DNA from: Stappia stellulata DSM 5886
Lineage (GTDB): Bacteria > Pseudomonadota > Alphaproteobacteria > Rhizobiales > Stappiaceae
Reading direction: 5' to 3'
Length of the DNA: 64,000 nt
Assembly: GCF_000423705.1 (NCBI RefSeq)
Contig: NZ_AUIM01000012.1
Span: forward strand, 62,001 to 126,000
Position 1 is the first letter of the stretch. Each line of letters opens with the position of its first letter. The notes under the pieces are model-generated. The model made no database searches, had not been told where the DNA came from, and saw only the letters and a program-made list of their open reading frames with translations. Below, in pieces: positions 1 to 64,000 of this stretch. The position numbers and the translations under genes were made by a program.

Positions 1-375
1 CTCATGCAGATGACGCAGCCCGTCGTGGGTGCGTTTGGTGCCGTCCGCCATCGACTGGCCGAGCTTGTGGCTCATGCCGTCGAGCCGCTCGTTCACCGCA
101 CGCATCAGGTCACCCTGGCGTGTGCCGAAAACCTCAGCCATCGTCTGCATCCGGCCGGTCATTTCCGACTGGACCTTCAGCAGGTCGGAGATCCGCCCTT
201 CGAGCTCGCGGGCCTGTTCCTCCGCCCGCCATTCCGCGTGGCGTCGCGCGCGGGCGAGCCGCATCAGCACGATCAGCGCCAGCGCGAGCAGAACGGCAAC
301 GCCGAGCGCTGTGGACGTCAGCGCCTGCGCCACGGTGACGGGCCGGTCGCCCAGGGAAAACAGAATCGCATCCAT
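1..375 (-). CDS. rmuC: DNA recombination protein RmuC, N-terminal part (runs off the window)
   Basis: The reverse strand from an ATG at 375 is open to the window edge (125 codons). It starts with MDAILFSL, has a hydrophobic segment at about residues 18-38, and then a long charged helical region with heptad-like spacing. A single N-terminal membrane anchor followed by a coiled coil is the usual start of RmuC, a protein linked to limiting inversions and genome rearrangement; the nuclease-like domain would lie outside the window. It is divergent from def, with about 105 bp between them. The assignment rests on architecture and position next to def, as often seen in Rhizobiales, because no catalytic part is visible. 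Confidence 0.75.
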
Positions 376-481
376 GGAAACAAATATAGAACATCCGCGC
401 GCGGCGGAAAACGCCCCCGTTGCAGCGTCCGGGAGGCAGGCGCGCGTTGACGGCGGCGCGCGCATCTCATATTTGAGCGGC

Positions 482-1000
482 ATGACAAAGCGAGACATTC
501 TCATTCTGCCGGAGGCGAAACTGCGCCTCGTGAGCGATCCCGTGGAGCGGGTCGACGATGCCGTGCGCCAGCTGGCCGACGACATGCTGGAAACCATGTA
601 TGCCGCGCCGGGCATCGGACTGGCCGCGATCCAGATCGGCGAGCCACGGCGCATGCTGGTGATGGACGTCGCGCGCGAGGACGAAGACCCGGATCCGATG
701 GTGGTGATCAACCCCGAGATCGTCTGGGAATCGCCGGAACTGGCAACCTATCAGGAAGGCTGCCTTTCCATTCCCGAGTACTATGCGGATGTGGAGCGTC
801 CCGCGCGCATCGGGTTGCGCTTTCTCGACCGCGCCGGCGCTCAGCGCGAGCTTGAGGCCGACGGCCTGCTTGCGACCTGCCTGCAGCATGAGATCGATCA
901 CCTGAACGGCGTTCTGTTCATCGATCACATTTCCAAGCTGAAGCGCGACCGAGTGATGAAGAAGTTCCAGAAGCAGGCGCGTCTGGCGGAGAAACCTTGA
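482..1000 (+). CDS. def: Peptide deformylase
   Basis: The 172-residue product removes the formyl group from the N-terminal methionine of new proteins and is a metal-dependent cytosolic enzyme. All three family motifs are present: GIGLAAIQ at residues 44-51, EGCLS at 92-96 (metal-binding Cys) and HEIDH at 136-140 (two His ligands and the catalytic Glu). The frame is open far upstream, but the ATG at 482 gives the standard family start (MTKRDIL) and normal length. It is the first of a rightward block with fmt and truA, so formylation and deformylation genes sit together as in many bacteria. Confidence 0.97.
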
Positions 1001-1286
1001 CCGCCGCGGCAGCGATTGCCTTGCGCGCCGGGAGCCGGCCTGATGGACAGGGCCTGTTTCCTCATGGTTTTCGCTGTCTTTTTCGCACTCATGCCCCCTG
1101 TCGCCAACCTGTCGCTGGCAGGGGATCGCGCTCCTGGCGATGCCCGAAGGGTGTCCCTCGTCGGGCGGGCGTTCCTGGCGGGGGTCGCGATGGACGTGAC
1201 GGTGACGAGCCTCGGGGCGTTGTGACCGGGGCCTGCAGCCTGATGGCGCGTTCCGCGACCAGGCCGGACCGGAAAAGGAGACACGG

Positions 1287-2234
1287 ATGACCTTGCGGAT
1301 CGTCTTCATGGGCACGCCCGAGTTCTCGGTACCCACGCTGGTGGAGATCGTGGGGCAGGGGCATGATGTTGTTGCCTGCTACACCCAGCCGCCGCGCAAG
1401 GCCGGGCGGGGCATGGAGGAGCGCAAGTCGGCCGTGCATCAGGCGGCCGAAACGCTGGGCATCGAGGTGCGCACGCCGGTCTCGCTGAAATCAGCCGAGG
1501 AGCAGGCCCGCTTCGCAGACCTCGAGGCCGATGTCGCCGTTGTCGTCGCCTACGGTCTCTTGTTGCCGCAAGCCATTCTCGATGCGCCGCGCCACGGCTG
1601 TCTCAATCTTCACGCCTCGCTGCTGCCACGCTGGCGCGGGGCCGCTCCGATCAACCGCGCGATCATGGCCGGTGACCGCGAAACCGGCGTCGAGGTGATG
1701 CGCATGGAGGCCGGCCTCGATACCGGCGCCGTGTGCATGGCCGAACGGGTCGCCATCGACGACGCCATGACGGCGGGCGACCTGCATGACCGGCTTTCCG
1801 CGCTCGGCGGCGACCTGATGGTGCGCGCGCTCGGCGCGCTCGCCCGCGGCGGGCTGACCGAAACGCCGCAGGCGGAAGAGGGCGTGACCTACGCCAGGAA
1901 ACTCGCCAAGTCCGAAACACGCATCGACTGGACGCAGGCCGCGCGCGCGGTGCACGATCACATTCGCGGCCTGTCGCCCTTTCCCGGCGCCTGGTGCGAG
2001 ATCGAGATCGCGGGCGCGCGCGAGCGTGTCAAGATCCTGCGCAGCGCGCTTGCCGGCGATGTCGAAACGGCGGCGCCCGGAACGCTGCTTGCAGCGGAGG
2101 GCGACACGCTTGTCGTTGCCTGCGGCGCGGGCGCGGTGCGCCTGCTTCAGTTGCAGCGCGCCGGACGCAAGCCGATGGCGGCGGACGCCTTTCTGCGCGG
2201 CGCGCAGCTTCGCGTTGGCGACGCAATCGCCTAG
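1287..2234 (+). CDS. fmt: Methionyl-tRNA formyltransferase
   Basis: The 315-residue enzyme transfers a formyl group from 10-formyl-tetrahydrofolate to initiator Met-tRNA. The N-terminal formyltransferase domain contains [16 protein letters not shown] (107-122), which holds the catalytic Asn and His, and the GLDTG segment with catalytic Asp145. The C-terminal tRNA-binding domain starts near residue 205. The start is supported by the purine-rich AAAAGGAGACACGG just before the ATG. It lies 286 bp downstream of def, and I see no convincing gene in that gap (a weak 69-codon frame from 1016 is not supported). Confidence 0.97.
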
Positions 2235-2267
2235 GATCGAAACCGAAGCCTCAACCGGACCCTGATC

Positions 2268-2798
2268 ATGACCCGCCATCCCGTTCCCGAACCCGTCATT
2301 CGCCCCGTTGCGGAGGCCGATCACGCGGAGATTTCGATGCTGCTCGCCGCCGCCTTCGGTCAGGACGCGGAAGCGCGTCTGGTGACGGAACTGCGCGCCT
2401 GCGGCGCACTGGTGCTGGAACAGGTCTCCGTCGATCCGGATGGCACGCTGGAGGGCTATGTCGCCTTTTCCCGCGTCACCGGCGCGGGCGCGGCGCACCG
2501 TCTCGCGATCTCCTGTCTGGCGCCGGTCGCGGTGCGCCCCGACCGGCAGCGCAGCGGCGTCGGCACGCAGCTGATCGAGGCGACACTCGCGCAGCTGCGC
2601 GCGAATGGCGAGGATCTGGTGCTGGTGCTCGGACCGCCGTCCTATTATCCACGCTTCGGCTTCGATGCCGCGCTTGCCGGCAAGGTCGCCGCGCCCTTTG
2701 CCGGCACGGCCTTCCAGGCGCTGGCGCTGAGCGAGGCCGCCCCCGCCGCCATGCCCATCGAGGTCGATTTCGCAACGCCCTTCCAGGCCTTCGACTGA
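2268..2798 (+). CDS. GNAT-family N-acetyltransferase (YhbS-like)
   Basis: The 176-residue product shows the GNAT fold: an N-terminal strand VIRPVAEADHAEI, a helix around LLAAAFGQDAEARL, and an acetyl-CoA binding segment VRPDRQRSGVGTQLIEA with the Q/R-x-x-G-x-G/A pattern, followed by GPPSYYPRFGF, typical of the YhbS subgroup. It probably acetylates a small molecule or protein; the substrate cannot be read from sequence. It sits 33 bp after fmt and 18 bp before truA, so co-transcription is likely. Function beyond acetyltransferase is unknown. Confidence 0.85.
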   Translation: MTRHPVPEPVIRPVAEADHAEISMLLAAAFGQDAEARLVTELRACGALVLEQVSVDPDGTLEGYVAFSRVTGAGAAHRLAISCLAPVAVRPDRQRSGVGTQLIEATLAQLRANGEDLVLVLGPPSYYPRFGFDAALAGKVAAPFAGTAFQALALSEAAPAAMPIEVDFATPFQAFD

Positions 2799-2816
2799 CG
2801 AGCACACCGGGAAGCC

Positions 2817-3623
2817 ATGCCCCGCTACAAGATCACCGTTGATTATGACGGCCGCCCCTTCGTCGGCTGGCAGCGCCAGGACAACGGTCCCTCCGTGCAG
2901 GCGGTGATCGAACGGGCGATCACGGCATTTACCGGGGAGACCGTCTCCATCGGCGGGGCGGGGCGTACCGATTCCGGCGTGCATGCGCTCGGACAGGTGG
3001 CGCATCTCGATCTGGAAAAGGACTGGCCGGCGGCGACAGTGCTCGGCGCGCTGAATTTCCACTGCCAGCCGGACCCGGTCGCGCTGCTCGATTGCGAGAA
3101 GATGCATGACGGTTTCGACGCGCGGTTTTCCGCGATCCGCCGGCACTACCGCTACCGGATCGCCAACCGCCTTGCGCCGCTCACCCACGACCGCGGCCTT
3201 GCCTGGCAGGTGAAGAAGCCGCTCGACGCCGATGCCATGAACGAGGCCGCGCAGGTCTTCGTCGGCCACCACGACTTCACAACCTTCCGCCACACCCGGT
3301 GTCAGGCAAGGAGCCCGTGGAAGACGCTCGAGGCCTTCCGCGTCTGGCGCGACGGCGAGGTGGTGATTGCCGAATGCAGCTCGCGCTCCTTCCTGCACAA
3401 TCAGGTGCGCTCCATGGTCGGAACGCTTCGCCTGGTCGGCGACGGCCGCTGGACGGCCGAGGACGTGGCCGCCGCACTCGATGCGCGCGACCGCGAGGCC
3501 TGCGGGCCGGTCGCTCCGCCCGACGGGCTTTATCTGACCCGCGTCGATTACCGCTCCGCGGACGAAGACCGCGCGTCGCGCGCGGCCTGGCTGGCGGAAG
3601 CCGAGGAGACGCCCGGAGGCTAA
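2817..3623 (+). CDS. truA: tRNA pseudouridine(38-40) synthase TruA
   Basis: The 268-residue enzyme isomerises uridines 38-40 in the tRNA anticodon arm. The catalytic motif [11 protein letters not shown] is present, with the nucleophile at Asp52. [16 protein letters not shown] and the [16 protein letters not shown] segment in the C-terminal half are also family hallmarks, and the length is normal. It ends the def-fmt-GNAT-truA run. Its TAA stop overlaps by four bases the stop of the convergent gene on the other strand. Confidence 0.97.
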
Positions 3624-4456
3624 GCCTCCGGTGCCGCTGCCTCGCCCGGGTCCGGATCGGGCACCAGCTTGCGATAGAGATGCCAGGTGGTGTGGCCGAG
3701 CACCGGCAGCGTCACCAGAAGGCCGGCGAAGACCGGCAGCATCGACAAGAGCATCGTGACGGTGATGATCAGCGCCCAGCCGATCATCGGCTTCGGACTG
3801 GTGACGACCGCGCGCACGCTGGTGATCATCGCGGTGATGAAATCGACCTCCCGGTCGAGCAGCATCGGGAAGGAGACCACCGTCAGCGAGAACAGCACGA
3901 TGGAGAGCGCGGCGCCGACGATGTTGCCGATCAGGAGAAACATCAGGCCTTCCGGCGTGGTCACCACCACCTCGACGAAGGCGGAAAAGCTGGCGAACGA
4001 CTGGAAGCCCAGGAACAGCGCCAGGAGAAGCCGGACCTGATACATCCACATGATCTGGACGAAGAGCACGACGAAAGCCATCCATGCCAGTTCGCGCCGG
4101 CGCTGCGCCCAGATCACGGCGAGCACGCCATACCAGTCGAGCGGTTCGTCGTTTTCCAGCCGCCGGCTGACCTCATAGAGGCCGACGGCGACGAAGGGGC
4201 CGATCAGGCCGAAGGCGATGGCGAGCGGATAGCTCAGGTAACTCATGTGGAGGGCGGAGGCCGTCAGCAGCACGACGATGCCGCCAAGCGCGTAGACGCC
4301 GCCGAAGAACAGGCCGAAGCGCGGGGCCTTTCGGAAATCGCGCATGCCTGCGCCAAGCGCATCGACGATGGCATCGAAGCCGATGGCATTGACGCGTGTC
4401 GGGTCTGGTCGGCGTTCGAATGTGTCGGCCTGGGCCGCGCCGTCGCTGCTCGTCAT
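3620..4456 (-). CDS. DUF2189-family membrane protein
   Basis: The 278-residue product has a polar N-terminal 45 residues and then about six hydrophobic segments (for example [49 protein letters not shown], and two near the C-terminus). The pattern R[11 protein letters not shown] and [11 protein letters not shown] matches alphaproteobacterial DUF2189 proteins of unknown function. The start at 4456 is chosen because GGAGGACA precedes it; the open frame continues upstream without a ribosome site. It is probably an inner-membrane protein at the end of the leftward dapD-dapE block. Confidence 0.8.
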
Positions 4457-4548
4457 GGGGTGTCCTCCGCAAACTGTTCTTGTGTCTGGCGCTACAATGC
4501 CATCGCCGGGCGGCGTCGAACAGTCGGAGAGTTTCGGATGCGCTGCCG

Positions 4549-5145
4549 TCAGACCGCGACCCCGTAGAGCCGCGCGAAGGCTTCCCCGATCACCATGCTG
4601 AGCGCGAACTCCAGCGCAACGAGGCTCACGGCAAGGCCGAAGGAGCACTCGAGCGCCGCCCGCGTGACGATGTAGCGATAGCGCAGGAAGACGAACATGA
4701 TCGTGAGAAGTCCGAGGAAATGGAGTTTCGATCCGATCAGATCGAAGTAGAAAGCGGCGAAGAGGGGTGTCGCGATCAGCGCCATCAGGAACTGCGACCA
4801 GTTGCGCAGAACGACGAAGGTCGCATATCTGTCGGCGATGCCGAGCACCCCGGCAAAGGGCATCAGCGCCAGCGGGAAGAAAAACCAGTCGACGACAAGC
4901 GAAATGTAGCCGGCGATCGCGAAATCGGCGAACTCCGGAAGCCCCCGATGACCCAGCTCGATCCTGGTGAGCTCATAGTCGGAAAACGTGACGATGACAT
5001 AGAAAAGCATGATCGGGACGATCAGCTGGAAGGATCGCCAGAAGCCGGAGGTCGACACATCATACAGGCTGGGATCGAGAGGACGCTTGAGAAACAGCGC
5101 CCAGGCGCCTTTCGTCGAAAGGCGGATTTCGGCAAGGCTTAGCAT
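4549..5145 (-). CDS. Hypothetical multi-pass membrane protein
   Basis: The 198-residue product begins MLSLAEIRLSTKGAW and has four to five hydrophobic stretches (about residues 37-55, 70-100, 115-135, 140-160 and 170-190). No known domain is recognised. It lies between dapE (32 bp upstream) and the DUF2189 gene (92 bp downstream) on the same strand, so it is probably in the same transcript. The ATG at 5145 gives a compact protein; the frame continues upstream without support. No function can be proposed. Confidence 0.65.
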   Translation of the reverse strand: MLSLAEIRLSTKGAWALFLKRPLDPSLYDVSTSGFWRSFQLIVPIMLFYVIVTFSDYELTRIELGHRGLPEFADFAIAGYISLVVDWFFFPLALMPFAGVLGIADRYATFVVLRNWSQFLMALIATPLFAAFYFDLIGSKLHFLGLLTIMFVFLRYRYIVTRAALECSFGLAVSLVALEFALSMVIGEAFARLYGVAV

Positions 5146-5177
5146 GATACTGTCCCGAAGGGGCCTTGAGGGAAATC

Positions 5178-6350
5178 TCAGGCGGCTGAAAAATAGCTGT
5201 CCAGAAACCGGCGATAGATTGCCGCGAGGCGGTCGAGATCGGCGGTGGCGACGCGTTCGTCGACCTTGTGCATCGTCTGGCCGACGAGACCGAATTCCAC
5301 GACCGGGCAATAATTCTTGATGAACCGCGCATCCGAGGTGCCGCCGCCGGTGGAAAGCTCCGGCCGGCGTCCGGTTTCCGCTTCGACCGCTTCGCTCAGC
5401 GCGTCGATGAGGGCCGCGTCATGGGTGAGGAAGCTGTCGCTGGAATCGGGGGCAAAGGCGAGGCTCCAGTCGCAGGAAAGCCCGGTGACCTCCGACAGCG
5501 CCTGCCGCAGCCGCGTGCGCAGGCTCTCCACCGACCATGTGTCGTTGAAACGCACGTTGAAGCGCGCTTGCGCCTGACGCGGGATCACGTTGGTCGCCGT
5601 GTTGCCGATATCGATGGTGGTGATTTCCAGGTTCGACGGCTGGAACCGCTCGTTGCCGGCGTCGAGCATGAGTGACTGAAGCGTGCCGAGCAGGACAAGC
5701 AGGTCCGGCACCGGGTTCTTCGCCAGATGCGGATAGGCGACATGGCCCTGCACGCCGGTCACCGTCACCGTGCCCGTCAGCGACCCGCGCCGCCCCACCT
5801 TGATGGCGTCGCCGAGCGCGTCGGGATTGGTCGGTTCGCCGACGATACAGGCATCGAAGCTGTGTCCTTGCGCCCTTGCCCAGTCGAGCAGCTTGACCGT
5901 GCCGTTGACCGCCGGGCCTTCCTCGTCGCCGGTGATCAGGAAGGAGAGCGTGCCGGGGATCTTGCCGCCGTGCGCCTCGATAAAGCCGAGCGCGGCGGCG
6001 GCAAAGGCGGCGATCCCGCCCTTCATGTCGACCGCGCCGCGTCCGTAGAGCACGCCGTCGACGATCTCGCCCGAAAACGGGGGGTGCTGCCAGGCGTCTG
6101 CATCGCCGGCCGGAACGACGTCGGTGTGGCCCGCGAAGACGAAATGCGGTGCGCCCGAGCCGATGGTGGCGAAGAGGTTTTCCACGTCCGGGGTGTTGTC
6201 GTCGCGAAAGACCATGCGGCTGACGCTGAACCCGGCCGCTTCCAGCCGCGCCTCCAGAAGCGCCAGCGCGCCGCCTTCCGCCGGTGTTACCGAGGGGCAG
6301 CGCAACAGGTCGCGGGCGAGGCTGACGGCGGGCGAAAGCGGGTCTGTCAT
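5178..6350 (-). CDS. dapE: Succinyl-diaminopimelate desuccinylase
   Basis: The 390-residue M20-family zinc hydrolase removes succinate from N-succinyl-L,L-diaminopimelate in lysine and peptidoglycan precursor synthesis. Metal ligands and catalytic residues are visible: HTDVVPAGD (His75 and Asp77), GRGAVDMKGG (Asp108), GDEEGP (Glu143, Glu144), and a C-terminal GGTSDARF region. The length matches the family. dapD is encoded about 600 bp upstream on the same strand, with a DUF805 gene between, so two successive steps of the succinylase branch are grouped. Confidence 0.96.
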   Translation of the reverse strand: MTDPLSPAVSLARDLLRCPSVTPAEGGALALLEARLEAAGFSVSRMVFRDDNTPDVENLFATIGSGAPHFVFAGHTDVVPAGDADAWQHPPFSGEIVDGVLYGRGAVDMKGGIAAFAAAALGFIEAHGGKIPGTLSFLITGDEEGPAVNGTVKLLDWARAQGHSFDACIVGEPTNPDALGDAIKVGRRGSLTGTVTVTGVQGHVAYPHLAKNPVPDLLVLLGTLQSLMLDAGNERFQPSNLEITTIDIGNTATNVIPRQAQARFNVRFNDTWSVESLRTRLRQALSEVTGLSCDWSLAFAPDSSDSFLTHDAALIDALSEAVEAETGRRPELSTGGGTSDARFIKNYCPVVEFGLVGQTMHKVDERVATADLDRLAAIYRRFLDSYFSAA

Positions 6351-6398
6351 GGGCAGGCGGTCCGGTTCGGGCAGGGGGCGGTAGGTCGGGAACCGCGC

Positions 6399-6827
6399 TC
6401 AGGTCGGTCGCTTCCAGCGGCTGTTGGGGCCAGGGCCATAGGCATTGGGCCCGTCCTGTCCGGGGATCAGGCCAAGGCCGGCGATAAAGAGCAGGTTGAT
6501 CATCGGGATGAAGACGAGAATGGCCAGGAAACCGGTCAACCCGCGATCCTGCAGCCGCTTGATCACCAGCGCCAGCTCCACCCACTGGAAGGCGATCAGC
6601 ATGAACGGCATCAGCGGATTGGCTTCGATGAAGGAGGCCATTGCCTCCGGCAACGGCGTTTCCGGCGTGATTGTCGTGTCGCGCAGCCAGACGGTGATCG
6701 CGATGGCGAAAAACGTCCAGACCAGCGCGAAGGACAGCCAGTAGGGCTCGCGCGAGATGCGGCCGATCGGATTGAAGAACAGCCAGACCAGACTTTGAGG
6801 TCCGGGATGGGGAACGGGTGCGGACAT
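6399..6827 (-). CDS. DUF805-family membrane protein
   Basis: The 142-residue product has the DUF805 pattern: an N-terminal WLFFNPIGRISREPYW segment, three to four membrane spans, VIKRLQDRGLTGFLA in the loop, and a C-terminal GQDGPNAYGPGPN. The start at 6827 (MSAPVPHPG) follows a short purine stretch; an ATG eight codons upstream is possible. Members are inner-membrane proteins of unknown function. It sits between dapD and dapE on the same strand, with 48 bp to dapE. Confidence 0.85.
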   Translation of the reverse strand: MSAPVPHPGPQSLVWLFFNPIGRISREPYWLSFALVWTFFAIAITVWLRDTTITPETPLPEAMASFIEANPLMPFMLIAFQWVELALVIKRLQDRGLTGFLAILVFIPMINLLFIAGLGLIPGQDGPNAYGPGPNSRWKRPT

Positions 6828-6945
6828 GGGATCCCTTGCGCAAGCAGGCATGTGCCGGGGCGGGCGGCGGCCTTCCGGTCACCCCTTCAGGTAGGCTGTC
6901 CGCCGGCGGCAATCAAGCCGCCGGCGGGCATGACGGGCGTGCGGA

Positions 6946-7803
6946 TCAGGCGCGCAGCAGCTCGTTGATCGAGGTCTTGGAGCGAGTCTTCTCGTCGACG
7001 CGCTTGACGATCACGGCGCAATAGAGGTTCGGACCCGGCTCGCCGTTCGGCATCGGCTTGCCCGGCATGGTGCCGGCGACGACGACCGAATAGGGCGGAA
7101 CTTCGCCGTAGGAGACTTCACCGGTGGCGCGGTCGACGATCTTGGTCGACTGGCCGATGAAGACACCCATGCCGAGCACGGAGCCCTCGCGCACGATGCA
7201 GCCCTCGACCACTTCCGAGCGCGCGCCGATGAAGCAATTGTCCTCGATGATCACCGGGCCGGCCTGCAGCGGCTCCAGCACGCCGCCGATGCCGACGCCG
7301 CCCGACAGGTGCACGCCCTTGCCGATCTGCGCGCAGGAGCCGACGGTGGCCCATGTGTCGACCATCGTGCCCTCGTCGACGAAGGCGCCGAGGTTGACGA
7401 AGGAGGGCATCAGCACGACGTCGCGGCCGATATGGGCCGAGCGGCGCACGATGCAGCCGGGCACGGCGCGAAAGCCGGCGGTTTCGAAATCGATGCCGCG
7501 CCAGCCGTCGAATTTCGACGGCACCTTGTCCCACCAGGTCGCATCGCCCGGTCCGCCCTTGATCGTCTCCATCGGATTGAGCCGGAAGGAGAGCAGCACC
7601 GCCTTTTTCAGCCACTGGTTCACGACCCAGTCGCCATCGTGCTTTTCGGCGACGCGGGCATGGCCACGGTCGAGCAGGTCGAGCGCCGTGTTGACGGCAT
7701 CGCGGATCTCGCCGGTCGTATGCGCGTCGATCGCAGCACGATCCTCGAAGGCGGCATCGATGATGGCGGCCAGTTTCGACTGGTCGATGTGGGCTGTGTT
7801 CAT
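6946..7803 (-). CDS. dapD: 2,3,4,5-tetrahydropyridine-2,6-dicarboxylate N-succinyltransferase
   Basis: The 285-residue enzyme transfers succinyl from succinyl-CoA to tetrahydrodipicolinate, a committed step of the succinylase route to lysine and meso-diaminopimelate. The middle of the protein is a left-handed beta helix of hexapeptide repeats ([44 protein letters not shown]), followed by a typical C-terminal [14 protein letters not shown]. The ATG at 7803 gives the normal family start MNTAHIDQ and is preceded by GGAG; the upstream open frame is out of family. It is the first gene of the leftward block with dapE. Confidence 0.97.
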
Positions 7804-7985
7804 GTGCGCGAAACTCCGGGCTGAATTTGTGGGATGAATGCGGGATTTGAGCCAAAATCTGTCGGCGCGACCTAAGCCTTGCCGCCCTGCGAAGTCAAGG
7901 CCGCGTGCCATGGCCGCCCCGTGACCGGATGACCTGTGGCGTTTCCGGCTGGACAGGGGCGGTTGCGCTGCCTAAGCGAAGTGCC

Positions 7986-8891
7986 ATGGAACTCTGGATC
8001 CCGATCACGATTTTCGCCGCGTTTTGCCAGAACGCGCGCTCGGCGCTGCAAAAGCACCTGAAGGGCCGGCTCGGCACGACGGGCGCGACCTTCGTGCGCT
8101 TCGGCTACGGCTTTCCCTTCGCGCTCGCCTATCTGGGCCTTCTGGTCTACGGCCTCGGGTATGCGCTGCCGTCGCCGGGCGGGGACTTCTGGGCCATCGG
8201 CGCGGCGGGCGGGCTTGCCCAGATCGCGGCGACCTTCCTGCTGGTGCATCTGTTCAGCTACCGCAACTTCGTGGTCGGCACGGCCTATTCCAAGACCGAG
8301 CCGGTGCAGGCCGCCGTCTTCGGGCTGGTCTTTCTCGGCGAGACGGTGACCGCGATGGCCGCTTTCGCGATCGCCATCGGCGTCGCCGGCGTGGTGATGA
8401 TCTCGCTTGCCGGTCAACGGGTCGGCCTCAAGAGCGTCATTGCCGCGCTCACCGGCCGTCCGGCGCTGATCGGTCTCGCCTCGGCGGCGCTCTTCGGGGT
8501 CTCGGCGGTCTGCGTGCGCGGGGCGTCGCTGTCGCTCGGCGGGCCGAATTTCCTCATGCAGGCCGGCTTCACGCTGGCCTATGTCACCGTTTTCCAGACG
8601 CTCGCCATGGCGATATGGATGATCTGGCGCGAACCGGACCAATTGGCCGCGAGCCTTGCGAGCTGGCGCACCGCGATCTGGGTCGGCCTGTCGGGGGTGG
8701 CGGGATCTGCCGGCTGGTTCACGGCAATGACGCTGCAGCAGGTCGCCTATGTGCGTGCGCTTGCCCAGATCGAGCTGGTCTTCACCTTCCTCGTTTCCTG
8801 GCTTGTCTTCCACGAACGAATGCGCACCAGCGAGGCTGCCGGCGCGCTGTTGATCGTCGCCGGCATCGTCGTGCTGCTTCTGGGGGTGTGA
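7986..8891 (+). CDS. EamA/DMT-superfamily transporter
   Basis: The 301-residue integral membrane protein has about ten hydrophobic segments arranged as two halves of five, as in EamA-type drug/metabolite transporters. AYSKTEPVQAAVFGLVFLGE in the first half and ALAQIELVFTFLVSWLVFHE in the second are the usual paired motifs before the last span of each half. The ATG at 7986 is chosen for a membrane-starting N-terminus. The substrate is unknown. It is transcribed away from dapD, with about 180 bp between the two starts. Confidence 0.85.
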   Translation: MELWIPITIFAAFCQNARSALQKHLKGRLGTTGATFVRFGYGFPFALAYLGLLVYGLGYALPSPGGDFWAIGAAGGLAQIAATFLLVHLFSYRNFVVGTAYSKTEPVQAAVFGLVFLGETVTAMAAFAIAIGVAGVVMISLAGQRVGLKSVIAALTGRPALIGLASAALFGVSAVCVRGASLSLGGPNFLMQAGFTLAYVTVFQTLAMAIWMIWREPDQLAASLASWRTAIWVGLSGVAGSAGWFTAMTLQQVAYVRALAQIELVFTFLVSWLVFHERMRTSEAAGALLIVAGIVVLLLGV

Positions 8892-8923
8892 CGTGCGCCG
8901 CGCACCGCCCGGCTCGGCCCGGA

Positions 8924-9451
8924 TCAGGCCTTTTTCACATATTGCGTGAGGATGACGATCCGTTGCCCCTCGACGCGGCCCTCGATATGGGCGGCATTGT
9001 CGGGCACCAGCGAAATCTTGCGCACCGCCGTGCCGCGCTTGGCGGTAAAGCCGGCCCCTTTCACGGTGAGGTCCTTGATCAAGGTGATCGTATCGCCGGC
9101 AGCAAGCACCGCGCCGTTACAGTCGACATGCACGACGGCATCTGCATCGGTGTCCGCACCGCTCATGCCCTCTTCGGCCCAGGCCAGGACGTCGGGTTCC
9201 AGATAGGCGATTTCCAGGACCTCGCGCGCCCAGGGCGCTTCCGGCATCGCCTTCAGGAGCCGCCAGGCAACGACCTGCACTGCCGGCTCCGTGCTCCAGA
9301 TCGCCTCGTTGAGGCACTGCCAGTGCGGGCCGTCTAGGGGGCCTTTCTCGACCCCGTCCCGGCAGGTGTCGCACAGGGGCAGGCTTTCGTCGCGTGGCGT
9401 GACGGTGACGTCGGTGGTGGTGTCGGCAGAGCAAAGGGCGCAGGTCGCCAT
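8924..9451 (-). CDS. PhnA/YjdM-family zinc-ribbon protein
   Basis: The 175-residue product has an N-terminal zinc ribbon with Cys4-x2-Cys7 and Cys27-x2-Cys30, then a region containing HWQCLNEAIW, and a C-terminal beta-rich domain with AVVHVDCNGAVLAAGDTITLIKDL and KRGTAVRKISLV. This C-terminal domain is the PhnA/YjdM signature; despite the name the family is not a proven phosphonate hydrolase. The start at 9451 gives the usual MATCALC N-terminus. It is convergent with the DMT transporter, with 32 bp between stops. Confidence 0.88.
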   Translation of the reverse strand: MATCALCSADTTTDVTVTPRDESLPLCDTCRDGVEKGPLDGPHWQCLNEAIWSTEPAVQVVAWRLLKAMPEAPWAREVLEIAYLEPDVLAWAEEGMSGADTDADAVVHVDCNGAVLAAGDTITLIKDLTVKGAGFTAKRGTAVRKISLVPDNAAHIEGRVEGQRIVILTQYVKKA

Positions 9452-9592
9452 GGGAAATCCAATCGGTTGAACGCGCGCCTGCGGCTGGTCGGTCGACGCG
9501 CAAGAAAGGCAAGGCCCGAGGCATAGGCCGCCGCACCGCGTCTGTCCATGTCGGGGCAAGTCCGGATGACAACGCCGGGCGCCGGATGTCGT

Positions 9593-10474
9593 TCACTCCT
9601 TGCGGGGACGGTTGACCAGTGTCACCAGCACGAAGGAGATGATCATCAACAGCACCCATGCGTTCAGCTTTGCGATCGACACGAGACGCCAGCCGTCGGC
9701 CTGGTCGGGATAGCGCCAGGCCTGGGCGAAGGTGCCGATGTTTTCCGCGAACCAGATGAACAGCGCGACGAGAAAGAATCCGAGCACGAGCGGCATACGG
9801 TGCCGGTAGCGGTAGACGGAGTAATGCACGAAGGTGCGCCCGTAGAGCACGAAGAGCAGGGCGAAGAGGCCAAGGCGGATGTCCACCGTGTAGTGGTGGG
9901 TGAAGAAGTTCACATAGATCGCGGTGGCGAAGATCCATGTCGTCCACAATGGCGGATAGTGGCTGTATCGGAAATCGAAGATCCGCGAGATCCGGGCGAG
10001 ATAGCTGCCGACGGCGGCATACATGAAGCCGGAGAAGAGCGGCACGCCGCCGATCCGGAAAAAGCTCTCCTCCGGGTAGATCCAGGAGCCGGCGGCGGTC
10101 TTGAACACTTCCATCGCGGTGCCCACCACATGGAAGATCAGGATCACCTTGGCTTCGTCCAGCGTTTCCAGCCGCGCCGCCAGCAACCACAGCTGTATGG
10201 CCAGCGCGGCGAGAAACAAAAAGTCGTAGCGGGCAAGCCCCGCATCGGCTGGATAGAGGAAACGGGTGCCCAGGATCAGCGCCAGCAGCAGCGCACCGTA
10301 GAGGCAGGCGTAGGCCTGCTTGACACCGAAGGCGAGAAACTCGGTCACCGCGCGCGCGGCAACGCCCTTGCCGAGCCGCCGGTAGACATGCGGCAGCAGG
10401 ACGTGAAGCAGCCGCTCCGTGCGCGAGGCGGCGGCGGCGGGTCGTCCCAGCCTTTGAACCAGATCGAACCGCAT
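9593..10474 (-). CDS. DUF817-family integral membrane protein
   Basis: The 293-residue product has about eight hydrophobic helices and the family's conserved loops: FKTAAGSWIYPEESFFRIGGVPLFSGFMYAAVGSY read in two parts around residues 130-160, FFTHHYTVDIR, and FIWFAENIGTFAQAWRYP. These patterns are typical of DUF817 proteins, which have no established function. The ATG at 10474 is preceded by a purine-rich stretch. It is about 38 bp downstream of the HAD phosphatase gene, so read-through from argB is possible. Confidence 0.85.
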   Translation of the reverse strand: MRFDLVQRLGRPAAAASRTERLLHVLLPHVYRRLGKGVAARAVTEFLAFGVKQAYACLYGALLLALILGTRFLYPADAGLARYDFLFLAALAIQLWLLAARLETLDEAKVILIFHVVGTAMEVFKTAAGSWIYPEESFFRIGGVPLFSGFMYAAVGSYLARISRIFDFRYSHYPPLWTTWIFATAIYVNFFTHHYTVDIRLGLFALLFVLYGRTFVHYSVYRYRHRMPLVLGFFLVALFIWFAENIGTFAQAWRYPDQADGWRLVSIAKLNAWVLLMIISFVLVTLVNRPRKE

Positions 10475-10512
10475 GTCCGTGCTCTCCCGGCGTCCGTCGC
10501 GGTGCCCGCGTT

Positions 10513-11268
10513 TCAGGCCGCGCCGTGTTTCAGCGTGCCGTTGACGGCCTTGAGGAAGCCGGCGAGATTGTCGGTGACGAAATCGACATGCGGCGCATTG
10601 GCGCCTTCCAGCTCCCATTCCTCGCGAAACACCGCGCGCGTGCCGTCCGGCACCAGGAGCACGGAGCGCATGCCGAGCTTGTGCGGCACGACGAGGTTGC
10701 GGGCGAGATCCTCGAACATCGCGGCGCGTGCAGGCGCCACGCCGGTCTGCTTCATGAAGAGGTTGTAGGCTTCGAGGTTCGGTTTGGGCATAAGACCGGC
10801 GGCGACGATGTCGAAGATGTCGTCGAACTGGTCGGAGATGCCGAGGCGTTCGGCCGTGCGTTCGGCATGCGGTTTGTCGCCATTGGTGAAGATGAACTTC
10901 TTGCCCGGCAGTTCGGCGATCATCCGGCCCAGTTCCGGGTTGGGCTCGATCGGCGAATAGTCGATGTCGTGGACATACTCCAGGAAGGCATCCGGCTCGA
11001 TGTCGTATTCGATCATCAGACCGCGCAGGGTCGTGCCGTAATCGCGGTAGAATTCCTTCTGCTTGATCCGCGCCTGGTCGCGCGGCATGTCGAGCACGCG
11101 CGCCACATAGTCGGAAATCCGGACGTCGATCTGCGAAAACAGGTCGCTGGATGCCGGATAGAGCGTGTTGTCCAGGTCGAAAACCCAGGCTTCCACGCCC
11201 TTGAAGGCGCGCAGGTCGTGCTGGTGGGCGTGACGGCCTTCGCCGTTGAGAGCGGGTGTGTCGTTCAC
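10513..11268 (-). CDS. HAD-family pyrimidine 5'-nucleotidase
   Basis: The 251-residue product is a haloacid-dehalogenase-fold phosphatase. Motif I is DLDNTLYP, with nucleophile Asp31 and acid Asp33; [14 protein letters not shown] is motif [11 protein letters not shown] is motif IV. The subgroup (yeast SDT1/PHM8-like, often called pyrimidine 5'-nucleotidase) is recognised from DLDNTLYP and the cap sequence. A GTG start at 11268 is proposed: it shares bases with the TGA stop of argB in a GTGA overlap, a normal sign of translational coupling. Physiological substrate is not evident. Confidence 0.88.
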
Positions 11269-12152
11269 GGGCGCAGCAGGGTCCCGGCGCCCTGGTCGGT
11301 GAAAAGTTCCAATAGCACGGCGTGTGGCACCTTTCCGTTGAGAATGACGACCCCCTCGACACCGCGCTCGATCGCCTCGATGCAGGTTTCCACCTTGGGG
11401 ATCATGCCGCCGGAAATCGTGCCGTCCTCGATCAGGGATCGGGCCTGGGCAACCGACAGCTCCTTGATCAGATTGCCGTTTGCGTCGAGCACGCCGGGCA
11501 CATCGGTAAGGAACAACAGCCGTTTGGCGTCGAGCGACCCGGCGATGGCGCCGGCAAACGTATCGGCGTTGATGTTGTAGGTCTCGCCGTCGCGACCGGG
11601 GGCCACCGGGGCCACGACCGGGATCAGCTCTTCCTTCATGACGAGCTTCAGGACGGTCGGATTGACCTCGGTGGGTTCGCCGACGAAACCGAGGTCGATC
11701 ACCTGCTCGATGGCGGAATTGGGATCGCGCACCCGGCGCTGCAGCTTCTGCGCGGTGACCAGATTGCCGTCCTTGCCGCACAGCCCGATGGCCTTGCCGC
11801 CCTCGGAGTTGATCAGATGGACGACTTCCTTGTTGATCGCGCCGGCCAGCACCATCTCGACCACCTCGACGGTCGCCTTGTCGGTGACGCGCAGGCCGTT
11901 CCTGAACTCGCTCTTGATGCCGAGACGCTCCAGCATCGAGCCGATCTGCGGTCCGCCGCCATGCACCACCACCGGCAGGACGCCGGCAAGGCGCAGCAAG
12001 GTGATGTCCCGGGCGAAGGCATGACCGAGCTCCGGATCGCCCATGGCATGACCGCCGTATTTCACCACGACGACCTGATCATCGTAGCGCAGCATGTAGG
12101 GCAGGGCCTTGGAGATGACCTGCGCGGGGTTGATCGGGGCGGGATCGGGCAT
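11265..12152 (-). CDS. argB: Acetylglutamate kinase
   Basis: The 295-residue enzyme phosphorylates N-acetylglutamate in arginine synthesis. Family motifs are visible: [10 protein letters not shown] near residue 30 (phosphate-binding Lys), [10 protein letters not shown] for substrate binding, [13 protein letters not shown], and [10 protein letters not shown] near the C-terminus. The start at 12152 gives the usual length; 34 codons of open frame upstream have no support. It overlaps the downstream HAD phosphatase gene by four bases, an association common in Rhizobiales. Confidence 0.96.
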
Positions 12153-12285
12153 GATGGGGTCGGACTTTCGCAAGAACACATGGGGTGTGGCAGCACGATC
12201 GAGGGAACGCACGACGACGCGTCGCTCTATAGCGGTTTTCGACGACGGTCTCAATCGCGGGGGGATGCGAGGGCCGGCAGGGGCG

Positions 12286-14529
12286 TCAGGCCGCGCCCTT
12301 GCGCCGGCCGTTCACGGCTTGCCCGCTCTCCGACTGCCGGCGGGCGCTCTGGATATGTTCCAGGATCTGCTCGCCGCGCACGGGGCGCGAGAAGTGATAG
12401 CCCTGGACGTCGGTGCAGCCGATCAGCGACAGGAACCGCTTTTGCTCCTCGGTCTCGATGCCCTCCGCGGTCACCTTGAGCCCCAGGTCCACGGCAAGTT
12501 TCACGACGGCATGCGTGACCGTGTTGTAATCGACATCGACGTTCAGTCCGTTGACGAATTGACGGTCGACCTTGATGCGGTCGATGCAAAACTGCAGCAG
12601 GTGGTTGAGCGAGCCGAAACCGGTGCCGAAATCGTCCAGCACGATGTCGGCGCCCATCTGCTTGAGGGAGCGCAAAGTGTCGGCCAGATCCGCGGTCGGC
12701 GTGATCAGGATGTTTTCGGTGATTTCGAGATCGAGGTTGCGCCCGTCGAAGCCGGTGCGTTCCAGGATCGCGCGCACCCGGTTGACAAGCCGCGGATCGC
12801 GCAATTGTCCGGCGAAGAGATTGACCGAGAGGCGGAACCCGTGCGGCGCCTCGCGCGTCCAGGGAAGGGCCGCCCGGCAGGCGTCTTCCAGGACCTTGTA
12901 TCCGACGTCGGCGGCGTAGCGGCTGGAATCGAGCGCCGAGATGAAGGCGCCCGGCGCCAGTCGGCCGCGTTCCGGATGATCCCAGCGCAAGAGCGCCTCG
13001 GCGCCGACGATGCATTCGTCTTCCATGCGCACGATCGGCTGGAACACGAGATCGAACTGGTCGTTGTCGAAGGCTTCGCACAATTCGCGCGCCAGCGTGT
13101 TGCGGCAGTCTGCGTCCCGGCGCATCGCGGTCTCGAAGACGATGAAGCGTCCGCGCCCGACCGCCTTGGCCTCATAGAGCGCGAGATCGGCATTGCCCAT
13201 CAACTGGCTGAAGTCGCCGCCGTGTTCGGGCAGCGCGGCAACGCCGATGCTGCTGCCGCATTCGATAACGAAGTCGCCGATGTCGGTGGGTTGCGAAATG
13301 GCGCGGGCGAGGCTTGCCGCGTATTCGGCCACCGCGCCGTCGCGTTCGAGGCTCGGCTCCAGGATCGCGAATTCGTCGCCGCCAAGACGCGCCACTGTCG
13401 CGTCGGCGCCGACGCAGGCCTTGAGCCGGTTCGAAACGGCGATCAGCAGCGTGTCGCCGGCCGAATGCCCGTAGGTGTCGTTGACCTGCTTGAAATGGTC
13501 GATGTCGAGCAGGAACAGCGTTGCCGTGCTGCCGTCCTCCTCCCATCGCTGGAAGGCGTCGCCGACGCGCTGTTCGAAGGCCGTCCGGTTGGCCAGTCCG
13601 GTGAGCGGATCGTGGTGGGCCATGTATTCGACTTCGCGCCGCGCCAGTTCCTCCTCGGAGACGTCGCGCGCGGAGCCGCGGTAGCCCAGAAACGTGCCGT
13701 CCTGGGAGCTGACCGGACGTCCGCTGATCGAGTAGACCCGCTCCCGGCCGCCATGGAACCAGCGGAAGCGCAGGTCGCGAAACGGCTCATGAGCTTCCAG
13801 CGCCCGGCGATGTTCGGCCCAGAATTTCGCGCTTTCGCCGTTGGCGCTGGCCGCATCCCAGCGCGCCTTTCCGAGAAAGTCCTCGATCCGGATGCCGTTG
13901 TCGGAAGCGCTGCGCGACAGGTAGGTGAAGCGGAAATGCTCGTCTTGTTCCCAGATCCAGTCGGAAGCGATCCCGAGATAGTCGCTCAGCCGGGCGTCGC
14001 GTTGGCGGCCTTCCAGGATGCGCACCGCAAGCATCGTCAGCGATTGCATGGTGGCCTGCTGGATTTCGTCGAGCAGCTCCTGGCGAACCTTGCGGTCGAT
14101 GACGCACAGGCTGCCGATTGAGGTGCCGCAGGCCAGCCGCAGGGGAAACCCGGCATAAAAACGGTGTCCGTTTTCCGCGGCGACATAGGGGTAGTTTTGG
14201 AACCGGATGTCACGGGAGAGATCGCCGACGATCAGCGGGGCGTCCTCTCGATAGGTCACGCCGCAAACCGAAAGGGCGGCCGGGGTCTGGCTGACATCGC
14301 TGCCGACGGAGGCGAGCACATGAAGCTGGTCGTTGTGGGCGAAGGTGATGAAGGCCTTCTCGCACTTCGCAATGCCTGCGGCGAGACGTACGATCTCGTC
14401 CAGCGAGGGATCCGGCCTGTCCTCGACAAGGCCGAACCCGACCAGGTCGGTGCGCGAAATCGCATCGCCGTCGTCATTGCTGGAAAATCGGGCGCGCAAC
14501 CCAGGTTGCGCGCCTTGGCCCTCGTACAT
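12286..14529 (-). CDS. GAF-PAS-GGDEF-EAL cyclic-di-GMP turnover protein
   Basis: The 747-residue product has a GAF-like domain (about 35-185), a PAS domain (about 190-315), a GGDEF domain with the active motif GGDEF at 383-387, and an EAL domain starting at Glu511-Ala-Leu. The EAL domain keeps [25 protein letters not shown] and KVTAEGIE, so both synthesis and breakdown of cyclic-di-GMP look possible; which one dominates cannot be told. No membrane span is seen, so it is probably cytosolic and senses a small ligand through GAF or PAS. The start at 14529 follows GGGGTGG. It interrupts the argB and yihA order. Confidence 0.93.
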
Positions 14530-14704
14530 GCGGTTTCCACCCCTCAGTCGCGCAAGAGTCGCATGAGCTAGTTTACGCAACGTTAAATGTGATGGGAGTC
14601 GCGGTTTCTGTCGATAGTTCGACTCGAAAAAACGGTCGTACACAGGAAAAAACACGACTGATGGTTGTTTTGGCGCTGACGCCGCGTTCCGGTGCGCGGG
14701 TACG

Positions 14705-15385
14705 CTACGTCAGGGTCAGCTTGTGAATCTCCGCGCGCAGCTCGGCAAGCCCCGTTGCCGTGTCGGAGGAGGTCTCGATCACCACCGGGTGGGCTGCCGG
14801 CCGTTTCACGATCCCTTGCGCGGTTTCCTCCTTCACGCGTTTCGCCTGTCCGGGCTTGATCTTGTCGATCTTGGTGAGAACCACCTGATAGTTCACCGCC
14901 GCCCGGTCGAGCAGGGTCATGACTTCCAGATCGTTGGGCTTCAGCCCGTGGCGGCTGTCGACCAGCACGAACACGCGCCGAAGCCGGGCCCGGCCCTGCA
15001 GATAGGTGTAGACGAGCTTCGTCCAGGCATCGACGAGGTCCTTGGGCGCCTTGGCGTAGCCGTAGCCGGGCATGTCGACGAGCGCGACGTCGCTGCCCTG
15101 GGCGCCGAAGAAATTGAGCATCTGCGTGCGTCCGGGCGTGTTGGAGGTGCGCGCCAGGCCGTTGACGCCGGTCAACGCATTGATCAGGCTCGATTTGCCG
15201 ACATTCGAGCGCCCCGCGAAGGCGACCTCGATCATCTCGTCGTCGGGCAGCTGGTCGAGCCGCGCGACGCTGGTGATGAAGGCCCAGGGACGGCGAAACA
15301 GCAGACGGCCGGCCTCGATCTCCGCGTCACTGTAGGTAGCGGGGTCGTTCGGATCGTTTTGGGCGGAGGTCTCGGTTTCGGTCAT
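14705..15385 (-). CDS. yihA: Ribosome biogenesis GTPase YihA/YsxC (EngB)
   Basis: The 226-residue GTPase assists late assembly of the large ribosomal subunit. G1 is GRSNVGKSS at 58-66, the threonine switch region is [10 protein letters not shown]3 is DMPGYGYA starting at 104, and G4 is TKIDK. N-terminal extension and length match alphaproteobacterial members. The start at 15385 gives MTETETS. It lies downstream of an acetyltransferase gene and then yidC on the same strand; in many Rhizobiales yihA follows yidC directly, so the acetyltransferase looks inserted. Confidence 0.95.
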
Positions 15386-15449
15386 CGCGTCAGGGTTCCG
15401 GTGCGGCCGCTGGCTGCGGCACATGTGAGGCGGCGTGTCGGGGGGCGGG

Positions 15450-16088
15450 TCAGCGCGCGGCCTTAAGCCGGTCGAGGTCCGCGCCACGGATGGCGTCAAG
15501 GTTTCGAGCGATCTTCTCGGGCGTCCAGTGCCACCAGGCGATATCCAGAAGGGTTTCGATCGTTTCCTCGCGAAACCGGTATCGCACAATGCGTGCGGGG
15601 TTTCCAGCAACGACGGCGTAGGGCGGCACCGGCGATGCGACCACCGCATGCGCGCCGACGATGGCTCCGTCGCCGATGGTCACGCCCGGCAGGACGGTCG
15701 CCTCCCGGCCGATCCACACGTCGTTTCCGACCACAGTGTCGCCACGCAGACCGTCGGTGACGCTGGCGAGGTCGAAACCCTCTTCCCAGCCGCCGCCGAA
15801 GATGTTGAACGGGTAGGTCGAAAACCCGCCCATGGCATGGTTCGCGCCGTTCATGACGAAGCGCACGCCGGTGGCCAGCGCGCAGAACCGCCCGATCCTC
15901 AGCCGGTCCCCGATGAAGTCGAAGTGATAGAGGACGTTGCGATCCTCGAAGGCCTCGGGCCGGTCGGGGTCGTGATAATAGGTGAAATCGCCGACCTCGA
16001 TGGTCGCGCGGGTGATCACGGTGTTGAGAAAGACGGTATGCGGCGCGCCACCGAGCGGATGGCGGGTGCGGGGATCTGGGCCGGGCAT
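15450..16088 (-). CDS. CatB/Vat-type hexapeptide O-acetyltransferase
   Basis: The 212-residue product belongs to the left-handed beta-helix acyltransferases. [22 protein letters not shown] contains the catalytic His, [19 protein letters not shown] and [29 protein letters not shown] are the CatB/Vat hallmarks, and the C-terminal WWHWTPEKI is also typical. Members acetylate antibiotics such as chloramphenicol or streptogramins, or unrelated hydroxyl compounds, so a resistance role is not implied. It sits between yidC, with its own terminator, and yihA. The start at 16088 is chosen from family length. Confidence 0.88.
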
Positions 16089-16254
16089 GGCAAGGTCTCC
16101 GGGCGTGTCGTGGATCGCCGGCGCGTCGAACGCCCGGCGGAGGGGACGGTGCGGTGGCGCACCTCTCGTCACACGATCTTGTCCATCGACCCTTTTCCTT
16201 CGATCCGCTCGGTCTTGAATGCCTGTGTCCCTGCCGTCATGCAAGGGGGCGGGC

Positions 16255-16286
16255 AAAAAAAAGCCCCGGGACGCGCCCGGGGCTTT
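16255..16286 (-). terminator. Rho-independent terminator after yidC
   Basis: Reading leftward there is a perfect 8-bp stem, GCCCCGGG with CCCGGGGC, separated by five bases and followed by eight T residues. It starts 24 bp after the yidC stop. It should end the rpmH-rnpA-yidC transcript and separate it from the acetyltransferase gene. Confidence 0.92.
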
Positions 16287-16309
16287 CGATTTCTTGCGAT
16301 ACGGCGCTA

Positions 16310-18136
16310 TCAGCTCTCGTCGGGCTTCTTGCGACGGAACGTCGACTTGATGTTGTCGAAGAGCTCCACCTTCACGCCCTGGCGCCGCATGATCACATAC
16401 TGCTGCGCGATGGAGAGCGAGTTGTTCCAGGCCCAGTAGATCACCAGTCCGGCCGGGAAGGAGGCCAGCATGAAGGTGAAGAGCACCGGCATCCAGGTGA
16501 AGATCATCTGCTGGGTCGGATCGGGCGGGGCCGGGTTCATCTTCATCTGGACGAACATCGTGATGCCCATGATCAGCGGCCAGATGCCGAGCATCAACAG
16601 CTGCGGCGGATCCCAGGGGATCAGGCCGAAGAGGTTGAACAGCGACGTCGGGTCCGGGGCCGAAAGATCCTGGATCCAGCCGAAGAACGGCGCGTGCCGC
16701 ATTTCGATGGTGACGAAGAGCACCTTGTAGAGCGCGAAGAAGACCGGGATCTGGATCAGCACCGGCAGACAGCCCGCCAGCGGATTGATCTTCTCCTTCT
16801 TGTAGAGCTCCATCAGCGCCTGTTGCTGTTTTTGCTTGTCGTCCTTGTAGCGGTCGCGGATTTCCGTCATCTGCGGCTGAACGAGCTTCATCTTGCTCAT
16901 CGAGACGTAGGACTTGTTGGCGAGCGGGAAGAACACCAGCTTGATCCCCACCGTCACCAGCAGGATCGCGACGCCGAAGTTGCCGACCAGGCGGTACAGG
17001 TAGTCGATGATGTAAAACAGCGGCTTGGTCAGGAAGTAGAACCAGCCCCAGTCGATCAGCAGCTCGAAGTTCTTGATGCCGAGATCGTCCTGGTAGCTGT
17101 CGATATTGGCCGTTTCCTTGGCGCCGGCGAAGAGCTGCGAGCTTGCCGATGCACTGGCGCCGGGCGCCACCTGGATGGGGTCGGCCAGGAAATCCGCCTG
17201 GAAATTGTCGGTCTGCGCGGAATAGGAAAACTGCGGCTGAAACGTGCTTCCCGGCGTCGGGACGAGAGCGGCGGCCCAGTATTTGTCGGTGATGCCGAGC
17301 CAGCCGTCATTGACCGCGGCCGGGCGCACGGGACCGTCTTCCTGCAGGGTGTCGTAGTCGACCTCCTGGAGGCCCTCCTCGCCGAATACGCCGATCAGGC
17401 CTTCATGCAGGATGTAGAAGCCCGTCGTCTCGGGCAGGCCGTTGCGCGCGATCAGGCCGTAGGGGTAGAGCTGGACGGCGGCGTCGGTCTCGTTGCGCAC
17501 GGTCTGATCGACGGTGAACATGTAGTTGTCGTCGATGGAAATCGTGCGTTCGAACACAAGGCCCGCGCCATTGTCCCAGGTCAGCGTGACCGGGTTCGAG
17601 GGCGTAAGCCGGGCGCCCGCGGGCGCGGTCCACTGCGCATTCTGGTCGGGCAGCGCGATGTCGGCGCCCGGGTCCGCCGTCAGGCCGAAGTCGGCGTAAT
17701 AGGGCTTGGGGCTGCCCTTGGGGGAGAACAGCACGATGGTCGGGCTCGTGGGGTCCACGGTCTCGTGGTAATCCTTGAGCCGGAGATCGTCGATGCGGCC
17801 GCCGGTGAGGTTGATCGAGCCTTCGACGCGGTCGGTGTCGATCGCAACGCGCGGCGTGTTGCCGACGGCGGCCTCGCGGCTCAGTCCCTGTGCCGGACCG
17901 CCGGCCGCGGTGCCGGGAACGTTGGCGCCCGGAACATTGGCCGAGCCGGCGACACCGGGGGTCTGCGGCACGGCCGAGCCCGGGGCGTCCTGCGTCTGGG
18001 ATTCGGACTGGGACTGGGCGGCCTGCTGTTCTGCGCGCTGGCGCTCCATCTGCGGCTGGGCCACGAAATACTGCCAACCCAGCAGGACCACGAGGGACAA
18101 GACGATAGCCAGGATCGTATTACGGTTGTCAGCCAT
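16310..18136 (-). CDS. yidC: Membrane protein insertase YidC
   Basis: The 608-residue inner-membrane protein inserts and folds membrane proteins alone or with Sec. It has an N-terminal span ([21 protein letters not shown], read as the first 21 residues in part), a low-complexity Gln/Ser/Gly/Ala linker to about residue 90, a large periplasmic beta domain to about 350, then the conserved core with [53 protein letters not shown] and the two final spans. It lies 9 bp after rnpA on the same strand and ends before a strong terminator. Confidence 0.97.
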
Positions 18137-18145
18137 AGTCGGCGT

Positions 18146-18562
18146 TCACCCTTGCTTTTTCGGAACAGGCGTTGGTTTGGAGCGGGCGCCGCGCTTGCCG
18201 TGGCGCGGTCCGGCGGAGGGCGCGGTCGACGCCCGCTGCAGTCCGGCGCGAATATCGCCGGTGAGTTCTGAGAAATCTTGCGACAAGGCGCCGCGCCGGC
18301 CGATCAGCACGTAATCGAGATCCGTGCGTGCGGCGTCGCTGGCGGCGCGCACGGCTGCGCGCAGACGGCGGCGGATGCGGTTGCGTTCGACCGCATTGCC
18401 GACCTTCTTGGTGACCGTGTAGCCGATGCGCGGCGGGCCGGGGACATCGGCGGCCTGAAGCACGAAAGCACGCCGAGGCATCCGGCCGCCTTTGGCGACG
18501 GCCAGAAACTCGGCGCGTTTCTTGAGAGTCGGCAAGGTATCGGGCGGCGCAGCTTGGATCAC
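18146..18562 (-). CDS. rnpA: Ribonuclease P protein component
   Basis: The 138-residue basic protein is the protein subunit of RNase P, which trims the 5' leader of tRNA precursors. The RNR motif region KKVGNAVERNRIRRRLR is clear, as are LKKRAEFLAV near the N-terminus and DYVLIGRRG. The C-terminal extension rich in Lys, Arg and Pro is common in alphaproteobacteria. It follows rpmH by 36 bp and precedes yidC by 9 bp, the conserved rpmH-rnpA-yidC order. Confidence 0.96.
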   Translation of the reverse strand: MIQAAPPDTLPTLKKRAEFLAVAKGGRMPRRAFVLQAADVPGPPRIGYTVTKKVGNAVERNRIRRRLRAAVRAASDAARTDLDYVLIGRRGALSQDFSELTGDIRAGLQRASTAPSAGPRHGKRGARSKPTPVPKKQG

Positions 18563-18598
18563 AAAGGTCTCCCTCGCCGCGGCCCGGCCAAATCCTGC

Positions 18599-18733
18599 TT
18601 AGGCGCTCAGCCGCTTGCGGCCCTTGGCGCGGCGACGGAGAATGACCTGACGACCGTTTTTGGTTGCCATGCGGCTGCGAAAGCCGTGGCGACGCTTGCG
18701 GACGAGACGGCTCGGCTGGAAAGTGCGCTTCAT
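18599..18733 (-). CDS. rpmH: 50S ribosomal protein L34
   Basis: The 44-residue product starts [17 protein letters not shown] and ends [11 protein letters not shown], the standard L34 sequence. It is a structural protein of the large ribosomal subunit. It is the first gene of the leftward rpmH-rnpA-yidC group, and its promoter should lie in the 371-bp gap shared with the divergent DUF547 gene. Confidence 0.98.
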
Positions 18734-19104
18734 TGTTTCTGCTTCCGCGCGCGAGGGGCGCGCGGCCCTGATTGTCGAATTGTCTGATGATCCGAACCGC
18801 GTTCCCCGTCTTTCGAGGAGGCCGCGGCCGTCGTGGGCGCCGCAATAGTCAGCACGACCCGATTGCGCAGGCTTATACGGGTGCAACACGGTGAAGTCAA
18901 CGACAAGCCGACGGGAGCCGTTGCGTTCCGCGGCGGGCCGCGCAGCTGCGGTGCGGCCGATTTCGTTCACGCGCCGCTGACGCCGGGGAGAGGGGGGATC
19001 ACTTCCCGGTGAGACGGGGCCAAAGCGGGTTTTCCCTGCCCGGATTGGCGATAGAACGCAAGGAGAGGGTGCCACTGGCGCACCGCAACCCGGGAAGGAA
19101 AGTC
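18734..19104. other. Intergenic region between rpmH and the DUF547 gene
   Basis: This 371-bp gap separates two divergent genes and must hold the promoters of both. I see no RNA gene or convincing short coding frame in it. The ribosome site GGGAAGGAAAG for the rightward gene is at its right edge. Confidence 0.6.
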
Positions 19105-19935
19105 ATGAGGCCGACGGCCGTGCCCCATCGCGCGCATTCAAGCGATACAGCGCCCGCGCCGGATGCGATCAGCCGACGGACGCTGATTGCCGGCGCTGGC
19201 GCCCTGGCGCTTTCCGGCCCGCGCGTCGCGGTGGCGGCGCCGTCCCATGATGCCTTCACCGCCCTGCTGCAGCGCCATGTCGTCGTCTCCAGCGGCGGCT
19301 TGAACCGCGTGCGCTACGCCGCCTTCAAGGCCGGCGGCCGCGCAGCGCTCGATCGCTACGTCGAGAGCCTGGCGGCGACACGCGTCTCCTCGCTTGGCGC
19401 GCGCGACGCCTTTGCCTTCTGGGTCAACCTCTACAATGCGGTGACGCTTCAGGTCGTGCTTGCGCATTATCCGGTAAGGTCGATTCGCGACATCGACCTC
19501 GGCGGCGGCTTTTTCGCGCGCGGGCCGTGGAGGAAGGAACTCGTCACTGTCGAGGGCCGTGCGCTCTCGCTCGATGACATCGAACATGGCATCCTGCGCA
19601 AGCGCTACAAGGACGCGCGGGTGCATTATGCGGTCAACTGCGCCTCCGTGGGATGTCCGGACCTGGCGCCGCGCGCCTACACCGGCGCCGCGCTTGAGGC
19701 GATGCTGGAAGACGGCGCGCGCGGCTATATCAACACGCCGCGTGGCGTTCGGGTCGAGGGTGGGGGGATCCGCGCTTCGAAGATCTACAGCTGGTTTTCG
19801 GAGGATTTCGGTTCCGAAGCGCAATTGCGGGCGCATTGGCGCCGCTACGCACGCCCTGAACTCGCCAGCGCGATCGACGGCGCGCGGCGAATCGCCGGCT
19901 ACCGGTATGACTGGAGCCTGAACGATGCGGGTTGA
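19105..19935 (+). CDS. DUF547-family protein with Tat-like signal
   Basis: The 276-residue product has an N-terminal ISRRTLIAGAGALALSG (about residues 22-38), a twin-arginine followed by a hydrophobic stretch, so export by Tat is likely. The mature part contains the DUF547 hallmarks FWVNLYNAVTLQVVL, VHYAVNCASVGCP and SKIYSWFSEDF. The family is related in fold to papain-like/transglutaminase proteins, but no activity is known. The start at 19105 is chosen because GGGAAGGAAAGTC precedes it. It is followed by the TVP38 gene 49 bp downstream. Confidence 0.85.
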   Translation: MRPTAVPHRAHSSDTAPAPDAISRRTLIAGAGALALSGPRVAVAAPSHDAFTALLQRHVVVSSGGLNRVRYAAFKAGGRAALDRYVESLAATRVSSLGARDAFAFWVNLYNAVTLQVVLAHYPVRSIRDIDLGGGFFARGPWRKELVTVEGRALSLDDIEHGILRKRYKDARVHYAVNCASVGCPDLAPRAYTGAALEAMLEDGARGYINTPRGVRVEGGGIRASKIYSWFSEDFGSEAQLRAHWRRYARPELASAIDGARRIAGYRYDWSLNDAG

Positions 19936-19984
19936 GACACATGGCACATCGCCGGGCCGTGGGCACGGCAACGGGGGAGCGGGG

Positions 19985-20779
19985 ATGGACACTGGCGAAA
20001 GCGGCAAGGACAGGCCGGTTCCGGCCGCGCCGCAAAAGCCGGCGTGGCGGCGCTGGCTGCCGCTGATCGCCATTCTTGCGATCACGGCCAGCGGCTATGC
20101 GCTGGGCTGGCACGAATACCTCAGCCTGTCGACGCTGATTCGCGAGCGCGACGCGCTCGCGGAGGCCGTCGCCTCCCATCTGGTCGTGGCCGCGCTTGCC
20201 TACCTCGCCCTTTACGTGGTGGCTGTCGCGCTCTCGTTCCCCGGCGCCTCGCTGATCACCATCATCGGCGGTTTCCTGTTCGGCTGGGCGCTCGGCGGCA
20301 CACTGACCGCCGTCGGTGCGACCGCCGGCGCGGGGCTGATCTTCCTGGCCGCGCGCACCTCGCTCGGCGCAACGCTGAAGGCGCGCGCCGGCCCTTTCCT
20401 GAACCGGCTTGCGGCGGGATTTCGCGAGGACGCCTTCCACTATCTGCTGTTCCTGCGTCTGGCGCCGGTGTTTCCCTTCTGGCTCGTCAACATCGCCCCT
20501 GCGGTCTTCGACATGCGGCTCAGGCCGTATCTTGTCGCCACCTTCTTCGGCATTCTGCCCGGCACCTTCGCCTATGCCTTCATCGGCGCGGGGCTCGACA
20601 GTGTGATCGCGGCGCAGGAGGCGGCCGATCCCGGCTGCGCGGCCGCCGGCACCTGCTCCATCGAGCTCTCCGCCCTGATCACGCGCGACATCGTGCTCGC
20701 CTTTGCAGCGCTCGGCCTTGCCGCCCTGATCCCGGTCGGCGTCAAGAAGTGGCGCCGGCGCAAGGCGCCTCCGGCGTGA
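19985..20779 (+). CDS. TVP38/TMEM64 (VTT-domain) membrane protein
   Basis: The 264-residue product has an N-terminal span after a charged tail and a VTT/SNARE-associated domain: LSFPGASLITIIGGFLFGW, GATAGAGLIFLAAR, and FLRLAPVFPFWLVNIAPAV with FFGILPGTFAYAFIGAGL. The family is linked to DedA proteins and lipid or small-solute handling; the exact role is open. The start at 19985 (MDTGESG) follows a G-rich ribosome site; an ATG at 19925 would overlap the previous gene. It is followed by a flavin disulfide oxidoreductase, an often-seen pairing. Confidence 0.88.
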   Translation: MDTGESGKDRPVPAAPQKPAWRRWLPLIAILAITASGYALGWHEYLSLSTLIRERDALAEAVASHLVVAALAYLALYVVAVALSFPGASLITIIGGFLFGWALGGTLTAVGATAGAGLIFLAARTSLGATLKARAGPFLNRLAAGFREDAFHYLLFLRLAPVFPFWLVNIAPAVFDMRLRPYLVATFFGILPGTFAYAFIGAGLDSVIAAQEAADPGCAAAGTCSIELSALITRDIVLAFAALGLAALIPVGVKKWRRRKAPPA

Positions 20780-20831
20780 GCACTGAAGCGCCCGCGACGG
20801 CGTGTTCCCGTTTCCCCATGGAGGTTTCGCC

Positions 20832-22262
20832 ATGACCCGAGTTCTGACGCCCGACATCTGCGTCATCGGCGCCGGCTCCGGCGGGTTGTCGGTGGCGGCC
20901 GCAGCGGCGGCCTTCGGCGTCGACGTCGTGCTGATCGAAAAGGGAAAGATGGGCGGCGACTGCCTCAACTACGGCTGCGTCCCCTCCAAGGCACTGATCG
21001 CTGCGGCAAAGGCGGCGCATCACGCGGCCCATTCCACGGCGCTCGGCGTTTCCGTGCCCTCCGTCGCGGTCGATTTCCAGGCGGTGCACGACCATGTCCA
21101 CGGCGTGATCGGCGCAATCGCGCCGCATGATTCGGTCGAGCGCTTCGAGGGGCTGGGCGTCGAGGTCATTCAGGAAACGGCCCGTTTCGTCGATCGTCGC
21201 ACGGTTCGCGCCGGCGATACCGATGTCCGCGCCCGGCGCTTCGTCGTCGCAACGGGGTCGTCGCCGGCCGTGCCGCCGGTCCCGGGTCTCGACGCTGTTC
21301 CCTATCTCACCAATGAAACCGTCTTCGGTCTGACCGAGTGCCCCGGGCATCTCGTCGTGGTCGGCGGCGGCCCCATCGGGCTTGAACTGGCGCAGGCGCA
21401 TCGGCGGCTCGGCGCGCGCGTCACCGTGGTGGAGGCCGAACGCGCGCTCGCCAAGCAAAGCCCCGATCTTGCGACCATCGTGCTGGATCGGCTGCGCGGC
21501 GAAGGGGTGGAGATCCTGGAAGAAACCAGGGTCGCGGAGGTGTCCGGCACGGCCGGCAACATCAAGGTGAGCGTGGAGGATGCCGACGGTCGCCGCGAGA
21601 TTGCCGGCACGCATCTTCTCGTCGCCGCCGGTCGCAAGCCCAATCTCGACGGCCTGGGCCTGGAGGAGGCCGGCATCGCCCATACGCGCGGCGGGATCAC
21701 GGTCGGCGCGGACCTGCGCACCAGCAACAGGAGCGTCTATGCCATCGGCGATATCGCCGGCGGTCTCCAGTTCACCCATGTGGCGGGCTACCACGCCGGC
21801 GTCGTCATTCGCGCGATCCTGTTCCGCCTGCCAGCAAAGGAAAACCGCGACATCGTCCCCTGGGTGATCTTCACCGACCCCGAGATCGGCCACGTCGGCA
21901 TGCGGGAGGCGGAGGCGCGCACCGCGCACGGGCATCACGTGGTTCGGGTTCTCGACGCGCCGTTTTCCGGCAACGACCGCGCACAGGCCGAGCGGCGCAC
22001 CGATGGCCTCGTGCGGCTGATCGTCGGCAAGCGCGGGCGCGTCGTCGGGGCGGATGTCGTCGGTCCGTCCGCGGGGGAAATCACCAACCTGCTGTCGCTC
22101 GTCGTCTCGAAGGGCCTGACGGTGCGCGATCTGGCGGGATTCGTTTCCCCCTATCCCTCGCTTTCGGAAGCGGTTCGCCGCGCGGCGATTTCCTACTATG
22201 CTGACAGCGCGAACAATCCCTGGGTTCGCCGCGTCGTACGTCTGCTGGCCTTTTTCGGCTGA
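20832..22262 (+). CDS. FAD-dependent pyridine nucleotide-disulfide oxidoreductase (MerA/Lpd-like)
   Basis: The 476-residue flavoprotein has an FAD-binding GAGSGG at residues 13-18, the redox disulfide Cys44-LNYG-Cys49 within GGDCLNYGCVPSK, an NAD(P)H-binding GGGPIGLELAQ, and GDIAGGLQFTHVA. The C-terminal dimer interface reads SPYPSLSEAVRRA: where dihydrolipoyl dehydrogenase has the catalytic His, here there is Tyr, while the Glu is kept. It is thus closer to mercuric-reductase-like proteins than to true Lpd. It is 52 bp after the TVP38 gene, and the two proteins may work together. Confidence 0.88.
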   Translation: MTRVLTPDICVIGAGSGGLSVAAAAAAFGVDVVLIEKGKMGGDCLNYGCVPSKALIAAAKAAHHAAHSTALGVSVPSVAVDFQAVHDHVHGVIGAIAPHDSVERFEGLGVEVIQETARFVDRRTVRAGDTDVRARRFVVATGSSPAVPPVPGLDAVPYLTNETVFGLTECPGHLVVVGGGPIGLELAQAHRRLGARVTVVEAERALAKQSPDLATIVLDRLRGEGVEILEETRVAEVSGTAGNIKVSVEDADGRREIAGTHLLVAAGRKPNLDGLGLEEAGIAHTRGGITVGADLRTSNRSVYAIGDIAGGLQFTHVAGYHAGVVIRAILFRLPAKENRDIVPWVIFTDPEIGHVGMREAEARTAHGHHVVRVLDAPFSGNDRAQAERRTDGLVRLIVGKRGRVVGADVVGPSAGEITNLLSLVVSKGLTVRDLAGFVSPYPSLSEAVRRAAISYYADSANNPWVRRVVRLLAFFG

Positions 22263-22312
22263 AGCGTTGCGGCGGGGCGTGCCGGACGCTTGAACGAAAG
22301 AGCGACAGACGC

Positions 22313-23947
22313 GTGACCTCGCAAGATCCCAAGGCCCGGGACCGGCTTTCGCCGACCGACGCTCCGGCATCCGCCACCGGGCGGGCGGGCGACGACGACC
22401 GAGGCGCATCGCCCCAGGTGCGTTCCGGCGGGGCCGGGCGGCGCCGTTGGGGCGGCCTGTCGGGCAAGCTGCTGTTGCTCACCGTCGTCTTCGTGATGCT
22501 GAGCGAGGTGCTGATCTTCGTGCCGTCGGTCGCCAACTTTCGCAACACCTGGCTGATCGACAAGCTGACCATTTCCGGCGTGGCCGCCAGCATCCTTGTG
22601 GAAACCGACATGGTTGCGCCCGGCGTGCAGGCCGAACTCCTGCGCACCACCGGTGCGGTGGCGATCGCCCTCGACGACGGCAACCGCCGCCGGCTGATCG
22701 CCATGTCCGGGCCGCCCGGCGCGATCGAGCGCACGGTCGACATGGGCGAGGCCGATCCGCTGACGTCCATCGTCGGCAGCTTCCAGATCCTGCTGGGCGG
22801 GGCGGACGGCAACCTGCGGGTTGTCGGGCCCTCGCAGATGGGGCTTGGCGGACGGGTCGACATCGTCATGCCGCAAGCCTTGCTGCGCGACGCGATGCTG
22901 GCGTTTTCCGCGCGCATCCTGGCGCTGTCCGCCGTCATTTCCGCGATCACCGCGGCACTGGTCTATCTGTCGCTGCGCTGGCTGTTCGTGCGCCCGATGC
23001 AAAAGCTCACCCGTTCGATGGCGCGCTTTCAGGACAGCCCCGATGACGGCAGCCTCGTGATCGTGCCCTCGCGTCGCAACGACGAGATCGGCGATGCCGA
23101 GGCGCGCCTGGCCGACATGCAGACCACGCTTGCCACGACGCTTCAGCAGCAGCGCCGGCTGGCCGATCTCGGTCTGGCGGTGTCCAAGATCAATCACGAC
23201 CTGCGCAACCTTCTGGCTTCCGCGCAGCTTTTCTCCGAGCGTCTCGAGCATGTTGCCGATCCGACCGTGCAGCGGCTGGTGCCCAAGATCATTGCGACGC
23301 TGGACCGCGCCGTCAGCTACACCCGCTCGGTTCTGGCCTATGGCAGCGCCCGCGAAGCGCCCCTCAAGCGCCGGCTGGTGCGGCTCGACATGATCGTCGC
23401 CGACGTGGTCGACGTCTTCGGCCTGTCGGGGCAGGGCGGAGTGGCGTTCGAGACGCATGTTCCGGAAGGCGCGGAAATCGACGCCGATCCGGAGCAGCTT
23501 TTCCGCGTGCTGATGAACCTGTGCCGCAACGCCGTTCAGGTGCTGGAGGCGAACGACGATGCCGCGCTGGTACGCCGTGTCACCATCGAGGCCCGTTGCG
23601 GCGCCGATGCAGCCACGATCCGCATCAGCGACACCGGGCCGGGCATTCCGCCGGCGATCCGCGACAAGCTGTTCAAACCGTTCCAGTCTGTGGCCAAGAG
23701 CGGCGGCACGGGCCTCGGCCTTGCGATCGCCGCGGAACTGGTGCGCGCCCATGGCGGCAGCATCCGGCTGGTGGAGGCAAATGCCCCGGGCGCGGTCTTC
23801 GAGATCCGGCTGCCCGCCTGCCATGCCCCGTCCGCGACGCCGGCAAGAGCCGCCTCGAGGCCCGGGCCGGTTGCCGATCCTGCGGGGGAGGCCGATGCGG
23901 CCGGCGGCGATGCAAACGGGGACGACGCGGCCGGTTCGCGCGTGTGA
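22313..23947 (+). CDS. Sensor histidine kinase
   Basis: The 544-residue protein has two membrane spans (about 50-72 and 198-222) around a periplasmic sensor region, a HAMP segment (about 222-280), the phosphoacceptor His295 in SKINHDLRNLLAS, and an ATPase domain with LMNLCRNAVQVL, ISDTGPGIP and SGGTGLGLAIAAELV. The C-terminal tail after about residue 500 is low-complexity Ala/Gly/Asp. A GTG start at 22313 follows AACGAAAGAGCG. No response regulator gene is adjacent, so it is an orphan kinase in this window. Confidence 0.92.
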   Translation: MTSQDPKARDRLSPTDAPASATGRAGDDDRGASPQVRSGGAGRRRWGGLSGKLLLLTVVFVMLSEVLIFVPSVANFRNTWLIDKLTISGVAASILVETDMVAPGVQAELLRTTGAVAIALDDGNRRRLIAMSGPPGAIERTVDMGEADPLTSIVGSFQILLGGADGNLRVVGPSQMGLGGRVDIVMPQALLRDAMLAFSARILALSAVISAITAALVYLSLRWLFVRPMQKLTRSMARFQDSPDDGSLVIVPSRRNDEIGDAEARLADMQTTLATTLQQQRRLADLGLAVSKINHDLRNLLASAQLFSERLEHVADPTVQRLVPKIIATLDRAVSYTRSVLAYGSAREAPLKRRLVRLDMIVADVVDVFGLSGQGGVAFETHVPEGAEIDADPEQLFRVLMNLCRNAVQVLEANDDAALVRRVTIEARCGADAATIRISDTGPGIPPAIRDKLFKPFQSVAKSGGTGLGLAIAAELVRAHGGSIRLVEANAPGAVFEIRLPACHAPSATPARAASRPGPVADPAGEADAAGGDANGDDAAGSRV

Positions 23948-24101
23948 GGCACCGGTTGCCGTCAGGCTTATCAACAGCTTTGGGCGGCGAAGCGCGCAGG
24001 GGGCAAAAAAACGCGCGCCCTCGCTTGCAATCGGCGAATGACCGGAGTAGAGATGCGCCCTGTTCGGACGGCCTTGGCGCCGACCGCAACACGCCCCGCA
24101 G

Positions 24102-25748
24102 TCAGGTTGAACCTCGACAGCGCGGGACAGGCAGGCACCGGTAGCTCAGCTGGATAGAGCACCAGACTACGAATCTGGGGGTCGGGAGTTCGAATCTTCC
24201 CCGGTGCGCCATCTCTTTTTCGATACATGAAATCCCTGCTAAAGCCTTGAAAGGCATAGCTATTTTCGGGGTTCGAACACCTTCGTTTCTGCTATAGGAA
24301 ATAGGCTCTACAAAGGCCAGTCGAAGCACGGTTTTCTTCCATGCGAGATCGCTGTTTTTCCAAATTTTCCAGGGGCTTGATAGGAATTTGAAGGCGAGTT
24401 CGAACAACTCCTCCTGGGTGTGTCGCGGCTTGCCCGCATTATCAATGTGTTCCTGGGTCAGGAGTTTTTCCTGCTCAAGCTTTGAGATCCGCTTTTCATA
24501 GGCAGAAATCACAGAAGCATTGCTTGCCTCAACGATGCGGTCGAGAAGCTGTTCGATCTGTTTGTCGATCTTCTGAACGTTCGTTTTAAGCGACTTCGCT
24601 ATTTCATCCGCCTGTGCGAGGCGCATGTTCCAAAGATCGATGAACATCGCCTTCGCCAGCTCGAACAGCTTCGCTTTCGGCTGAAGGGTCTGAAGGAGCT
24701 CTTCGAATTCGCCCTCCAGCACATCACGTCGTATGGATTTGCGATAACTCTCGCACCCCTTTTTCTTGCACATGTAGTAGGGGTGCTTTGCTCCGGTTTT
24801 CGATTTTGCCCAGCAAGCCGTCATAGGCGTTCCGCAATCATCGCAGTGCACGAAGCCACGAAGCGGGAAGTCAGCGCTTATGTCTTTGCGAGCGGGCGCC
24901 TTTGCCGTGCCGTTCAAGCGCTCTTGGATTCGTTGGAAGGTCTCGAAGCTGATAAGGCCCTCATGTTGGCCTTTGCGAAGCGAGATGCCCCAATTTGGAG
25001 CTTCTATGTACCCGGCATAAAGCGGCTGCGTCAGAAGGTCGTGAATGCGTTGGTTTCTGATCGTGCCGTCCGGTAGATCCTTGGGATAGGTGGGTTGCCC
25101 TTCTAAAAAACGCTTCACTTCGACCTGTGTCTGAAACCTTCCGCACGCATAGCCTTCAAACGCTTCCTGCAAGATTGACGCTATGGGTTCGTCTCGGACG
25201 AGGAGTTTTCGATGACCGGGGGTTTGTTCATAGCGAAACCCTCTGGGAGGACGCGCAAGCACGCAATACCCATTCATCACTCGGGCACGCATCCGGTTCT
25301 TGGTTTGCTCCGCATTCTTCTGGCGTTGATGCTGCGAAACAGAAGCCAGCATGTTTTCCACGAGGATGGAGTCTGAATCTTCACCGAACTCAATGGAGGG
25401 GCTTTGCAACACGCCACCAGCATCGGAAATAGCCGCCCGAAGGGCTAGGTGAGCATCCAGGCCGCGTGCGAGGCGGGATACATCATCGATGATAACGATA
25501 TGAGGATCGTTCTTGCGTTTGCGGATGTAACGCAGCATCGCTTGGATACCGGGTCGATCAATCAGCCCACCGGATGCGTCATCTTGAAAAATGTCGACGA
25601 CATCCAATCCCTTATAGCGAGCGAACTCTCGGCATCGGGATTCCTGCGAGCCCAGTCCGTCGCCGACCTTTTTTTGTTTGGAACTGGAAACACGGCAATA
25701 AATAATCGCCTTGGTTCCAGTTTCAGAAAATGGGTTTGCCGATCTCAT
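24102..25748 (-). CDS. Large serine recombinase (element integrase)
   Basis: The 548-residue protein has an N-terminal resolvase domain (IIYCRVSSSKQ, nucleophile Ser21), a central recombinase domain (about 160-280), a zinc ribbon with CDDCG and YYMCKKKGC, and a C-terminal coiled coil (about 390-450). It should cut and join the attachment sites to integrate or excise the element. The ATG at 25748 follows AAGGTGAGTAGC. The frame does not stop inside the element: from residue 513 it reads the antisense strand of the tRNA-Arg gene and stops at 24102, so the last 36 residues are encoded by the target site. In a circular form the tail would differ (see findings). Confidence 0.93.
   Translation of the reverse strand: MRSANPFSETGTKAIIYCRVSSSKQKKVGDGLGSQESRCREFARYKGLDVVDIFQDDASGGLIDRPGIQAMLRYIRKRKNDPHIVIIDDVSRLARGLDAHLALRAAISDAGGVLQSPSIEFGEDSDSILVENMLASVSQHQRQKNAEQTKNRMRARVMNGYCVLARPPRGFRYEQTPGHRKLLVRDEPIASILQEAFEGYACGRFQTQVEVKRFLEGQPTYPKDLPDGTIRNQRIHDLLTQPLYAGYIEAPNWGISLRKGQHEGLISFETFQRIQERLNGTAKAPARKDISADFPLRGFVHCDDCGTPMTACWAKSKTGAKHPYYMCKKKGCESYRKSIRRDVLEGEFEELLQTLQPKAKLFELAKAMFIDLWNMRLAQADEIAKSLKTNVQKIDKQIEQLLDRIVEASNASVISAYEKRISKLEQEKLLTQEHIDNAGKPRHTQEELFELAFKFLSSPWKIWKNSDLAWKKTVLRLAFVEPISYSRNEGVRTPKIAMPFKALAGISCIEKEMAHRGRFELPTPRFVVWCSIQLSYRCLPVPRCRGST
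24135..24211 (+). tRNA. tRNA-Arg (anticodon ACG)
   Basis: A complete 77-base cloverleaf is present. The acceptor stem GCACCGG pairs with CCGGTGC, the D arm reads GCTCAGCTGGATAGAGC, the anticodon stem CCAGA pairs with TCTGG around loop CTACGAA (anticodon ACG), the T arm contains GTTCGAAT, and CCA is encoded at 24209-24211. The 3' end is the insertion site of the mobile element to its right. Confidence 0.97.
24203..24212. other. Putative left attachment core (attL) at the tRNA-Arg 3' end
   Basis: GGTGCGCCAT, the last bases of the tRNA acceptor stem with CCA and one more base, is repeated exactly at 50609-50618; 14 of 15 bases match if the next five are included. DNA to the left is high-GC chromosome, and to the right is the lower-GC element starting with the recombinase gene. 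Confidence 0.75.
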
Positions 25749-25753
25749 GCTAC

Positions 25754-26122
25754 TCACCTTTCTGCAGATTGGCCGTCCGGGCCATCCGCCATCTTCTCAA
25801 ATTCCTTCTGAAAACCTTTATCTGTATCGGTTTTATTATCGTGGATGCTTGCTCTAACTTCAATATTATTCGAACCATATTCCTCAATAACCTGTTGAAT
25901 CGGGTGAATCCCAAAGCCGAGATCGACAAATTGTAGTAATATCGACCATATTGTCTCAAGAAATTCTTGTTTATGCGCTTCACTCAGCGCGGGATCGTCG
26001 AGGAAGTGCATATATTTATCGAAATCGACTTGAAGAACGTTACACGGTGTATCGTTTGCATCACGGGCCTTTTCGAAGGGCTCGCGGACGGAGTGTTTAC
26101 CGTTGTTGGTTTTATCCTTCAT
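25754..26122 (-). CDS. Small hypothetical protein upstream of the recombinase
   Basis: The 122-residue acidic product (starts MKDKTNNGKHSVREPF) has no recognised domain and no membrane segment. Its stop lies five bases before the recombinase ATG, so the two are translationally linked. The position next to an integrase would suit a directionality or accessory factor, but there is no sequence evidence for that. The start is followed from an AT-rich promoter-like region on its upstream side. Confidence 0.65.
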   Translation of the reverse strand: MKDKTNNGKHSVREPFEKARDANDTPCNVLQVDFDKYMHFLDDPALSEAHKQEFLETIWSILLQFVDLGFGIHPIQQVIEEYGSNNIEVRASIHDNKTDTDKGFQKEFEKMADGPDGQSAER

Positions 26123-26375
26123 GCGCTTACCCTTTCCCGGTTATCCCTTGCCGAACTCGCTGATGAGCCGGCCGTAAGAGGCCATGTCCCTTCTGTCATG
26201 CCGGAAGGGCTGCACATCGCACGCGAAAGGCTGAAAGTTTTACTTTCCAGATCTCTACTATTAGTAGAGAATTTATTTTGTATATATACTTTTAGGTTAA
26301 CATAACCACTCTTTGGAGAGCAAGAATACAATATATATTCTTTGTTATTTGAAGTACTAGGCATAAGGGGCTCTC
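26123..26375. promoter_or_regulatory. AT-rich gap with hairpins upstream of the recombinase operon
   Basis: This 253-bp gap has a perfect 8-bp hairpin TCTCTACT-ATT-AGTAGAGA at 26252-26270, a second imperfect one around 26232-26249, and a third, AAGAATA with TATTCTT-like halves, near 26322-26342. It is the most AT-rich stretch nearby. It probably contains the end of the coupling-protein transcript and the promoter of the small gene and recombinase. Confidence 0.5.
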
Positions 26376-28307
26376 TTATTTCTTCCAGATCACGAATGGG
26401 CATTCCCCGACAGAACGCTGCTCCACGGGCTGCGTTATCAGGGGGAGGCCTGCATAGCGGCACCAACTTCCTGAGCCTGTGCGATGAGTGAGCACGTAGG
26501 GCCAGCCGAACATCTGCACGATGACGATCAAAGCGATGAATAAGACCGCCCGACCGCTCGGCTTGAAGTGAGATGCAGCCGCGAAAAACGGAACCAGAAG
26601 CGGGCGCTTGGGGCGTTTGATCATCCTCCGTCCCGCCCGCGTCGCTTTCATACGACCGGACCTGATGCGCATCTTGACTTGTCCCAAGAACGGCTCGCCG
26701 CCATAGAGCGGGGTAGGCCGAACCTGGCTACGCCATGGATCAACTTCTTGATAGCCAGCTTTGAGTGCGCGGATCGGCGGCAGATTCTGCGCGAAAATGA
26801 TTTGCTCATCTTCGGGGAGTTCGCGAAGCTGAGTGGGGGAAAGTAAAGGCTTGTTGCGTGGCGCTAGGCTAAGATTTAGGTCCGAGAAGATTTCTTGGCC
26901 TACACCAAAACTCTCGCCCATGAATTCATATTCACCGAGCAGGCGACTGACGAGCTGAGCGGTCTTATGCGAAGCGAAACCATAGAACAGCTTCACGTCT
27001 GTCTGGCTCAAGATCGTGGCAAGGGCTTCTGCCCCATAGACCCGCGTGATTTCCTGTAGCTCTTGCACCACTATCCAGCAGCGAATGCCATAGCCGCCAA
27101 GGGCCGTGAGCGCGTTGGGTAGACCGGCAAGGCGGTAGTTCGTGAACTCATCCAAAATGAAGTGGACAGGGATGTCGTTGTCCTCGCGCACCAACTCTTT
27201 GAGCGCAGCCCAGATCAGAAGACCAAGCCAGGGTGCAAACACATCCATGCGCGAATAGTCGCAAACCAGAAACAGAGTGATTTTGCGCTCTTTCAGATCG
27301 CGGAAACGAAAGCCGCAGTTTTCCATCGAGGGGGCGAGGCGTCCGCTTGGGCCGAACGGCACGAGACCTTGCACAGCACCTTCGCGGAAGGATTCAAAGT
27401 GCTTGTCGTTTGTGTCCCAGTTTGCGCTGATGTTCGCGGCTAAGGCTGCGAGTTCGCCACCGAGGACATCGCTTCCCAGAGCTTGGATAAGCAGGGTTTG
27501 GATAAGATCGTTGTCGCAAAGCACCTCATAGGCGCGTGGCAGATGGGCTTCAGCTTCTCCACGCAGCGTGGAGAGGGCAACGATCACAAAGACGAAGAGC
27601 TTGCGTGTGCCATTCGGCCAGTAGGGATCACGCTCGCCGCCGGGAGCCTTAGGGTACAGCTGAAGTGCCATCGACCAGGCGTCGGCTATGACATCCTCCG
27701 GCGCGTTTTCCAGATCATCCAGAATGACAATCAGCGGATTATACGGGATGCTTCCGAGCGCGAACTTATGGGCAGGGTTGAGAGCGATGACCTCATGCCC
27801 ATGTTGATCCCGGATCAAATCAGCCGTCTGATAGAGAAGTTCCCCTTTCATGTCGGCCACAATCCGGCTTGCACCGATGTCATGACATAGCTGCGGCATG
27901 ACGAACGACGTGCTTTTGCCTTTGCGTGCCGGAGCGCAAATCAGGCCATGTACGGCATTAAAGATCGATAGCGGACGGCCTTCCAAAAGGCCGAGGAAAA
28001 TCCCCGTATCCTCTGTAAGGCCAGCTCTTCTAGCCTCTCGAACCGTCAGCCATGAGGACGAAGACGCCGACAATTTTGGACGCAATGCCCGGAACTTGCG
28101 GGCTGCTTTAGATGAAACGGATACCGCGTCGCGCGCCGCTTCATAGGCGCCAGTGACGGCGAGCAGTGCGCCGAAACCCCAAATCGCTTGTGCCCATTCA
28201 GCATCCTGCTGAGAAGGCTGAACGAAGCGCCATGTGTGATAGAGCACAGCGGCGAGCGCAGATGTGGCCAGGAGCTTCGCAATCGGGTCGTGCTGCTGAT
28301 TGCTCAT
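26376..28307 (-). CDS. VirD4/TraG-type coupling protein (type IV secretion ATPase)
   Basis: The 643-residue protein couples relaxase-bound DNA to a type IV secretion channel. It has N-terminal membrane spans (about 10-28 and 42-58), a Walker A variant APARKGKST at 125-133, a Walker B HFILDEF, and the downstream WIVVQELQEI motif of VirD4 ATPases. Unusually it has a C-terminal extension after about residue 565 with another hydrophobic segment (AVLFIALIVIVQMFGWPYVL) and two Cys. Its ATG overlaps the stop of the preceding gene (ATGA). No VirB-like genes accompany it. Confidence 0.92.
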   Translation of the reverse strand: MSNQQHDPIAKLLATSALAAVLYHTWRFVQPSQQDAEWAQAIWGFGALLAVTGAYEAARDAVSVSSKAARKFRALRPKLSASSSSWLTVREARRAGLTEDTGIFLGLLEGRPLSIFNAVHGLICAPARKGKSTSFVMPQLCHDIGASRIVADMKGELLYQTADLIRDQHGHEVIALNPAHKFALGSIPYNPLIVILDDLENAPEDVIADAWSMALQLYPKAPGGERDPYWPNGTRKLFVFVIVALSTLRGEAEAHLPRAYEVLCDNDLIQTLLIQALGSDVLGGELAALAANISANWDTNDKHFESFREGAVQGLVPFGPSGRLAPSMENCGFRFRDLKERKITLFLVCDYSRMDVFAPWLGLLIWAALKELVREDNDIPVHFILDEFTNYRLAGLPNALTALGGYGIRCWIVVQELQEITRVYGAEALATILSQTDVKLFYGFASHKTAQLVSRLLGEYEFMGESFGVGQEIFSDLNLSLAPRNKPLLSPTQLRELPEDEQIIFAQNLPPIRALKAGYQEVDPWRSQVRPTPLYGGEPFLGQVKMRIRSGRMKATRAGRRMIKRPKRPLLVPFFAAASHFKPSGRAVLFIALIVIVQMFGWPYVLTHRTGSGSWCRYAGLPLITQPVEQRSVGECPFVIWKK

Positions 28308-28882
28308 GCCGTGTCCTCCGGGAACTGACAGGCATCTTTGGCTTTTTGCAACATCGCTTGCGTAAGCCCGGCATCCTCCAGAGCCGTGCTACTGATAGGC
28401 TTCCAGGCGACAGCTTTTTTCGGGACACGATTGCCAAGGGTGATATGGCGTTGCAGCCCCTTATGGGTACGTTCCAGATAGCACCAGCTATCAGACCAAG
28501 CTTCGGGCTTCAGCACGGAGGTGAACTTGGCTCCGGTTGAAACCGTTCCGAACGTCAGTTTCTTTGTCTGGAAGAGGTTGAAATTCTGAACCTTAGCGCT
28601 GAGCTGGTCGAGTTCCTGCTCGCGCCTTTTTTGTTCCTGAATCTGTGCGGCCAGGCGGTCGCGCTCCAGCTCGGTCTTTCGGCGAGCATCTTCCAGTGCG
28701 CCGATCTTGTCTGCAACGCAGTCGCTGTCTTCGGCAGGGACACCGATCATGCAACGAATGGTGTCTGAAGCCTCGCGTAGTTCAGGGAGCTGCGCGGAGA
28801 GGACTGTCCAGGCCAGCAGGGCAACTGTTGTCAGGAAGGCGATTGCCGAGATGGAATTGATCGTCGTGCGAATGATGGTCAT
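28304..28882 (-). CDS. Membrane-anchored coiled-coil protein in the coupling-protein operon
   Basis: The 192-residue product has one N-terminal membrane span (about 10-32), a Cys pair region (CMIGVPAEDSDC), a coiled coil (about 62-102) and a globular C-terminal part with DSWCYLERTHKGLQRHITLG. No family is recognised. It overlaps the coupling-protein gene by four bases and follows the 387-residue membrane protein by 11 bases, so the three are one operon. Its likely place is the inner membrane with the periplasmic part holding the conserved Cys, possibly as a coupling-protein partner; that role is inferred from context only. Confidence 0.75.
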   Translation of the reverse strand: MTIIRTTINSISAIAFLTTVALLAWTVLSAQLPELREASDTIRCMIGVPAEDSDCVADKIGALEDARRKTELERDRLAAQIQEQKRREQELDQLSAKVQNFNLFQTKKLTFGTVSTGAKFTSVLKPEAWSDSWCYLERTHKGLQRHITLGNRVPKKAVAWKPISSTALEDAGLTQAMLQKAKDACQFPEDTA

Positions 28883-28893
28883 ATCGGCTCTCC

Positions 28894-30057
28894 TTAGGCT
28901 GCGACAGGGAGGAAAGACTTGCGCGAACGGCGCAGACTCCCGGCATAGAAGAGGAGCGCGCTGAGCGGGCCGAAGGCATCGAGGCTGATTGCAAGGCCAA
29001 GCTGCGGCAGATGTTCCGTCAGGTAGCGCAAGGTGATCTGCGGGGCAGGCACCAATTCGGCGCGCACGCTTTCCGGCAAGGGGAGTGCTTCGATCTGGTC
29101 AAGCATCCTCTGCATCGTCGCCGCAGAAGCGCGCTCCGCAGCGATGATCTCGCGCAGGGCATTGGCCTGTCCCTGCGACACGCTTTCTTTGAGGGCTTCG
29201 AGCCCAGCGACTGCCTCGCCAATCGCCTCATAGGAGAAGCGGACAGCTCGCATGCGGTCGGTTGCTCGCAAATTATCGAGGACCGTTTCGAGCGCGCGGG
29301 CTTTGCGGATGAAACCGATCTCACGATCTGACAGGGTTTGTCCCCGGTCGAGGATTTGAAGGTCGATAATCCGGCTGATGTCGCGGGCGCTTTGAATAAG
29401 CGGGTGCGCTGTTGTTAGCGTCGCCTCAAGTGCGCCAGCCAGCGCGGTCTTGCGCACGCACAGTGTTTGCAAGGTGCTGGCAATCGGGCCTGTCCCGGCA
29501 GAGCCGCTGATCAGACCCGTTCTTGCTTCCGCGCTGCTTTTTGTGCAGGCCGTTTTGGCTTCTGGATGGATAAATGTTGCGGCATTTTCCATCTCCAGGG
29601 CGCGTGCACCCAGCAAGCGCGCTTGTCCCGCGTAACGCGCAGCCTGATCCATCAGATACAAGGCACGCGCGCTTTGTTCCGTCAGGCCGATAAATGACGT
29701 GTAGGTGGAAGCCAGCCCCGTCATGGCGATCAGATAGACCAGCACCAGAAGGCCAATCGCGGTTGCGCGCCCGGTGACATAGGCGCGCAAATAGCTGATC
29801 GTCATGCCCCACAAGCTCAGGCTGATCCCGGCGCTGACGAATGAAACCAGCAAGGCGATATAGGCAATGTTGCCCGAACGCCCGGCCAGCCAGTCCGTGA
29901 TAATGAGGACGCCGTTATAGGTGGTGATGAAGCTCGCAATTGCCGCCGCCAGCAACGGCGCCCCGCTTAGTAGCAAGCTACGCTTGTTCAGAGCATCCAA
30001 CTCTTGTTCACGTTTAAGTTCTTTTGGATGATCGGAATGCTGAAGCTTCCTAGTCAT
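28894..30057 (-). CDS. Hypothetical multi-span membrane protein, first gene of the coupling-protein operon
   Basis: The 387-residue product has hydrophobic segments at about 30-50, 62-85, 95-118 and 350-372, with a long, mostly helical region of about 220 residues between the third and fourth. That region contains Cys residues (TACTKSS, TLCVRKT). No known domain is recognised. It probably presents a large helical domain outside the inner membrane. Its link to the VirD4-like ATPase suggests a role in DNA transfer, but it does not look like any VirB subunit. Confidence 0.75.
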   Translation of the reverse strand: MTRKLQHSDHPKELKREQELDALNKRSLLLSGAPLLAAAIASFITTYNGVLIITDWLAGRSGNIAYIALLVSFVSAGISLSLWGMTISYLRAYVTGRATAIGLLVLVYLIAMTGLASTYTSFIGLTEQSARALYLMDQAARYAGQARLLGARALEMENAATFIHPEAKTACTKSSAEARTGLISGSAGTGPIASTLQTLCVRKTALAGALEATLTTAHPLIQSARDISRIIDLQILDRGQTLSDREIGFIRKARALETVLDNLRATDRMRAVRFSYEAIGEAVAGLEALKESVSQGQANALREIIAAERASAATMQRMLDQIEALPLPESVRAELVPAPQITLRYLTEHLPQLGLAISLDAFGPLSALLFYAGSLRRSRKSFLPVAA

Positions 30058-30245
30058 GTGAACCTCACTGTGTTCGTCACAACGGAAGAGCTAAAGAAAG
30101 GCTGTTTGGCCTCTCGTTTGGTCCTTTTCTCAGCGTCGTGAGCCCTAGCCGGTGAATCGGCGCTGCAGCAAATGGCAGAGCCTTCACTTTGCCTTTGTTT
30201 CACTTGCTGCAGGGTGAGGTGGGGGAAAGTTAGATGCTTGGTTTA

Positions 30246-30277
30246 GAGATAAGGGAGCCAAACGGCTCCCTTATCTC
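30246..30277. terminator. Strong 14-bp hairpin between two leftward genes
   Basis: GAGATAAGGGAGCC pairs perfectly with GGCTCCCTTATCTC around an AAAC loop. It lies 24 bp after the stop of the 149-residue gene on the left-reading strand, and no T run follows on either strand. It may be a terminator or an RNA-stabilising hairpin. Confidence 0.7.
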
Positions 30278-30301
30278 CCTTCCAAATCGTCGTTGCGGCA
30301 G

Positions 30302-30751
30302 CTATGGCTTCGAACTCGAGGCATACTGACCGCGACACATGTCAATCTTCATGCAGATATAGATTAGGCGCAGGCGGGGCAGAATGCGGCGCTGTGCCTT
30401 CTGCTTGATTGGCCTGTATTTGAGCTTGAGGAAGTCGCTAATCCAACGAAAGCTGCCATCGTCATTGAAGGCATCGTCAATAGCTGTATCGCTAACGTAG
30501 AATGGCTTTTCATTTGCCCAGAGAATGCGACCGCCGAAACCGTAGATTGTGATAGCCCAAACATCAGGCATTTCCCGACGCCCGCATTCATAGCTCGACA
30601 GGTAGTCCACCAGCCGCCTAACCATCATCGGGCGGCGCAGATCATCATCATCTGGAACGTAGATCGGGCCATCATCGTTCGCAGGCTTTTGGGGTTTGAG
30701 GTCGGCATATACGCTGTAAACAAGATATTGCCAGGTTGTGCGTGGACGCAT
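30302..30751 (-). CDS. Hypothetical protein
   Basis: The 149-residue product starts MRPRTTWQYLVYSVY, has an acidic run VPDDDDLRR near residue 32 and a basic C-terminal third, with no membrane segment. No family is recognised. It is followed by a strong hairpin, so it is probably a single-gene transcript starting in the gap shared with the divergent 265-residue gene. It is soluble and possibly nucleic-acid-binding by charge, but there is no motif to support a function. Confidence 0.65.
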   Translation of the reverse strand: MRPRTTWQYLVYSVYADLKPQKPANDDGPIYVPDDDDLRRPMMVRRLVDYLSSYECGRREMPDVWAITIYGFGGRILWANEKPFYVSDTAIDDAFNDDGSFRWISDFLKLKYRPIKQKAQRRILPRLRLIYICMKIDMCRGQYASSSKP

Positions 30752-30889
30752 AGCGATTTCTCCCTCCCTTTGCCTGCCTATCAGATCGATTCGCTCTAAG
30801 AGCGCTATCGAGCTGCGTCGGGCATGCGAAATTCTCAGATCATGATGTTTCCCCGATTGTCAGGATTCCTTCAGGAACACAGATAGTTA

Positions 30890-31000
30890 AACATGCATCC
30901 CCATGCGCAACTGGATCAACTATGCGCACGCAAGTTGAAATTACGCGTCGGTCTGCGCACCATCTGCGCGAAATACGCAGACAGCGATTGGGGGGGGGGG
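30890..31000. promoter_or_regulatory. Iterated TGCGCA motif and G11 tract upstream of a putative regulator
   Basis: TGCGCA occurs at 30904, 30923 and 30954, with variants TGCGCG at 30965 and TACGCA at 30974. A run of 11 G residues fills 30990-31000, ending ten bases before the ATG at 31011. Both lie in the gap between two divergent genes. The hexamers look like repeated operator half-sites; the G tract sits where the ribosome site should be. Confidence 0.5.
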
Positions 31001-31010
31001 CGTCGGATTA

Positions 31011-31808
31011 ATGAGCGAAGACTACGAAGGAACTGAGCAACAGATAAAAAAATTGCGATCATGGCTGCGTAGCTTGAAAGCACGCGGTCTCAGTGCAGAG
31101 AAAATAATTTTAGAAGGCGACATTCCTTATCAAACCTCTTCCCTCAATCGTTTTCGCAACGGAGCGATCGAGCGTATTAGAGATAATGCTGGCAAGAAGT
31201 TATGGGGCTATGTTCTGGAACGGCACCCTGGTATCTTCCATGGGCCAGTCACGGAACACGAAGAGCAGGATCAATTTGATTTACTATTTTCTAATGTAAA
31301 GCAATTTTTTGAACTTAAGAACAAACGCATAGATGACTTTATCTCAGATTTCTCTGGCACTTACGCCATGTACTCCCGATCAAGCAATTTTTATAAGATG
31401 GGGTGCTACATTGTTTCGAAACTTGAAATATCCAAAACCGAAAGCAACTCAATTTCTATACTGGAAAGTCAAACCTATAGTGGGAGACTCGGGCTATCTG
31501 AGTTGCGGGAGAATTTTCATGGGTTTTGCATTCCTAAGAGCGGCATACACATTATCGTCGCCACGGAAACAGAAAGACATCATCCGAGAATATATTTTTT
31601 GAATGACATGCATTTTAACGAAGATCGAAGTGCAGTTGAGTTTTTTCAAGGATATTTCGTTACATATTCCAAGGGATTTGGCGGGTATTTTCAGAGCAAT
31701 TTCTTTTGTAAGCGCTTACAGTCTGGCGATCACGTTGACTATGATATTTTTGAGCGCGTGCATTTGCAGGATAAGATCGTGGAAAACTGGATTTATAGCA
31801 GCATATAG
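31011..31808 (+). CDS. Hypothetical protein with possible N-terminal helix-turn-helix
   Basis: The 265-residue product is low in GC compared with the flanking chromosome. Residues 8-70 (QIKKLRSWLRSLKARGLSAEK... SLNRFRNGAIERIRDNAG) could form a helix-turn-helix of the kind that picks a DNA site and then ends in a short wing; the rest is a mixed alpha/beta domain with no match I recognise. The 11-G tract just upstream replaces a normal ribosome site. It could be a sensor-regulator for the nearby conflict genes; this is inference. Confidence 0.6.
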   Translation: MSEDYEGTEQQIKKLRSWLRSLKARGLSAEKIILEGDIPYQTSSLNRFRNGAIERIRDNAGKKLWGYVLERHPGIFHGPVTEHEEQDQFDLLFSNVKQFFELKNKRIDDFISDFSGTYAMYSRSSNFYKMGCYIVSKLEISKTESNSISILESQTYSGRLGLSELRENFHGFCIPKSGIHIIVATETERHHPRIYFLNDMHFNEDRSAVEFFQGYFVTYSKGFGGYFQSNFFCKRLQSGDHVDYDIFERVHLQDKIVENWIYSSI

Positions 31809-32527
31809 GTCCCGAATTTCGGGTTGTTGGAGTGCCCAGGAATGCTAAATCATGAGCGAACTTACCCTGGTGAACATACGCGGTGTTCGAACGACCAGCA
31901 TAAAAGCTCAATTTAGAGAGTGGGTTAGATAGCACTGAACGCAAGATGTGTTTTGTAGTACAAAACCATCTTGGCAAGGGGGCAGCTAGCGCCCCCCGTT
32001 GCATCCCCCAGCCATTGGCTCTTCCAGGGCATTGAACCCATTCCAGAGCCATCAGACCGTATCGCCGGTCAATCACTCGCAGGGAGACTTCGCTCTCCCT
32101 GCACCCATCGACTTGAGGGCGTTCCTGCCCCCAAGTCCCCAGACCATTTCATGGAGACCAGGAAGGGAGCATTCGCGCTGCCCTTCCTTGGAACCATCCC
32201 GTCGAGCAGGAGCCTTCGAACCCCTTGCATCCCTGACCAACCGTTCGCCGTTTGGATGCCGCCAGCGCATCGGCGCTGAACCCGATCAGGGGGCTATCGC
32301 GCCGCCCTGAACCCACTCGCAGGACCTGGAGATATGCCTCTCCACCTGCACCGCACCATACACAATCGACCGCTCGGTTGATCGCCGATCAGGGGAGCGT
32401 TCGTGCTCCCCCGATACCCCCACGGCAACTTCGTTGAGACCATTTAATGGAGACGCGTTCTGCGCGAGCTAGGCAGGCCGCTTTCGTACTGATCTGAAAT
32501 TTGAAGTGGCTGAATCTGGTTCCCTGA
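31809..32527. repeat. Stem-loop array without coding potential
   Basis: This 719-bp gap has at least twelve short inverted repeats placed end to end from 31945 to 32466. Clear ones are 31945-31970, 32055-32070 (GACCG/CGGTC), 32079-32102 (GCAGGGAGA/TCTCCCTGC), 32112-32135, 32160-32188 (AGGAAGGG/CCCTTCCT), 32227-32259, 32263-32278 (CAGCGC/GCGCTG), 32286-32310, 32319-32349, 32388-32415 (GGGGAGC/GCTCCCC), 32426-32436 and 32454-32466. Several loops contain TTCG, ATCG or TTC. AGACCATTTNATGGAGAC occurs at 32141-32158 and 32437-32454. I see no credible gene here. Confidence 0.75.
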
Positions 32528-34093
32528 TTATCCCTTACGTCCTCGGATATAGTCGTAATCTGGCACTTCAGAGGACAATACCAGCTTGCCTTCATCACGC
32601 TCTTTGCGGTGCTCCGCGAAAACGATGAAATCGACAAAGTAAAACAGTGCGGCCCTCGCCAGTCTCAGGGAGGCCAGCGTCAGTTGTTCAAATTCCAGTA
32701 GGCTCTTGTGCTCTACCGCCAATGAATCCGATAGGTGATTGTGACCCATATCATGAAGAACAGTGAATCTATGGGTGGACGAATTTCTGAATTGCCGCTG
32801 AGCATCGAGGAACCCACCACCAAGGCTTTCGTGTGTTGAAACGTCCTGAAATATATCGAAAAGAGCCATCAAAGGTTGGTTGCCCCCGATCAGCTCAGTT
32901 TCAATTTTCTTGGAAAAGACGAACCCCTTTTCCTTTTCGTTGTTTCCCCAAATGCCGGTGAAAGATGCCCTGTGCGCTCCGGGAAGCTTTAAATAGCAGG
33001 CTATGGCAACAGATATTTTGTCGAGGATATCGAACGCAATACGCTGCGCGGTGGTCAGTGCGGAATATCTAACGCCATAGACCGCATAGTCCAATGTGTC
33101 CGCATGGGAGGTTGTTTCGAAATACGGCGTCTCCGCATCGTATTCGCGGACGTCGAAGAAGACTTGTCTGGCAAAGGCGAAGTCCGCCTTCATCACGTTC
33201 ATCATCGCAAATATCTCTGGGACATCCGGTCCATCTTCCAGCGTTGTTTGAAGATGGGGAATCGTCAAAAGGTCAAAACGTCCAGAGGAAAATTCCTGCG
33301 TGCTGCAATGCAAGGACAGGGCAAGACTGTTCCGTCGAATGTCCGAAAAATAGGCGTTATCCAGTCGCTCGACCTGAGGTTCACCAAACTTTAGCCCATG
33401 ATCAACGGCCTGCTTGGCTATAGGGATAGCGGCCGCCCCAGCAAACTCCTCCAACACATCATAATTCTCGGAAACAACCGTTGCCAGTTGCCGGACGCGC
33501 TGACACAGCGCATCGACATGGCAATACGATTGATAGGTTTCTTCTCTCTGCGTGAAAAGGTTTGCCAGCGCCATCAGGCGCCGCATTTCCTGAAACGCCG
33601 CGACCGCATTTTTGGGTAAGATGTGCTGTGCATGTTGAAAGCAATCCAAGGCTTCAACCCACCGATGCGTTTCCAGAAACAAAATTCCGATATTTGTCAG
33701 CATCTGAGATCGGGTTGAAATCGATGCTGAAGAGTCATTCATGACTCGACCGAAAAGGATGCGGGCCCGCAAACGGTCATCGGCGACTTGTCCCCGAAGG
33801 GGCCTTTCCGCTGCCGCGAGCAGTCTCGCGCGGAGCTGCAACCCGTTGGCTAAATTGTACGCTATATCGGGACTGAAAGAGATTTCGGCCGAAAGAGTTT
33901 CAAGGATATCCACTCCGCGGCTGATCGATGAGAGATCGCCAAGCGCATCGCCGCAATCTATCAAGATAATCGCGGCAGTAGCCCTTCCGTTGGGCGTCTT
34001 GTCCAACTCGTTTACTCGGCGAAGCGCTTCGGCAGGGTCCTTATCCCGCAATTCCTGAAGCTCTTTTCCAACACTATCGCGGGGCTCACTCAT
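32528..34093 (-). CDS. TPR-like protein with LA2681-type HEPN domain
   Basis: The 521-residue product has a helical N-terminal half (about 10-230) with TPR-like repeats (for example SQMLTNIGILFLETHRWVEA and ALDCFQHAQHILPKN). The C-terminal half matches the LA2681-like HEPN layout, with the RX4H motif RNSSTH at Arg436-His441 inside AQRQFRNSSTHRF. HEPN proteins with an intact RX4H are usually metal-independent RNases in immunity or toxin systems. Its ATG overlaps the stop of the upstream gene, so it is the last gene of a three-gene set. It could be the RNase effector, with the repeats as sensor. Confidence 0.8.
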   Translation of the reverse strand: MSEPRDSVGKELQELRDKDPAEALRRVNELDKTPNGRATAAIILIDCGDALGDLSSISRGVDILETLSAEISFSPDIAYNLANGLQLRARLLAAAERPLRGQVADDRLRARILFGRVMNDSSASISTRSQMLTNIGILFLETHRWVEALDCFQHAQHILPKNAVAAFQEMRRLMALANLFTQREETYQSYCHVDALCQRVRQLATVVSENYDVLEEFAGAAAIPIAKQAVDHGLKFGEPQVERLDNAYFSDIRRNSLALSLHCSTQEFSSGRFDLLTIPHLQTTLEDGPDVPEIFAMMNVMKADFAFARQVFFDVREYDAETPYFETTSHADTLDYAVYGVRYSALTTAQRIAFDILDKISVAIACYLKLPGAHRASFTGIWGNNEKEKGFVFSKKIETELIGGNQPLMALFDIFQDVSTHESLGGGFLDAQRQFRNSSTHRFTVLHDMGHNHLSDSLAVEHKSLLEFEQLTLASLRLARAALFYFVDFIVFAEHRKERDEGKLVLSSEVPDYDYIRGRKG

Positions 34094-34713
34094 GAGCAGA
34101 TATGATCCATCTTTTGCTTAAACTTCTCGCGCATATCGGTATTTGCAGGGTCTTTCAGCGCCGCGATATAAACGTCAAACGCCGTGACCAATTGCTTATG
34201 CAATAGCGTGCGATTGATCACGATCCGCCCGTCATTGTGAAAGACGAACATCTTGCCGCTCTTGCGAACGATAACACGGTCGGTTGAACCGGTATGATGA
34301 AGCGCGCAGCGACCCTGCTCATAAACGCTAACCGCCAAATCATCAGCGTTCGCGCCTTGCGGTACGCAGTCTTTGAATACCTGCCAGTTGGTCCAGAACG
34401 CCTTGAAAAGTGCTTTGCTCTTTCGGTTGTGGTTGGTCAGGCCTTCCCGAAAGCCCTGAATGGTTTCGATAAGGAGAAAGTCGATAGCCAGCACGGCAAA
34501 GCCGTTTATCCCGCGACCCTTGCCGTTCTCTGCATCGATCAAGAGCTGTGCTGGTTCGATAAAGCGGCGCCGGATGCGTGTATCGAGGATAGCGATTGCC
34601 TTGGTCCAGTCTGATGACGTGGAGTTCTTCTGGTTTAGGGTGAGGCTCTTCCAGCCTTTCACCCGGTGGCCAGGCGCAATCTCAAAATTGTCCGGTAGCG
34701 TAGACGATCCCAT
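34090..34713 (-). CDS. HEPN-like protein with RX4H motif
   Basis: The 207-residue helical product has YEQGRCALHHTG at residues 131-142, giving Arg135-x4-His140, the spacing of HEPN RNases. The preceding helices (AVLAIDFLLIETIQGFREG) fit the four-helix fold. The start at 34713 follows AGGATAGT and lies directly after the stop of the Mrr-like gene; an ATG at 34734 would overlap it. Its stop overlaps the next ATG by four bases. A second HEPN-type protein beside the 521-residue one suggests a paired system. Family identity is inferred from motif only. Confidence 0.65.
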   Translation of the reverse strand: MGSSTLPDNFEIAPGHRVKGWKSLTLNQKNSTSSDWTKAIAILDTRIRRRFIEPAQLLIDAENGKGRGINGFAVLAIDFLLIETIQGFREGLTNHNRKSKALFKAFWTNWQVFKDCVPQGANADDLAVSVYEQGRCALHHTGSTDRVIVRKSGKMFVFHNDGRIVINRTLLHKQLVTAFDVYIAALKDPANTDMREKFKQKMDHICS

Positions 34714-34714
34714 A

Positions 34715-36010
34715 CTATCCTGCCTTCGCCGCACGTTTAGCCGCGTCGGCGTCTCTTTTTTCCGCCGCCTGCGCTTTGCGATATGTCGCTACGCGCTTGA
34801 TGATGGAGAGCAACTCAGCAAAATTCTGCACACTCGGTTCAATGCCGAACAGTGGGCAGTCGTGCTCCTTATCGACAGGGAAACCTACTTGACACGGTTC
34901 ATTGTAAGATTCGATACGGAAATGTTTTTCGGGTTCTTCGGGCTCTTCAATGCCACTCGGTTCGAGGCGGAGCCAGTATTCCTCTATCTCATCCTTATCC
35001 TCTGTGAGCGCCTGACGGTTGAATGCGAGGATGCGTCTGCAATCCGCGCTGCAGATATCCTGAATTTCGGAGAGAAGTTGATCGGCGATCGGCATCAATA
35101 GATATGACTGGACATCTTCCGGGAATTTGTCCGGTTCACCGCGCGTGATCGAATTGACGACGAGCTCCGCGACGCTTTCCGGCGGAAGCTGATCGATCGC
35201 AGATAAGATCAAATAGGCGAAAGCGCGAATAAGCGGCGTTTGCTCAACACCTGCCTTTGATGCCCGCATCATCAGATACGGAGCGTTCACCAGCCCGAGG
35301 TGCAACACCTCGACGAGCGAAGCCGTGCTGAGCACCGCGCCCCAGGGCCGGTGCGTGATGCTGCCATTGGCGAATTCGTTCGCGATGAGCGCAAATACGC
35401 CTAGCGATGTAAATTCAGCTTCGACGCGCGCATTCCAAAGTTTTTTCAGTGTGGGGGAGGAGACGAATTCGAGCTTATTCCAGAAACGCGACTCCAGCGC
35501 CTGGAACTGACCATCAAGGCTGAGCGCCTCGGAAAACAACCGCAGAACCACATCGGGATGACGCGACAAAAGCCGCTCCAGATGAGCGCTATCCCAAAGC
35601 TTGACCTTGGGCCGCGGATTGTTCTTCTGCCACTCCTTGACCCAGTCGCGCGTCGGGTTGGAAAATTGGGTATTGGTGGCAATGACGACATAGTCGAGGC
35701 CGCCTTTGGCCTGAGCGTTGATAACAGCGCTCTTTACCTCGTCAGATTCTACCGTGCCGCTTCGTCCCTTGCATTCGACCCACCAGACCTGCGGTTCCAT
35801 TTCCTGGTCAGCAGTCGGCGTGTAGAAATGCGCCTCAAGATCGCGGCCACCGTCCGAAGCACCGCCGCCGCTGCCTCCCGTGCGCCATTCAAGGTCTTTG
35901 GCGCCCATGGCGTCGAAGAGCCAGTAAAGGCACTCTTCCAAGTCTTTGCCCTTCAATTCCGCGAAGGGAATTGACGCCGGCAGAATCCATTCTTTTTCTT
36001 CTTCACTCAT
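34715..36010 (-). CDS. Mrr-like restriction endonuclease
   Basis: The 431-residue product has an N-terminal PD-(D/E)xK nuclease domain: LEECLYWLF near 25-32, GGRDLEAHF with Asp57, WWVECKGRSG with Glu79-Cys-Lys81, and a following DYVVIATNT strand. This matches Mrr-type endonucleases that cut modified or foreign DNA. Residues from about 160 to 431 form a helical domain of unknown type, with a Lys/Ala-rich C-terminus. It has its own AT-rich 69-bp upstream gap after the ABC ATPase gene, so it probably starts a separate transcript with the two HEPN-motif genes. Confidence 0.82.
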   Translation of the reverse strand: MSEEEKEWILPASIPFAELKGKDLEECLYWLFDAMGAKDLEWRTGGSGGGASDGGRDLEAHFYTPTADQEMEPQVWWVECKGRSGTVESDEVKSAVINAQAKGGLDYVVIATNTQFSNPTRDWVKEWQKNNPRPKVKLWDSAHLERLLSRHPDVVLRLFSEALSLDGQFQALESRFWNKLEFVSSPTLKKLWNARVEAEFTSLGVFALIANEFANGSITHRPWGAVLSTASLVEVLHLGLVNAPYLMMRASKAGVEQTPLIRAFAYLILSAIDQLPPESVAELVVNSITRGEPDKFPEDVQSYLLMPIADQLLSEIQDICSADCRRILAFNRQALTEDKDEIEEYWLRLEPSGIEEPEEPEKHFRIESYNEPCQVGFPVDKEHDCPLFGIEPSVQNFAELLSIIKRVATYRKAQAAEKRDADAAKRAAKAG

Positions 36011-36079
36011 AGTGTGTTAAACTAATATCTTTACAACCAATTTTCCACACGAATATTTAATACTCAGGAATTCAGCTTT

Positions 36080-37918
36080 TTATAGCAGCCCTTGGCGTCC
36101 CTCGTCAGGGTCATTAGTGAAAGCTTCCACCTTGCAATAGTCCTCGATGTCTTCGGGTGGATCGACGTTCTCGAAGACCATGATTTGCGCCTTCTCGCCA
36201 AGGTGGCCAAGATGTTCAAAGAAGCGCTGTTTGAGGTCCGTGTTGCGCATTTCCTGTTCGTCCAGCGTCAGACGATCACCGGGTTTCTTCATCGGGTCGC
36301 GGTAAGTGAGCAGCGGCGTGTCGAGCACGAGGAAACCCGGATGCGGTAACCCGCGCTCGCGACAAAAGAGCATCAGCGCAACTTTGAAGGCTGCGTGCGT
36401 GATCGCGCGAACGCCCTTGCCGTTGTTCCGGCGTTCCTTGCCATCAATGATGAGATCATACGTCGATAAGTCAAAAACGACCTGCTTCTGACCGGGGAAG
36501 CCCCAGGCTAGCAGGACCTCCGAGACCACATCCGCAAATTCTTTTGCGGTTTCGGTCGAAAGGCCACGCTGGACCGTGCCGTCAACCTTGGGCGGCTTCG
36601 ATGCCTCGATCTCTTCTTTCTGTTTGATGAGCCGATCGCGTTGCGCCAGCAGGTCGAGACCGCGACGCACATGATCGCGCACGGACACGACCTCACTCAA
36701 TTGACGCTGCTGCTCGCTTTCGCTGGGCGTCGCCTCTTCAAGCTTAAGTTCCACATCGCGTAAAGACTGCCGCAGCCTGGCCACCTCGGCGATGAGTTTT
36801 GCGCCTTCAGTCTTTGTGTCCTCGACTGTTCTAATGAGTTCGCTACGTTGCTGCTTGATCTTTTGGACTTCGGTTTCGGCGGCCACGCGCACGTCCTCGA
36901 TTTCAGCGAGGCCGTGCGAATGCACCTGCGCATCGGGCGGCGCGCCGCAAACGGGGCAATCGCTCCTGCCGTCGAGACTGAGCAGGAAGCCGGCTTCTTC
37001 GAGCGACTCGAGGCGCGAGATGTCGCTTGCATAGACTTCTTCCAGCTTCTCGAAGCTGTCGAGGCTCAAGGCGATTTCTGTGCTCCGGCGTTCGGCGGCG
37101 GAGATTTCGACCGACAGGGTACGCTTTTGGTCCAGCAGAGTTCGGATGGAAGAGCGTGCGGCGCTGACCTCGTTCTCGATCCGGCGCAGAGTATCATTGA
37201 TCCTGTCGTTCTGATCAGCCAGACCATCCGTGTCGGGATAGTCCGCCGATAGATCGGCGTTGATCTGGTCAATCATATCTTGGATGAAAGAGGCTTTGGC
37301 GACACGGCCAGTACGGAAGTCCTTAGGTTTCACGACCGGTACGATTGCAGAGTCGTCTTCGCCTGTAAGAATAAATTTGAGGACGCTGCGCTCGCGCGTC
37401 TTGACGTTCGTATCGCCTGACTCGATGGGCGAGTCCTCCGACTGAATTGCGATTTCGTCGGTAAGTACGACGCTCGCGATGTCACGGAACGATAGGTTGC
37501 TATGAGTCCCTGAGGCGTCTACCGACACCTTGCGACCGGCGGCCTCCATCTGCGTAAGCAGGAATGTAGAAATATTATTGGGCGTATTTGCGTTGTGCTT
37601 GGGGGCGAGCGTGCGGGCGGCGTCCTCGCCTTCATGGAGCCTGAACGGTCCGCCAACAATAGCGCGTTCCAGCCGGACTTTGTGGTCGGGCGAAAACGCT
37701 ATATCGAGCCACAGCTTGTCATAGGGCTCCCGCTCCTTGATGTTCGGCAGTTCACGTTGGCCACCCAGCATGAAGTCCAGCGCCTTCAGCGCAAACGATT
37801 TTCCGGTATTGGATGCACCATAGACAAGTGACAGGCCGGCAGCGAAGTCGAGAACAGCTTCCTCGTCGCCCTTGCCCGTGAGTTTCAGTTGCTCGATGTG
37901 CCAGCCCGCGTAGGTCAT
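36080..37918 (-). CDS. SMC/Rad50-like ATPase of an ABC-three-component system
   Basis: The 612-residue protein has Walker A GASNTGKS at 34-41, a long coiled coil (about 235-440) broken by a zinc-hook-like CPVCG at 321-325, and a C-terminal Walker B FLVLDTP at 529-535. This is the Rad50/SMC layout: ATPase halves joined by a coiled coil. It is the last of three overlapping genes and its ATG shares bases with the stop of the middle component (ATGA). In ABC-three-component systems this ATPase is thought to sense invading DNA and license the effector. Confidence 0.88.
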   Translation of the reverse strand: MTYAGWHIEQLKLTGKGDEEAVLDFAAGLSLVYGASNTGKSFALKALDFMLGGQRELPNIKEREPYDKLWLDIAFSPDHKVRLERAIVGGPFRLHEGEDAARTLAPKHNANTPNNISTFLLTQMEAAGRKVSVDASGTHSNLSFRDIASVVLTDEIAIQSEDSPIESGDTNVKTRERSVLKFILTGEDDSAIVPVVKPKDFRTGRVAKASFIQDMIDQINADLSADYPDTDGLADQNDRINDTLRRIENEVSAARSSIRTLLDQKRTLSVEISAAERRSTEIALSLDSFEKLEEVYASDISRLESLEEAGFLLSLDGRSDCPVCGAPPDAQVHSHGLAEIEDVRVAAETEVQKIKQQRSELIRTVEDTKTEGAKLIAEVARLRQSLRDVELKLEEATPSESEQQRQLSEVVSVRDHVRRGLDLLAQRDRLIKQKEEIEASKPPKVDGTVQRGLSTETAKEFADVVSEVLLAWGFPGQKQVVFDLSTYDLIIDGKERRNNGKGVRAITHAAFKVALMLFCRERGLPHPGFLVLDTPLLTYRDPMKKPGDRLTLDEQEMRNTDLKQRFFEHLGHLGEKAQIMVFENVDPPEDIEDYCKVEAFTNDPDEGRQGLL

Positions 37919-38406
37919 GTGCTGCCACCCGGTTTCAAGTCGCTTTGAAACTCAACGGCCCATCGCCCAATTTTTTGGGTGATTACCTCGTGCAGATGCT
38001 CTTCGCCGCGTTCGGACAGATGGTTTATCAGCCACGCAGCACGCTCCTTGAGAGCCCGCCCGTAGTCCGTGCGAATGAGCTTCACGAACGGCGCAGCCTG
38101 ATCAAGAGCGGCATAGACGATGCCGGACGCGCCGTACCTAACCTCTATCATATGCAGGCTGCACATGAGCGTGATGCCTTGCTCGACCAGGGAACGCCGT
38201 ACCAGCAGTTCACCATCGCGGTGCGGCACGTTCGGGTGGAGGCTTTCAGGGCCGGAGATGTCGCTAGTGTGCACTACGAGGTGATCGAGCCACGTCAATT
38301 CCTTGAGGTCGAACGCGCGCGGATAGGCAGTATTTAGCAGCACGACGCTACGCACGCCTGTTTCAAGCGGGCTGTTGAACAATTGGGGGTGCGCGATAGG
38401 CGTCAT
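37915..38406 (-). CDS. ABC-three-component middle component (MC2-like)
   Basis: The 163-residue product has the features I associate with middle component 2 proteins: an early LNTAYPRAFDLKELTWLDHLVVH stretch, DISGPESLHPNVPHRDGELLVRR, and a helical C-terminal half that resembles a small winged-helix or adaptor protein. It overlaps the effector gene upstream and the ATPase gene downstream by four bases each. Its likely job is to bridge the ATPase and the nuclease-like effector. The family name rests on sequence pattern plus the gene order. Confidence 0.82.
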   Translation of the reverse strand: MTPIAHPQLFNSPLETGVRSVVLLNTAYPRAFDLKELTWLDHLVVHTSDISGPESLHPNVPHRDGELLVRRSLVEQGITLMCSLHMIEVRYGASGIVYAALDQAAPFVKLIRTDYGRALKERAAWLINHLSERGEEHLHEVITQKIGRWAVEFQSDLKPGGST

Positions 38407-39413
38407 GGCTTATTCTTCCAAGACAGTTCCCCGTCATTGACGAAGTGATGGCAGATTCCCTGTTTGACAGGAACGTGCGCGTATTTGGCAAGCGGGCCAG
38501 CGCACGTCACCGTAGCCGCGTGGTTCATAACTGCCTCGACACGAGCAAGCGTGTCATCGGCGGAGACTTTCCAACGCTCGATCACGCCAAACTTTACGTC
38601 CTTGCGGAAACCAGAAATAATGCTCGCCGACGTGTTGTCCCGATAAAATTTCTGAAAGGCGTCCGCCTCAAAAAAGCGCTCACGCTGCCTTCGTAAATCC
38701 GGCCCGTGCTCTACGTTCGCTAGGACGGCGGCGTGATTGGCGAATGGCTCCTTGGCGCGCTCACCATACGCTTCGACGAGTTCGTCGATATAGCGCATCT
38801 CTATGTCCTGAACGTCCATTGGAACCGCGGCGGTGGGATATTTGCCGGGATCAGCGCCGAACTTTTCGATCAGCAGAGGCTTCACCGCCGGATCGTCCAT
38901 CATGTCATCAATGGTGACGATGCGTACATTGCTGAAATCGTAGGAGTTGATGACTCCCATCACCTTGGCATCGAGCGGCACAGCAACTTTTCTGGTGATC
39001 GAGTTGGCGCAAACGGTGGCCCATCCGTCGATCAGCGCCTTCTTCAACTCGCTTGGCTTGTCAATGAGCAGTTCAAGTTTGCGCGCCAATCCCTTCGGGG
39101 CTACGAAATAAAAATTCGTCGGTGGGCTAAAATGGCCTTGAGATGCCCAGTAAAGAACCTTGCCGATTGCCAGAAGTCCCTGCGAGCGGCTCACACTCTT
39201 CCGGTATTGTTTGCATTGGTAGTTGTCCCACGGGCCGTCGTGGCGCGCATCGGTGAGAAAACCAACGACATCGCGGCCCATATCGCCTGTGCCCGCGATT
39301 CGCTTTACTTCGACGTAGCCGGACTTCTTCTCAGTCCATGCGCGACAGAACATCTCAAGTTCTTCGTCGTCCATCAAAAGAATTAGTCGATCGTATCGAA
39401 TGTCTCCGGGCAT
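38403..39413 (-). CDS. ABC-three-component effector with Mrr-like nuclease domain
   Basis: The 336-residue product has an N-terminal PD-(D/E)xK domain: ELEMFCRAW near residue 19, GDMGRDVVGF with Asp48, and YQCKQYRKS with Gln66 and Lys68 (the QxK form used by Mrr-type nucleases). The remainder (about 150-336) fits the C-terminal domain of ABC-three-component effectors. It is the first gene of the three-gene operon, with a 123-bp AT-rich promoter region upstream. It should be the DNA-cutting arm, activated through the middle component. Confidence 0.82.
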   Translation of the reverse strand: MPGDIRYDRLILLMDDEELEMFCRAWTEKKSGYVEVKRIAGTGDMGRDVVGFLTDARHDGPWDNYQCKQYRKSVSRSQGLLAIGKVLYWASQGHFSPPTNFYFVAPKGLARKLELLIDKPSELKKALIDGWATVCANSITRKVAVPLDAKVMGVINSYDFSNVRIVTIDDMMDDPAVKPLLIEKFGADPGKYPTAAVPMDVQDIEMRYIDELVEAYGERAKEPFANHAAVLANVEHGPDLRRQRERFFEADAFQKFYRDNTSASIISGFRKDVKFGVIERWKVSADDTLARVEAVMNHAATVTCAGPLAKYAHVPVKQGICHHFVNDGELSWKNKP

Positions 39414-39536
39414 AGAGTTTCTTGTTCCCCCAAGCTAACTTAGCAATTCTCCCAACCTTCTGAAATTATACTATTCGCACCCATCTGGATAGTTTTCCAC
39501 AATCATTATTCCCGTCTGAGTGGTCAATTAAGCCGC

Positions 39537-41081
39537 CTAAAGCGATGAGAAGGTATCGACATAGATCGCTTCGACCCGTTCCACTTCTTCTTCTGTAAGT
39601 GCCTCAAATTCCTTCTCTTTGGCGCGGTTTGACAGCTTGCCGTCATTCTGACCGAGAAACCGAAATAGCAGGTCGACGGTGCGCTCAGGCATGTCGATCA
39701 TGCCTTCGATGCGGCGGCGGAATTCATCGTAGCGGCGCAGGAAGTCTGTCTCGTACGGCAGGTCGTGCTCGATGGTTCGTTTGACACATTCGTAGAGAAA
39801 TTCGGCGTGCGGGGTGGCATCGAAAAAGCGGTAGAAATCGCCGGTTTCGTTCAGGGCGCGGACATTGAATTTCTCGGTTGGCTCCCAGCGGATATGGGGC
39901 AGCAGGCGCTGCGAATAGGATTCGAGCGTGGTGCGGTACTGATCGATCTGGTCGAGAATCGCTGCCGAGACCGGGAAGACAACGCCGGGCGGATTGTAGC
40001 CGCGATCAGCCAGGACATGATGAATGAGATAGCGGTGCAGACGGCCGTTGCCGTCCTCAAACGGGTGGATATAGACAAAGCCGAAAGCGAGGATCGCGGC
40101 GGCGATGACGGCGTCCATGTGCTGCGCGGGACCACGGTCGAAGGCGATCATGCCCGTCAGAAGCGACGGCAGGTCTTCGTGGCGTGCACTGATATGGTCC
40201 GGCAGCGGCAGGCGGGTATCGCGGTCATGGTCGCCGACAAATCCGCCTTCGTCGCGAAAGCCCAGCTTGATGAAGCGGGCGTCGCCAATGACGATGCGTT
40301 GCAGGCGCAGCAGCTCGTCCTCATCAAGCGGCTGTTTGCCTGCTTCGCCGATGGCGCGGCCCCAGCGCTGGATGCGGTCCTGCGGCGGGCTTTCGCCTTC
40401 AATCGCATAGCTGGATTTGGAATCCTTGAGCAGCAGGAAGGCGGCGGTACGAGCGAGCACATCGCGCGGGACATCGGCCACGATGTCTCTGGCGCGTTGC
40501 GCCAGGCCCTCGGCGATGTAGTCTTCCAGCCGCTTTGTGCGAAAGACCAGCGGACAAAACGCCGGAGTGCCGGGCAGATTATTGCGTAGCCGATAGCGTG
40601 GAACGGTTTCCCCTTCGATGCCCCATTGCAGATCGGGATCGAGCACGGGGGCATATTTTCCGGTCCGGGCATCGGGCAGGTCCAGCGCTTCCCCTGTGAG
40701 CCATTCATAGAGGAACCAGACGCGCCTTGCGTAAGTGCCGGTCGGTTTGTCGCGCACAATAGCTGTGATCGGGTCAGGGCCAACCTTGAGGAACAGGCAC
40801 TTGAGAACGGCAAGGTCGAGCCCTTCATACTTGAGGGCGAAGGTCAGGTGGCCTTCGAGGCTGGCCGCTGGCGCATGGCGCGGTGTCATCATCCGCCAGC
40901 CATCACGCTCCAGCATGCGGTGATGAGCGCCGATGGCGCAGAGCGTGCGTGGCAGGGGGACTTCGAGCCTATAGGCATCGATCAGCGCGCTGTAGCCGGC
41001 AGGCGTCGCGGTTTCAGGAAGGCGTCTTTCCTGAAAAACGGATACTGGGCCTGAAAACTGGTGCTGTGCGGCCGAAGCCAT
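39537..41081 (-). CDS. Fic-family AMP transferase with inhibitory helix
   Basis: The 514-residue protein has the Fic motif HPFEDGNGR at 339-347 and, upstream, the auto-inhibitory motif SYAIEG, whose Glu228 would block ATP binding (class II Fic: inhibitory helix N-terminal to the Fic core in the same chain). The N-terminal 200 residues form a Fic-N-like region. Such proteins transfer AMP to target hydroxyls and may act as regulated toxins. The start at 41081 follows AAGGCACGG; open frame upstream has no support. It stands alone between the ABC-three-component operon and divergent ardA. Confidence 0.92.
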   Translation of the reverse strand: MASAAQHQFSGPVSVFQERRLPETATPAGYSALIDAYRLEVPLPRTLCAIGAHHRMLERDGWRMMTPRHAPAASLEGHLTFALKYEGLDLAVLKCLFLKVGPDPITAIVRDKPTGTYARRVWFLYEWLTGEALDLPDARTGKYAPVLDPDLQWGIEGETVPRYRLRNNLPGTPAFCPLVFRTKRLEDYIAEGLAQRARDIVADVPRDVLARTAAFLLLKDSKSSYAIEGESPPQDRIQRWGRAIGEAGKQPLDEDELLRLQRIVIGDARFIKLGFRDEGGFVGDHDRDTRLPLPDHISARHEDLPSLLTGMIAFDRGPAQHMDAVIAAAILAFGFVYIHPFEDGNGRLHRYLIHHVLADRGYNPPGVVFPVSAAILDQIDQYRTTLESYSQRLLPHIRWEPTEKFNVRALNETGDFYRFFDATPHAEFLYECVKRTIEHDLPYETDFLRRYDEFRRRIEGMIDMPERTVDLLFRFLGQNDGKLSNRAKEKEFEALTEEEVERVEAIYVDTFSSL

Positions 41082-41488
41082 GAAATCCGTGCCTTGCTCG
41101 GGGTTGCGTGGTTCCAGGAAGTACGTTTCCTGAATTTTGATTCTATCACATGAAAAATGGTTCTCATAGAAAAATATCGTGAAAAGCGATATTCGTGCTG
41201 TTTGGCCGTCCGGGCGGGCTGTCGTGAACCGAGCCTGATGTCTCGGCCATTTGGCTTCCATCCCTGACGCAATGAGTATTGGGCTGCTTTGCAGCGCTTT
41301 CCCGTTTGTCGGGGAAGCCAAGAGGCTTTGCCTCTTTCTCCCCGCAAGGAAAATAGACGCCGGCCGTGGCTCGGCTTTGCCTGCGCCCGCACCACCCGGC
41401 ATCGATTTTCCTTAGCCCCTCCCATCTCCATCCTCAGCCGGAAGCAGGGTTGCATGAACAACCCACTTTCTATTTGGAGGATTTATCA
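41082..41488. promoter_or_regulatory. Palindrome-rich region upstream of ardA
   Basis: The 407-bp gap between divergent fic and ardA has a run of hairpins: GCTGC-TTT-GCAGC at 41283-41295, AAGAGGC-TTT-GCCTCTT at 41320-41336, and an outer repeat of GGAAAAT...CCGG (41348-41363) against CCGG...ATTTTCC (41396-41411). The ardA ribosome site TTGGAGG is at 41474-41480. It may hold an ordinary promoter, or one formed in single-stranded DNA. Confidence 0.55.
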
Positions 41489-41995
41489 ATGACTTATCTC
41501 TTTGCTCAGCCCTATGACATTTCAGCAAGCGGCTTTTATTTCGAGAATTTTGAAGACTATCAGGCCAAGGCGGCGAAGGCCGTGAACCACTACGGTGAGC
41601 GTGTCGAAGAATTCGAGATCCAGTTTATCGATGGAGAAGACATCGATTGCGAACTCGCAAAAGCCTACGGGATCAATCAGGCCAATCTGAAAAGCTATTT
41701 CAGCGCTGTAGACGAACTGGACGAGGACGAAAAGAAAACGGTGATTTTAGCGGTTGGTGAATGCGGCTACGACATCGAACGTGTACTTGGCCATATCAGC
41801 GGCGTGGATCTGGACATCTACTATGTGTCCAGCATGCGCGAATTGGCCGAGCAGTTTGTCGAAGAAGGCCTGTTCGGGGAGATCCCCGAACGCCTGCAAT
41901 ACTATCTCGATTATGATGCCATCGCCCGTGACCTGTCGGTGGATTACACCGAGACGGTGATTGCCGGTGAAACCCTCATCTATCGCTGCGCATAA
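41489..41995 (+). CDS. ardA: Anti-restriction protein ArdA
   Basis: The 168-residue, strongly acidic protein is a DNA mimic that blocks type I restriction enzymes when DNA enters a new host. ArdA features are present: SGFYFENFEDYQAKAAKA near the N-terminus, VEEFEIQFIDGEDI, LEDIYYVSSM-like patterning in DLDIYYVSSMRELAEQFVEEGLFG, and LQYYLDYDAIARDL. The ATG at 41489 has a very good ribosome site (TTGGAGGATTTATCA). It is co-directional with a 143-residue gene 12 bp downstream. Confidence 0.95.
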   Translation: MTYLFAQPYDISASGFYFENFEDYQAKAAKAVNHYGERVEEFEIQFIDGEDIDCELAKAYGINQANLKSYFSAVDELDEDEKKTVILAVGECGYDIERVLGHISGVDLDIYYVSSMRELAEQFVEEGLFGEIPERLQYYLDYDAIARDLSVDYTETVIAGETLIYRCA

Positions 41996-42007
41996 GAGGA
42001 GGGGATC

Positions 42008-42439
42008 ATGACACAAGCCAATACTTCAAAAATCGAAATGGAGTGCGGCGGTTATTCCGCCGGGCATCCTTGGTATTATCTGCTCGGCGGCCCCGTGCCG
42101 ACCTTGAAACAAATCCGTAGCTATGCAGAGAAATTTGAGCGGCGTGGCTACAGGGCAGAAGAAATCGATGCCGCGCACAGATTACCAGAGCCAAAACGTA
42201 CGCATGCTCTTTCAAAAATACGTGCCGACATCATGGAAGAGCTGCGCAGGGATATCAGCGGTTATCGCAGAGCGGCAAAGAATCTGACAGAATACAGGAA
42301 GCAACACCAACCCGAGGCCAGTCCAAGGATCTGTGACGGTGTGCATGTGGCAATTAGCCTGAAACTCTCTCATCTGTTGAATGACTTCATCCATCTACAG
42401 AAGCTGGATTCCATACCCTCACAGCTCGACCTGTTTTGA
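42008..42439 (+). CDS. Hypothetical protein downstream of ardA
   Basis: The 143-residue product follows ardA by 12 bp, with the ribosome site AAGAGGAGGGGATC. It starts MTQANTSKIEMECGGY and contains ALSKIRADIMEELRRDI and a C-terminal VHVAISLKLSHLLNDFIHL helix. No domain is recognised. Because it shares the ardA transcript, which ends in a strong hairpin at 42446-42470, it is probably expressed on entry into a new host along with ArdA. Confidence 0.75.
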   Translation: MTQANTSKIEMECGGYSAGHPWYYLLGGPVPTLKQIRSYAEKFERRGYRAEEIDAAHRLPEPKRTHALSKIRADIMEELRRDISGYRRAAKNLTEYRKQHQPEASPRICDGVHVAISLKLSHLLNDFIHLQKLDSIPSQLDLF

Positions 42440-42690
42440 TTGGTAAGAAGGGCAAGTCTCTTGCCCTTCTGCCCCATGGCGAATGTGGGAGGGCAAGTGC
42501 AAGGGGACGGTGCGGGCGCAAGGCTTCGCCTGAGCCTCGGTTCCCCTTGCGCGCAGCGGGGGCAAAGCCCCTTTGAAATTATTGAGCCGTTTTGTCCGTT
42601 TGAATGGACAAAATCGGCTAGCGCCTTGCTGTGTAGGTCGCCTTTTGCCCGAAGTTCTAGTATAGCCATGCGCCACTAGGGGTTGAAGCT
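42440..42690. repeat. Cluster of perfect hairpins after the ardA operon
   Basis: An 11-bp perfect stem, AGAAGGGCAAG with CTTGCCCTTCT (42446-42470), lies seven bases after the stop and may be a terminator. It is followed by GCAAGGGGA with TCCCCTTGC (42499-42550) enclosing AGGCTTCGCCT, GGGGC-AAA-GCCCC (42559-42571), and TTGTCC with GGACAA (42592-42611). I see no gene in it. Confidence 0.7.
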
Positions 42691-42702
42691 ACGGGGGCTC
42701 GT

Positions 42703-43473
42703 TTGAACTATCCGCTCATCGGCGCAATAAGCGTGTTTACATTCGTCCTACTGGCCACAGCCAATGCGATGATCGTCCCGCTCGACGCGGCAGCAGTATG
42801 TGAGACGAAACTCTGCATCATCGTGCGCACCTTCAGTGAATACCAAACCCTAACAGGTGCGGGGCTTGCCATTATTGCGGCCTTTGTCGCCGCCCGCCCA
42901 GCATGGCTTCAGCTTCAAAAAATGAAACTGCAGCAAGATATTGCAGCGCGCTCCGCCATAGTCAGCCGACTAAAGGGAATTGAGGGGCGTGCCAGATACA
43001 TGGAGAAGGAGGTGGATTCACTACTGCGTGAGATAATGAACCACCTTTACGATTTTGATGACGAGGGGGAGTTTGGATATGTTTCAACGCCAGTTGACCC
43101 GCAATGGGCTCACAATATGTCATCCCAGTGTCTTAGCATTGCCAGCAAGCTCGAAACCCATCAAAAATTGATGCGTGATACCCATCGTATAGAAGCTGCG
43201 CGGCGAAATGTTATTTTGGCGCTAGAAGCTCTAGATGATTGCCTGGACGGTATTTCTCTCCATGAAAGAGCACAAGGCGAACCAGAGATATCTTCTAGCC
43301 AACTAGAAGAATTTAAGAAAACTGAAGAAAAATCTAGAAACGACCTTCCGGAGAAAACCCGTGAAGTTAAAGAAGCCCTGGATGCCGCAAAAGAAGTTAG
43401 CGCATCCGAATCCAAGGCAATTCGTCGTCGCCTTCGCCGGATCGATGATGCCATTTTGGCCGAGGCCGAATAA
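42703..43473 (+). CDS. Hypothetical membrane protein with coiled coil
   Basis: The 256-residue product starts at a TTG (42703), has two N-terminal hydrophobic segments (about 5-22 and 48-66) separated by a short loop with two Cys, and then a soluble, mostly helical region with probable coiled coil at about 205-250. No known family is recognised. It lies alone between the hairpin cluster and a leftward 64-codon gene. It resembles small membrane-anchored sensor proteins in general layout, which is not enough to assign a role. Confidence 0.6.
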   Translation: MNYPLIGAISVFTFVLLATANAMIVPLDAAAVCETKLCIIVRTFSEYQTLTGAGLAIIAAFVAARPAWLQLQKMKLQQDIAARSAIVSRLKGIEGRARYMEKEVDSLLREIMNHLYDFDDEGEFGYVSTPVDPQWAHNMSSQCLSIASKLETHQKLMRDTHRIEAARRNVILALEALDDCLDGISLHERAQGEPEISSSQLEEFKKTEEKSRNDLPEKTREVKEALDAAKEVSASESKAIRRRLRRIDDAILAEAE

Positions 43474-43502
43474 GAGCCTTTATTCGGGCTCAACCGTCTC
43501 CG

Positions 43503-43697
43503 CTACAGAGCCGGAGACGGAGCACGGCTGCGCCGTGCCAACTCGGCCTCAATCGCGGCCAGTGTGGCGCGGATTGAAGGCAGATCCGCAGGATCGATCT
43601 GCGGGCAGGTCAGGGCGCGAAAGAGCAATGAGCGTAATCCATAAAGCTCCTGATCGCGCAGTCTTCGCAGTGCGTCTTGTCCAATCCATCCTCTCAT
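43503..43697 (-). CDS. Small hypothetical protein
   Basis: The 64-residue product starts MRGWIGQDALRRLRDQEL. The ATG at 43697 is chosen over upstream ones because GGAGG lies five bases before it. It is probably all-helical, with no membrane segment or known domain. A 9-bp inverted repeat (43719-43737) sits just upstream and may be its operator. Its stop is 30 bp from the stop of the convergent membrane protein. Confidence 0.6.
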   Translation of the reverse strand: MRGWIGQDALRRLRDQELYGLRSLLFRALTCPQIDPADLPSIRATLAAIEAELARRSRAPSPAL

Positions 43698-43718
43698 AAC
43701 AACCTCCGTTTCGTTTTG

Positions 43719-43737
43719 GACCCGAACCGTTCGGGTC
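43719..43737. promoter_or_regulatory. Inverted repeat upstream of the 64-residue gene
   Basis: GACCCGAAC and GTTCGGGTC form a perfect 9-bp inverted repeat around a single C, 22 bp upstream of the ATG at 43697. The near-zero loop fits an operator bound by a dimer better than a terminator. Confidence 0.5.
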
Positions 43738-44134
43738 GTCATGGCATCGGGAGGCGCAGGGGTGATCTGGTGAGACACCCGTCAGGGTCGCAACATCAAA
43801 CGTGGAGCAGGAAAGCGCAGCGTTCCTTGTCATCCGCAGATCAGCTCATGCCAGAACCGAAATGCCTTAGACCCGAGCGAGTAGGGCAACGCAAACGGCG
43901 CGTTGTTTGGATGGATTGGTTTTGAACGCTGAAGAAGCCAGTGATCCGCCTATGCGCTTCGGGAAAGCCCGTCTTTTAGCGCATTCGTCCTGACCGAACG
44001 TGGCCTGCCGTCAAGTGCCTGCCCGCGCCTGTTTGCATAAACGCTCACCCGTGTTGGACATGACCGCGAGGCCTGCATCGCCCGGTCTATCGGAGCGGCG
44101 TAGACGAGCCAAACCCGAACCAAAGGAGGAAATC
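43738..44134. other. Gap without a supported gene
   Basis: About 400 bp separates the 64-residue gene from the 72-residue gene. Short open frames here have no ribosome site or recognisable product. A small hairpin CGGG-AAA-GCCCG lies near 43961-43972. The right edge carries the strong ribosome site AAAGGAGG of the next gene. Confidence 0.5.
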
Positions 44135-44353
44135 ATGGCAAACTCAAATGAAAAACAAACCAATCCGCAACCCAACGCACCGGACTTTCTTGCCTGGCAT
44201 GTCATCGACAAAGGCGAGAAATCGTTCTGGAACAAGGTCGGCGCCGCCTGGAAACATAAGGACGATAGGGGCTTCACCCTGCAGCTTGAGGTCGTCCCCA
44301 TCAATGGCCGTATCGTCATGCGCCAGCCAATCGATGATCCAAAGCAAAGATGA
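44135..44353 (+). CDS. Small hypothetical protein with strong ribosome site
   Basis: The 72-residue product starts MANSNEKQTNPQPNAPDFLAW and contains VIDKGEKSFWNKVGAAWKHKD followed by a beta-strand-rich end FTLQLEVVPINGRIVMRQP. AAAGGAGGAAATC just before the ATG gives strong translation. Similar short proteins with a WxxVGAAWxHKDG-like core are common on alphaproteobacterial and sphingomonad mobile elements, but their function is unknown. Confidence 0.75.
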   Translation: MANSNEKQTNPQPNAPDFLAWHVIDKGEKSFWNKVGAAWKHKDDRGFTLQLEVVPINGRIVMRQPIDDPKQR

Positions 44354-44494
44354 AACGGCCCGGAGCGCCACAAGGCGTTCCATTCTATTAGATATAAATC
44401 AGTACGAAAAATATAAATCCATCTTATTGTAATACTAATAAATATATTATATGGTTTAATGACGTTATAATTTTTGTAATATTGTTGATCCGTC

Positions 44495-45007
44495 ATGAAT
44501 TTTATTGTTTTTCTTCTCCTAGTTCTATTCCCTTTCAATGTCTTTGCCGCCTGTTCGTCCCCGTCTGGGCAGGCAAGCCAGACTCGATATGATTTTACTG
44601 CGAATAAACTGTATTATTGCAATGATGCAGATTGGGTTGAAATGGGCGGTGGCGGCGGTGGAGGAGCGGGAGTTCCAACCGATGTAAAACTCACTACATC
44701 TTCTAACAATGGTAATTTTGGCGGTTTTGCAGGGATGAAATCTTTCATTGAAGCAAATGGATGCGCCGGATACCAGATTTGCTCAGCGGATGCCCTTTTT
44801 AAACACCTTGAGAATGGTGGGGTGAACCTTTCTGAGCGGGGGTGGGTAACTCCTGATGCTGTTCACAGTAGAGGAAGTTGCGCCGGCTGGACTTCATCAG
44901 CTGGCGGCGGTAACTATGGTTCATATTGGCTTGGTGGTGGATATTCGGGAGTCTACAACGTTACTTGTAGTATATCTATGAAAGTAGCTTGTTGCAAATT
45001 TGACTAA
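44495..45007 (+). CDS. Secreted Cys- and Gly-rich protein
   Basis: The 170-residue product has a signal peptide (about 1-19, ending VFAAC), then CSSPSGQASQTRYDF and LYYCNDADWVEMG followed by a run of seven Gly. The C-terminal part has eight Cys or so and ends SISMKVACCKFD. The N-terminal CN-x2-W pattern resembles short modules repeated in alphaproteobacterial surface proteins. It is AT-rich against its neighbours (signs of transfer) and has no recognised enzymatic motif. A surface or pilus-related role is possible but not shown. Confidence 0.65.
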   Translation: MNFIVFLLLVLFPFNVFAACSSPSGQASQTRYDFTANKLYYCNDADWVEMGGGGGGGAGVPTDVKLTTSSNNGNFGGFAGMKSFIEANGCAGYQICSADALFKHLENGGVNLSERGWVTPDAVHSRGSCAGWTSSAGGGNYGSYWLGGGYSGVYNVTCSISMKVACCKFD

Positions 45008-45020
45008 TATTTAAAATAAT

Positions 45021-45272
45021 TTACGTCCTTCGCGCTATCTGGGACAGAATACCCAAAATAACTGATCCAAGAAAAAGGTAGAACCCTCTCTGCACCATCT
45101 CGCCAGTCGTTGCCCCATAGCGCCGATCATAGAATGCTTGGGCTTGCGTCATGGCCTCGGGATCATCGGTCGGCAAACTAAAGCCGAGCCAGAACCCCAT
45201 CCCCAGAAAAAACACCCCCAATGCAAGCCCAAGCCAAGCCAGCACCGAACCAATACGAACAAAGAACATCAT
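45021..45272 (-). CDS. Small two-span membrane protein
   Basis: The 83-residue product has hydrophobic segments at about 5-30 and 60-77, joined by a polar loop (PTDDPEAMTQAQAFYDRRYG). No family is recognised. It is convergent with the secreted protein, with 13 bp between stops. The size and layout are typical of small accessory membrane proteins. Confidence 0.55.
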   Translation of the reverse strand: MMFFVRIGSVLAWLGLALGVFFLGMGFWLGFSLPTDDPEAMTQAQAFYDRRYGATTGEMVQRGFYLFLGSVILGILSQIARRT

Positions 45273-45588
45273 TCCCTCAATCGTTGTTGCAAACGCTTAG
45301 TCTAATGCGTCAATGTTTAAAGCGAGATTTTGTTCGACTCCGCCCTTGATCGACGGTGGCGATGGTGAACTATAAAACCGACTTTTACCTTCACCAGTAT
45401 GAATTTCTGTCATCGAATGAGACACCGTCTCGTTCATCGCTGTCCAGGCAACATGTGATTTTTTTGGGAATCCTGATCCTTCGTCGCCCTCGTCTCTCAT
45501 TTAGTAGCTTACGGTTAAAGGAGCCGTTTCAAAACTTCGTGCAAGCCGGGGGCCGGCTTCCGCGTGTTTGCAACGCTCGATACAATTT
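45273..45588. other. Gap between small membrane protein and resolvase
   Basis: No gene is supported in these 316 bp; a 67-codon leftward frame (45297-45500) has no recognisable product. A perfect 6-bp hairpin AGCCGG-GGG-CCGGCT lies at 45544-45558, 30 bp beyond the resolvase stop. Confidence 0.5.
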
Positions 45589-46185
45589 TTATGCCGCATG
45601 ATCCAACCCCATTCGCCGAATAGCCCGGTCCAACGTTATACGAGAAACGCCGAGCATGTCGGCGATATCGTTGCGGCGTTCTCCGGCTGCGATCAGGCGA
45701 TGCGCCTCGACAACGGCTTGGGGTGATAGGATCGGTCGGCGGCCTAAGCGGGTGCCGCGTTTCTTCGCCGCTTCGAGCCCGCAAAGCGTGTTCTCCAGGA
45801 TGATATCGCGCTGGAATTCGGCAAAGGCACTGAAGAGGTGAAAAACCAGCTTGCCGCCGGGGGTGGCGGTGTTGATGCCCTCGGACAGCGACATGAAATG
45901 AATGCCGTCCTCCTGAAAGCGCACCAGCAAATCGGAAAGATGCAGGACGGAGCGGCCCAGCCGGTCGAGCTTATAGACCACGACCATATCGCCAGCCTTA
46001 ACATCGTCCAGCATGGCGTCAAGGCCGGGGCGGCTACCCTTTGCGCCCGACACGCCATGATCCTCGAAAATCGGTGTGCATCCGGCCTGGTTCAGCGCAT
46101 CGAGCTGCAGAGAAAGCCGCTGGTCCTTGGTGCTGACGCGGGCATAGCCAACCCGGCGGCCAGAGCCGTTTTCACCCGCATTCAT
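45589..46185 (-). CDS. Small serine resolvase/invertase
   Basis: The 198-residue protein is a TnpR/Hin-type serine recombinase: VGYARVSTKDQRLSLQ has the nucleophile Ser, VVYKLDRLGRS and FAEFQRDIILENT are the other active-site blocks, and the C-terminal LIAAGERRNDIADMLGVSRITLDRAIRR is a helix-turn-helix. It may resolve multimers or act with a lost transposon. No transposase is nearby, and I do not recognise a res site. It is separate from the large recombinase that moves the element. Confidence 0.93.
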   Translation of the reverse strand: MNAGENGSGRRVGYARVSTKDQRLSLQLDALNQAGCTPIFEDHGVSGAKGSRPGLDAMLDDVKAGDMVVVYKLDRLGRSVLHLSDLLVRFQEDGIHFMSLSEGINTATPGGKLVFHLFSAFAEFQRDIILENTLCGLEAAKKRGTRLGRRPILSPQAVVEAHRLIAAGERRNDIADMLGVSRITLDRAIRRMGLDHAA

Positions 46186-46345
46186 GCCCGCATCTCCGCT
46201 TCACAAAAACGATCCTTTTTGAGAAAGGTGGAAATGGGTGCGGAGCGCTTTTCGGCTCCGGCTGAAAGTCGCGGAAACGCTGGCGTCCTAGTTTTGCATA
46301 AGGTCAATTTTCTGTTTATCTTTCTTATATCAGAATCCATGAATT

Positions 46346-46687
46346 ATGTTCGGCATAAAACTTGGTTTGAGGGCAAGTATTATCGTAATTTTTCTTGGAT
46401 TTAGCATACAGGTGCATGCGGAAACCGGGCTGACTTCGAAGGAATTTCTGACTTGGAATGAGAGTAATCGGCGTTCCTATATTCAAGTCGCCATGATGTC
46501 GATGAATATGATCTCCCTCGAAAACGACAAAAGTCAGTCAGACTGCATTGGGGATTGGTACGCAGCCGACAGACGCGGCGGCGAAGAGTACATTTATGAA
46601 ATAATGAAAAAGGCCCCGGACTATCACCCAATTGGTGTAATTATGGCCGTGCTTGAAAAGAAATGTGGTCCATTCAAATACCGCTGA
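46346..46687 (+). CDS. Small secreted protein, possibly Rap1a/Tai-like
   Basis: The 113-residue product has a signal peptide (about 5-26, ending VHA) and a mature part of about 88 residues with two Cys (SDCIGDWY and KKCGPF). TSKEFLTWNESNRRSYIQVAM followed by a Cys and a final HPIGVIMAVLEKKC is similar in layout to Rap1a/Tai immunity-type proteins and related periplasmic proteins. That resemblance is weak; the safe statement is a small periplasmic protein with one possible disulfide. Confidence 0.6.
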   Translation: MFGIKLGLRASIIVIFLGFSIQVHAETGLTSKEFLTWNESNRRSYIQVAMMSMNMISLENDKSQSDCIGDWYAADRRGGEEYIYEIMKKAPDYHPIGVIMAVLEKKCGPFKYR

Positions 46688-46689
46688 TT

Positions 46690-47469
46690 TTAGATCTCTG
46701 GTTTTGCGGCCACCAACGGTTGGTTTGACGTTCTTTCATTTTTGTAATTCGGAGCGTCAAACCGAGACTCAATCGTCTTGACCTTTGTTTCCATCTCATC
46801 AAGCCGCTCAATGACTCCATCCTGCTCTTCCCGGAAGGATTGGACGGCTTCTTTGGTCAGCGGATCGTCATGGTCTTCCAGGGCGTCAAGGATCTCGCCA
46901 AGGCGCAGACTGTGCCCGTCGCTTTCGGCTTGCAGATCCTCCAAGGTCGCGCGGTCCTTGATCAATGACTGATAAGTTTCGTGCGCCGGGCGTTCGGTCC
47001 AATCGATGCCATCGACAATGGATTGATCGACCGGCTCGTTATCGGCGGTGTAGACGTCACCTTTTTCATTCATAAATGCCTTGCGGCCATCGGGCAGCAT
47101 AACAGCCTGTTCGAGCACTTCATCGATTCCGCGATCGATCTTCTCCATTGCGCGCTCGATGCGATCTTGCAGGTCTGTCACCTTGGCTTGTGCCGCCCGG
47201 TTTTCGTCGAAGGTGGCTTCGTAGAGGCGCGCATATTCGGGGTCGTTCAGGAGTATCCAATCGAGCGCTGAGAGCGATGAACCCGAGCGGCCACCGCCTG
47301 CCCCTTTGGCCTCGCGAAGAGCCTCCCGCGCTTCTGGACTTAGAAAGCGCGGAATGCGTCCAACATCGACGCCGGAAAGCTCCCTTTGAAGATCGTCGAA
47401 ATCCACTTGCCGCTTCACATCATCGGCAGCACCAGACCCCTTGTTAAACTCCCCTAAATAATCCGCCAT
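46690..47469 (-). CDS. Hypothetical helical protein
   Basis: The 259-residue acidic product is predicted to be mostly helical, with coiled-coil-like regions at about 90-125 and 165-235. A short VMLPDGRKAFMNEKGDVYTADN patch may be a small beta hairpin. No membrane span, signal or known family is seen. It lies two bases from the stop of the convergent secreted protein, and divergent from the helix-turn-helix gene on the right. Confidence 0.65.
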   Translation of the reverse strand: MADYLGEFNKGSGAADDVKRQVDFDDLQRELSGVDVGRIPRFLSPEAREALREAKGAGGGRSGSSLSALDWILLNDPEYARLYEATFDENRAAQAKVTDLQDRIERAMEKIDRGIDEVLEQAVMLPDGRKAFMNEKGDVYTADNEPVDQSIVDGIDWTERPAHETYQSLIKDRATLEDLQAESDGHSLRLGEILDALEDHDDPLTKEAVQSFREEQDGVIERLDEMETKVKTIESRFDAPNYKNERTSNQPLVAAKPEI

Positions 47470-47599
47470 GATATAATTTCTTTATATATTTCATTGTTTT
47501 AAAGCACACGAGCATTATACCATTTTTAGTGATCGGATTGCAAAATTGGCGTGCTCTACCTGCACTTCTCGGGACGAATTCAGCAGGGATCAACGTGAA

Positions 47600-48760
47600 A
47601 TGACAGAGAACAAAACTCTATCTCGCCAGGAGCTTTACAAGCTTGTCTGGGAGAAGCCGATGACCAAACTCGCCAAAGAGTTCAATCTTTCGGACCAGGG
47701 GCTTGCGAAGATATGCAAGAAATTCGACGTGCCTCGCCCGCCGCGCGGCTATTGGGCGAAACTTGAGGTTGGCAAAAAGGTCATTCAGGAGAAATTGCCG
47801 GAGAAAAAAGCCGGCACACCGGAAACCATCGTCATTTACGTGAGAAGCGAAACGCAGCCGAAGCCGGAAAAGGAACCTCGCCTGGAGATCGAGGCGAAAA
47901 TTCCTCAGGAAATTGCTATTCCCGATACGCTTCGAAGCGCCCATCCCATCGTCAAAGGGTGGATTGAAAAGCACCGCCTTAAACAAGCCAAGAGACGGGC
48001 GGACAGCCGCGAATGGCGTATTGGCTGGCACTCAATGCCCCTTCTTGATTTGAGCGAACGCGACCTTTATCGATTGCGGGTGACTAGTGCCTTTCTGAAG
48101 ATCTCGGAAAAAGAAGGAGTTACGATTGAAAAAAGTTGGGCAAAGGGTGCTTTGACTCTCATTGTCGAAGACGAAAAAGTCGAAGTCGTTATCCTCGAAA
48201 AGATGATTAAAACCTATGGGCAAGACAATGATGACATCAAAAACTGGAGTGCTTATGCGGATTGCTACCAAAGCGGCTTGCGTCCATCCGGCTTTCTCAG
48301 GTTTGAGATCAAAACTTACGTTCCGGATATCGCCAGAGGGCCGTGGATAGAAACCAAAACCCACAAGGCCGAGAAGATATTGCCAACCCTTGTCGAGGAA
48401 ACGCTTCGCGCAGGCCCGGCATTGGTGAAACGTAAAAAGGAATGGGAGGAAGCCGAGCGGCGACGCCAAAAAGAGGCTATGGAGAGGCTCCGACTACAGC
48501 AAGCTAAAGAACTTGACGACAAACGTTGGGCCACGTTTATGGCCATGTGCACGGATGCGGACTCCGCAGAGAAGCTACGCGCTTTCATTGAGCGGCTGAA
48601 AGTCAAATTGGCGGTCGAAGGCGATATTCAGGTTGGCGACCTTAATTTAAGCGAATGGATCGCATGGGCCGAACAGCGAACCCGGCAACTCGACCCCTTT
48701 GAGCAGAGCCTTGAAGATCTGTTTGGGAACATCGCACAGACCAAACATTATAGCTTCTAG
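47600..48760 (+). CDS. Protein with N-terminal helix-turn-helix, found on mobile elements
   Basis: The 386-residue product starts at the ATG at 47600 (MTENKTLSRQEL). Residues 8-50 hold a helix-turn-helix with LYKLVWEKPMTKLAKEF and LAKICKKFDVPRPPRGYWAK, a block shared by a widespread family of uncharacterised proteins. The rest is charged, with a coiled-coil region (KKEWEEAERRRQKEAMERL) near residue 300. DNA binding is likely; the target and role are unknown. It is convergent with the relaxase gene. Confidence 0.75.
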   Translation: MTENKTLSRQELYKLVWEKPMTKLAKEFNLSDQGLAKICKKFDVPRPPRGYWAKLEVGKKVIQEKLPEKKAGTPETIVIYVRSETQPKPEKEPRLEIEAKIPQEIAIPDTLRSAHPIVKGWIEKHRLKQAKRRADSREWRIGWHSMPLLDLSERDLYRLRVTSAFLKISEKEGVTIEKSWAKGALTLIVEDEKVEVVILEKMIKTYGQDNDDIKNWSAYADCYQSGLRPSGFLRFEIKTYVPDIARGPWIETKTHKAEKILPTLVEETLRAGPALVKRKKEWEEAERRRQKEAMERLRLQQAKELDDKRWATFMAMCTDADSAEKLRAFIERLKVKLAVEGDIQVGDLNLSEWIAWAEQRTRQLDPFEQSLEDLFGNIAQTKHYSF

Positions 48761-48776
48761 CTTACCGGTATGCCGA

Positions 48777-50099
48777 TCACAGCTCGGGCTCAGGCCCGGA
48801 ATTTGTTCGACCGGGCCCATGCATTCGATCAGCGCGTCTAGGCAACTCACTATTCCGACGCTCATTGGTACGTGGTTGCAGAATTTCCCGCCGCTTGAGC
48901 AGATAGCTCGCGATATCATGTTGCAGTTCGGAAATCTCCTTGCTGCGCTGCTGGCGTAGCGTATTGATTTTTTGCTGGAGCCGCTGACGTTCTTCGAGGT
49001 GCTGAACGATCAGCTTTTCCTTCTCCGCAGAATCGCGCCGGTAAGCCTGCCAGGCTTCATATTCGTTCTGTTGCTTAATTCGGCGTGTCTTGCCTGTTAC
49101 ACGACTCCATAACCCTCCAAGACCCCTAGGAAGCCTTGCTGCGCGTTGCTGAGCTTCCTGAAGCTGGCGCTTGCCCAGTTTCTCCGAGAGGAGGATGCGC
49201 TCTTTTTTCTGGCGCTCGACCATTTGCGTTCGCTGATATTCGATAGCGGGGCGCAAGCGGCGGTAGTACATATCGACATCACGGATGAAGCTCTTAAGCC
49301 TTTCATCCATGCGTTCGGACACCATCGCTTTTACCTCCTCAATGGAAGGAAGCTGCGTGTCCTGGCCAAAGCGATCCCTGATATCTTTAGTCTTCACGCC
49401 CGACCAACGTGCCAGTGAATAGACTTCTCCGCGCATGTCCACCGCGACCACGGCACGTCGGTCGCCTTTGGCAATGAAATAGCCTTTTTCCTCTAGAGCC
49501 TCTTTGAGAGCTTTGGCAGTGTCGGATCTTTGCCAGCTCTCCTGAAACATCGCTTTGATCATGCGCGGGTCTTGCTGGATACGTTTGGCCTGTTGCCATT
49601 CCTTTAGGCTGAAATTGAGTGGATTGCGCAGTTCGCGGTCGATGAATCCCTTTGGTAACTTCCTGCCATGTTCGAGATAGAGTTCCTTAGAAACCTCCAT
49701 AAGGCGGTTTTTAAAAAAGGGGAGCTGCTTGGCCGTCATCGTCTGCGCATCGATACGCGACCAAACCACATGCGCATGCCGTCTGCCTTCTTTCTCATGG
49801 AAGACAATCGCGCGTGGATGATCATCCAGGCTGAGCTTTTGCTCGATCATTTCAATCGCGGTTTCGAAGGTCTCAACAGGCACGTTTTCCGTTTCGGGAG
49901 GGCTAAGGCTGAGCGAGAACAGAAACTGTTTGCAACGGCTGCCCTTGGCGATGGCTTCCGCCTCATACAACGCCCCGTGCAAATTCTCGCTCAGGAAGCC
50001 GCGCAGCTCATGCAGCTCCACATGCTCATTGTCCTGCGTATTCAGCAGGTGGCTGGCGAGCTGGGTGGCGTTTGCGCGTTGAGAGGCCTTCAGGATCAT
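48777..50099 (-). CDS. Relaxase / mobilization nuclease
   Basis: The 440-residue protein should nick one strand at oriT and pilot it to a recipient. The metal-binding motif is HEKEGRRHAH, with His101, His108 and His110, within AIVFHEKEGRRHAHVVWSRID. The C-terminal half is a long coiled coil rich in Arg and Gln. The N-terminal motif, where most relaxases have the nucleophile Tyr, here reads NATQLASHLLN and EHVELHELRGF with no Tyr before residue 45. The ATG overlaps the mobC stop by four bases. No helper mating system is encoded. Confidence 0.9.
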   Translation of the reverse strand: MILKASQRANATQLASHLLNTQDNEHVELHELRGFLSENLHGALYEAEAIAKGSRCKQFLFSLSLSPPETENVPVETFETAIEMIEQKLSLDDHPRAIVFHEKEGRRHAHVVWSRIDAQTMTAKQLPFFKNRLMEVSKELYLEHGRKLPKGFIDRELRNPLNFSLKEWQQAKRIQQDPRMIKAMFQESWQRSDTAKALKEALEEKGYFIAKGDRRAVVAVDMRGEVYSLARWSGVKTKDIRDRFGQDTQLPSIEEVKAMVSERMDERLKSFIRDVDMYYRRLRPAIEYQRTQMVERQKKERILLSEKLGKRQLQEAQQRAARLPRGLGGLWSRVTGKTRRIKQQNEYEAWQAYRRDSAEKEKLIVQHLEERQRLQQKINTLRQQRSKEISELQHDIASYLLKRREILQPRTNERRNSELPRRADRMHGPGRTNSGPEPEL

Positions 50100-50515
50100 G
50101 GGCCACTCCCCGGACCCTTGCCGAGAGCTTCCATAAGAGCGCAGCGCATATCTTCGATGGCTGCACAAGCTTCCTTCAAGGATTCGTCGGTTTCCGGTGT
50201 AACAGGTAAAATGCCAGTGTTTACGGCGCGGGCGAGTTGGTTGAGGTTTGCCGATAGGCGGGACGCGCCGAGTTGGCCTAGAACGCGCCCAAGAGCTTCG
50301 TGATCTTTGACGGGGAAATTGCCGCGCGTGCGGCGTTTTTCGACATGTTCGCCAAGCAAGCGCTCACGAATAAAGGCTCCGAGCGGCATCCCACCTGCAA
50401 GCTCTTCAAGCTTGGCGCGTTCCGCAAAAGTCAGGCGCAGCGAAAAGGGCGGGGGATATTTCGGCTCTTTCTCGGAAGCCGCTAACCTATTGAAATTACG
50501 GTCCAGAGGGTTCAT
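50096..50515 (-). CDS. MobC-like mobilization accessory protein
   Basis: The 139-residue product has a ribbon-helix-helix-like block FSLRLTFAERAKLEELA followed by LGAFIRERLL, then a helical C-terminal half with LGRVLGQLGASRLSANLNQLARAVNTG, the MobC pattern. It probably binds near oriT and helps the relaxase open the DNA. It overlaps the relaxase gene by four bases. A ribosome site GAGGTG lies before its ATG. Confidence 0.85.
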   Translation of the reverse strand: MNPLDRNFNRLAASEKEPKYPPPFSLRLTFAERAKLEELAGGMPLGAFIRERLLGEHVEKRRTRGNFPVKDHEALGRVLGQLGASRLSANLNQLARAVNTGILPVTPETDESLKEACAAIEDMRCALMEALGKGPGSGP

Positions 50516-50618
50516 CGTCGCACCTCAGACCATTAGTGTCTAAATGTCTGAGATGGCGTTCCCACTCCTCAAGCGCTTCAAAGAGAGAGTTTAAACTTTC
50601 TCCCTGTGGGTGCGCCAT
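50496..50618 (-). CDS. 40-codon frame overlapping mobC; predicted recombinase tail in the circular form
   Basis: The frame starts at the ATG inside the right-hand GGTGCGCCAT repeat (MAHPQGESLNSLFEAL) and stops at 50496, 20 bases inside mobC. In the integrated state it has an apparent ribosome site AGAGGGGAAGAA, which lies outside the element in chromosomal DNA. If the element circularises at the 10-bp repeat, the serine recombinase frame (ending CIEKE-MAH) enters this frame exactly in phase. It may therefore be the normal end of the recombinase rather than a separate gene. Confidence 0.55.
   Translation of the reverse strand: MAHPQGESLNSLFEALEEWERHLRHLDTNGLRCDDEPSGP
50516..50618. other. Candidate oriT with inverted repeats
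   Basis: Upstream of mobC are two palindromes. CTCAGAC and GTCTGAG (50524-50552) enclose an inner TTAG-TGT-CTAA. GAGAGAGTTT and AAACTTTCTC (50583-50602) match 9 of 10 as an inverted repeat and are followed six bases later by GGTGCGCC, similar to the nick region of MobQ-type origins (GTGCGCCC-like). A position next to mobC-relaxase fits oriT. No nick site can be proven from sequence. Confidence 0.45.
50609..50618. other. Putative right attachment core (attR)
   Basis: This GGTGCGCCAT is an exact copy of the tRNA-Arg 3' end at 24203-24212. It lies between mob genes and high-GC chromosomal DNA, where the distal end of the element is expected. The chance of a 10-base match in the roughly 300-bp boundary interval is small. 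Confidence 0.75.
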
Positions 50619-50940
50619 TTCTTCCCCTCTGCACGACTTAAGCGCTGAAAAACGCAGCCGATCGCCGCCTGAATTGCGGTCAATAGGAGAGCGTGAGGCG
50701 CAGGTGAGCAAGAAGCCTGGAAACGGCGGCGTTTGGCGTTGGAAGAGTTTGAATCGCTTTCGGTCGAGTGCTTGCGACACGAATGAGTTTCGGCCTGATA
50801 TGGCGGGAGCGTGGCCCCTTGTCGCCATTCAGTGACGTTTTTCCGGATCGCAGACCCTGCCGTTCCCGTTCGGTCCATGAACCGCAGCCTCGTGCCTTGG
50901 TGCGATGTTCCCGGTGTGCCTGCAGGCGCTGCGCCGCAGC
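50619..50940. other. Chromosomal gap to the right of the element
   Basis: These 322 bp are presumably the original DNA downstream of tRNA-Arg. I see no gene. The left end carries the chromosomal AGAGGGGAAGAA read leftward into the 40-codon frame. Confidence 0.55.
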
Positions 50941-52053
50941 CTAGCGAGGGGCGAGCGTGGCAATCAGCCGATTTGCGACACGGGCCATTGCCGTTGCAGC
51001 GGAGAAGTCGAACTGGTTGATGGCGATGAACACGCCGACGCCGCGCGAGGGTGCAAAGGCAATGTAACTGAAGACGCCGTCGGTTCCACCTGCCTTCTGG
51101 ATCACCAGCGGACGGTCGCCGTCCGGCATCATGATGACCCACCCGAGCCCCATCGCGTCCATATGCCCGGATTCATCCATGCCCGAGACCGGATCCAGTC
51201 CGTCCCGGATCAGCCAGGCGGCGTGGCTGAGGGCGCGGGCTTCGGCGCCCACCTGCCCGAAGCGATCGAGGTTCCAGTGAAGATATTTGACCATGTCGTT
51301 GGCCGTGGTGTGCAGCGACGAGGCACCGAAGCGGTTCGGGGTCGGCTCGCCCGGATCCATTTCGACGCCGTTCCAGTCATAGCCCGTCATGACATTGTCT
51401 CCCCGGGGCCGGGGAAATCCGGTGGCCTCAAGGCCGATCGGGTCGAGCACCGTCTCCTGAAGGAGGTCGGAATAGGATGTTCCGGACAGTCCCGAGAGCG
51501 CCATCGCCAGCACATCGAAGGCGACGTTGGAATAGAAGATGCCGGTCTGGGGGGTGAACAGCAACGGATCGCCCGCGAGGTTGGCCGCAAAGGATTCGTC
51601 GCTGTAGCGCGCGACGCCCGCGACGGGCACGAGTTCGCGCGGCAACCCGCTGGCGTGTGTGACGAGGTCGATCAGACGGATCTCGCGCCCCTCGCGCTCG
51701 GGCAAGGCCTCGATGATACCGACATGCGGTCCGGCGGGGTCGGTCAGAGCGGCATTGCCGGCGGCGACCGTATGGGCGAGCGCGAGGCCGGTAAAGGTCT
51801 TGCTGATGGAGCCGACGCCGATCTGTGTGTCGCCATCCGGTTCCCGACCGCTGCCTTTACTGACCTCGCCGAAGCCGAAGACCGCGGACTTTCCATCCCG
51901 CACTGCGGCGATGACCAGCCCCGGAACGCCGCTGTCGAGATGGAATATCTGGCCGGTGAACGCCACCGCCTCGTTTAGAATTGCATCTTCTGCGGATGTG
52001 GGAGTGGCGACCAGAAGCGCAACGGAAGCAGCAATGAACGGTTTCATCGTCAA
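50941..52053 (-). CDS. Secreted beta-lactamase-fold serine hydrolase (AmpC/AmpH-like)
   Basis: The 370-residue product has a signal peptide (about 1-21, cleavage after TSA). The active-site block is SISK, with nucleophile Ser82 and Lys85; FYSN supplies the YxN motif, and QKAGGTDG stands for the K-T-G box (here KAGG). DLVTHASGLPRE is typical of AmpH-type and esterase-like members. It is probably a periplasmic D,D-peptidase or esterase; resistance is not implied. The KTG box variation makes true beta-lactamase activity less likely. Confidence 0.9.
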   Translation of the reverse strand: MTMKPFIAASVALLVATPTSAEDAILNEAVAFTGQIFHLDSGVPGLVIAAVRDGKSAVFGFGEVSKGSGREPDGDTQIGVGSISKTFTGLALAHTVAAGNAALTDPAGPHVGIIEALPEREGREIRLIDLVTHASGLPRELVPVAGVARYSDESFAANLAGDPLLFTPQTGIFYSNVAFDVLAMALSGLSGTSYSDLLQETVLDPIGLEATGFPRPRGDNVMTGYDWNGVEMDPGEPTPNRFGASSLHTTANDMVKYLHWNLDRFGQVGAEARALSHAAWLIRDGLDPVSGMDESGHMDAMGLGWVIMMPDGDRPLVIQKAGGTDGVFSYIAFAPSRGVGVFIAINQFDFSAATAMARVANRLIATLAPR

Positions 52054-52093
52054 TCCGGGGTTTGAGTATGAGGGGCGATGCTATCGGGGCAAT

Positions 52094-53210
52094 CTAGAGC
52101 ATTGTCACCCTGCCTGTGGCTATTTCATAGATGCCGGCGACGGCGTTGAGTCTGCCGGCGGCATGGGCTTCCGACAGGATCGGCCCTTCTGTCTTTGCCA
52201 GTTCGGCGTTGCGCCGGGCGTTTTGGGCCGTCGACGCTGCCAGCAGGTCATCGGGTGCGCTGTCCATCACCTCATAGACGGCCGGTCGGATCGCGTTGAC
52301 GAGACTGGGCAGGTTGCCCCGGGGGGAGTTCACGGTCGTTGATTGAAGCGATCGTGGCCTCAACGGCGCCGCACGCTGTATGGCCAAGCACCACGATGGT
52401 CTTGATGCCCAGTACAGCCACGCCGTATTCGAGTGTCGCCAGACCCTCTTCGCTGATGAAATTGCCCGCCACGCGAATGACGAACAGGTCTCCCGGTCCC
52501 TGATCGAAAATCAGTTCTGGCGCCACGCGGGACTCCGAGCAAGTGACAATGGCTGCGAAAGGCTGCTGCCCTTGGGCGCGGGCCGCACGTGTGACGGAAT
52601 GATCCGTATTGATCGCCGCATTGTCGACATAGCGCGCATTGCCGTCCATCAGACGCTGCAGCGCCGCCTCAGGTGAGTCAGGCGCTGCTTTGAGCTCCCC
52701 GGCTTGTGCACATCGGAGCTGAGAAACTTGTCTCGACGGCAAGGCCCACGCCGCAGGATCAAGCGCTCGCGCAGCCTCAAGGAGCTCCCGTTCTGAGAAA
52801 CCTATATAGGCTGTTTGCGTGCCTGCCGGCACGTAGATGTCGAAATCGGTTCGCTCAGGCATGAAGAATATGCTTTCCGTACAGCTAGCCGCGTGGTCGG
52901 AAAAGCGGAACGCCATACTCGGCGTGGAGTATGAAATTCTGCAGAAATCCGCAGGAGTGGAGCCCAGCTTCTGGACAGCTGCAAACTGGTGCTCTTGTAC
53001 GATCTGCTGGCTTCCCAGGTCCAGAGTATGCATCTGCGACACCTGGCCGCCGCGACTGAGCTGATAGCACGCCATGGCAACCCAAGGCTGCATGGTCGCC
53101 TGTGCGGCGGCGTCCTCGATTGTCTTCGCGCGCAAGGCGTTGCCAAAGGCCGCGCCGTCCTGCGCCGCTGGGGACGCGTCAATCGGGACTGTCATGCGAG
53201 CTTGTTCCAT
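52094..53210 (-). pseudogene. AraC-type sensor domain fused to beta-carbonic anhydrase, frameshifted
   Basis: From the ATG at 53210, about 175 residues resemble the N-terminal ligand-binding half of AraC-type regulators (FMPERTDFDIYVPAGTQTAYIGFSE), but the helix-turn-helix is missing. From about residue 178 the frame continues, without a break, as a beta-carbonic anhydrase: LQRLMDGNARYVDN, CSESR (Cys224), GHTACGAVEA (His277, Cys280). At a C4-G6 run (52317-52326) one extra base shifts the frame; the proper C-terminus (RGNLPSLVNAIRPAV to the stop at 52094) is in another frame. Either a sequencing error in the homopolymer or a real lesion in a recent fusion. Confidence 0.75.
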
Positions 53211-53560
53211 ATGAAGCGGTGACCGTCCTCTCAACCTATTCTGCGGCAACCGATATGGCGAGCATCGAGAAGGCCTCTTCTCGACGGGCGGAATGTGCAC
53301 GTCCTGCGGTTGGTGTCGCAAGCGAACCGGCGGCTCCCGGCCCCCAAATTTCCGGTCACACACTTGCGGCCGTGCTGGCGCCGTCGTCGGCAGATTGAGG
53401 CTTTGGCCCTCCCGACTGGATCGAGAGCGCATGCTGGAATTTTGAGGACTATGGCGTAGATAGGGTTGCGATCTTCACCCGGTGCGGCGCGCCGTTTCTC
53501 CCTGGAAATTCCGATCCGGATCCCGCCTGACGCGGTGAGAAGTCGGCGCGAACCGCGCGG
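53211..53560. other. Gap without a supported gene
   Basis: These 350 bp lie between the fused pseudogene and the MFS transporter. The pseudogene frame is open further upstream, to 53432, but that stretch has no recognisable content. It may be the remains of whatever recombined to make the fusion. Confidence 0.5.
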
Positions 53561-54904
53561 TCACGGTTTCTTCTCGGCCGTGACGGCCTCGGCGGCCAGT
53601 TCGACTTCCGCCGCCTCCATTTTCGCTTGTTCGTCCGCTTCGTCTTCGGCGGCGGCTTCGCGTTCGGCCTCCGCGTTCTCCGCCGCCCAGACGCCGGCGG
53701 CTTCCACCGCCACGGGCGAGGCGGTCGGCAGGACGCCGAGGTAGCTTTCCGTTTCCTCCGTGGGCACGACGGCGCGCTGCGTCATGCGATAGAGCGCATA
53801 AAGCGCGATGGCCGCGAAGGTGACGCCGAGCGACGGCCAGAAGGCGAAGGGGCCGAGCTCTTCCATCGCCCAGCCGGTCGCAAGCGGGCCGGCAATGGCG
53901 CCGAGCCCGAAGGTGAAGACCAGTCCGCCCGAGGCCGCCGGCATGTCTTCGGCCGAGAGCGTGTCGTTGGTATAGGCGAGGAACAGCGCATAGAGCGGCG
54001 TCGTCACCCCGCCGGCGAAGAAGGCGGCCGTCATCAGCGCCACCAGCCCGCCGCCGGTCACCCAGCCGAGCAGGCAGGCGGCCGCGCCCATGCAGGACGC
54101 GCCGAGGATCAGCTTGCGCCGGTCCATGCGGTCCGACAGCCAGCCGATCGGGTATTGCAGCACCAATGCGCCGGCAAAGAGCATGGCGACGAAAAGCGCG
54201 ATCTGCGAGGCGGTCATGCCGATCTGCGAGCCGAAAACCGCGCCCATGCCCGATTGCGTCGCATAGACGCTGCCGAGCAGGAAAATGCCGACCGTTCCGA
54301 GCGGGGAGCCGGCGAACAGGCCCCTGAGCGACATCGGCCGCGCGACCTCCACCGCCGGCACATGGGCGACCGACAGCAGGATGGGTGCAAAGGAGACCGA
54401 CACCAGGATCGAGGCGCCGATAAAAAGCACGGAGGTGCCGGCATCGCCCAGGGTCAGCAGGCCTTGCGCGCCGATGATGCCGAGCGTCTGCGCGATCATA
54501 TAGGCCGAAAGCACCTTGCCCCGTGTCTCGTTGGTGGCGGCGTCGTTGAGCCAGCTTTCCGCCGCCACATAGATCCCCGACATGCAAAAGCCGACGAGCA
54601 CCCGCAGCAGCGTCCAGGCGATGGGGTCGGTGAAAAGCGGAAAGGCGATCAGCCCGGCCGACATGAAGCTTCCAAGGGCCGCGAAAACCCGCACATGCCC
54701 GACGCGGCGGATCAGCGCCGGCGTGAAGCGCGCGCCCGACAGGAAGCCGGTGAAATAGCCCGAGGTCACGATGGCAAGCTCGGCCGCGGAAAAGCCCTCG
54801 ATGCCGCCGCGCAGGCCGATCAGCGTGAAATGCATGCCGTTGCCAAGCATGATCAGCACAATGCCGAGCAGCAGCGCCCAGACCCCGGCCAGAACCTGAA
54901 ACAT
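53561..54904 (-). CDS. MFS transporter (YcaD-like)
   Basis: The 447-residue product has about 12 membrane segments with a central loop near residue 200. GFCMSGIYVAAESWLNDAA and QYPIGWLSDRMDRRKLILG are typical of YcaD-type major facilitator proteins. The last 70 residues are a soluble, strongly acidic Ala/Glu-rich tail. The ATG at 54904 is chosen for the membrane-starting N-terminus MFQVLAGVWALLLG. The substrate is unknown. It is divergent from the M20 peptidase gene. Confidence 0.9.
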   Translation of the reverse strand: MFQVLAGVWALLLGIVLIMLGNGMHFTLIGLRGGIEGFSAAELAIVTSGYFTGFLSGARFTPALIRRVGHVRVFAALGSFMSAGLIAFPLFTDPIAWTLLRVLVGFCMSGIYVAAESWLNDAATNETRGKVLSAYMIAQTLGIIGAQGLLTLGDAGTSVLFIGASILVSVSFAPILLSVAHVPAVEVARPMSLRGLFAGSPLGTVGIFLLGSVYATQSGMGAVFGSQIGMTASQIALFVAMLFAGALVLQYPIGWLSDRMDRRKLILGASCMGAAACLLGWVTGGGLVALMTAAFFAGGVTTPLYALFLAYTNDTLSAEDMPAASGGLVFTFGLGAIAGPLATGWAMEELGPFAFWPSLGVTFAAIALYALYRMTQRAVVPTEETESYLGVLPTASPVAVEAAGVWAAENAEAEREAAAEDEADEQAKMEAAEVELAAEAVTAEKKP

Positions 54905-55118
54905 CACCCGTCCTCGTCCCGTCCGTGACCGTTCCCTGCGCTCCCAGCCTTGACACAGGCGACGATGTGCAATCGTCAATACAGCGTCGCATTCCTGTCC
55001 GATTGCGACAATTCTGACGCTGCGTAAATTTCGGGCATTCCTCGACAATCTATCCAAGCGTCTGAAAACGCTTTAGCTTTGCCCGCAACCAGAGGAACGG
55101 GCAGGGAGACGCCGGAAC

Positions 55119-56552
55119 ATGACGACACGGAACGGGGCGGTGGAACGGGCTGCGCGCTACTTCGACGAGGGCAATTTTCGCAAGGATCTGGCGCGGCTCG
55201 TCGCCTTCGAGACGGAGAGCCAGAACCCGGCGCAGGCAGCCGAATTGCGCCGCTACATCGACGAGATGGCCAAGCCCTGGCTGGAGCGTCTCGGCTTCAC
55301 TTGCGAGGTGCTGGAAAACCCCGATCCGCGCGGCGGCCCGCTGCTCTACGGCGAGCGCGTCGAGGATCCGGCGCTTGAGACCGTCTTCACCTATGGCCAT
55401 GGCGATGTCATCCGCGCCCAGACCGAGCAGTGGCGCGAGGGCTTGCATCCCTTCGCGCTGGTGGAGGAGGGCGACAAGCTCTACGGGCGCGGCACGGCCG
55501 ACAACAAGGGCCAGCACCTGATCAATCTCTCCGCGTTGGAAGCGGTGCTTGATGCGCGCGGATCGCTCGGCTTCAACGTCAAGATCGTTCTCGAAATGTC
55601 GGAGGAAACCGGCTCGCCCGGTCTCGCCAAGCTTTTTGCCGACAACCGCGAGCGCTTCGCCGCCGACGTGCTGATCGCCTCCGACGGGCCGCGTCTGGAA
55701 CCCGACCGCGCGACGATGTTCATGGGGTCGCGCGGCGGCGTGAATTTCGATCTCAAGGTGCATTTGAGGGACGGCGCGCATCACTCCGGCAACTGGGGCG
55801 GGGCGCTGGCCGATCCGGCGACGATCCTGGCCCATGCGATTGCGGCCATCGTCGATCGGCGCGGCTCGATCCGCGTTCCCGAATGGCGGCCGACGAGCCT
55901 GACGCCGGAGATCCGCGCCACGCTCAAGGGCCTGCCGGTCGATGGCGGCGACGGGCCGAAGGTCGACCCCGACTGGGGCGAGCCGGACCTGACACCGGCG
56001 GAACGCGTCTTCGGCTGGAATTCCTTTGCCGTTCTGGCGATGACGAGCGGCGTGCCGGAGGCGCCGGTCAATGCGATCTCGGGCGAGGCCCGCGCCCACT
56101 GCCAGCTGCGCTATGTGGTCGGCACGGACCCGGACGACATTCTCCCCGGCCTGCGCCGCCATCTCGACCGCGAGGGCTTCGACATGGTGGAGATCACGCC
56201 GGCGGACCGGGTGTTCTTCCGCGCGACACGGCTCGATCCGGCGAACCCCTGGGTCGGCTTCGTCGCCGCCTCGCTGGAAAAGACCGCAGGCCAACCTCCG
56301 CATATCCTGCCCAATCTCGCCGGCTCGCTGCCCAACGACACGTTTTCCGAGGTGCTCGGCCTGCCGACGGTCTGGGTGCCGCATTCCTATCGCGGCTGCT
56401 CGCAGCATGCGCCGAACGAGCATGTCATCCAGTCCACCTGCCGCGAGGCGCTGCAACTGATGGCGGGGCTGTTCTGGGACATCGGCGAGCGGTCGATTTC
56501 GACCGGCCGAAGCAAAAGCGGCGAGCCTGTTGAACAGGGATGGAAAGAATGA
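55119..56552 (+). CDS. M20-family metallopeptidase (dipeptidase-like)
   Basis: The 477-residue enzyme has the M20 zinc-binding pattern: YGHGDV (first His and Asp), [11 protein letters not shown] (bridging Asp), [10 protein letters not shown] (catalytic and ligand Glu), and a C-terminal [17 protein letters not shown] segment supplying the last His. The dimerisation domain is about 200-330. It should cleave dipeptides or similar amides in the cytosol; no substrate is evident. It shares a 214-bp gap with the divergent MFS gene. Confidence 0.92.
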
Positions 56553-56917
56553 CGATTTCTCAATATGTTGCGCCGATCTGACACGATGACCCAGGTCGTC
56601 ATCCCGGACGGAGCGTGAGCTGCGATCCGGGATCGGCGAGGCACGATGTTTCGGCTCTTGTCTTGCCAAGAAAACTGGATTGTGGCTCCCCGATACCGGG
56701 TCGCGGCTCGCGCCTTGCCCGGTATGACGCGGGAGTGGCGATACCCTCCGTAAGCCCGCCCGCAAGGTCTTGAGAGGCCTGTTCCGTCCGCCCGCGATAG
56801 CCGGCGCCTCGCCGCGTTGTGTGATCTCCGGTCGGCGATGGTCTGTGCCAAAGTGTCGCGGGCGCGAACCGCGTCGGTGCACCGGGCGTAAAAAACTCAT
56901 CCAGACGGGAGGACAGG
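56553..56917. repeat. Intergenic gap with palindromic repeat (56598-56728)
   Basis: The 131-bp repeat opens with GTCATCCCGG and closes with CCCGGTATGAC, an inverted pair, and has inner units GCGATCCGGGATC and GATACCGGGTCGC. This is the form of the mobile palindromic repeats common between genes in Rhizobiales. The rest of the 365-bp gap has no gene; GGAGGACAGG at its right end is the ribosome site of the next gene. Confidence 0.7.
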
Positions 56918-57118
56918 ATGATTGATTTTCGCACCCCTTACGACCCGCGCGATCTGTCGCGCATGATGAGCCTTCAGGCCAGTTATCTTCGCCAGGACGG
57001 GCTTGTGATCGAAGCCCGCGCATTGGCGAAGCGCGCCGATGAATTCGGCGCCTATGCGATGCTCATGCAGGATCTCGGCACGTTGCCGGTCCGGTCGGAG
57101 ACCGGCGCCCGCACGTGA
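56918..57118 (+). CDS. Small hypothetical protein upstream of the photolyase-like gene
   Basis: The 66-residue product starts MIDFRTPYDPRDLSRMM and is probably helical (LQASYLRQDGLVIEARALAKRADEFG). It has a good ribosome site, GGGAGGACAGG. Its TGA stop is part of the GTGA that starts the next gene, so the two are coupled. No domain is recognised. Confidence 0.65.
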   Translation: MIDFRTPYDPRDLSRMMSLQASYLRQDGLVIEARALAKRADEFGAYAMLMQDLGTLPVRSETGART

Positions 57119-58347
57119 GCAAGACGACCTTCCCCGCATCGCGGGCGGAGGCAACGGCGCGGCTGGCGGCGTTCCTTCCGCACGCCGGAAAAGACTACGC
57201 CCGGCTGCGCAATCACGACCCCGGTCCCGATGCGCCCTCGCATGTGTCGAAGCTTTCGCCCTACGTTCGCCACCGGGTCCTGACCGAGGCGGAGCTGGTC
57301 CGCGCCGCCGTCGACCGGCATGGTGAGGGGAGGGCTGAAAAATTCATTCAGGAAGTCTTCTGGCGCACCTACTGGAAGAGCTGGCTCGAGCTTCGCCCGG
57401 GCGTCTGGGACGCCTATTGCGCCGCGCGCGACCGTGTTCGGGCCGAAGTCACCGCCGACGCCGATCTCGCGGCGGATCTCGCCCGCGCGGAAGTCGGGCG
57501 CACCGGGATCGACTGTTTCGACCACTGGGTGCGGGAACTGGTCGAGACCGGCTATCTGCACAATCACGCGCGCATGTGGTTCGCCTCGATCTGGATTTTC
57601 ACGCTGAGATTGCCGTGGGAACTGGGCGCCGATTTCTTCCTGCGCCATCTGCTCGACGGCGATCCGGCCTCCAACACCCTGTCCTGGCGCTGGGTCGGCG
57701 GGTTGCAGACGCGCGGCAAGACCTATCTGGCGCGCGCCGACAACATCGCGGCCCACACCGGCGGACGGTTCGACCCGCAAGGGCAGCTGGCGCAAGAGGC
57801 GCTTCCGCTCGACGGCCCGCTGCCACCCGTGCCGCGGCCGATTGCGCCCGGTCCAAGGCTCGGGAACGATGGCGGCCGGACCGGGCTTCTTGTCTTCGAC
57901 GACGATGTCGACGTGCAAGAGCTGGCCGAACGCGTCATGCCGGTTGCGGTCGCCGGTGTTTCCAGCGCGGCGGCGCGCTCCGATGCGCCCGTGGCGTCGA
58001 ATGTGCAGGACTTTGCCGCAGGCGTTCTGGACGATGCCCTGTCGCGTCTGTCGGTTCCCGGTGCGCGTGTGCATGAAACGGTCCTGACACCGGAGGGGAT
58101 TGCGGAGACCGCCCGGCGCTGGGCGCGCGAACACAGGCTCGACCGCGTCGTCGCGCGCCATGTCCCGGTCGGGCCGGGGCGCATCATCGCGGATCGCATT
58201 GCCGGAGCGCTCCAGCCGGGCGGTGTCGCCTTCGTTCAGGACATGCGCGGCTACGATGCCCGCGCCTGGCCGCTCGCCACCACGGGCTTTTTTCCTTTCC
58301 GGAAACACATTCCGGATCTGGTCGCCGCGCTCGAGACCTCCGACTGA
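57115..58347 (+). CDS. Photolyase/cryptochrome FAD-binding domain protein with unusual domain order
   Basis: The 410-residue product starts at a GTG overlapping the previous stop. Residues 25-230 match the FAD-binding domain of photolyases: SKLSPYVRHRVL, FIQEVFWRTYWKSWLE, GIDCFDHWVRELVETGYLHNHARMW, and DGDPASNTLSWRWVGGLQTRGKTY. The usual N-terminal alpha/beta antenna domain is not in front of it. Instead, residues 255-410 (TGLLVFDDDVDV to GFFPFRKHIPDLV) look like an alpha/beta domain placed after it, ending in a segment similar to the normal end of that antenna domain. It may be a light-dependent DNA repair enzyme or a photoreceptor. Confidence 0.8.
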   Translation: MSKTTFPASRAEATARLAAFLPHAGKDYARLRNHDPGPDAPSHVSKLSPYVRHRVLTEAELVRAAVDRHGEGRAEKFIQEVFWRTYWKSWLELRPGVWDAYCAARDRVRAEVTADADLAADLARAEVGRTGIDCFDHWVRELVETGYLHNHARMWFASIWIFTLRLPWELGADFFLRHLLDGDPASNTLSWRWVGGLQTRGKTYLARADNIAAHTGGRFDPQGQLAQEALPLDGPLPPVPRPIAPGPRLGNDGGRTGLLVFDDDVDVQELAERVMPVAVAGVSSAAARSDAPVASNVQDFAAGVLDDALSRLSVPGARVHETVLTPEGIAETARRWAREHRLDRVVARHVPVGPGRIIADRIAGALQPGGVAFVQDMRGYDARAWPLATTGFFPFRKHIPDLVAALETSD

Positions 58348-58416
58348 GCGCGGGGCAGCTCTGCGTTCGCACCGCTTGACCCGCCCGCGGCCGTCTCCTA
58401 TCGTCGCCTTCGATTT

Positions 58417-58500
58417 CGTTGGGGTGCCCGTCGGGGCTGAGAGACGCGAAGCTGCGTCAACCCACTGAACCTGATCCGGGTCGTACCGGCGGAGGGAACG
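58417..58500 (+). promoter_or_regulatory. TPP riboswitch (THI-box)
   Basis: The sequence has GGGGTGCCCG, GGGGCTGAGAG, ACCCACTGAACCTGATCCGGG and GTACCGGCGGAGGGAACG in order, the conserved core of the thiamine pyrophosphate riboswitch. It lies 70 bp after the photolyase stop and 144 bp before thiD. It should turn the thiamine operon off when TPP is plentiful. A small hairpin GCGCC-GTCA-GGCGC (58507-58520) follows directly and may be part of the switch. Confidence 0.96.
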
Positions 58501-58644
58501 AATGAAGCGCCGTCAGGCGCATGGCCGCAATGTGACGCGGTCTTTCGGATCTCCCTTTTCGCCAGAAAACCCGCCCGGATCGCGACCTTTGGTTTGCGCG
58601 CGCACGGGCTCTGCCGTGTTCGACGCGGGGAGAGCGGGTGAGAC

Positions 58645-59502
58645 ATGGACGCGACGACACGCGACCGTAGGGCAGACACAGCGCGCGGCAAACCGGCAGC
58701 GCCGGCCATCGCGCTGACCGTCGCCGGTTCCGACAGCGGTGGCGGCGCAGGCATTCAGGCCGATCTCAAGGCGTTTTCCGCGCTTGGCGTTTATGGCGCC
58801 AGCGCGATCACGGCGATCACGGCGCAAAACACGCGGGCCGTCACCCATATTCACGACATTCCCCTCGATGTTGTCGCCGGCCAGATCGCCGCTGTGCTCG
58901 ACGATCTCGACGTGGCGGCGGTGAAGATCGGCATGCTGTCCTCGCCGGAAATCGTCGAGACGGTCGCCGGGGCGCTTGTCGGCTACGACGGTCCGGTGGT
59001 GCTCGATCCGGTGATGGTCGCCAAGTCCGGCGCGCAATTGCTGCGGGACGAAGCCGTTGCCGCCGTGCGCGATATCCTGTTGCCGCGCGCAACGCTCGTG
59101 ACGCCCAATCTGCCGGAGGCAGCCCTTTTGCTCGGCGAGGATCCGGCGAGTGACCTTGCAGCTGCCGAGTGCCAGGGCCGCGCGCTTGCAGCCCTCGGTC
59201 CGGCCGTCCTGATGAAGGGCGGACATGCGAAAGGCGCCGTTTGCACCGATCTTTTGATCGCCGGCGATCTTCCCTCGCTTCAACTCAAGGCGCGGCGGCT
59301 TGAAACGAAAAACACCCATGGCACCGGCTGCACCCTTTCGGCGGCGATTGCGGCGGGCCTCGCGAAGGGGGCAGGTCTCGCGCAGGCCGTGCGCGACGCT
59401 CACGCCTATCTGCATGGCGCGCTTTCCTGCGCCGATGAACTGAACGTGGGCTCCGGCCATGGCCCGGTGCATCACTTTTATCGCCAGTGGGAGCGCGCAT
59501 GA
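58645..59502 (+). CDS. thiD: Hydroxymethylpyrimidine/phosphomethylpyrimidine kinase
   Basis: The 285-residue enzyme phosphorylates HMP and HMP-P to give HMP-PP for thiamine synthesis. VAGSDSGGGAGIQADLK at the substrate site and KNTHGTGCTLSAA with the catalytic Cys are clear. There are about 17 extra residues at the N-terminus. It is the first gene after the TPP riboswitch and overlaps thiO by four bases. Confidence 0.96.
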   Translation: MDATTRDRRADTARGKPAAPAIALTVAGSDSGGGAGIQADLKAFSALGVYGASAITAITAQNTRAVTHIHDIPLDVVAGQIAAVLDDLDVAAVKIGMLSSPEIVETVAGALVGYDGPVVLDPVMVAKSGAQLLRDEAVAAVRDILLPRATLVTPNLPEAALLLGEDPASDLAAAECQGRALAALGPAVLMKGGHAKGAVCTDLLIAGDLPSLQLKARRLETKNTHGTGCTLSAAIAAGLAKGAGLAQAVRDAHAYLHGALSCADELNVGSGHGPVHHFYRQWERA

Positions 59503-60512
59503 CTCAGGTCTCGGTCATCGGAGCCGGCGTCGTCGGCCTGACCTGCGCCACGGCTTTGACGGAAACCGGCCACGACGTCACGGTCTTCGACCGGGCAGAC
59601 GGTCCGGGGCCGGCCTCCTGCTCCTGGTGGGCGGGCGGGATGCTCGCGCCCTGGTGCGAGGGCGAGAGCGCGGAAGAGCCGGTGGAACGGCTCGGCGCCG
59701 AGGCGCTCGACTGGTGGGCGGAGCGCGTCGACGGTGTCGCGCGCAACGGCAGTCTCGTGGTCGCGCCGGCGCGCGATGCGGCGGACCTGCGCCGGTTCGA
59801 GCGGCGGACACGAAACGCGGAGAAGATCGACGGCGAGCGGGTCGCGGAGCTGGAACCCGATCTCGCCGGCCGCTTCCGCCAGGCGCTGTTCTTTGCGCGC
59901 GAAGGCCACCTCGATCCGCGTGCCGCCCTTGCCGGACTGCGGCAGCGGCTGGCGGAGGCGGGCACGCAGGTTCGCTACGGCGAGGACCGCGATCCCGAAA
60001 CCGCGCCGGGCGATATCGTCGTCGACTGTCGCGGGCTGTCGGCGCGCGGGGACGTCGCCGGGCTGCGCGGGGTCAAGGGCGAGATGCTGGTGCTGCGCAC
60101 GGCGGAGGTGGCGCTGTCGCGCCCCGTGCGGCTGCTGCATCCGCGCATTCCGCTCTACATCGTGCCGCGCGGCGAGGGCGTCTTCATGGTCGGCGCGACG
60201 ATGATCGAAAGCGACGAGCGCGACCGCATCTCCGCCCGCGCCATGCTGGAGCTTCTGGGCGGCGCCTATGCGCTGCATCCGGCCTTCGCGGAGGCCGAGA
60301 TCCTGGAAATCGGCGTCGATGCGCGGCCCGCCTTTCCCGACAATCTGCCGCGCCTGACGCGTGAGGGGCGCGTCCTCCGTGCCAATGGCACCTATCGCCA
60401 CGGCTTCCTGCTCGCGCCTTCGCTTGCCGCGCAGGCCACCGGGCTTGTCACCGACCCGTCCTCCCAACCGGAGTTTTTCCATGAGCATCATCGTCAACGG
60501 CGAACCGCATGA
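59499..60512 (+). CDS. thiO: Glycine oxidase ThiO
   Basis: The 337-residue FAD enzyme oxidises glycine to the imine used to build the thiazole of thiamine. VIGAGVVGLTCA at residues 6-17 is the dinucleotide-binding motif, SWWAGGMLAPWCE follows as in ThiO, and the C-terminal NGTYRHGFLLAP closes the FAD site. It starts in an ATGA overlap with thiD, and its end overlaps thiS by 32 bp. Confidence 0.93.
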   Translation: MTQVSVIGAGVVGLTCATALTETGHDVTVFDRADGPGPASCSWWAGGMLAPWCEGESAEEPVERLGAEALDWWAERVDGVARNGSLVVAPARDAADLRRFERRTRNAEKIDGERVAELEPDLAGRFRQALFFAREGHLDPRAALAGLRQRLAEAGTQVRYGEDRDPETAPGDIVVDCRGLSARGDVAGLRGVKGEMLVLRTAEVALSRPVRLLHPRIPLYIVPRGEGVFMVGATMIESDERDRISARAMLELLGGAYALHPAFAEAEILEIGVDARPAFPDNLPRLTREGRVLRANGTYRHGFLLAPSLAAQATGLVTDPSSQPEFFHEHHRQRRTA

Positions 60513-60678
60513 CCTTGCGCCGTCTTCGCTGGCGGCGCTCCTGACCGATCTCGGCTATGGCGAGGCCATCGTCGCAACCGCTCTCAACGGCGATTTCGTG
60601 CCGGCGGAAGCGCGCGACGAAACGCCGGTCGCGCCCGGCGACCGCATCGAGATCCTCGCGCCGATGCAGGGAGGCTGA
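60481..60678 (+). CDS. thiS: Sulfur carrier protein ThiS
   Basis: The 65-residue ubiquitin-like protein carries sulfur as a thiocarboxylate on its C-terminal Gly-Gly, which is present (APMQGG). It starts MSIIVNGEPHDL and has the family's normal length. It overlaps the end of thiO and is two bases before the thiG start. ThiF, which would activate it, is not in this window. Confidence 0.95.
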   Translation: MSIIVNGEPHDLAPSSLAALLTDLGYGEAIVATALNGDFVPAEARDETPVAPGDRIEILAPMQGG

Positions 60679-60681
60679 GCC

Positions 60682-61455
60682 ATGCTCAAACTCTACGATC
60701 ACACGGTCGAAAGCCGGCTGCTGCTCGGCACCGCGCTCTATCCCTCGCCTGCGATCATGGCAGACGCCATGCGCGCGGCGCGCTGCGACATCGTCACCGT
60801 GTCGCTGCGCCGGGAATCGGGGGCGGCACGCGCCGGGCAGGATTTCTGGGGCTTTATTCGGGATCTCGGCATCCGCGTGCTGCCCAACACCGCCGGCTGC
60901 CACACGGTCAAGGAGGCGGTGACCACGGCGCAAATGGCGCGCGAGGTCTTCGCCACGTCCTGGGTCAAGCTCGAGGTGATCAACGACGCCGACACGCTCC
61001 AGCCCGACGTCTTCGGTCTGGTCGAGGCGGCGCGGATCCTCGCCGATGACGGCTTCCAGGTGTTTCCCTATTGCACCGAGGATCTCGGCGTTGCCGAACG
61101 GCTGGTCGAGGCCGGCTGCGAGGTGCTGATGCCCTGGGGCGCGCCGATCGGCTCCGCGCGTGGCCTCAACAATGTCTACGGGTTGCGGTCGCTGCGCGCG
61201 CATTTTCCCGACATTCCGCTGATCGTCGATGCCGGTCTCGGGCTGCCGTCGCATGCGGCGGCCGCGATGGAGCTTGGTTATGACGCGGTGCTTCTCAACA
61301 CGGCGGTCGCCAAGGCCGGCGACCCGGCGATGATGGCCGACGCCTTCGCCCGCGCGGTCGAGGCCGGCCGGCTGGCTTATGCAGCCGATCCGCTGGAGCC
61401 GCGCGACATGGCCGCTCCCTCCACCCCCGTTCTCGGCAAGGCGTTCCTGGAATGA
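60682..61455 (+). CDS. thiG: Thiazole synthase
   Basis: The 257-residue enzyme condenses deoxyxylulose phosphate, ThiS thiocarboxylate and dehydroglycine into the thiamine thiazole. The active-site Lys is in SWVKLEVI (near residue 96). [15 protein letters not shown] is the phosphate-binding and glycine-site region, and [17 protein letters not shown] follows. It begins three bases after thiS and overlaps thiE by four bases. Confidence 0.96.
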
Positions 61456-62051
61456 AACTCGATCCCTTTTACCCCATCGTCGACAGTGCGGCCTGGGTCG
61501 CGCGCCTCGTCCCGCTCGGCGTGCGGCTGGTGCAATTGCGCATCAAGGACCGGCCCGAAGACGAGATCCGCGCCGAAGTCCGCGAGGCGGAAGCGCTTTG
61601 CCGCCGCCACGACTGCCTGCTGGTCGTCAACGATTTCTGGCAAATCGCCATCGAGGAAGGCTGCCGCTTCGTGCATTTGGGTCAGGAAGACCTGGCCGAC
61701 GCCGACCTCGCCGCGATCCGCAAGGCGGGTCTGGGTCTGGGCGTCTCCAGCCACGACCATGCGGAACTGGAAACGGCGCTCGCCGCAACGCCCGACTACA
61801 TCGCCCTCGGGCCGGTCTATCCCACCATCCTGAAGAAGATGAAATGGGCCGAGCAGGGCCTCGACAAGCTCACCGAATGGAAGGCGGCAATCGGGGATAT
61901 CCCGCTCGTCGCCATCGGCGGCATGAGCGTGGAGCGCGCGCCCGGCGCGTTTGCCGCCGGCGCCGACATCGTCTCCGCCGTCACGGATATCACTCTCAAC
62001 GAGGACCCGGAAGCGCGGGTCCGCGCCTGGCTTGACGCAACGCGCGTCTGA
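61452..62051 (+). CDS. thiE: Thiamine phosphate synthase
   Basis: The 199-residue enzyme joins HMP-PP and thiazole phosphate. [43 protein letters not shown] and [11 protein letters not shown] are the substrate-binding blocks. It is the short alphaproteobacterial type. The start overlaps thiG (ATGA). There is a 38-bp gap to the thiY-like gene. Confidence 0.95.
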
Positions 62052-62089
62052 CTCAATCGCTCTCAAGTTTCACGAAACGAGGCACGAAA

Positions 62090-63025
62090 ATGCGAATTCT
62101 TGCACTGATTTTGTCGATAGTGATCAGCATGCCGGCCATGGCAGCCGACAAGATGACGCTGCTGCTCGACTGGTACGTCAACCCCGACCACGGTCCGGTG
62201 ATCGTCGCGCAGGAGCTTGGCTATTTTGCCGATGCAGGCCTCGAGGTCGAGGTCATCGCCCCGGCCGACCCGTCCGCGCCGCCCAAGATGGTGGCCGCCG
62301 GCAAGGCGGATCTGGCCATCTCCTATCAGCCGCAGATCCACCTGCAGGTGGCGGAAGGCCTGCCGCTGAAGCGCGTCGGCACGCTGGTCGCCTCGCCGCT
62401 CAACTGCCTGATGGTCCGCGACGACGGTCCGGTCAAGACCATCGCCGACCTGAAGGGCCGCAAGGTCGGCTATTCGGTCGCCGGCGTCGAGGAGGCGCTG
62501 ATGGTCGCCATTCTGGCAAAGCACGGGCTGACGATGGACGATATCGAGATGATCAACGTCAACTGGTCGCTGTCGCCGTCGGTGATGTCGGGTCAGGTCG
62601 ACGCGGTCATCGGCGCCTACCGCAATGTCGAACTCAACCAGATGGAGATCGAGGGCGTGAAGGGCCGCTGCTTCTTCATCGAGGAAGAGGGCACGCCGAC
62701 CTATGACGAACTGATCTATGTCGCCAATCCGGAGCTGATGGACACCGACATGATCGCCCGTTTCCTGGAGGCGACCGAGCGCGCGACCCAGTATATCGTC
62801 AACCACCCGGAAGAGAGCTTCCGCATCTATTCCGGCACGGCCAAGGAGCTGCAGGACGAGCTGAACGAGCGCGCCTGGTTCGACACGATCCCGCGCTTTG
62901 CGCTGCGTCCGGCCGCCCTCGACCATCGCCGCTACGCGCGCTTCGAGGCATTCCTGAAGGACGCGGGTCTGATCGAGACGGTCAAGCCGGTCTCCGACAT
63001 CGCCATCGACGTGACCGCACCATGA
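62090..63025 (+). CDS. thiY: ABC transporter substrate-binding protein for HMP or related pyrimidine (ThiY-like)
   Basis: The 311-residue NMT1/THI5-like protein has a signal peptide (about 1-18, ending AMA). The mature part has LLLDWYVNPDHGPVIVAQELG near its N-terminus, DLKGRKVGYSVAG and the two-lobed periplasmic-binding fold. ThiY binds formylaminopyrimidine for uptake; related NMT1 proteins bind other pyrimidines, so the exact ligand is inferred from its operon. It overlaps tenA by four bases, and the ATPase of the transporter follows. Confidence 0.88.
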   Translation: MRILALILSIVISMPAMAADKMTLLLDWYVNPDHGPVIVAQELGYFADAGLEVEVIAPADPSAPPKMVAAGKADLAISYQPQIHLQVAEGLPLKRVGTLVASPLNCLMVRDDGPVKTIADLKGRKVGYSVAGVEEALMVAILAKHGLTMDDIEMINVNWSLSPSVMSGQVDAVIGAYRNVELNQMEIEGVKGRCFFIEEEGTPTYDELIYVANPELMDTDMIARFLEATERATQYIVNHPEESFRIYSGTAKELQDELNERAWFDTIPRFALRPAALDHRRYARFEAFLKDAGLIETVKPVSDIAIDVTAP

Positions 63026-63717
63026 GCGAGGCACCCGATTTCGGATCGCCGGTCTATGCCGCCTGGCGGGCGTCGGCCGGACCGGCATGGCCGGCCTATA
63101 CCGGTCACGCCTTCGTCAAGGGCCTTGGCGACGGCACGCTGCCGCGCGATGCCTTCCTGCATTATCTCAAGCAGGACTACATCTTCCTGTTCCACTTCGC
63201 CCGCGCCTGGGCGCTGGCGGTGGTGAAGGCGGATACGATCGCGGAGGCGCGCCTGGCGGCGGCCATCGTCGACGGGCTGGTCAATACGGAGATGTCGCTG
63301 CATGTCGAGATCTGCGGAAGGGCCGGTATCGCGGAGGCGGATCTGCTCGCCGAGGAGGAAGCGCTGGAGAACCTCGCCTACACCCGCTACGTCACCGATG
63401 CCGGGCTTTCGGGCGATTTTCTCGATCTGATCGCAGCCCTTGCCCCTTGCGTGATGGGCTATGGCGAGATCGGCTTGCGGCTTCAGGAAACATCCGCGCC
63501 CGACACGCCCTATCGCGAGTGGATCGAGACCTACGCCGGTGACGACTATCAGGCGCTTTGCGCCAAGGTCGGCGCGCTGATCGAGACGGCGACGGTCGCC
63601 CGCCTCGGCGCGCGACCGCAGGACACGCCCCGCTTCGCGGCCATCGCCGCGCGTTTCCGCAACGCGACGCGGCTTGAGGTCGGCTTCTGGGGCATGGGGC
63701 TCCGGGGTCATGTGTGA
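63022..63717 (+). CDS. tenA: TenA-family thiaminase II / aminopyrimidine aminohydrolase
   Basis: The 231-residue cytosolic enzyme salvages thiamine breakdown products by hydrolysing aminopyrimidines to HMP. Active-site residues are kept: Asp52 in KQDY, Cys143 in APCVMGYGEIG, and Glu219 in TRLEVGFWG, so it belongs to the Cys-type TenA group. Position between thiY and thiZ fits the salvage pathway, in which formylaminopyrimidine is imported and converted. Confidence 0.95.
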   Translation: MSEAPDFGSPVYAAWRASAGPAWPAYTGHAFVKGLGDGTLPRDAFLHYLKQDYIFLFHFARAWALAVVKADTIAEARLAAAIVDGLVNTEMSLHVEICGRAGIAEADLLAEEEALENLAYTRYVTDAGLSGDFLDLIAALAPCVMGYGEIGLRLQETSAPDTPYREWIETYAGDDYQALCAKVGALIETATVARLGARPQDTPRFAAIAARFRNATRLEVGFWGMGLRGHV

Positions 63718-63726
63718 GGGGCATCC

Positions 63727-64000
63727 GTGACAAAGGCTGAGACGCCCGTTTCCCCTGTCGGTTCCGCGCCCTCACTCCGGCTCGGCGGCGATTTTCGTCA
63801 TGCCGGCCGACCGTTGTTTTCCGGCCTCGATCTGCCGGTGGCGGCGGGGCGCTGGACCTGTCTGCTCGGGCCGTCCGGTGTCGGCAAATCGACGATCCTG
63901 CGGCTTTTCGCCGATCTCGATACCGGCGGCAGTTTCGACGGCGAGATTTCGGCGAGCGACGGCGCGCCGGTTGCCGGCCGGGTCGCCTTCATGGCCCAGA
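63727..64000 (+). CDS. thiZ: ABC transporter ATP-binding protein (ThiZ-like), N-terminal part
   Basis: A GTG at 63727 opens a frame that runs off the window after 91 codons. The Walker A motif is GPSGVGKST, followed by ILRLFADLDTGG, as in nitrate/taurine-type ABC ATPases such as ThiZ. It is 9 bp after tenA and should power import through ThiY and a permease just outside the window. Confidence 0.88.
   Translation, partial: MTKAETPVSPVGSAPSLRLGGDFRHAGRPLFSGLDLPVAAGRWTCLLGPSGVGKSTILRLFADLDTGGSFDGEISASDGAPVAGRVAFMAQ

Follow-up and report, generated by a model that had tools for sequence, protein, structure and literature searches.

Does integration of a mobile element change the protein that carries it out? 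The question is raised by a 26.4-kb mobilizable element that sits at the 3′ end of a tRNA-Arg gene in the window (the whole 64,000-nucleotide stretch of DNA that was analysed). By sequence, its attachment (att) site lies inside its large serine recombinase (LSR) gene and in frame, so that integration changes the C-terminus of the recombinase. The preliminary description had proposed that excision would give the recombinase a different, element-encoded tail and would bring mobC and the relaxase gene behind it.

The integrated element and its attachment sites

The features of the window on which the argument depends are as follows.

24102..24212, minus strand: integrated-state recombinase tail, antisense of tRNA-Arg plus flank (ORF reading, comparison of relatives)
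24135..24211, plus strand: tRNA-Arg(ACG), the integration target, intact at this end (ARAGORN; Rfam)
24203..24212, no strand: core repeat, recombinase-side junction (sequence repeat search)
24213..25757, minus strand: LSR body, ATG at 25748, alternative GTG at 25757 (Pfam Resolvase, Recombinase, Zn_ribbon_recom; Foldseek of the model of relative L014)
25754..26122, minus strand: small protein of 122 aa that overlaps the recombinase start (ORF; conserved neighbour)
26376..28307, minus strand: VirD4/TraG-type coupling protein (Pfam T4SS-DNA_transf)
48777..50168, minus strand: MobA/VirD2-type relaxase (Pfam Relaxase)
50096..50515, minus strand: mobC-like relaxosome accessory protein (Pfam NikA-like, E=2.6e-5, 24.7 bits, under its 27-bit cut-off)
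50496..50618, minus strand: putative circle-state recombinase tail, 40 codons plus stop, 20 bp overlap with the mobC start (in-frame join; motif and pN/pS in relatives)
50609..50618, no strand: core repeat, mobC-side junction (sequence repeat search)

The element has its own integrase and relaxase, flanking att sites and a defined target, as an integrative mobilizable element should; its excision as a circle and its transfer with a helper are inferred. A coupling protein was found, and Pfam identified no VirB-type protein among 18 distinct element ORFs (not all ORFs were scanned). The recombinase matched PF00239, PF07508 and PF13408 (resolvase, recombinase and zinc-ribbon domains), all above cut-off. 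The fold was assessed on relative L014 rather than on the window protein: its model is LSR-like, with long helices between residues 357 and 435, and Foldseek matched it to solved serine integrase complexes, including those of Bxb1 and phiC31, with E values down to 6e-18. By its domains and this fold, the window gene is a large serine recombinase, and catalysis on attP x attB and attL x attR is inferred. The 122-aa protein, a conserved neighbour of the LSR with a helical model, had no Pfam or NCBIfam match; by its position only, it is a candidate directionality factor or regulator. A relationship between this protein and the recombinase tail was rejected, as profile comparison shows none.

The core repeat GGTGCGCCAT has just two copies in the window, at 24203-24212 and 50609-50618; these coordinates and the in-frame ATGs of the preliminary description proved exact to the base. 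Read on the minus strand, the left copy has its ATG in phase 0 with the ORF 25757-24102, as codon 516 from the GTG start or residue 513 from the ATG at 25748. The LSR body is whole, with 512 residues upstream of the site. Residues 513-548 of the integrated form are read from the antisense of tRNA-Arg(ACG) and its flank, as had been claimed and as the ORF reading and the ARAGORN tRNA call confirm. When the two ends are joined at the repeat, the frame reads MAHPQGESLNSLFEALEEWERHLRHLDTNGLRCDDEPSGP and then a stop codon (50618-50496) that lies 20 bases inside mobC (start 50515), in agreement with the 40-codon circle tail described before. Because at least two copies of the 10-bp repeat were present in 4 of 100 shuffled sequences, the repeat by itself is weak evidence, and it is the comparison with relatives that raises the tail swap above chance.

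The position of the junction was compared with unoccupied tRNA-Arg loci of genus relatives, using the left flank and the tRNA because the right chromosomal flank had only weak or distant matches there. In 8 of the 12 loci read, the flank after tRNA-Arg(acg) starts with TTTC, as outside attR, and not with TCTC, as inside attL. The boundary fits these empty sites.

In-frame joins in related elements

There were 79 relaxase matches, and the mobC-side ends were examined in 63 of them (the window, L014, 60 others and L164); the other 16 were left out as a duplicate genome, fragments or low scorers. Eleven loci (L165-L175) stand outside all counts. G056 is the same as G087 and was counted once, G265 is apparently the same as G115, no further redundancy check was made, and relatedness among the elements inflates the raw counts. 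The first-set pairs were reduced from 47 to 41 by leaving out G108d (no tail by profile), G121a and G072 (no TGG core), and G120, G105 and G112a (core shorter than 6 bp, with G105 out of frame). Among the 41 pairs, seven have their ends on different contigs (G056, G089, G091, G098, G122, G041 and G070), and the mobC-side ends of G108c and G121b are themselves each joined to a different recombinase fragment. The held-out pairs were reduced from 18 to 12 by leaving out G137 and G210 (no tail), G233 (no TGG core), and G469, G131 and G455:C6 (core shorter than 6 bp and out of frame; the G131 recombinase match ends early). Five of these 12 are on different contigs, and G508 was paired across the two ends of one contig.

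In 61 of 63 LSR loci the frame continues uninterrupted through the site, the exceptions being L065, which stops 9 nt before its tRNA, and L043, which is broken; a mechanical recount to the expected codon gave 62 of 63. In the held-out set, 25 of 26 loci have no LSR stop before the site. A stop before the repeat in related recombinases would have counted against the tail change, and so would loss of the 40-codon frame, which instead joins in frame in 40 of 41 pairs with a core of at least 6 bp (24/24 when the core is at least 9 bp) and in 12/12 held-out pairs. The lone out-of-frame pair, G097, has both ends cut by the contig. The tRNA-Thr elements G113 and G033 cross the site in a different codon phase, and their tail ends show the corresponding shift. 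TGG is present in the cores by construction, since it was required. When the longest common match was sought without this requirement, 35 of 48 joined in frame; since mismatched pairs have chance matches of mostly 6-8 bp, short true cores are outcompeted in such a search.

In 53 of the 63 LSR loci the site directly adjoins a tRNA gene of the opposite strand; no tRNA was called there in the other 10. The tRNA genes whose 3′ ends carry family LSRs serve at least 10 amino acids. The recombinase family occurs in records titled Alpha- and Gammaproteobacteria, Nitrosospira, Nitrospira and Nitrospirales, Nitrospinia, Cerasicoccus and Polarisedimenticolaceae (many of them MAGs). The viral contigs searched held no relative, and the plasmid search returned distant relatives only (72 records, all below 60% identity, 9 covering 80% of the query). 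As read from their sequences, dozens of related elements in distant bacteria share the tail-swap layout.

Conservation of the tail

The motif SNxLFExLxEWxxxLK was found at 54 of 63 mobC-side ends, 52 of them at E<1e-5. These first-set counts are not independent, since the patterns that picked out the first tails required W or H, and 47 of these tails served as seed for the profile. The W is present in 52/52 first-set tails, partly by construction, and in 14 of 16 held-out tails (L235 and L236 are without it). No tail was found at 9 of 63 first-set far ends, at 2 of 18 held-out far ends, or at the control far ends L240 and L241. The pN/pS of the tail was 0.29, versus 0.95 and 1.54 in the other frames (22 pairs); judged by this substitution pattern, the tail evolves as protein.

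Natural LSR-tail fusions also exist. One is intact (L014, followed by NikA/MobC-like and relaxase genes, the mobC-like ORF beginning about 260 nt past the tail) and three are decayed (L163/L149, L115 and L023). Tails without a paired recombinase on the same contig were seen at L139, L146, L147, L150 and L151. AlphaFold2 predicted the L014 tail as a low-confidence helix on a flexible linker and gave no confident docking of it, so that no mechanism can be drawn from structure.

The junction with mobC and the relaxase gene

In 35 of 51 elements the stop codon of the tail and a mobC-frame start overlap, 25 times as ATGA, which supports the proposed fusion of the recombinase operon to mobC and the relaxase gene. 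The mobC-frame start nearest to the tail stop was chosen, a choice that favours overlap, and in the other 16 of 51 the gap exceeds 10 nt with the tail still kept. The overlap is what one would expect if mobC were translationally coupled to the LSR in a putative circle, in which expression is inferred.

In the integrated state, mobC had been said to have only chromosomal DNA upstream. The upstream DNA is indeed chromosomal, but read-through into mobC cannot be excluded, because a chromosomal ORF on the same strand (50941-52053) ends about 320 bp upstream of attR. One terminator-like site on the mobC strand lies between this ORF and attR; over both strands, 50400-51000 holds two such sites, with 0.7 expected, and no sigma-70-like promoter was found in this interval. 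In the integrated state, the mobC-side tail ORF of the window has its own ATG with a purine-rich stretch ahead.

Proposed explanation and alternatives

Our data indicate, with high confidence, that attP lies in frame within a recombinase-mobC-relaxase gene string of an integrative mobilizable element and that integration swaps the LSR tail. The anatomy, the in-frame reciprocity, the conservation and the constraint at the protein level are observed; the circle at this site, the coupling and the expression are inferred, and the whole explanation stands without any observed circle, transcript or protein. The LSR would recombine at the tRNA 3′ end, with a core that takes in the CCA antisense (TGG in LSR orientation), and integration would separate roughly the last 36-40 codons from the rest of the LSR gene. 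The integrated body would then read on into the antisense tRNA and acquire an arbitrary tail, and the element's own tail, with mobC and the relaxase gene, would be left at the other end behind chromosomal DNA. Excision would restore the LSR-tail, ending on the mobC start codon, and the circle would thereby make a tailed LSR and couple translation of mobC and the relaxase.

Other explanations of the same layout were considered. That a 10-bp repeat happens to lie in an accidentally open frame takes some support from the weakness of the repeat alone (two copies in 4 of 100 shuffles), but it is contradicted by the family-wide conservation and by the in-frame joins of both sets, and can hardly be maintained. 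Alternatively, the 40 codons might encode a leader peptide or small protein in its own right, coupled to mobC in the integrated element, and the circle fusion would be incidental. The window core does give an ATG preceded by GAGGGGA, and the site codon is ATG, GTG or TTG in 47 of 53 mobC-side ends; yet the sequence upstream of this codon is chromosomal, it is CTG in 6/53, and a Shine-Dalgarno-like sequence is found in 9/53 versus a 10% background. The lack of an LSR stop before the site, the covarying phases of the two ends and the natural fusions also speak against a separate peptide, which we consider very improbable.

An open LSR frame might also be a by-product of an attP at the gene end, the tail serving only as a translational bridge to mobC, with unimportant residues. 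The 35/51 overlapping stops and the predicted flexibility of the tail would suit a bridge, but its pN/pS of 0.29 and its W (again, partly by construction in the first set) would not, nor would its retention where the stop lies more than 10 nt from mobC (16/51) or about 260 nt away (L014). This explanation is unlikely, although it is not to be dismissed. Coupling proteins export proteins by means of C-terminal signals, and the tail could be a docking or export signal. It might, for example, bring the recombinase to the relaxosome or the coupling protein, and the enzyme would then accompany the transferred strand and carry out integration immediately in the recipient. The element has a coupling protein gene of its own, and the tail would be joined to the recombinase only in the circle, ending just before mobC and the relaxase gene. 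Such a signal is put forward without any comparison of the tail to known signals, and we regard it as distinctly unlikely.

Within the explanation of an in-frame attP and a swapped tail, the most likely function, which is inferred and falls a little short of even confidence, is that the tail labels the circle and adapts the LSR to integration (attP x attB). The chromosomal form with the tRNA-derived tail would be the one that can act in excision, for which the conserved small protein encoded upstream may be the directionality factor. It is also possible, although we hold this only tentatively, that the recombinase senses its own DNA state: because attP lies within the reading frame, the tail would make the circular-state enzyme an integrase and leave the integrated one excision-competent, and mobC and the relaxase gene would be on only after excision. 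In phage serine integrases, directionality comes from a separate factor. If the recombinase does sense its own state, directionality would be written into the protein by the recombination event, and one DNA junction would link integration or excision, transfer or its absence, and the form of the enzyme, without a regulator. The natural isoform pairs offer a way to test how serine integrases set direction, and the family is a source of LSRs located at tRNA 3′ ends.

Comparison with known systems

The preliminary description knew of no case in which the recombinase tail itself changes. This holds insofar as no recombinase with two full-length isoforms was found in the literature searched; as far as the available parts of the sources go, related changes do exist, in that suicidal integrases are split (PMC8371274) and a phage repressor loses its tail (PMC4557955). 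Serine-recombinase integrative mobilizable elements such as Tn4451 are likewise integrated, have only one serine recombinase and carry very short direct repeats. The site-specific ones are described as disrupting dispensable genes, whereas the present family is found at tRNA 3′ ends, and the available passages of the review mention no exchange of a recombinase tail (PMC5704250). In the engineered serine integrase-RDF fusion, a laboratory construct, the fused directionality factor favours attL x attR (PMC5737554, available in part). There too an addition to a serine integrase shifts the favoured reaction, but here the addition would be a short natural helix gained in the circle, where integration is the useful reaction.

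In archaeal suicidal tyrosine integrases of the SSV/pT26-2 type, according to the portion of the account at hand, the recombination target also lies within the recombinase's own gene and is interrupted by integration, which splits the gene into inactive N- and C-terminal parts (PMC8371274). The present recombinase, of another class, does not meet this criterion, since in both states its body is complete and the difference is confined to the terminal stretch. A likeness in logic is seen in the integration-dependent immunity of mycobacteriophage BPs and its relatives, in which, from what was accessible of the paper, attP lies inside the repressor gene and the integrated repressor is shorter and has lost a degradation tag (PMC4557955). 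In both systems attP is in a coding gene, integration alters the C-terminus of the protein, and the protein reports the state of the DNA. The BPs repressor is shortened, whereas here the altered protein is the LSR and not a repressor, one tail is exchanged for another rather than lost, and mobC and the relaxase gene are moved as well.

Organization and boundaries of the element

The 26.4-kb element is bounded by a tRNA-Arg(ACG) gene (24135-24211) and position 50618. Judged from sequence alone, integration and excision at its attachment site would exchange the C-terminus of its large serine recombinase (LSR) and attach or detach mobC and the relaxase gene.

Features of the element
24213-25757, minus strand: LSR with Resolvase, Recombinase and Zn-ribbon domains (Pfam)
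Within the element: VirD4/TraG coupling protein (Pfam)
Within the element: MobA/VirD2 relaxase (Pfam)
Within the element: NikA/MobC-like protein (Pfam score under the cut-off)
32528-34093: LA2681-like HEPN protein
34715-36010: Mrr-type nuclease
36080-37918, minus strand: LmuB match (Lamassu set)
37915-38406, minus strand: LmuC match (Lamassu set)
38403-39413, minus strand: LmuA match (Lamassu set)
39537-41402: Fic protein, PADLOC PDC-S24 match, beside the Lamassu matches
41366-41995: ArdA

A Pfam scan of 18 distinct ORFs revealed no VirB-type protein, and the element is therefore provisionally classed as an integrative mobilizable element. Its defence cargo spans 32528-41995. The element also contains a second, small serine recombinase of the resolvase type, with an HTH, at 45589-46185, and a TPP riboswitch lies outside it at 58410-58514.

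The preliminary description placed a 10-bp repeat at 24203-24212 and 50609-50618, assigned a phase to both copies, and predicted a 40-codon alternative tail at 50618-50496; each of these was reproduced as described. On the repeat alone, the two copies could have arisen by chance, as 4 of 100 shuffles contained at least two copies, and the case for tail exchange therefore rests on comparisons with relatives. The left flank and the tRNA gene were present throughout the genus sample (14/14 genomes with its own counted), and all 12 relatives' loci that were read contained tRNA-Arg(acg). In these loci GCGCCA was followed eight times by TTTC, which extended to TTTCCCC in three cases, and by TATT, CTTC, TTCT or CTCT in one locus each. 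The window carries TTTCTTCCCC just outside attR, the mobC-side end, and TCTCTTTTT just inside attL, the recombinase end. Because the bases in eight of the 12 relatives' loci match those outside attR, the right-hand flank fits chromosomal sequence, as had been proposed. The LSR family was absent beside the tRNA at the 12 relatives' loci, where other elements are not excluded.

The recombinase frame crosses the attachment site

LSR loci were collected from one scan of genome contigs (44 loci) and from a family search that matched in 19 of 87 genomes; 63 loci were read once copies of the same locus were removed. The frame was open across the attachment site in 61 of them, the exceptions being a broken gene (L043) and one with a stop 9 nt ahead of its tRNA (L065); a mechanical recount up to the expected codon gave 62/63. 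A tRNA gene on the opposite strand abutted the site in 53/63 loci, with the isotypes Arg (five anticodons), Ser, Leu, Phe, Glu, Thr, Ala and Met, to which a held-out set added Val and Tyr. The cores, the short repeats common to both ends, include TGG, antisense to the CCA with which the tRNA ends (for example, window 24203-24212). This TGG may account for the use of tRNA genes of at least 10 amino acids by related LSRs, although its presence is by construction, as the core search required it. The tRNA and flank determine the integrated tails, which differ in length and sequence.

A conserved tail at the mobC-side end

Of the 61 genomes with these recombinases, 51 also had the relaxase (79 matches). 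Sixty mobC-side regions were fetched, giving 63 with the window and loci L014 and L164. The first tails were found by eye and with patterns demanding W or H, and a profile was then seeded from 47. It matched 54/63 regions, 52 of them at E<1e-5, with the motif S-N-x-L-F-E-x-L-x-[DE]-W-[EN]-x-x-L-K. The nine regions without a tail were L100, L108, L113, L128, L134, L141, L143, L144 and L145. In six cases the contig showed no recombinase in the paired position (including L113, where the nearest is ~100 kb off); L128, L134 and L145 lie at contig starts or ends, so pairing cannot be judged. The tail-less relaxase-mobC units L141, L143, L144 and L145 lie in genomes G102 and G103, have closely similar sequence upstream of mobC, and perhaps belong to another element family. 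Five tails had no paired recombinase on their own contig. A six-frame search with the profile through 845 kb of window and loci gave 8 hits at E<1e-3, each of them on the recombinase strand: four tails already in the seed set, a junction (L023), and, counted irrespective of a neighbouring mobC, L015, L017 and L018.

The frame of the tail was taken from the profile and that of the recombinase from its own alignment; since the two were set separately, their agreement, expected by chance in one of three cases, counts as a test. Among pairs of ends whose core contains TGG and is 6 bp or longer, 40 of 41 joined in frame (24/24 at 9 bp or longer); the exception (G097) is truncated by the end of its contig and so lacks the site. 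For seven of the 41, the two ends came from separate contigs. Two tRNA-Thr elements (G113 and G033) have a different LSR phase at the site, with a matching displacement of the tail end. The held-out set was assembled later with the tail profile frozen. Of 385 class genomes, 21 had recombinase matches (own genome counted); relaxases were present in 17 of the 19 of those genomes searched, and 20 far ends were fetched. The tail was present in 16/18 pairs and missing from two control far ends; all 12 pairs with a core of at least 6 bp joined in frame (five span different contigs), and 25 of 26 recombinase loci crossed the site (L205 seemingly duplicates L031). These counts are not phylogenetically independent.

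In 22 non-overlapping tail pairs, 109, 71 and 187 substitutions fell at codon positions 1, 2 and 3, and pN/pS was 0.29 in the tail frame versus 0.95 and 1.54 when the frame was shifted to either alternative. Motif-based tail finding biases this ratio downward somewhat, but few mobC-side ends lack a tail. The closest pairs give a direct view of the low ratio: over the 20 codons compared, the window and L096 differ by two changes and L116 and L118 by three, all at third positions.

The 40 codons could instead be translated independently as a stand-alone product. This may happen in the window, where the core ATG is preceded by GAGGGGA in the integrated state. Across the family, however, an SD-like sequence was found at 9 of 53 mobC-side ends against a 10% background, and the site codon was CTG in 6/53, so independent translation is not a family trait.

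Natural fusions and inferred coupling to mobC

In L014 (Cerasicoccus frondis; 203-kb contig, no tRNA in the locus), an unbroken recombinase ORF ends in MARIDGNSSSELFNALADWEIQLKHLEEDI and is followed by a NikA/MobC-like gene and then a relaxase gene; as read from the DNA, this is the gene order predicted for the circle. Decayed LSR C-terminal fragments are joined in frame to tails in L163/L149 and in L115, whose fragment has stop codons further upstream, and a similar fusion in L023 was recognised by eye. The fusions in L163, L115 and L023 are probably scars of decayed tandem elements. The tail stop overlaps a mobC-frame start codon in 35/51 elements, 25 as ATGA, taking the nearest such start; the window has an overlap of 20 bp. 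From this arrangement it is inferred that the circle would place mobC and then the relaxase gene behind the recombinase in an overlapping series, while in the chromosome these two genes would be left to what the flanking DNA provides.

Possible role of the tail

The L014 recombinase model (mean pLDDT 80.7) resembles a large serine recombinase, and Foldseek matched it to solved serine integrases. The tail is modelled as a helix (516-537) preceded by a linker, each at low confidence, and no docking of the tail can be claimed from this model. In 52/63 loci, a profile of 32 members, most of them within these loci, matched a small protein that overlaps the LSR start or lies immediately ahead of it. 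The window protein (25754-26122) is helical in its confidently modelled part and matched nothing in Pfam or NCBIfam; its position alone makes it a candidate directionality factor.

Since the tails of the integrated state are arbitrary and that of the circle is conserved, it is most likely in the circular state that the conserved tail functions. There the useful recombination would be attP x attB, in donor or recipient, and the tail thus most likely suits the LSR to integration or stabilises it in that state, with the tRNA-tailed form serving excision. An engineered fusion of a serine integrase to its directionality factor is known to shift direction (PMC5737554), which makes an effect of the tail on direction physically plausible. 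That the tail docks the LSR to the relaxosome, or exports it with the transferred strand, remains a live alternative to a role in integration.

No recombinase that exchanges its own tail upon integration was found in the open-access literature, as far as its accessible text goes; subscription papers were mostly outside the search. The nearest concepts are BPs-type integration-dependent immunity (PMC4557955) and the archaeal suicidal integrases (PMC8371274).
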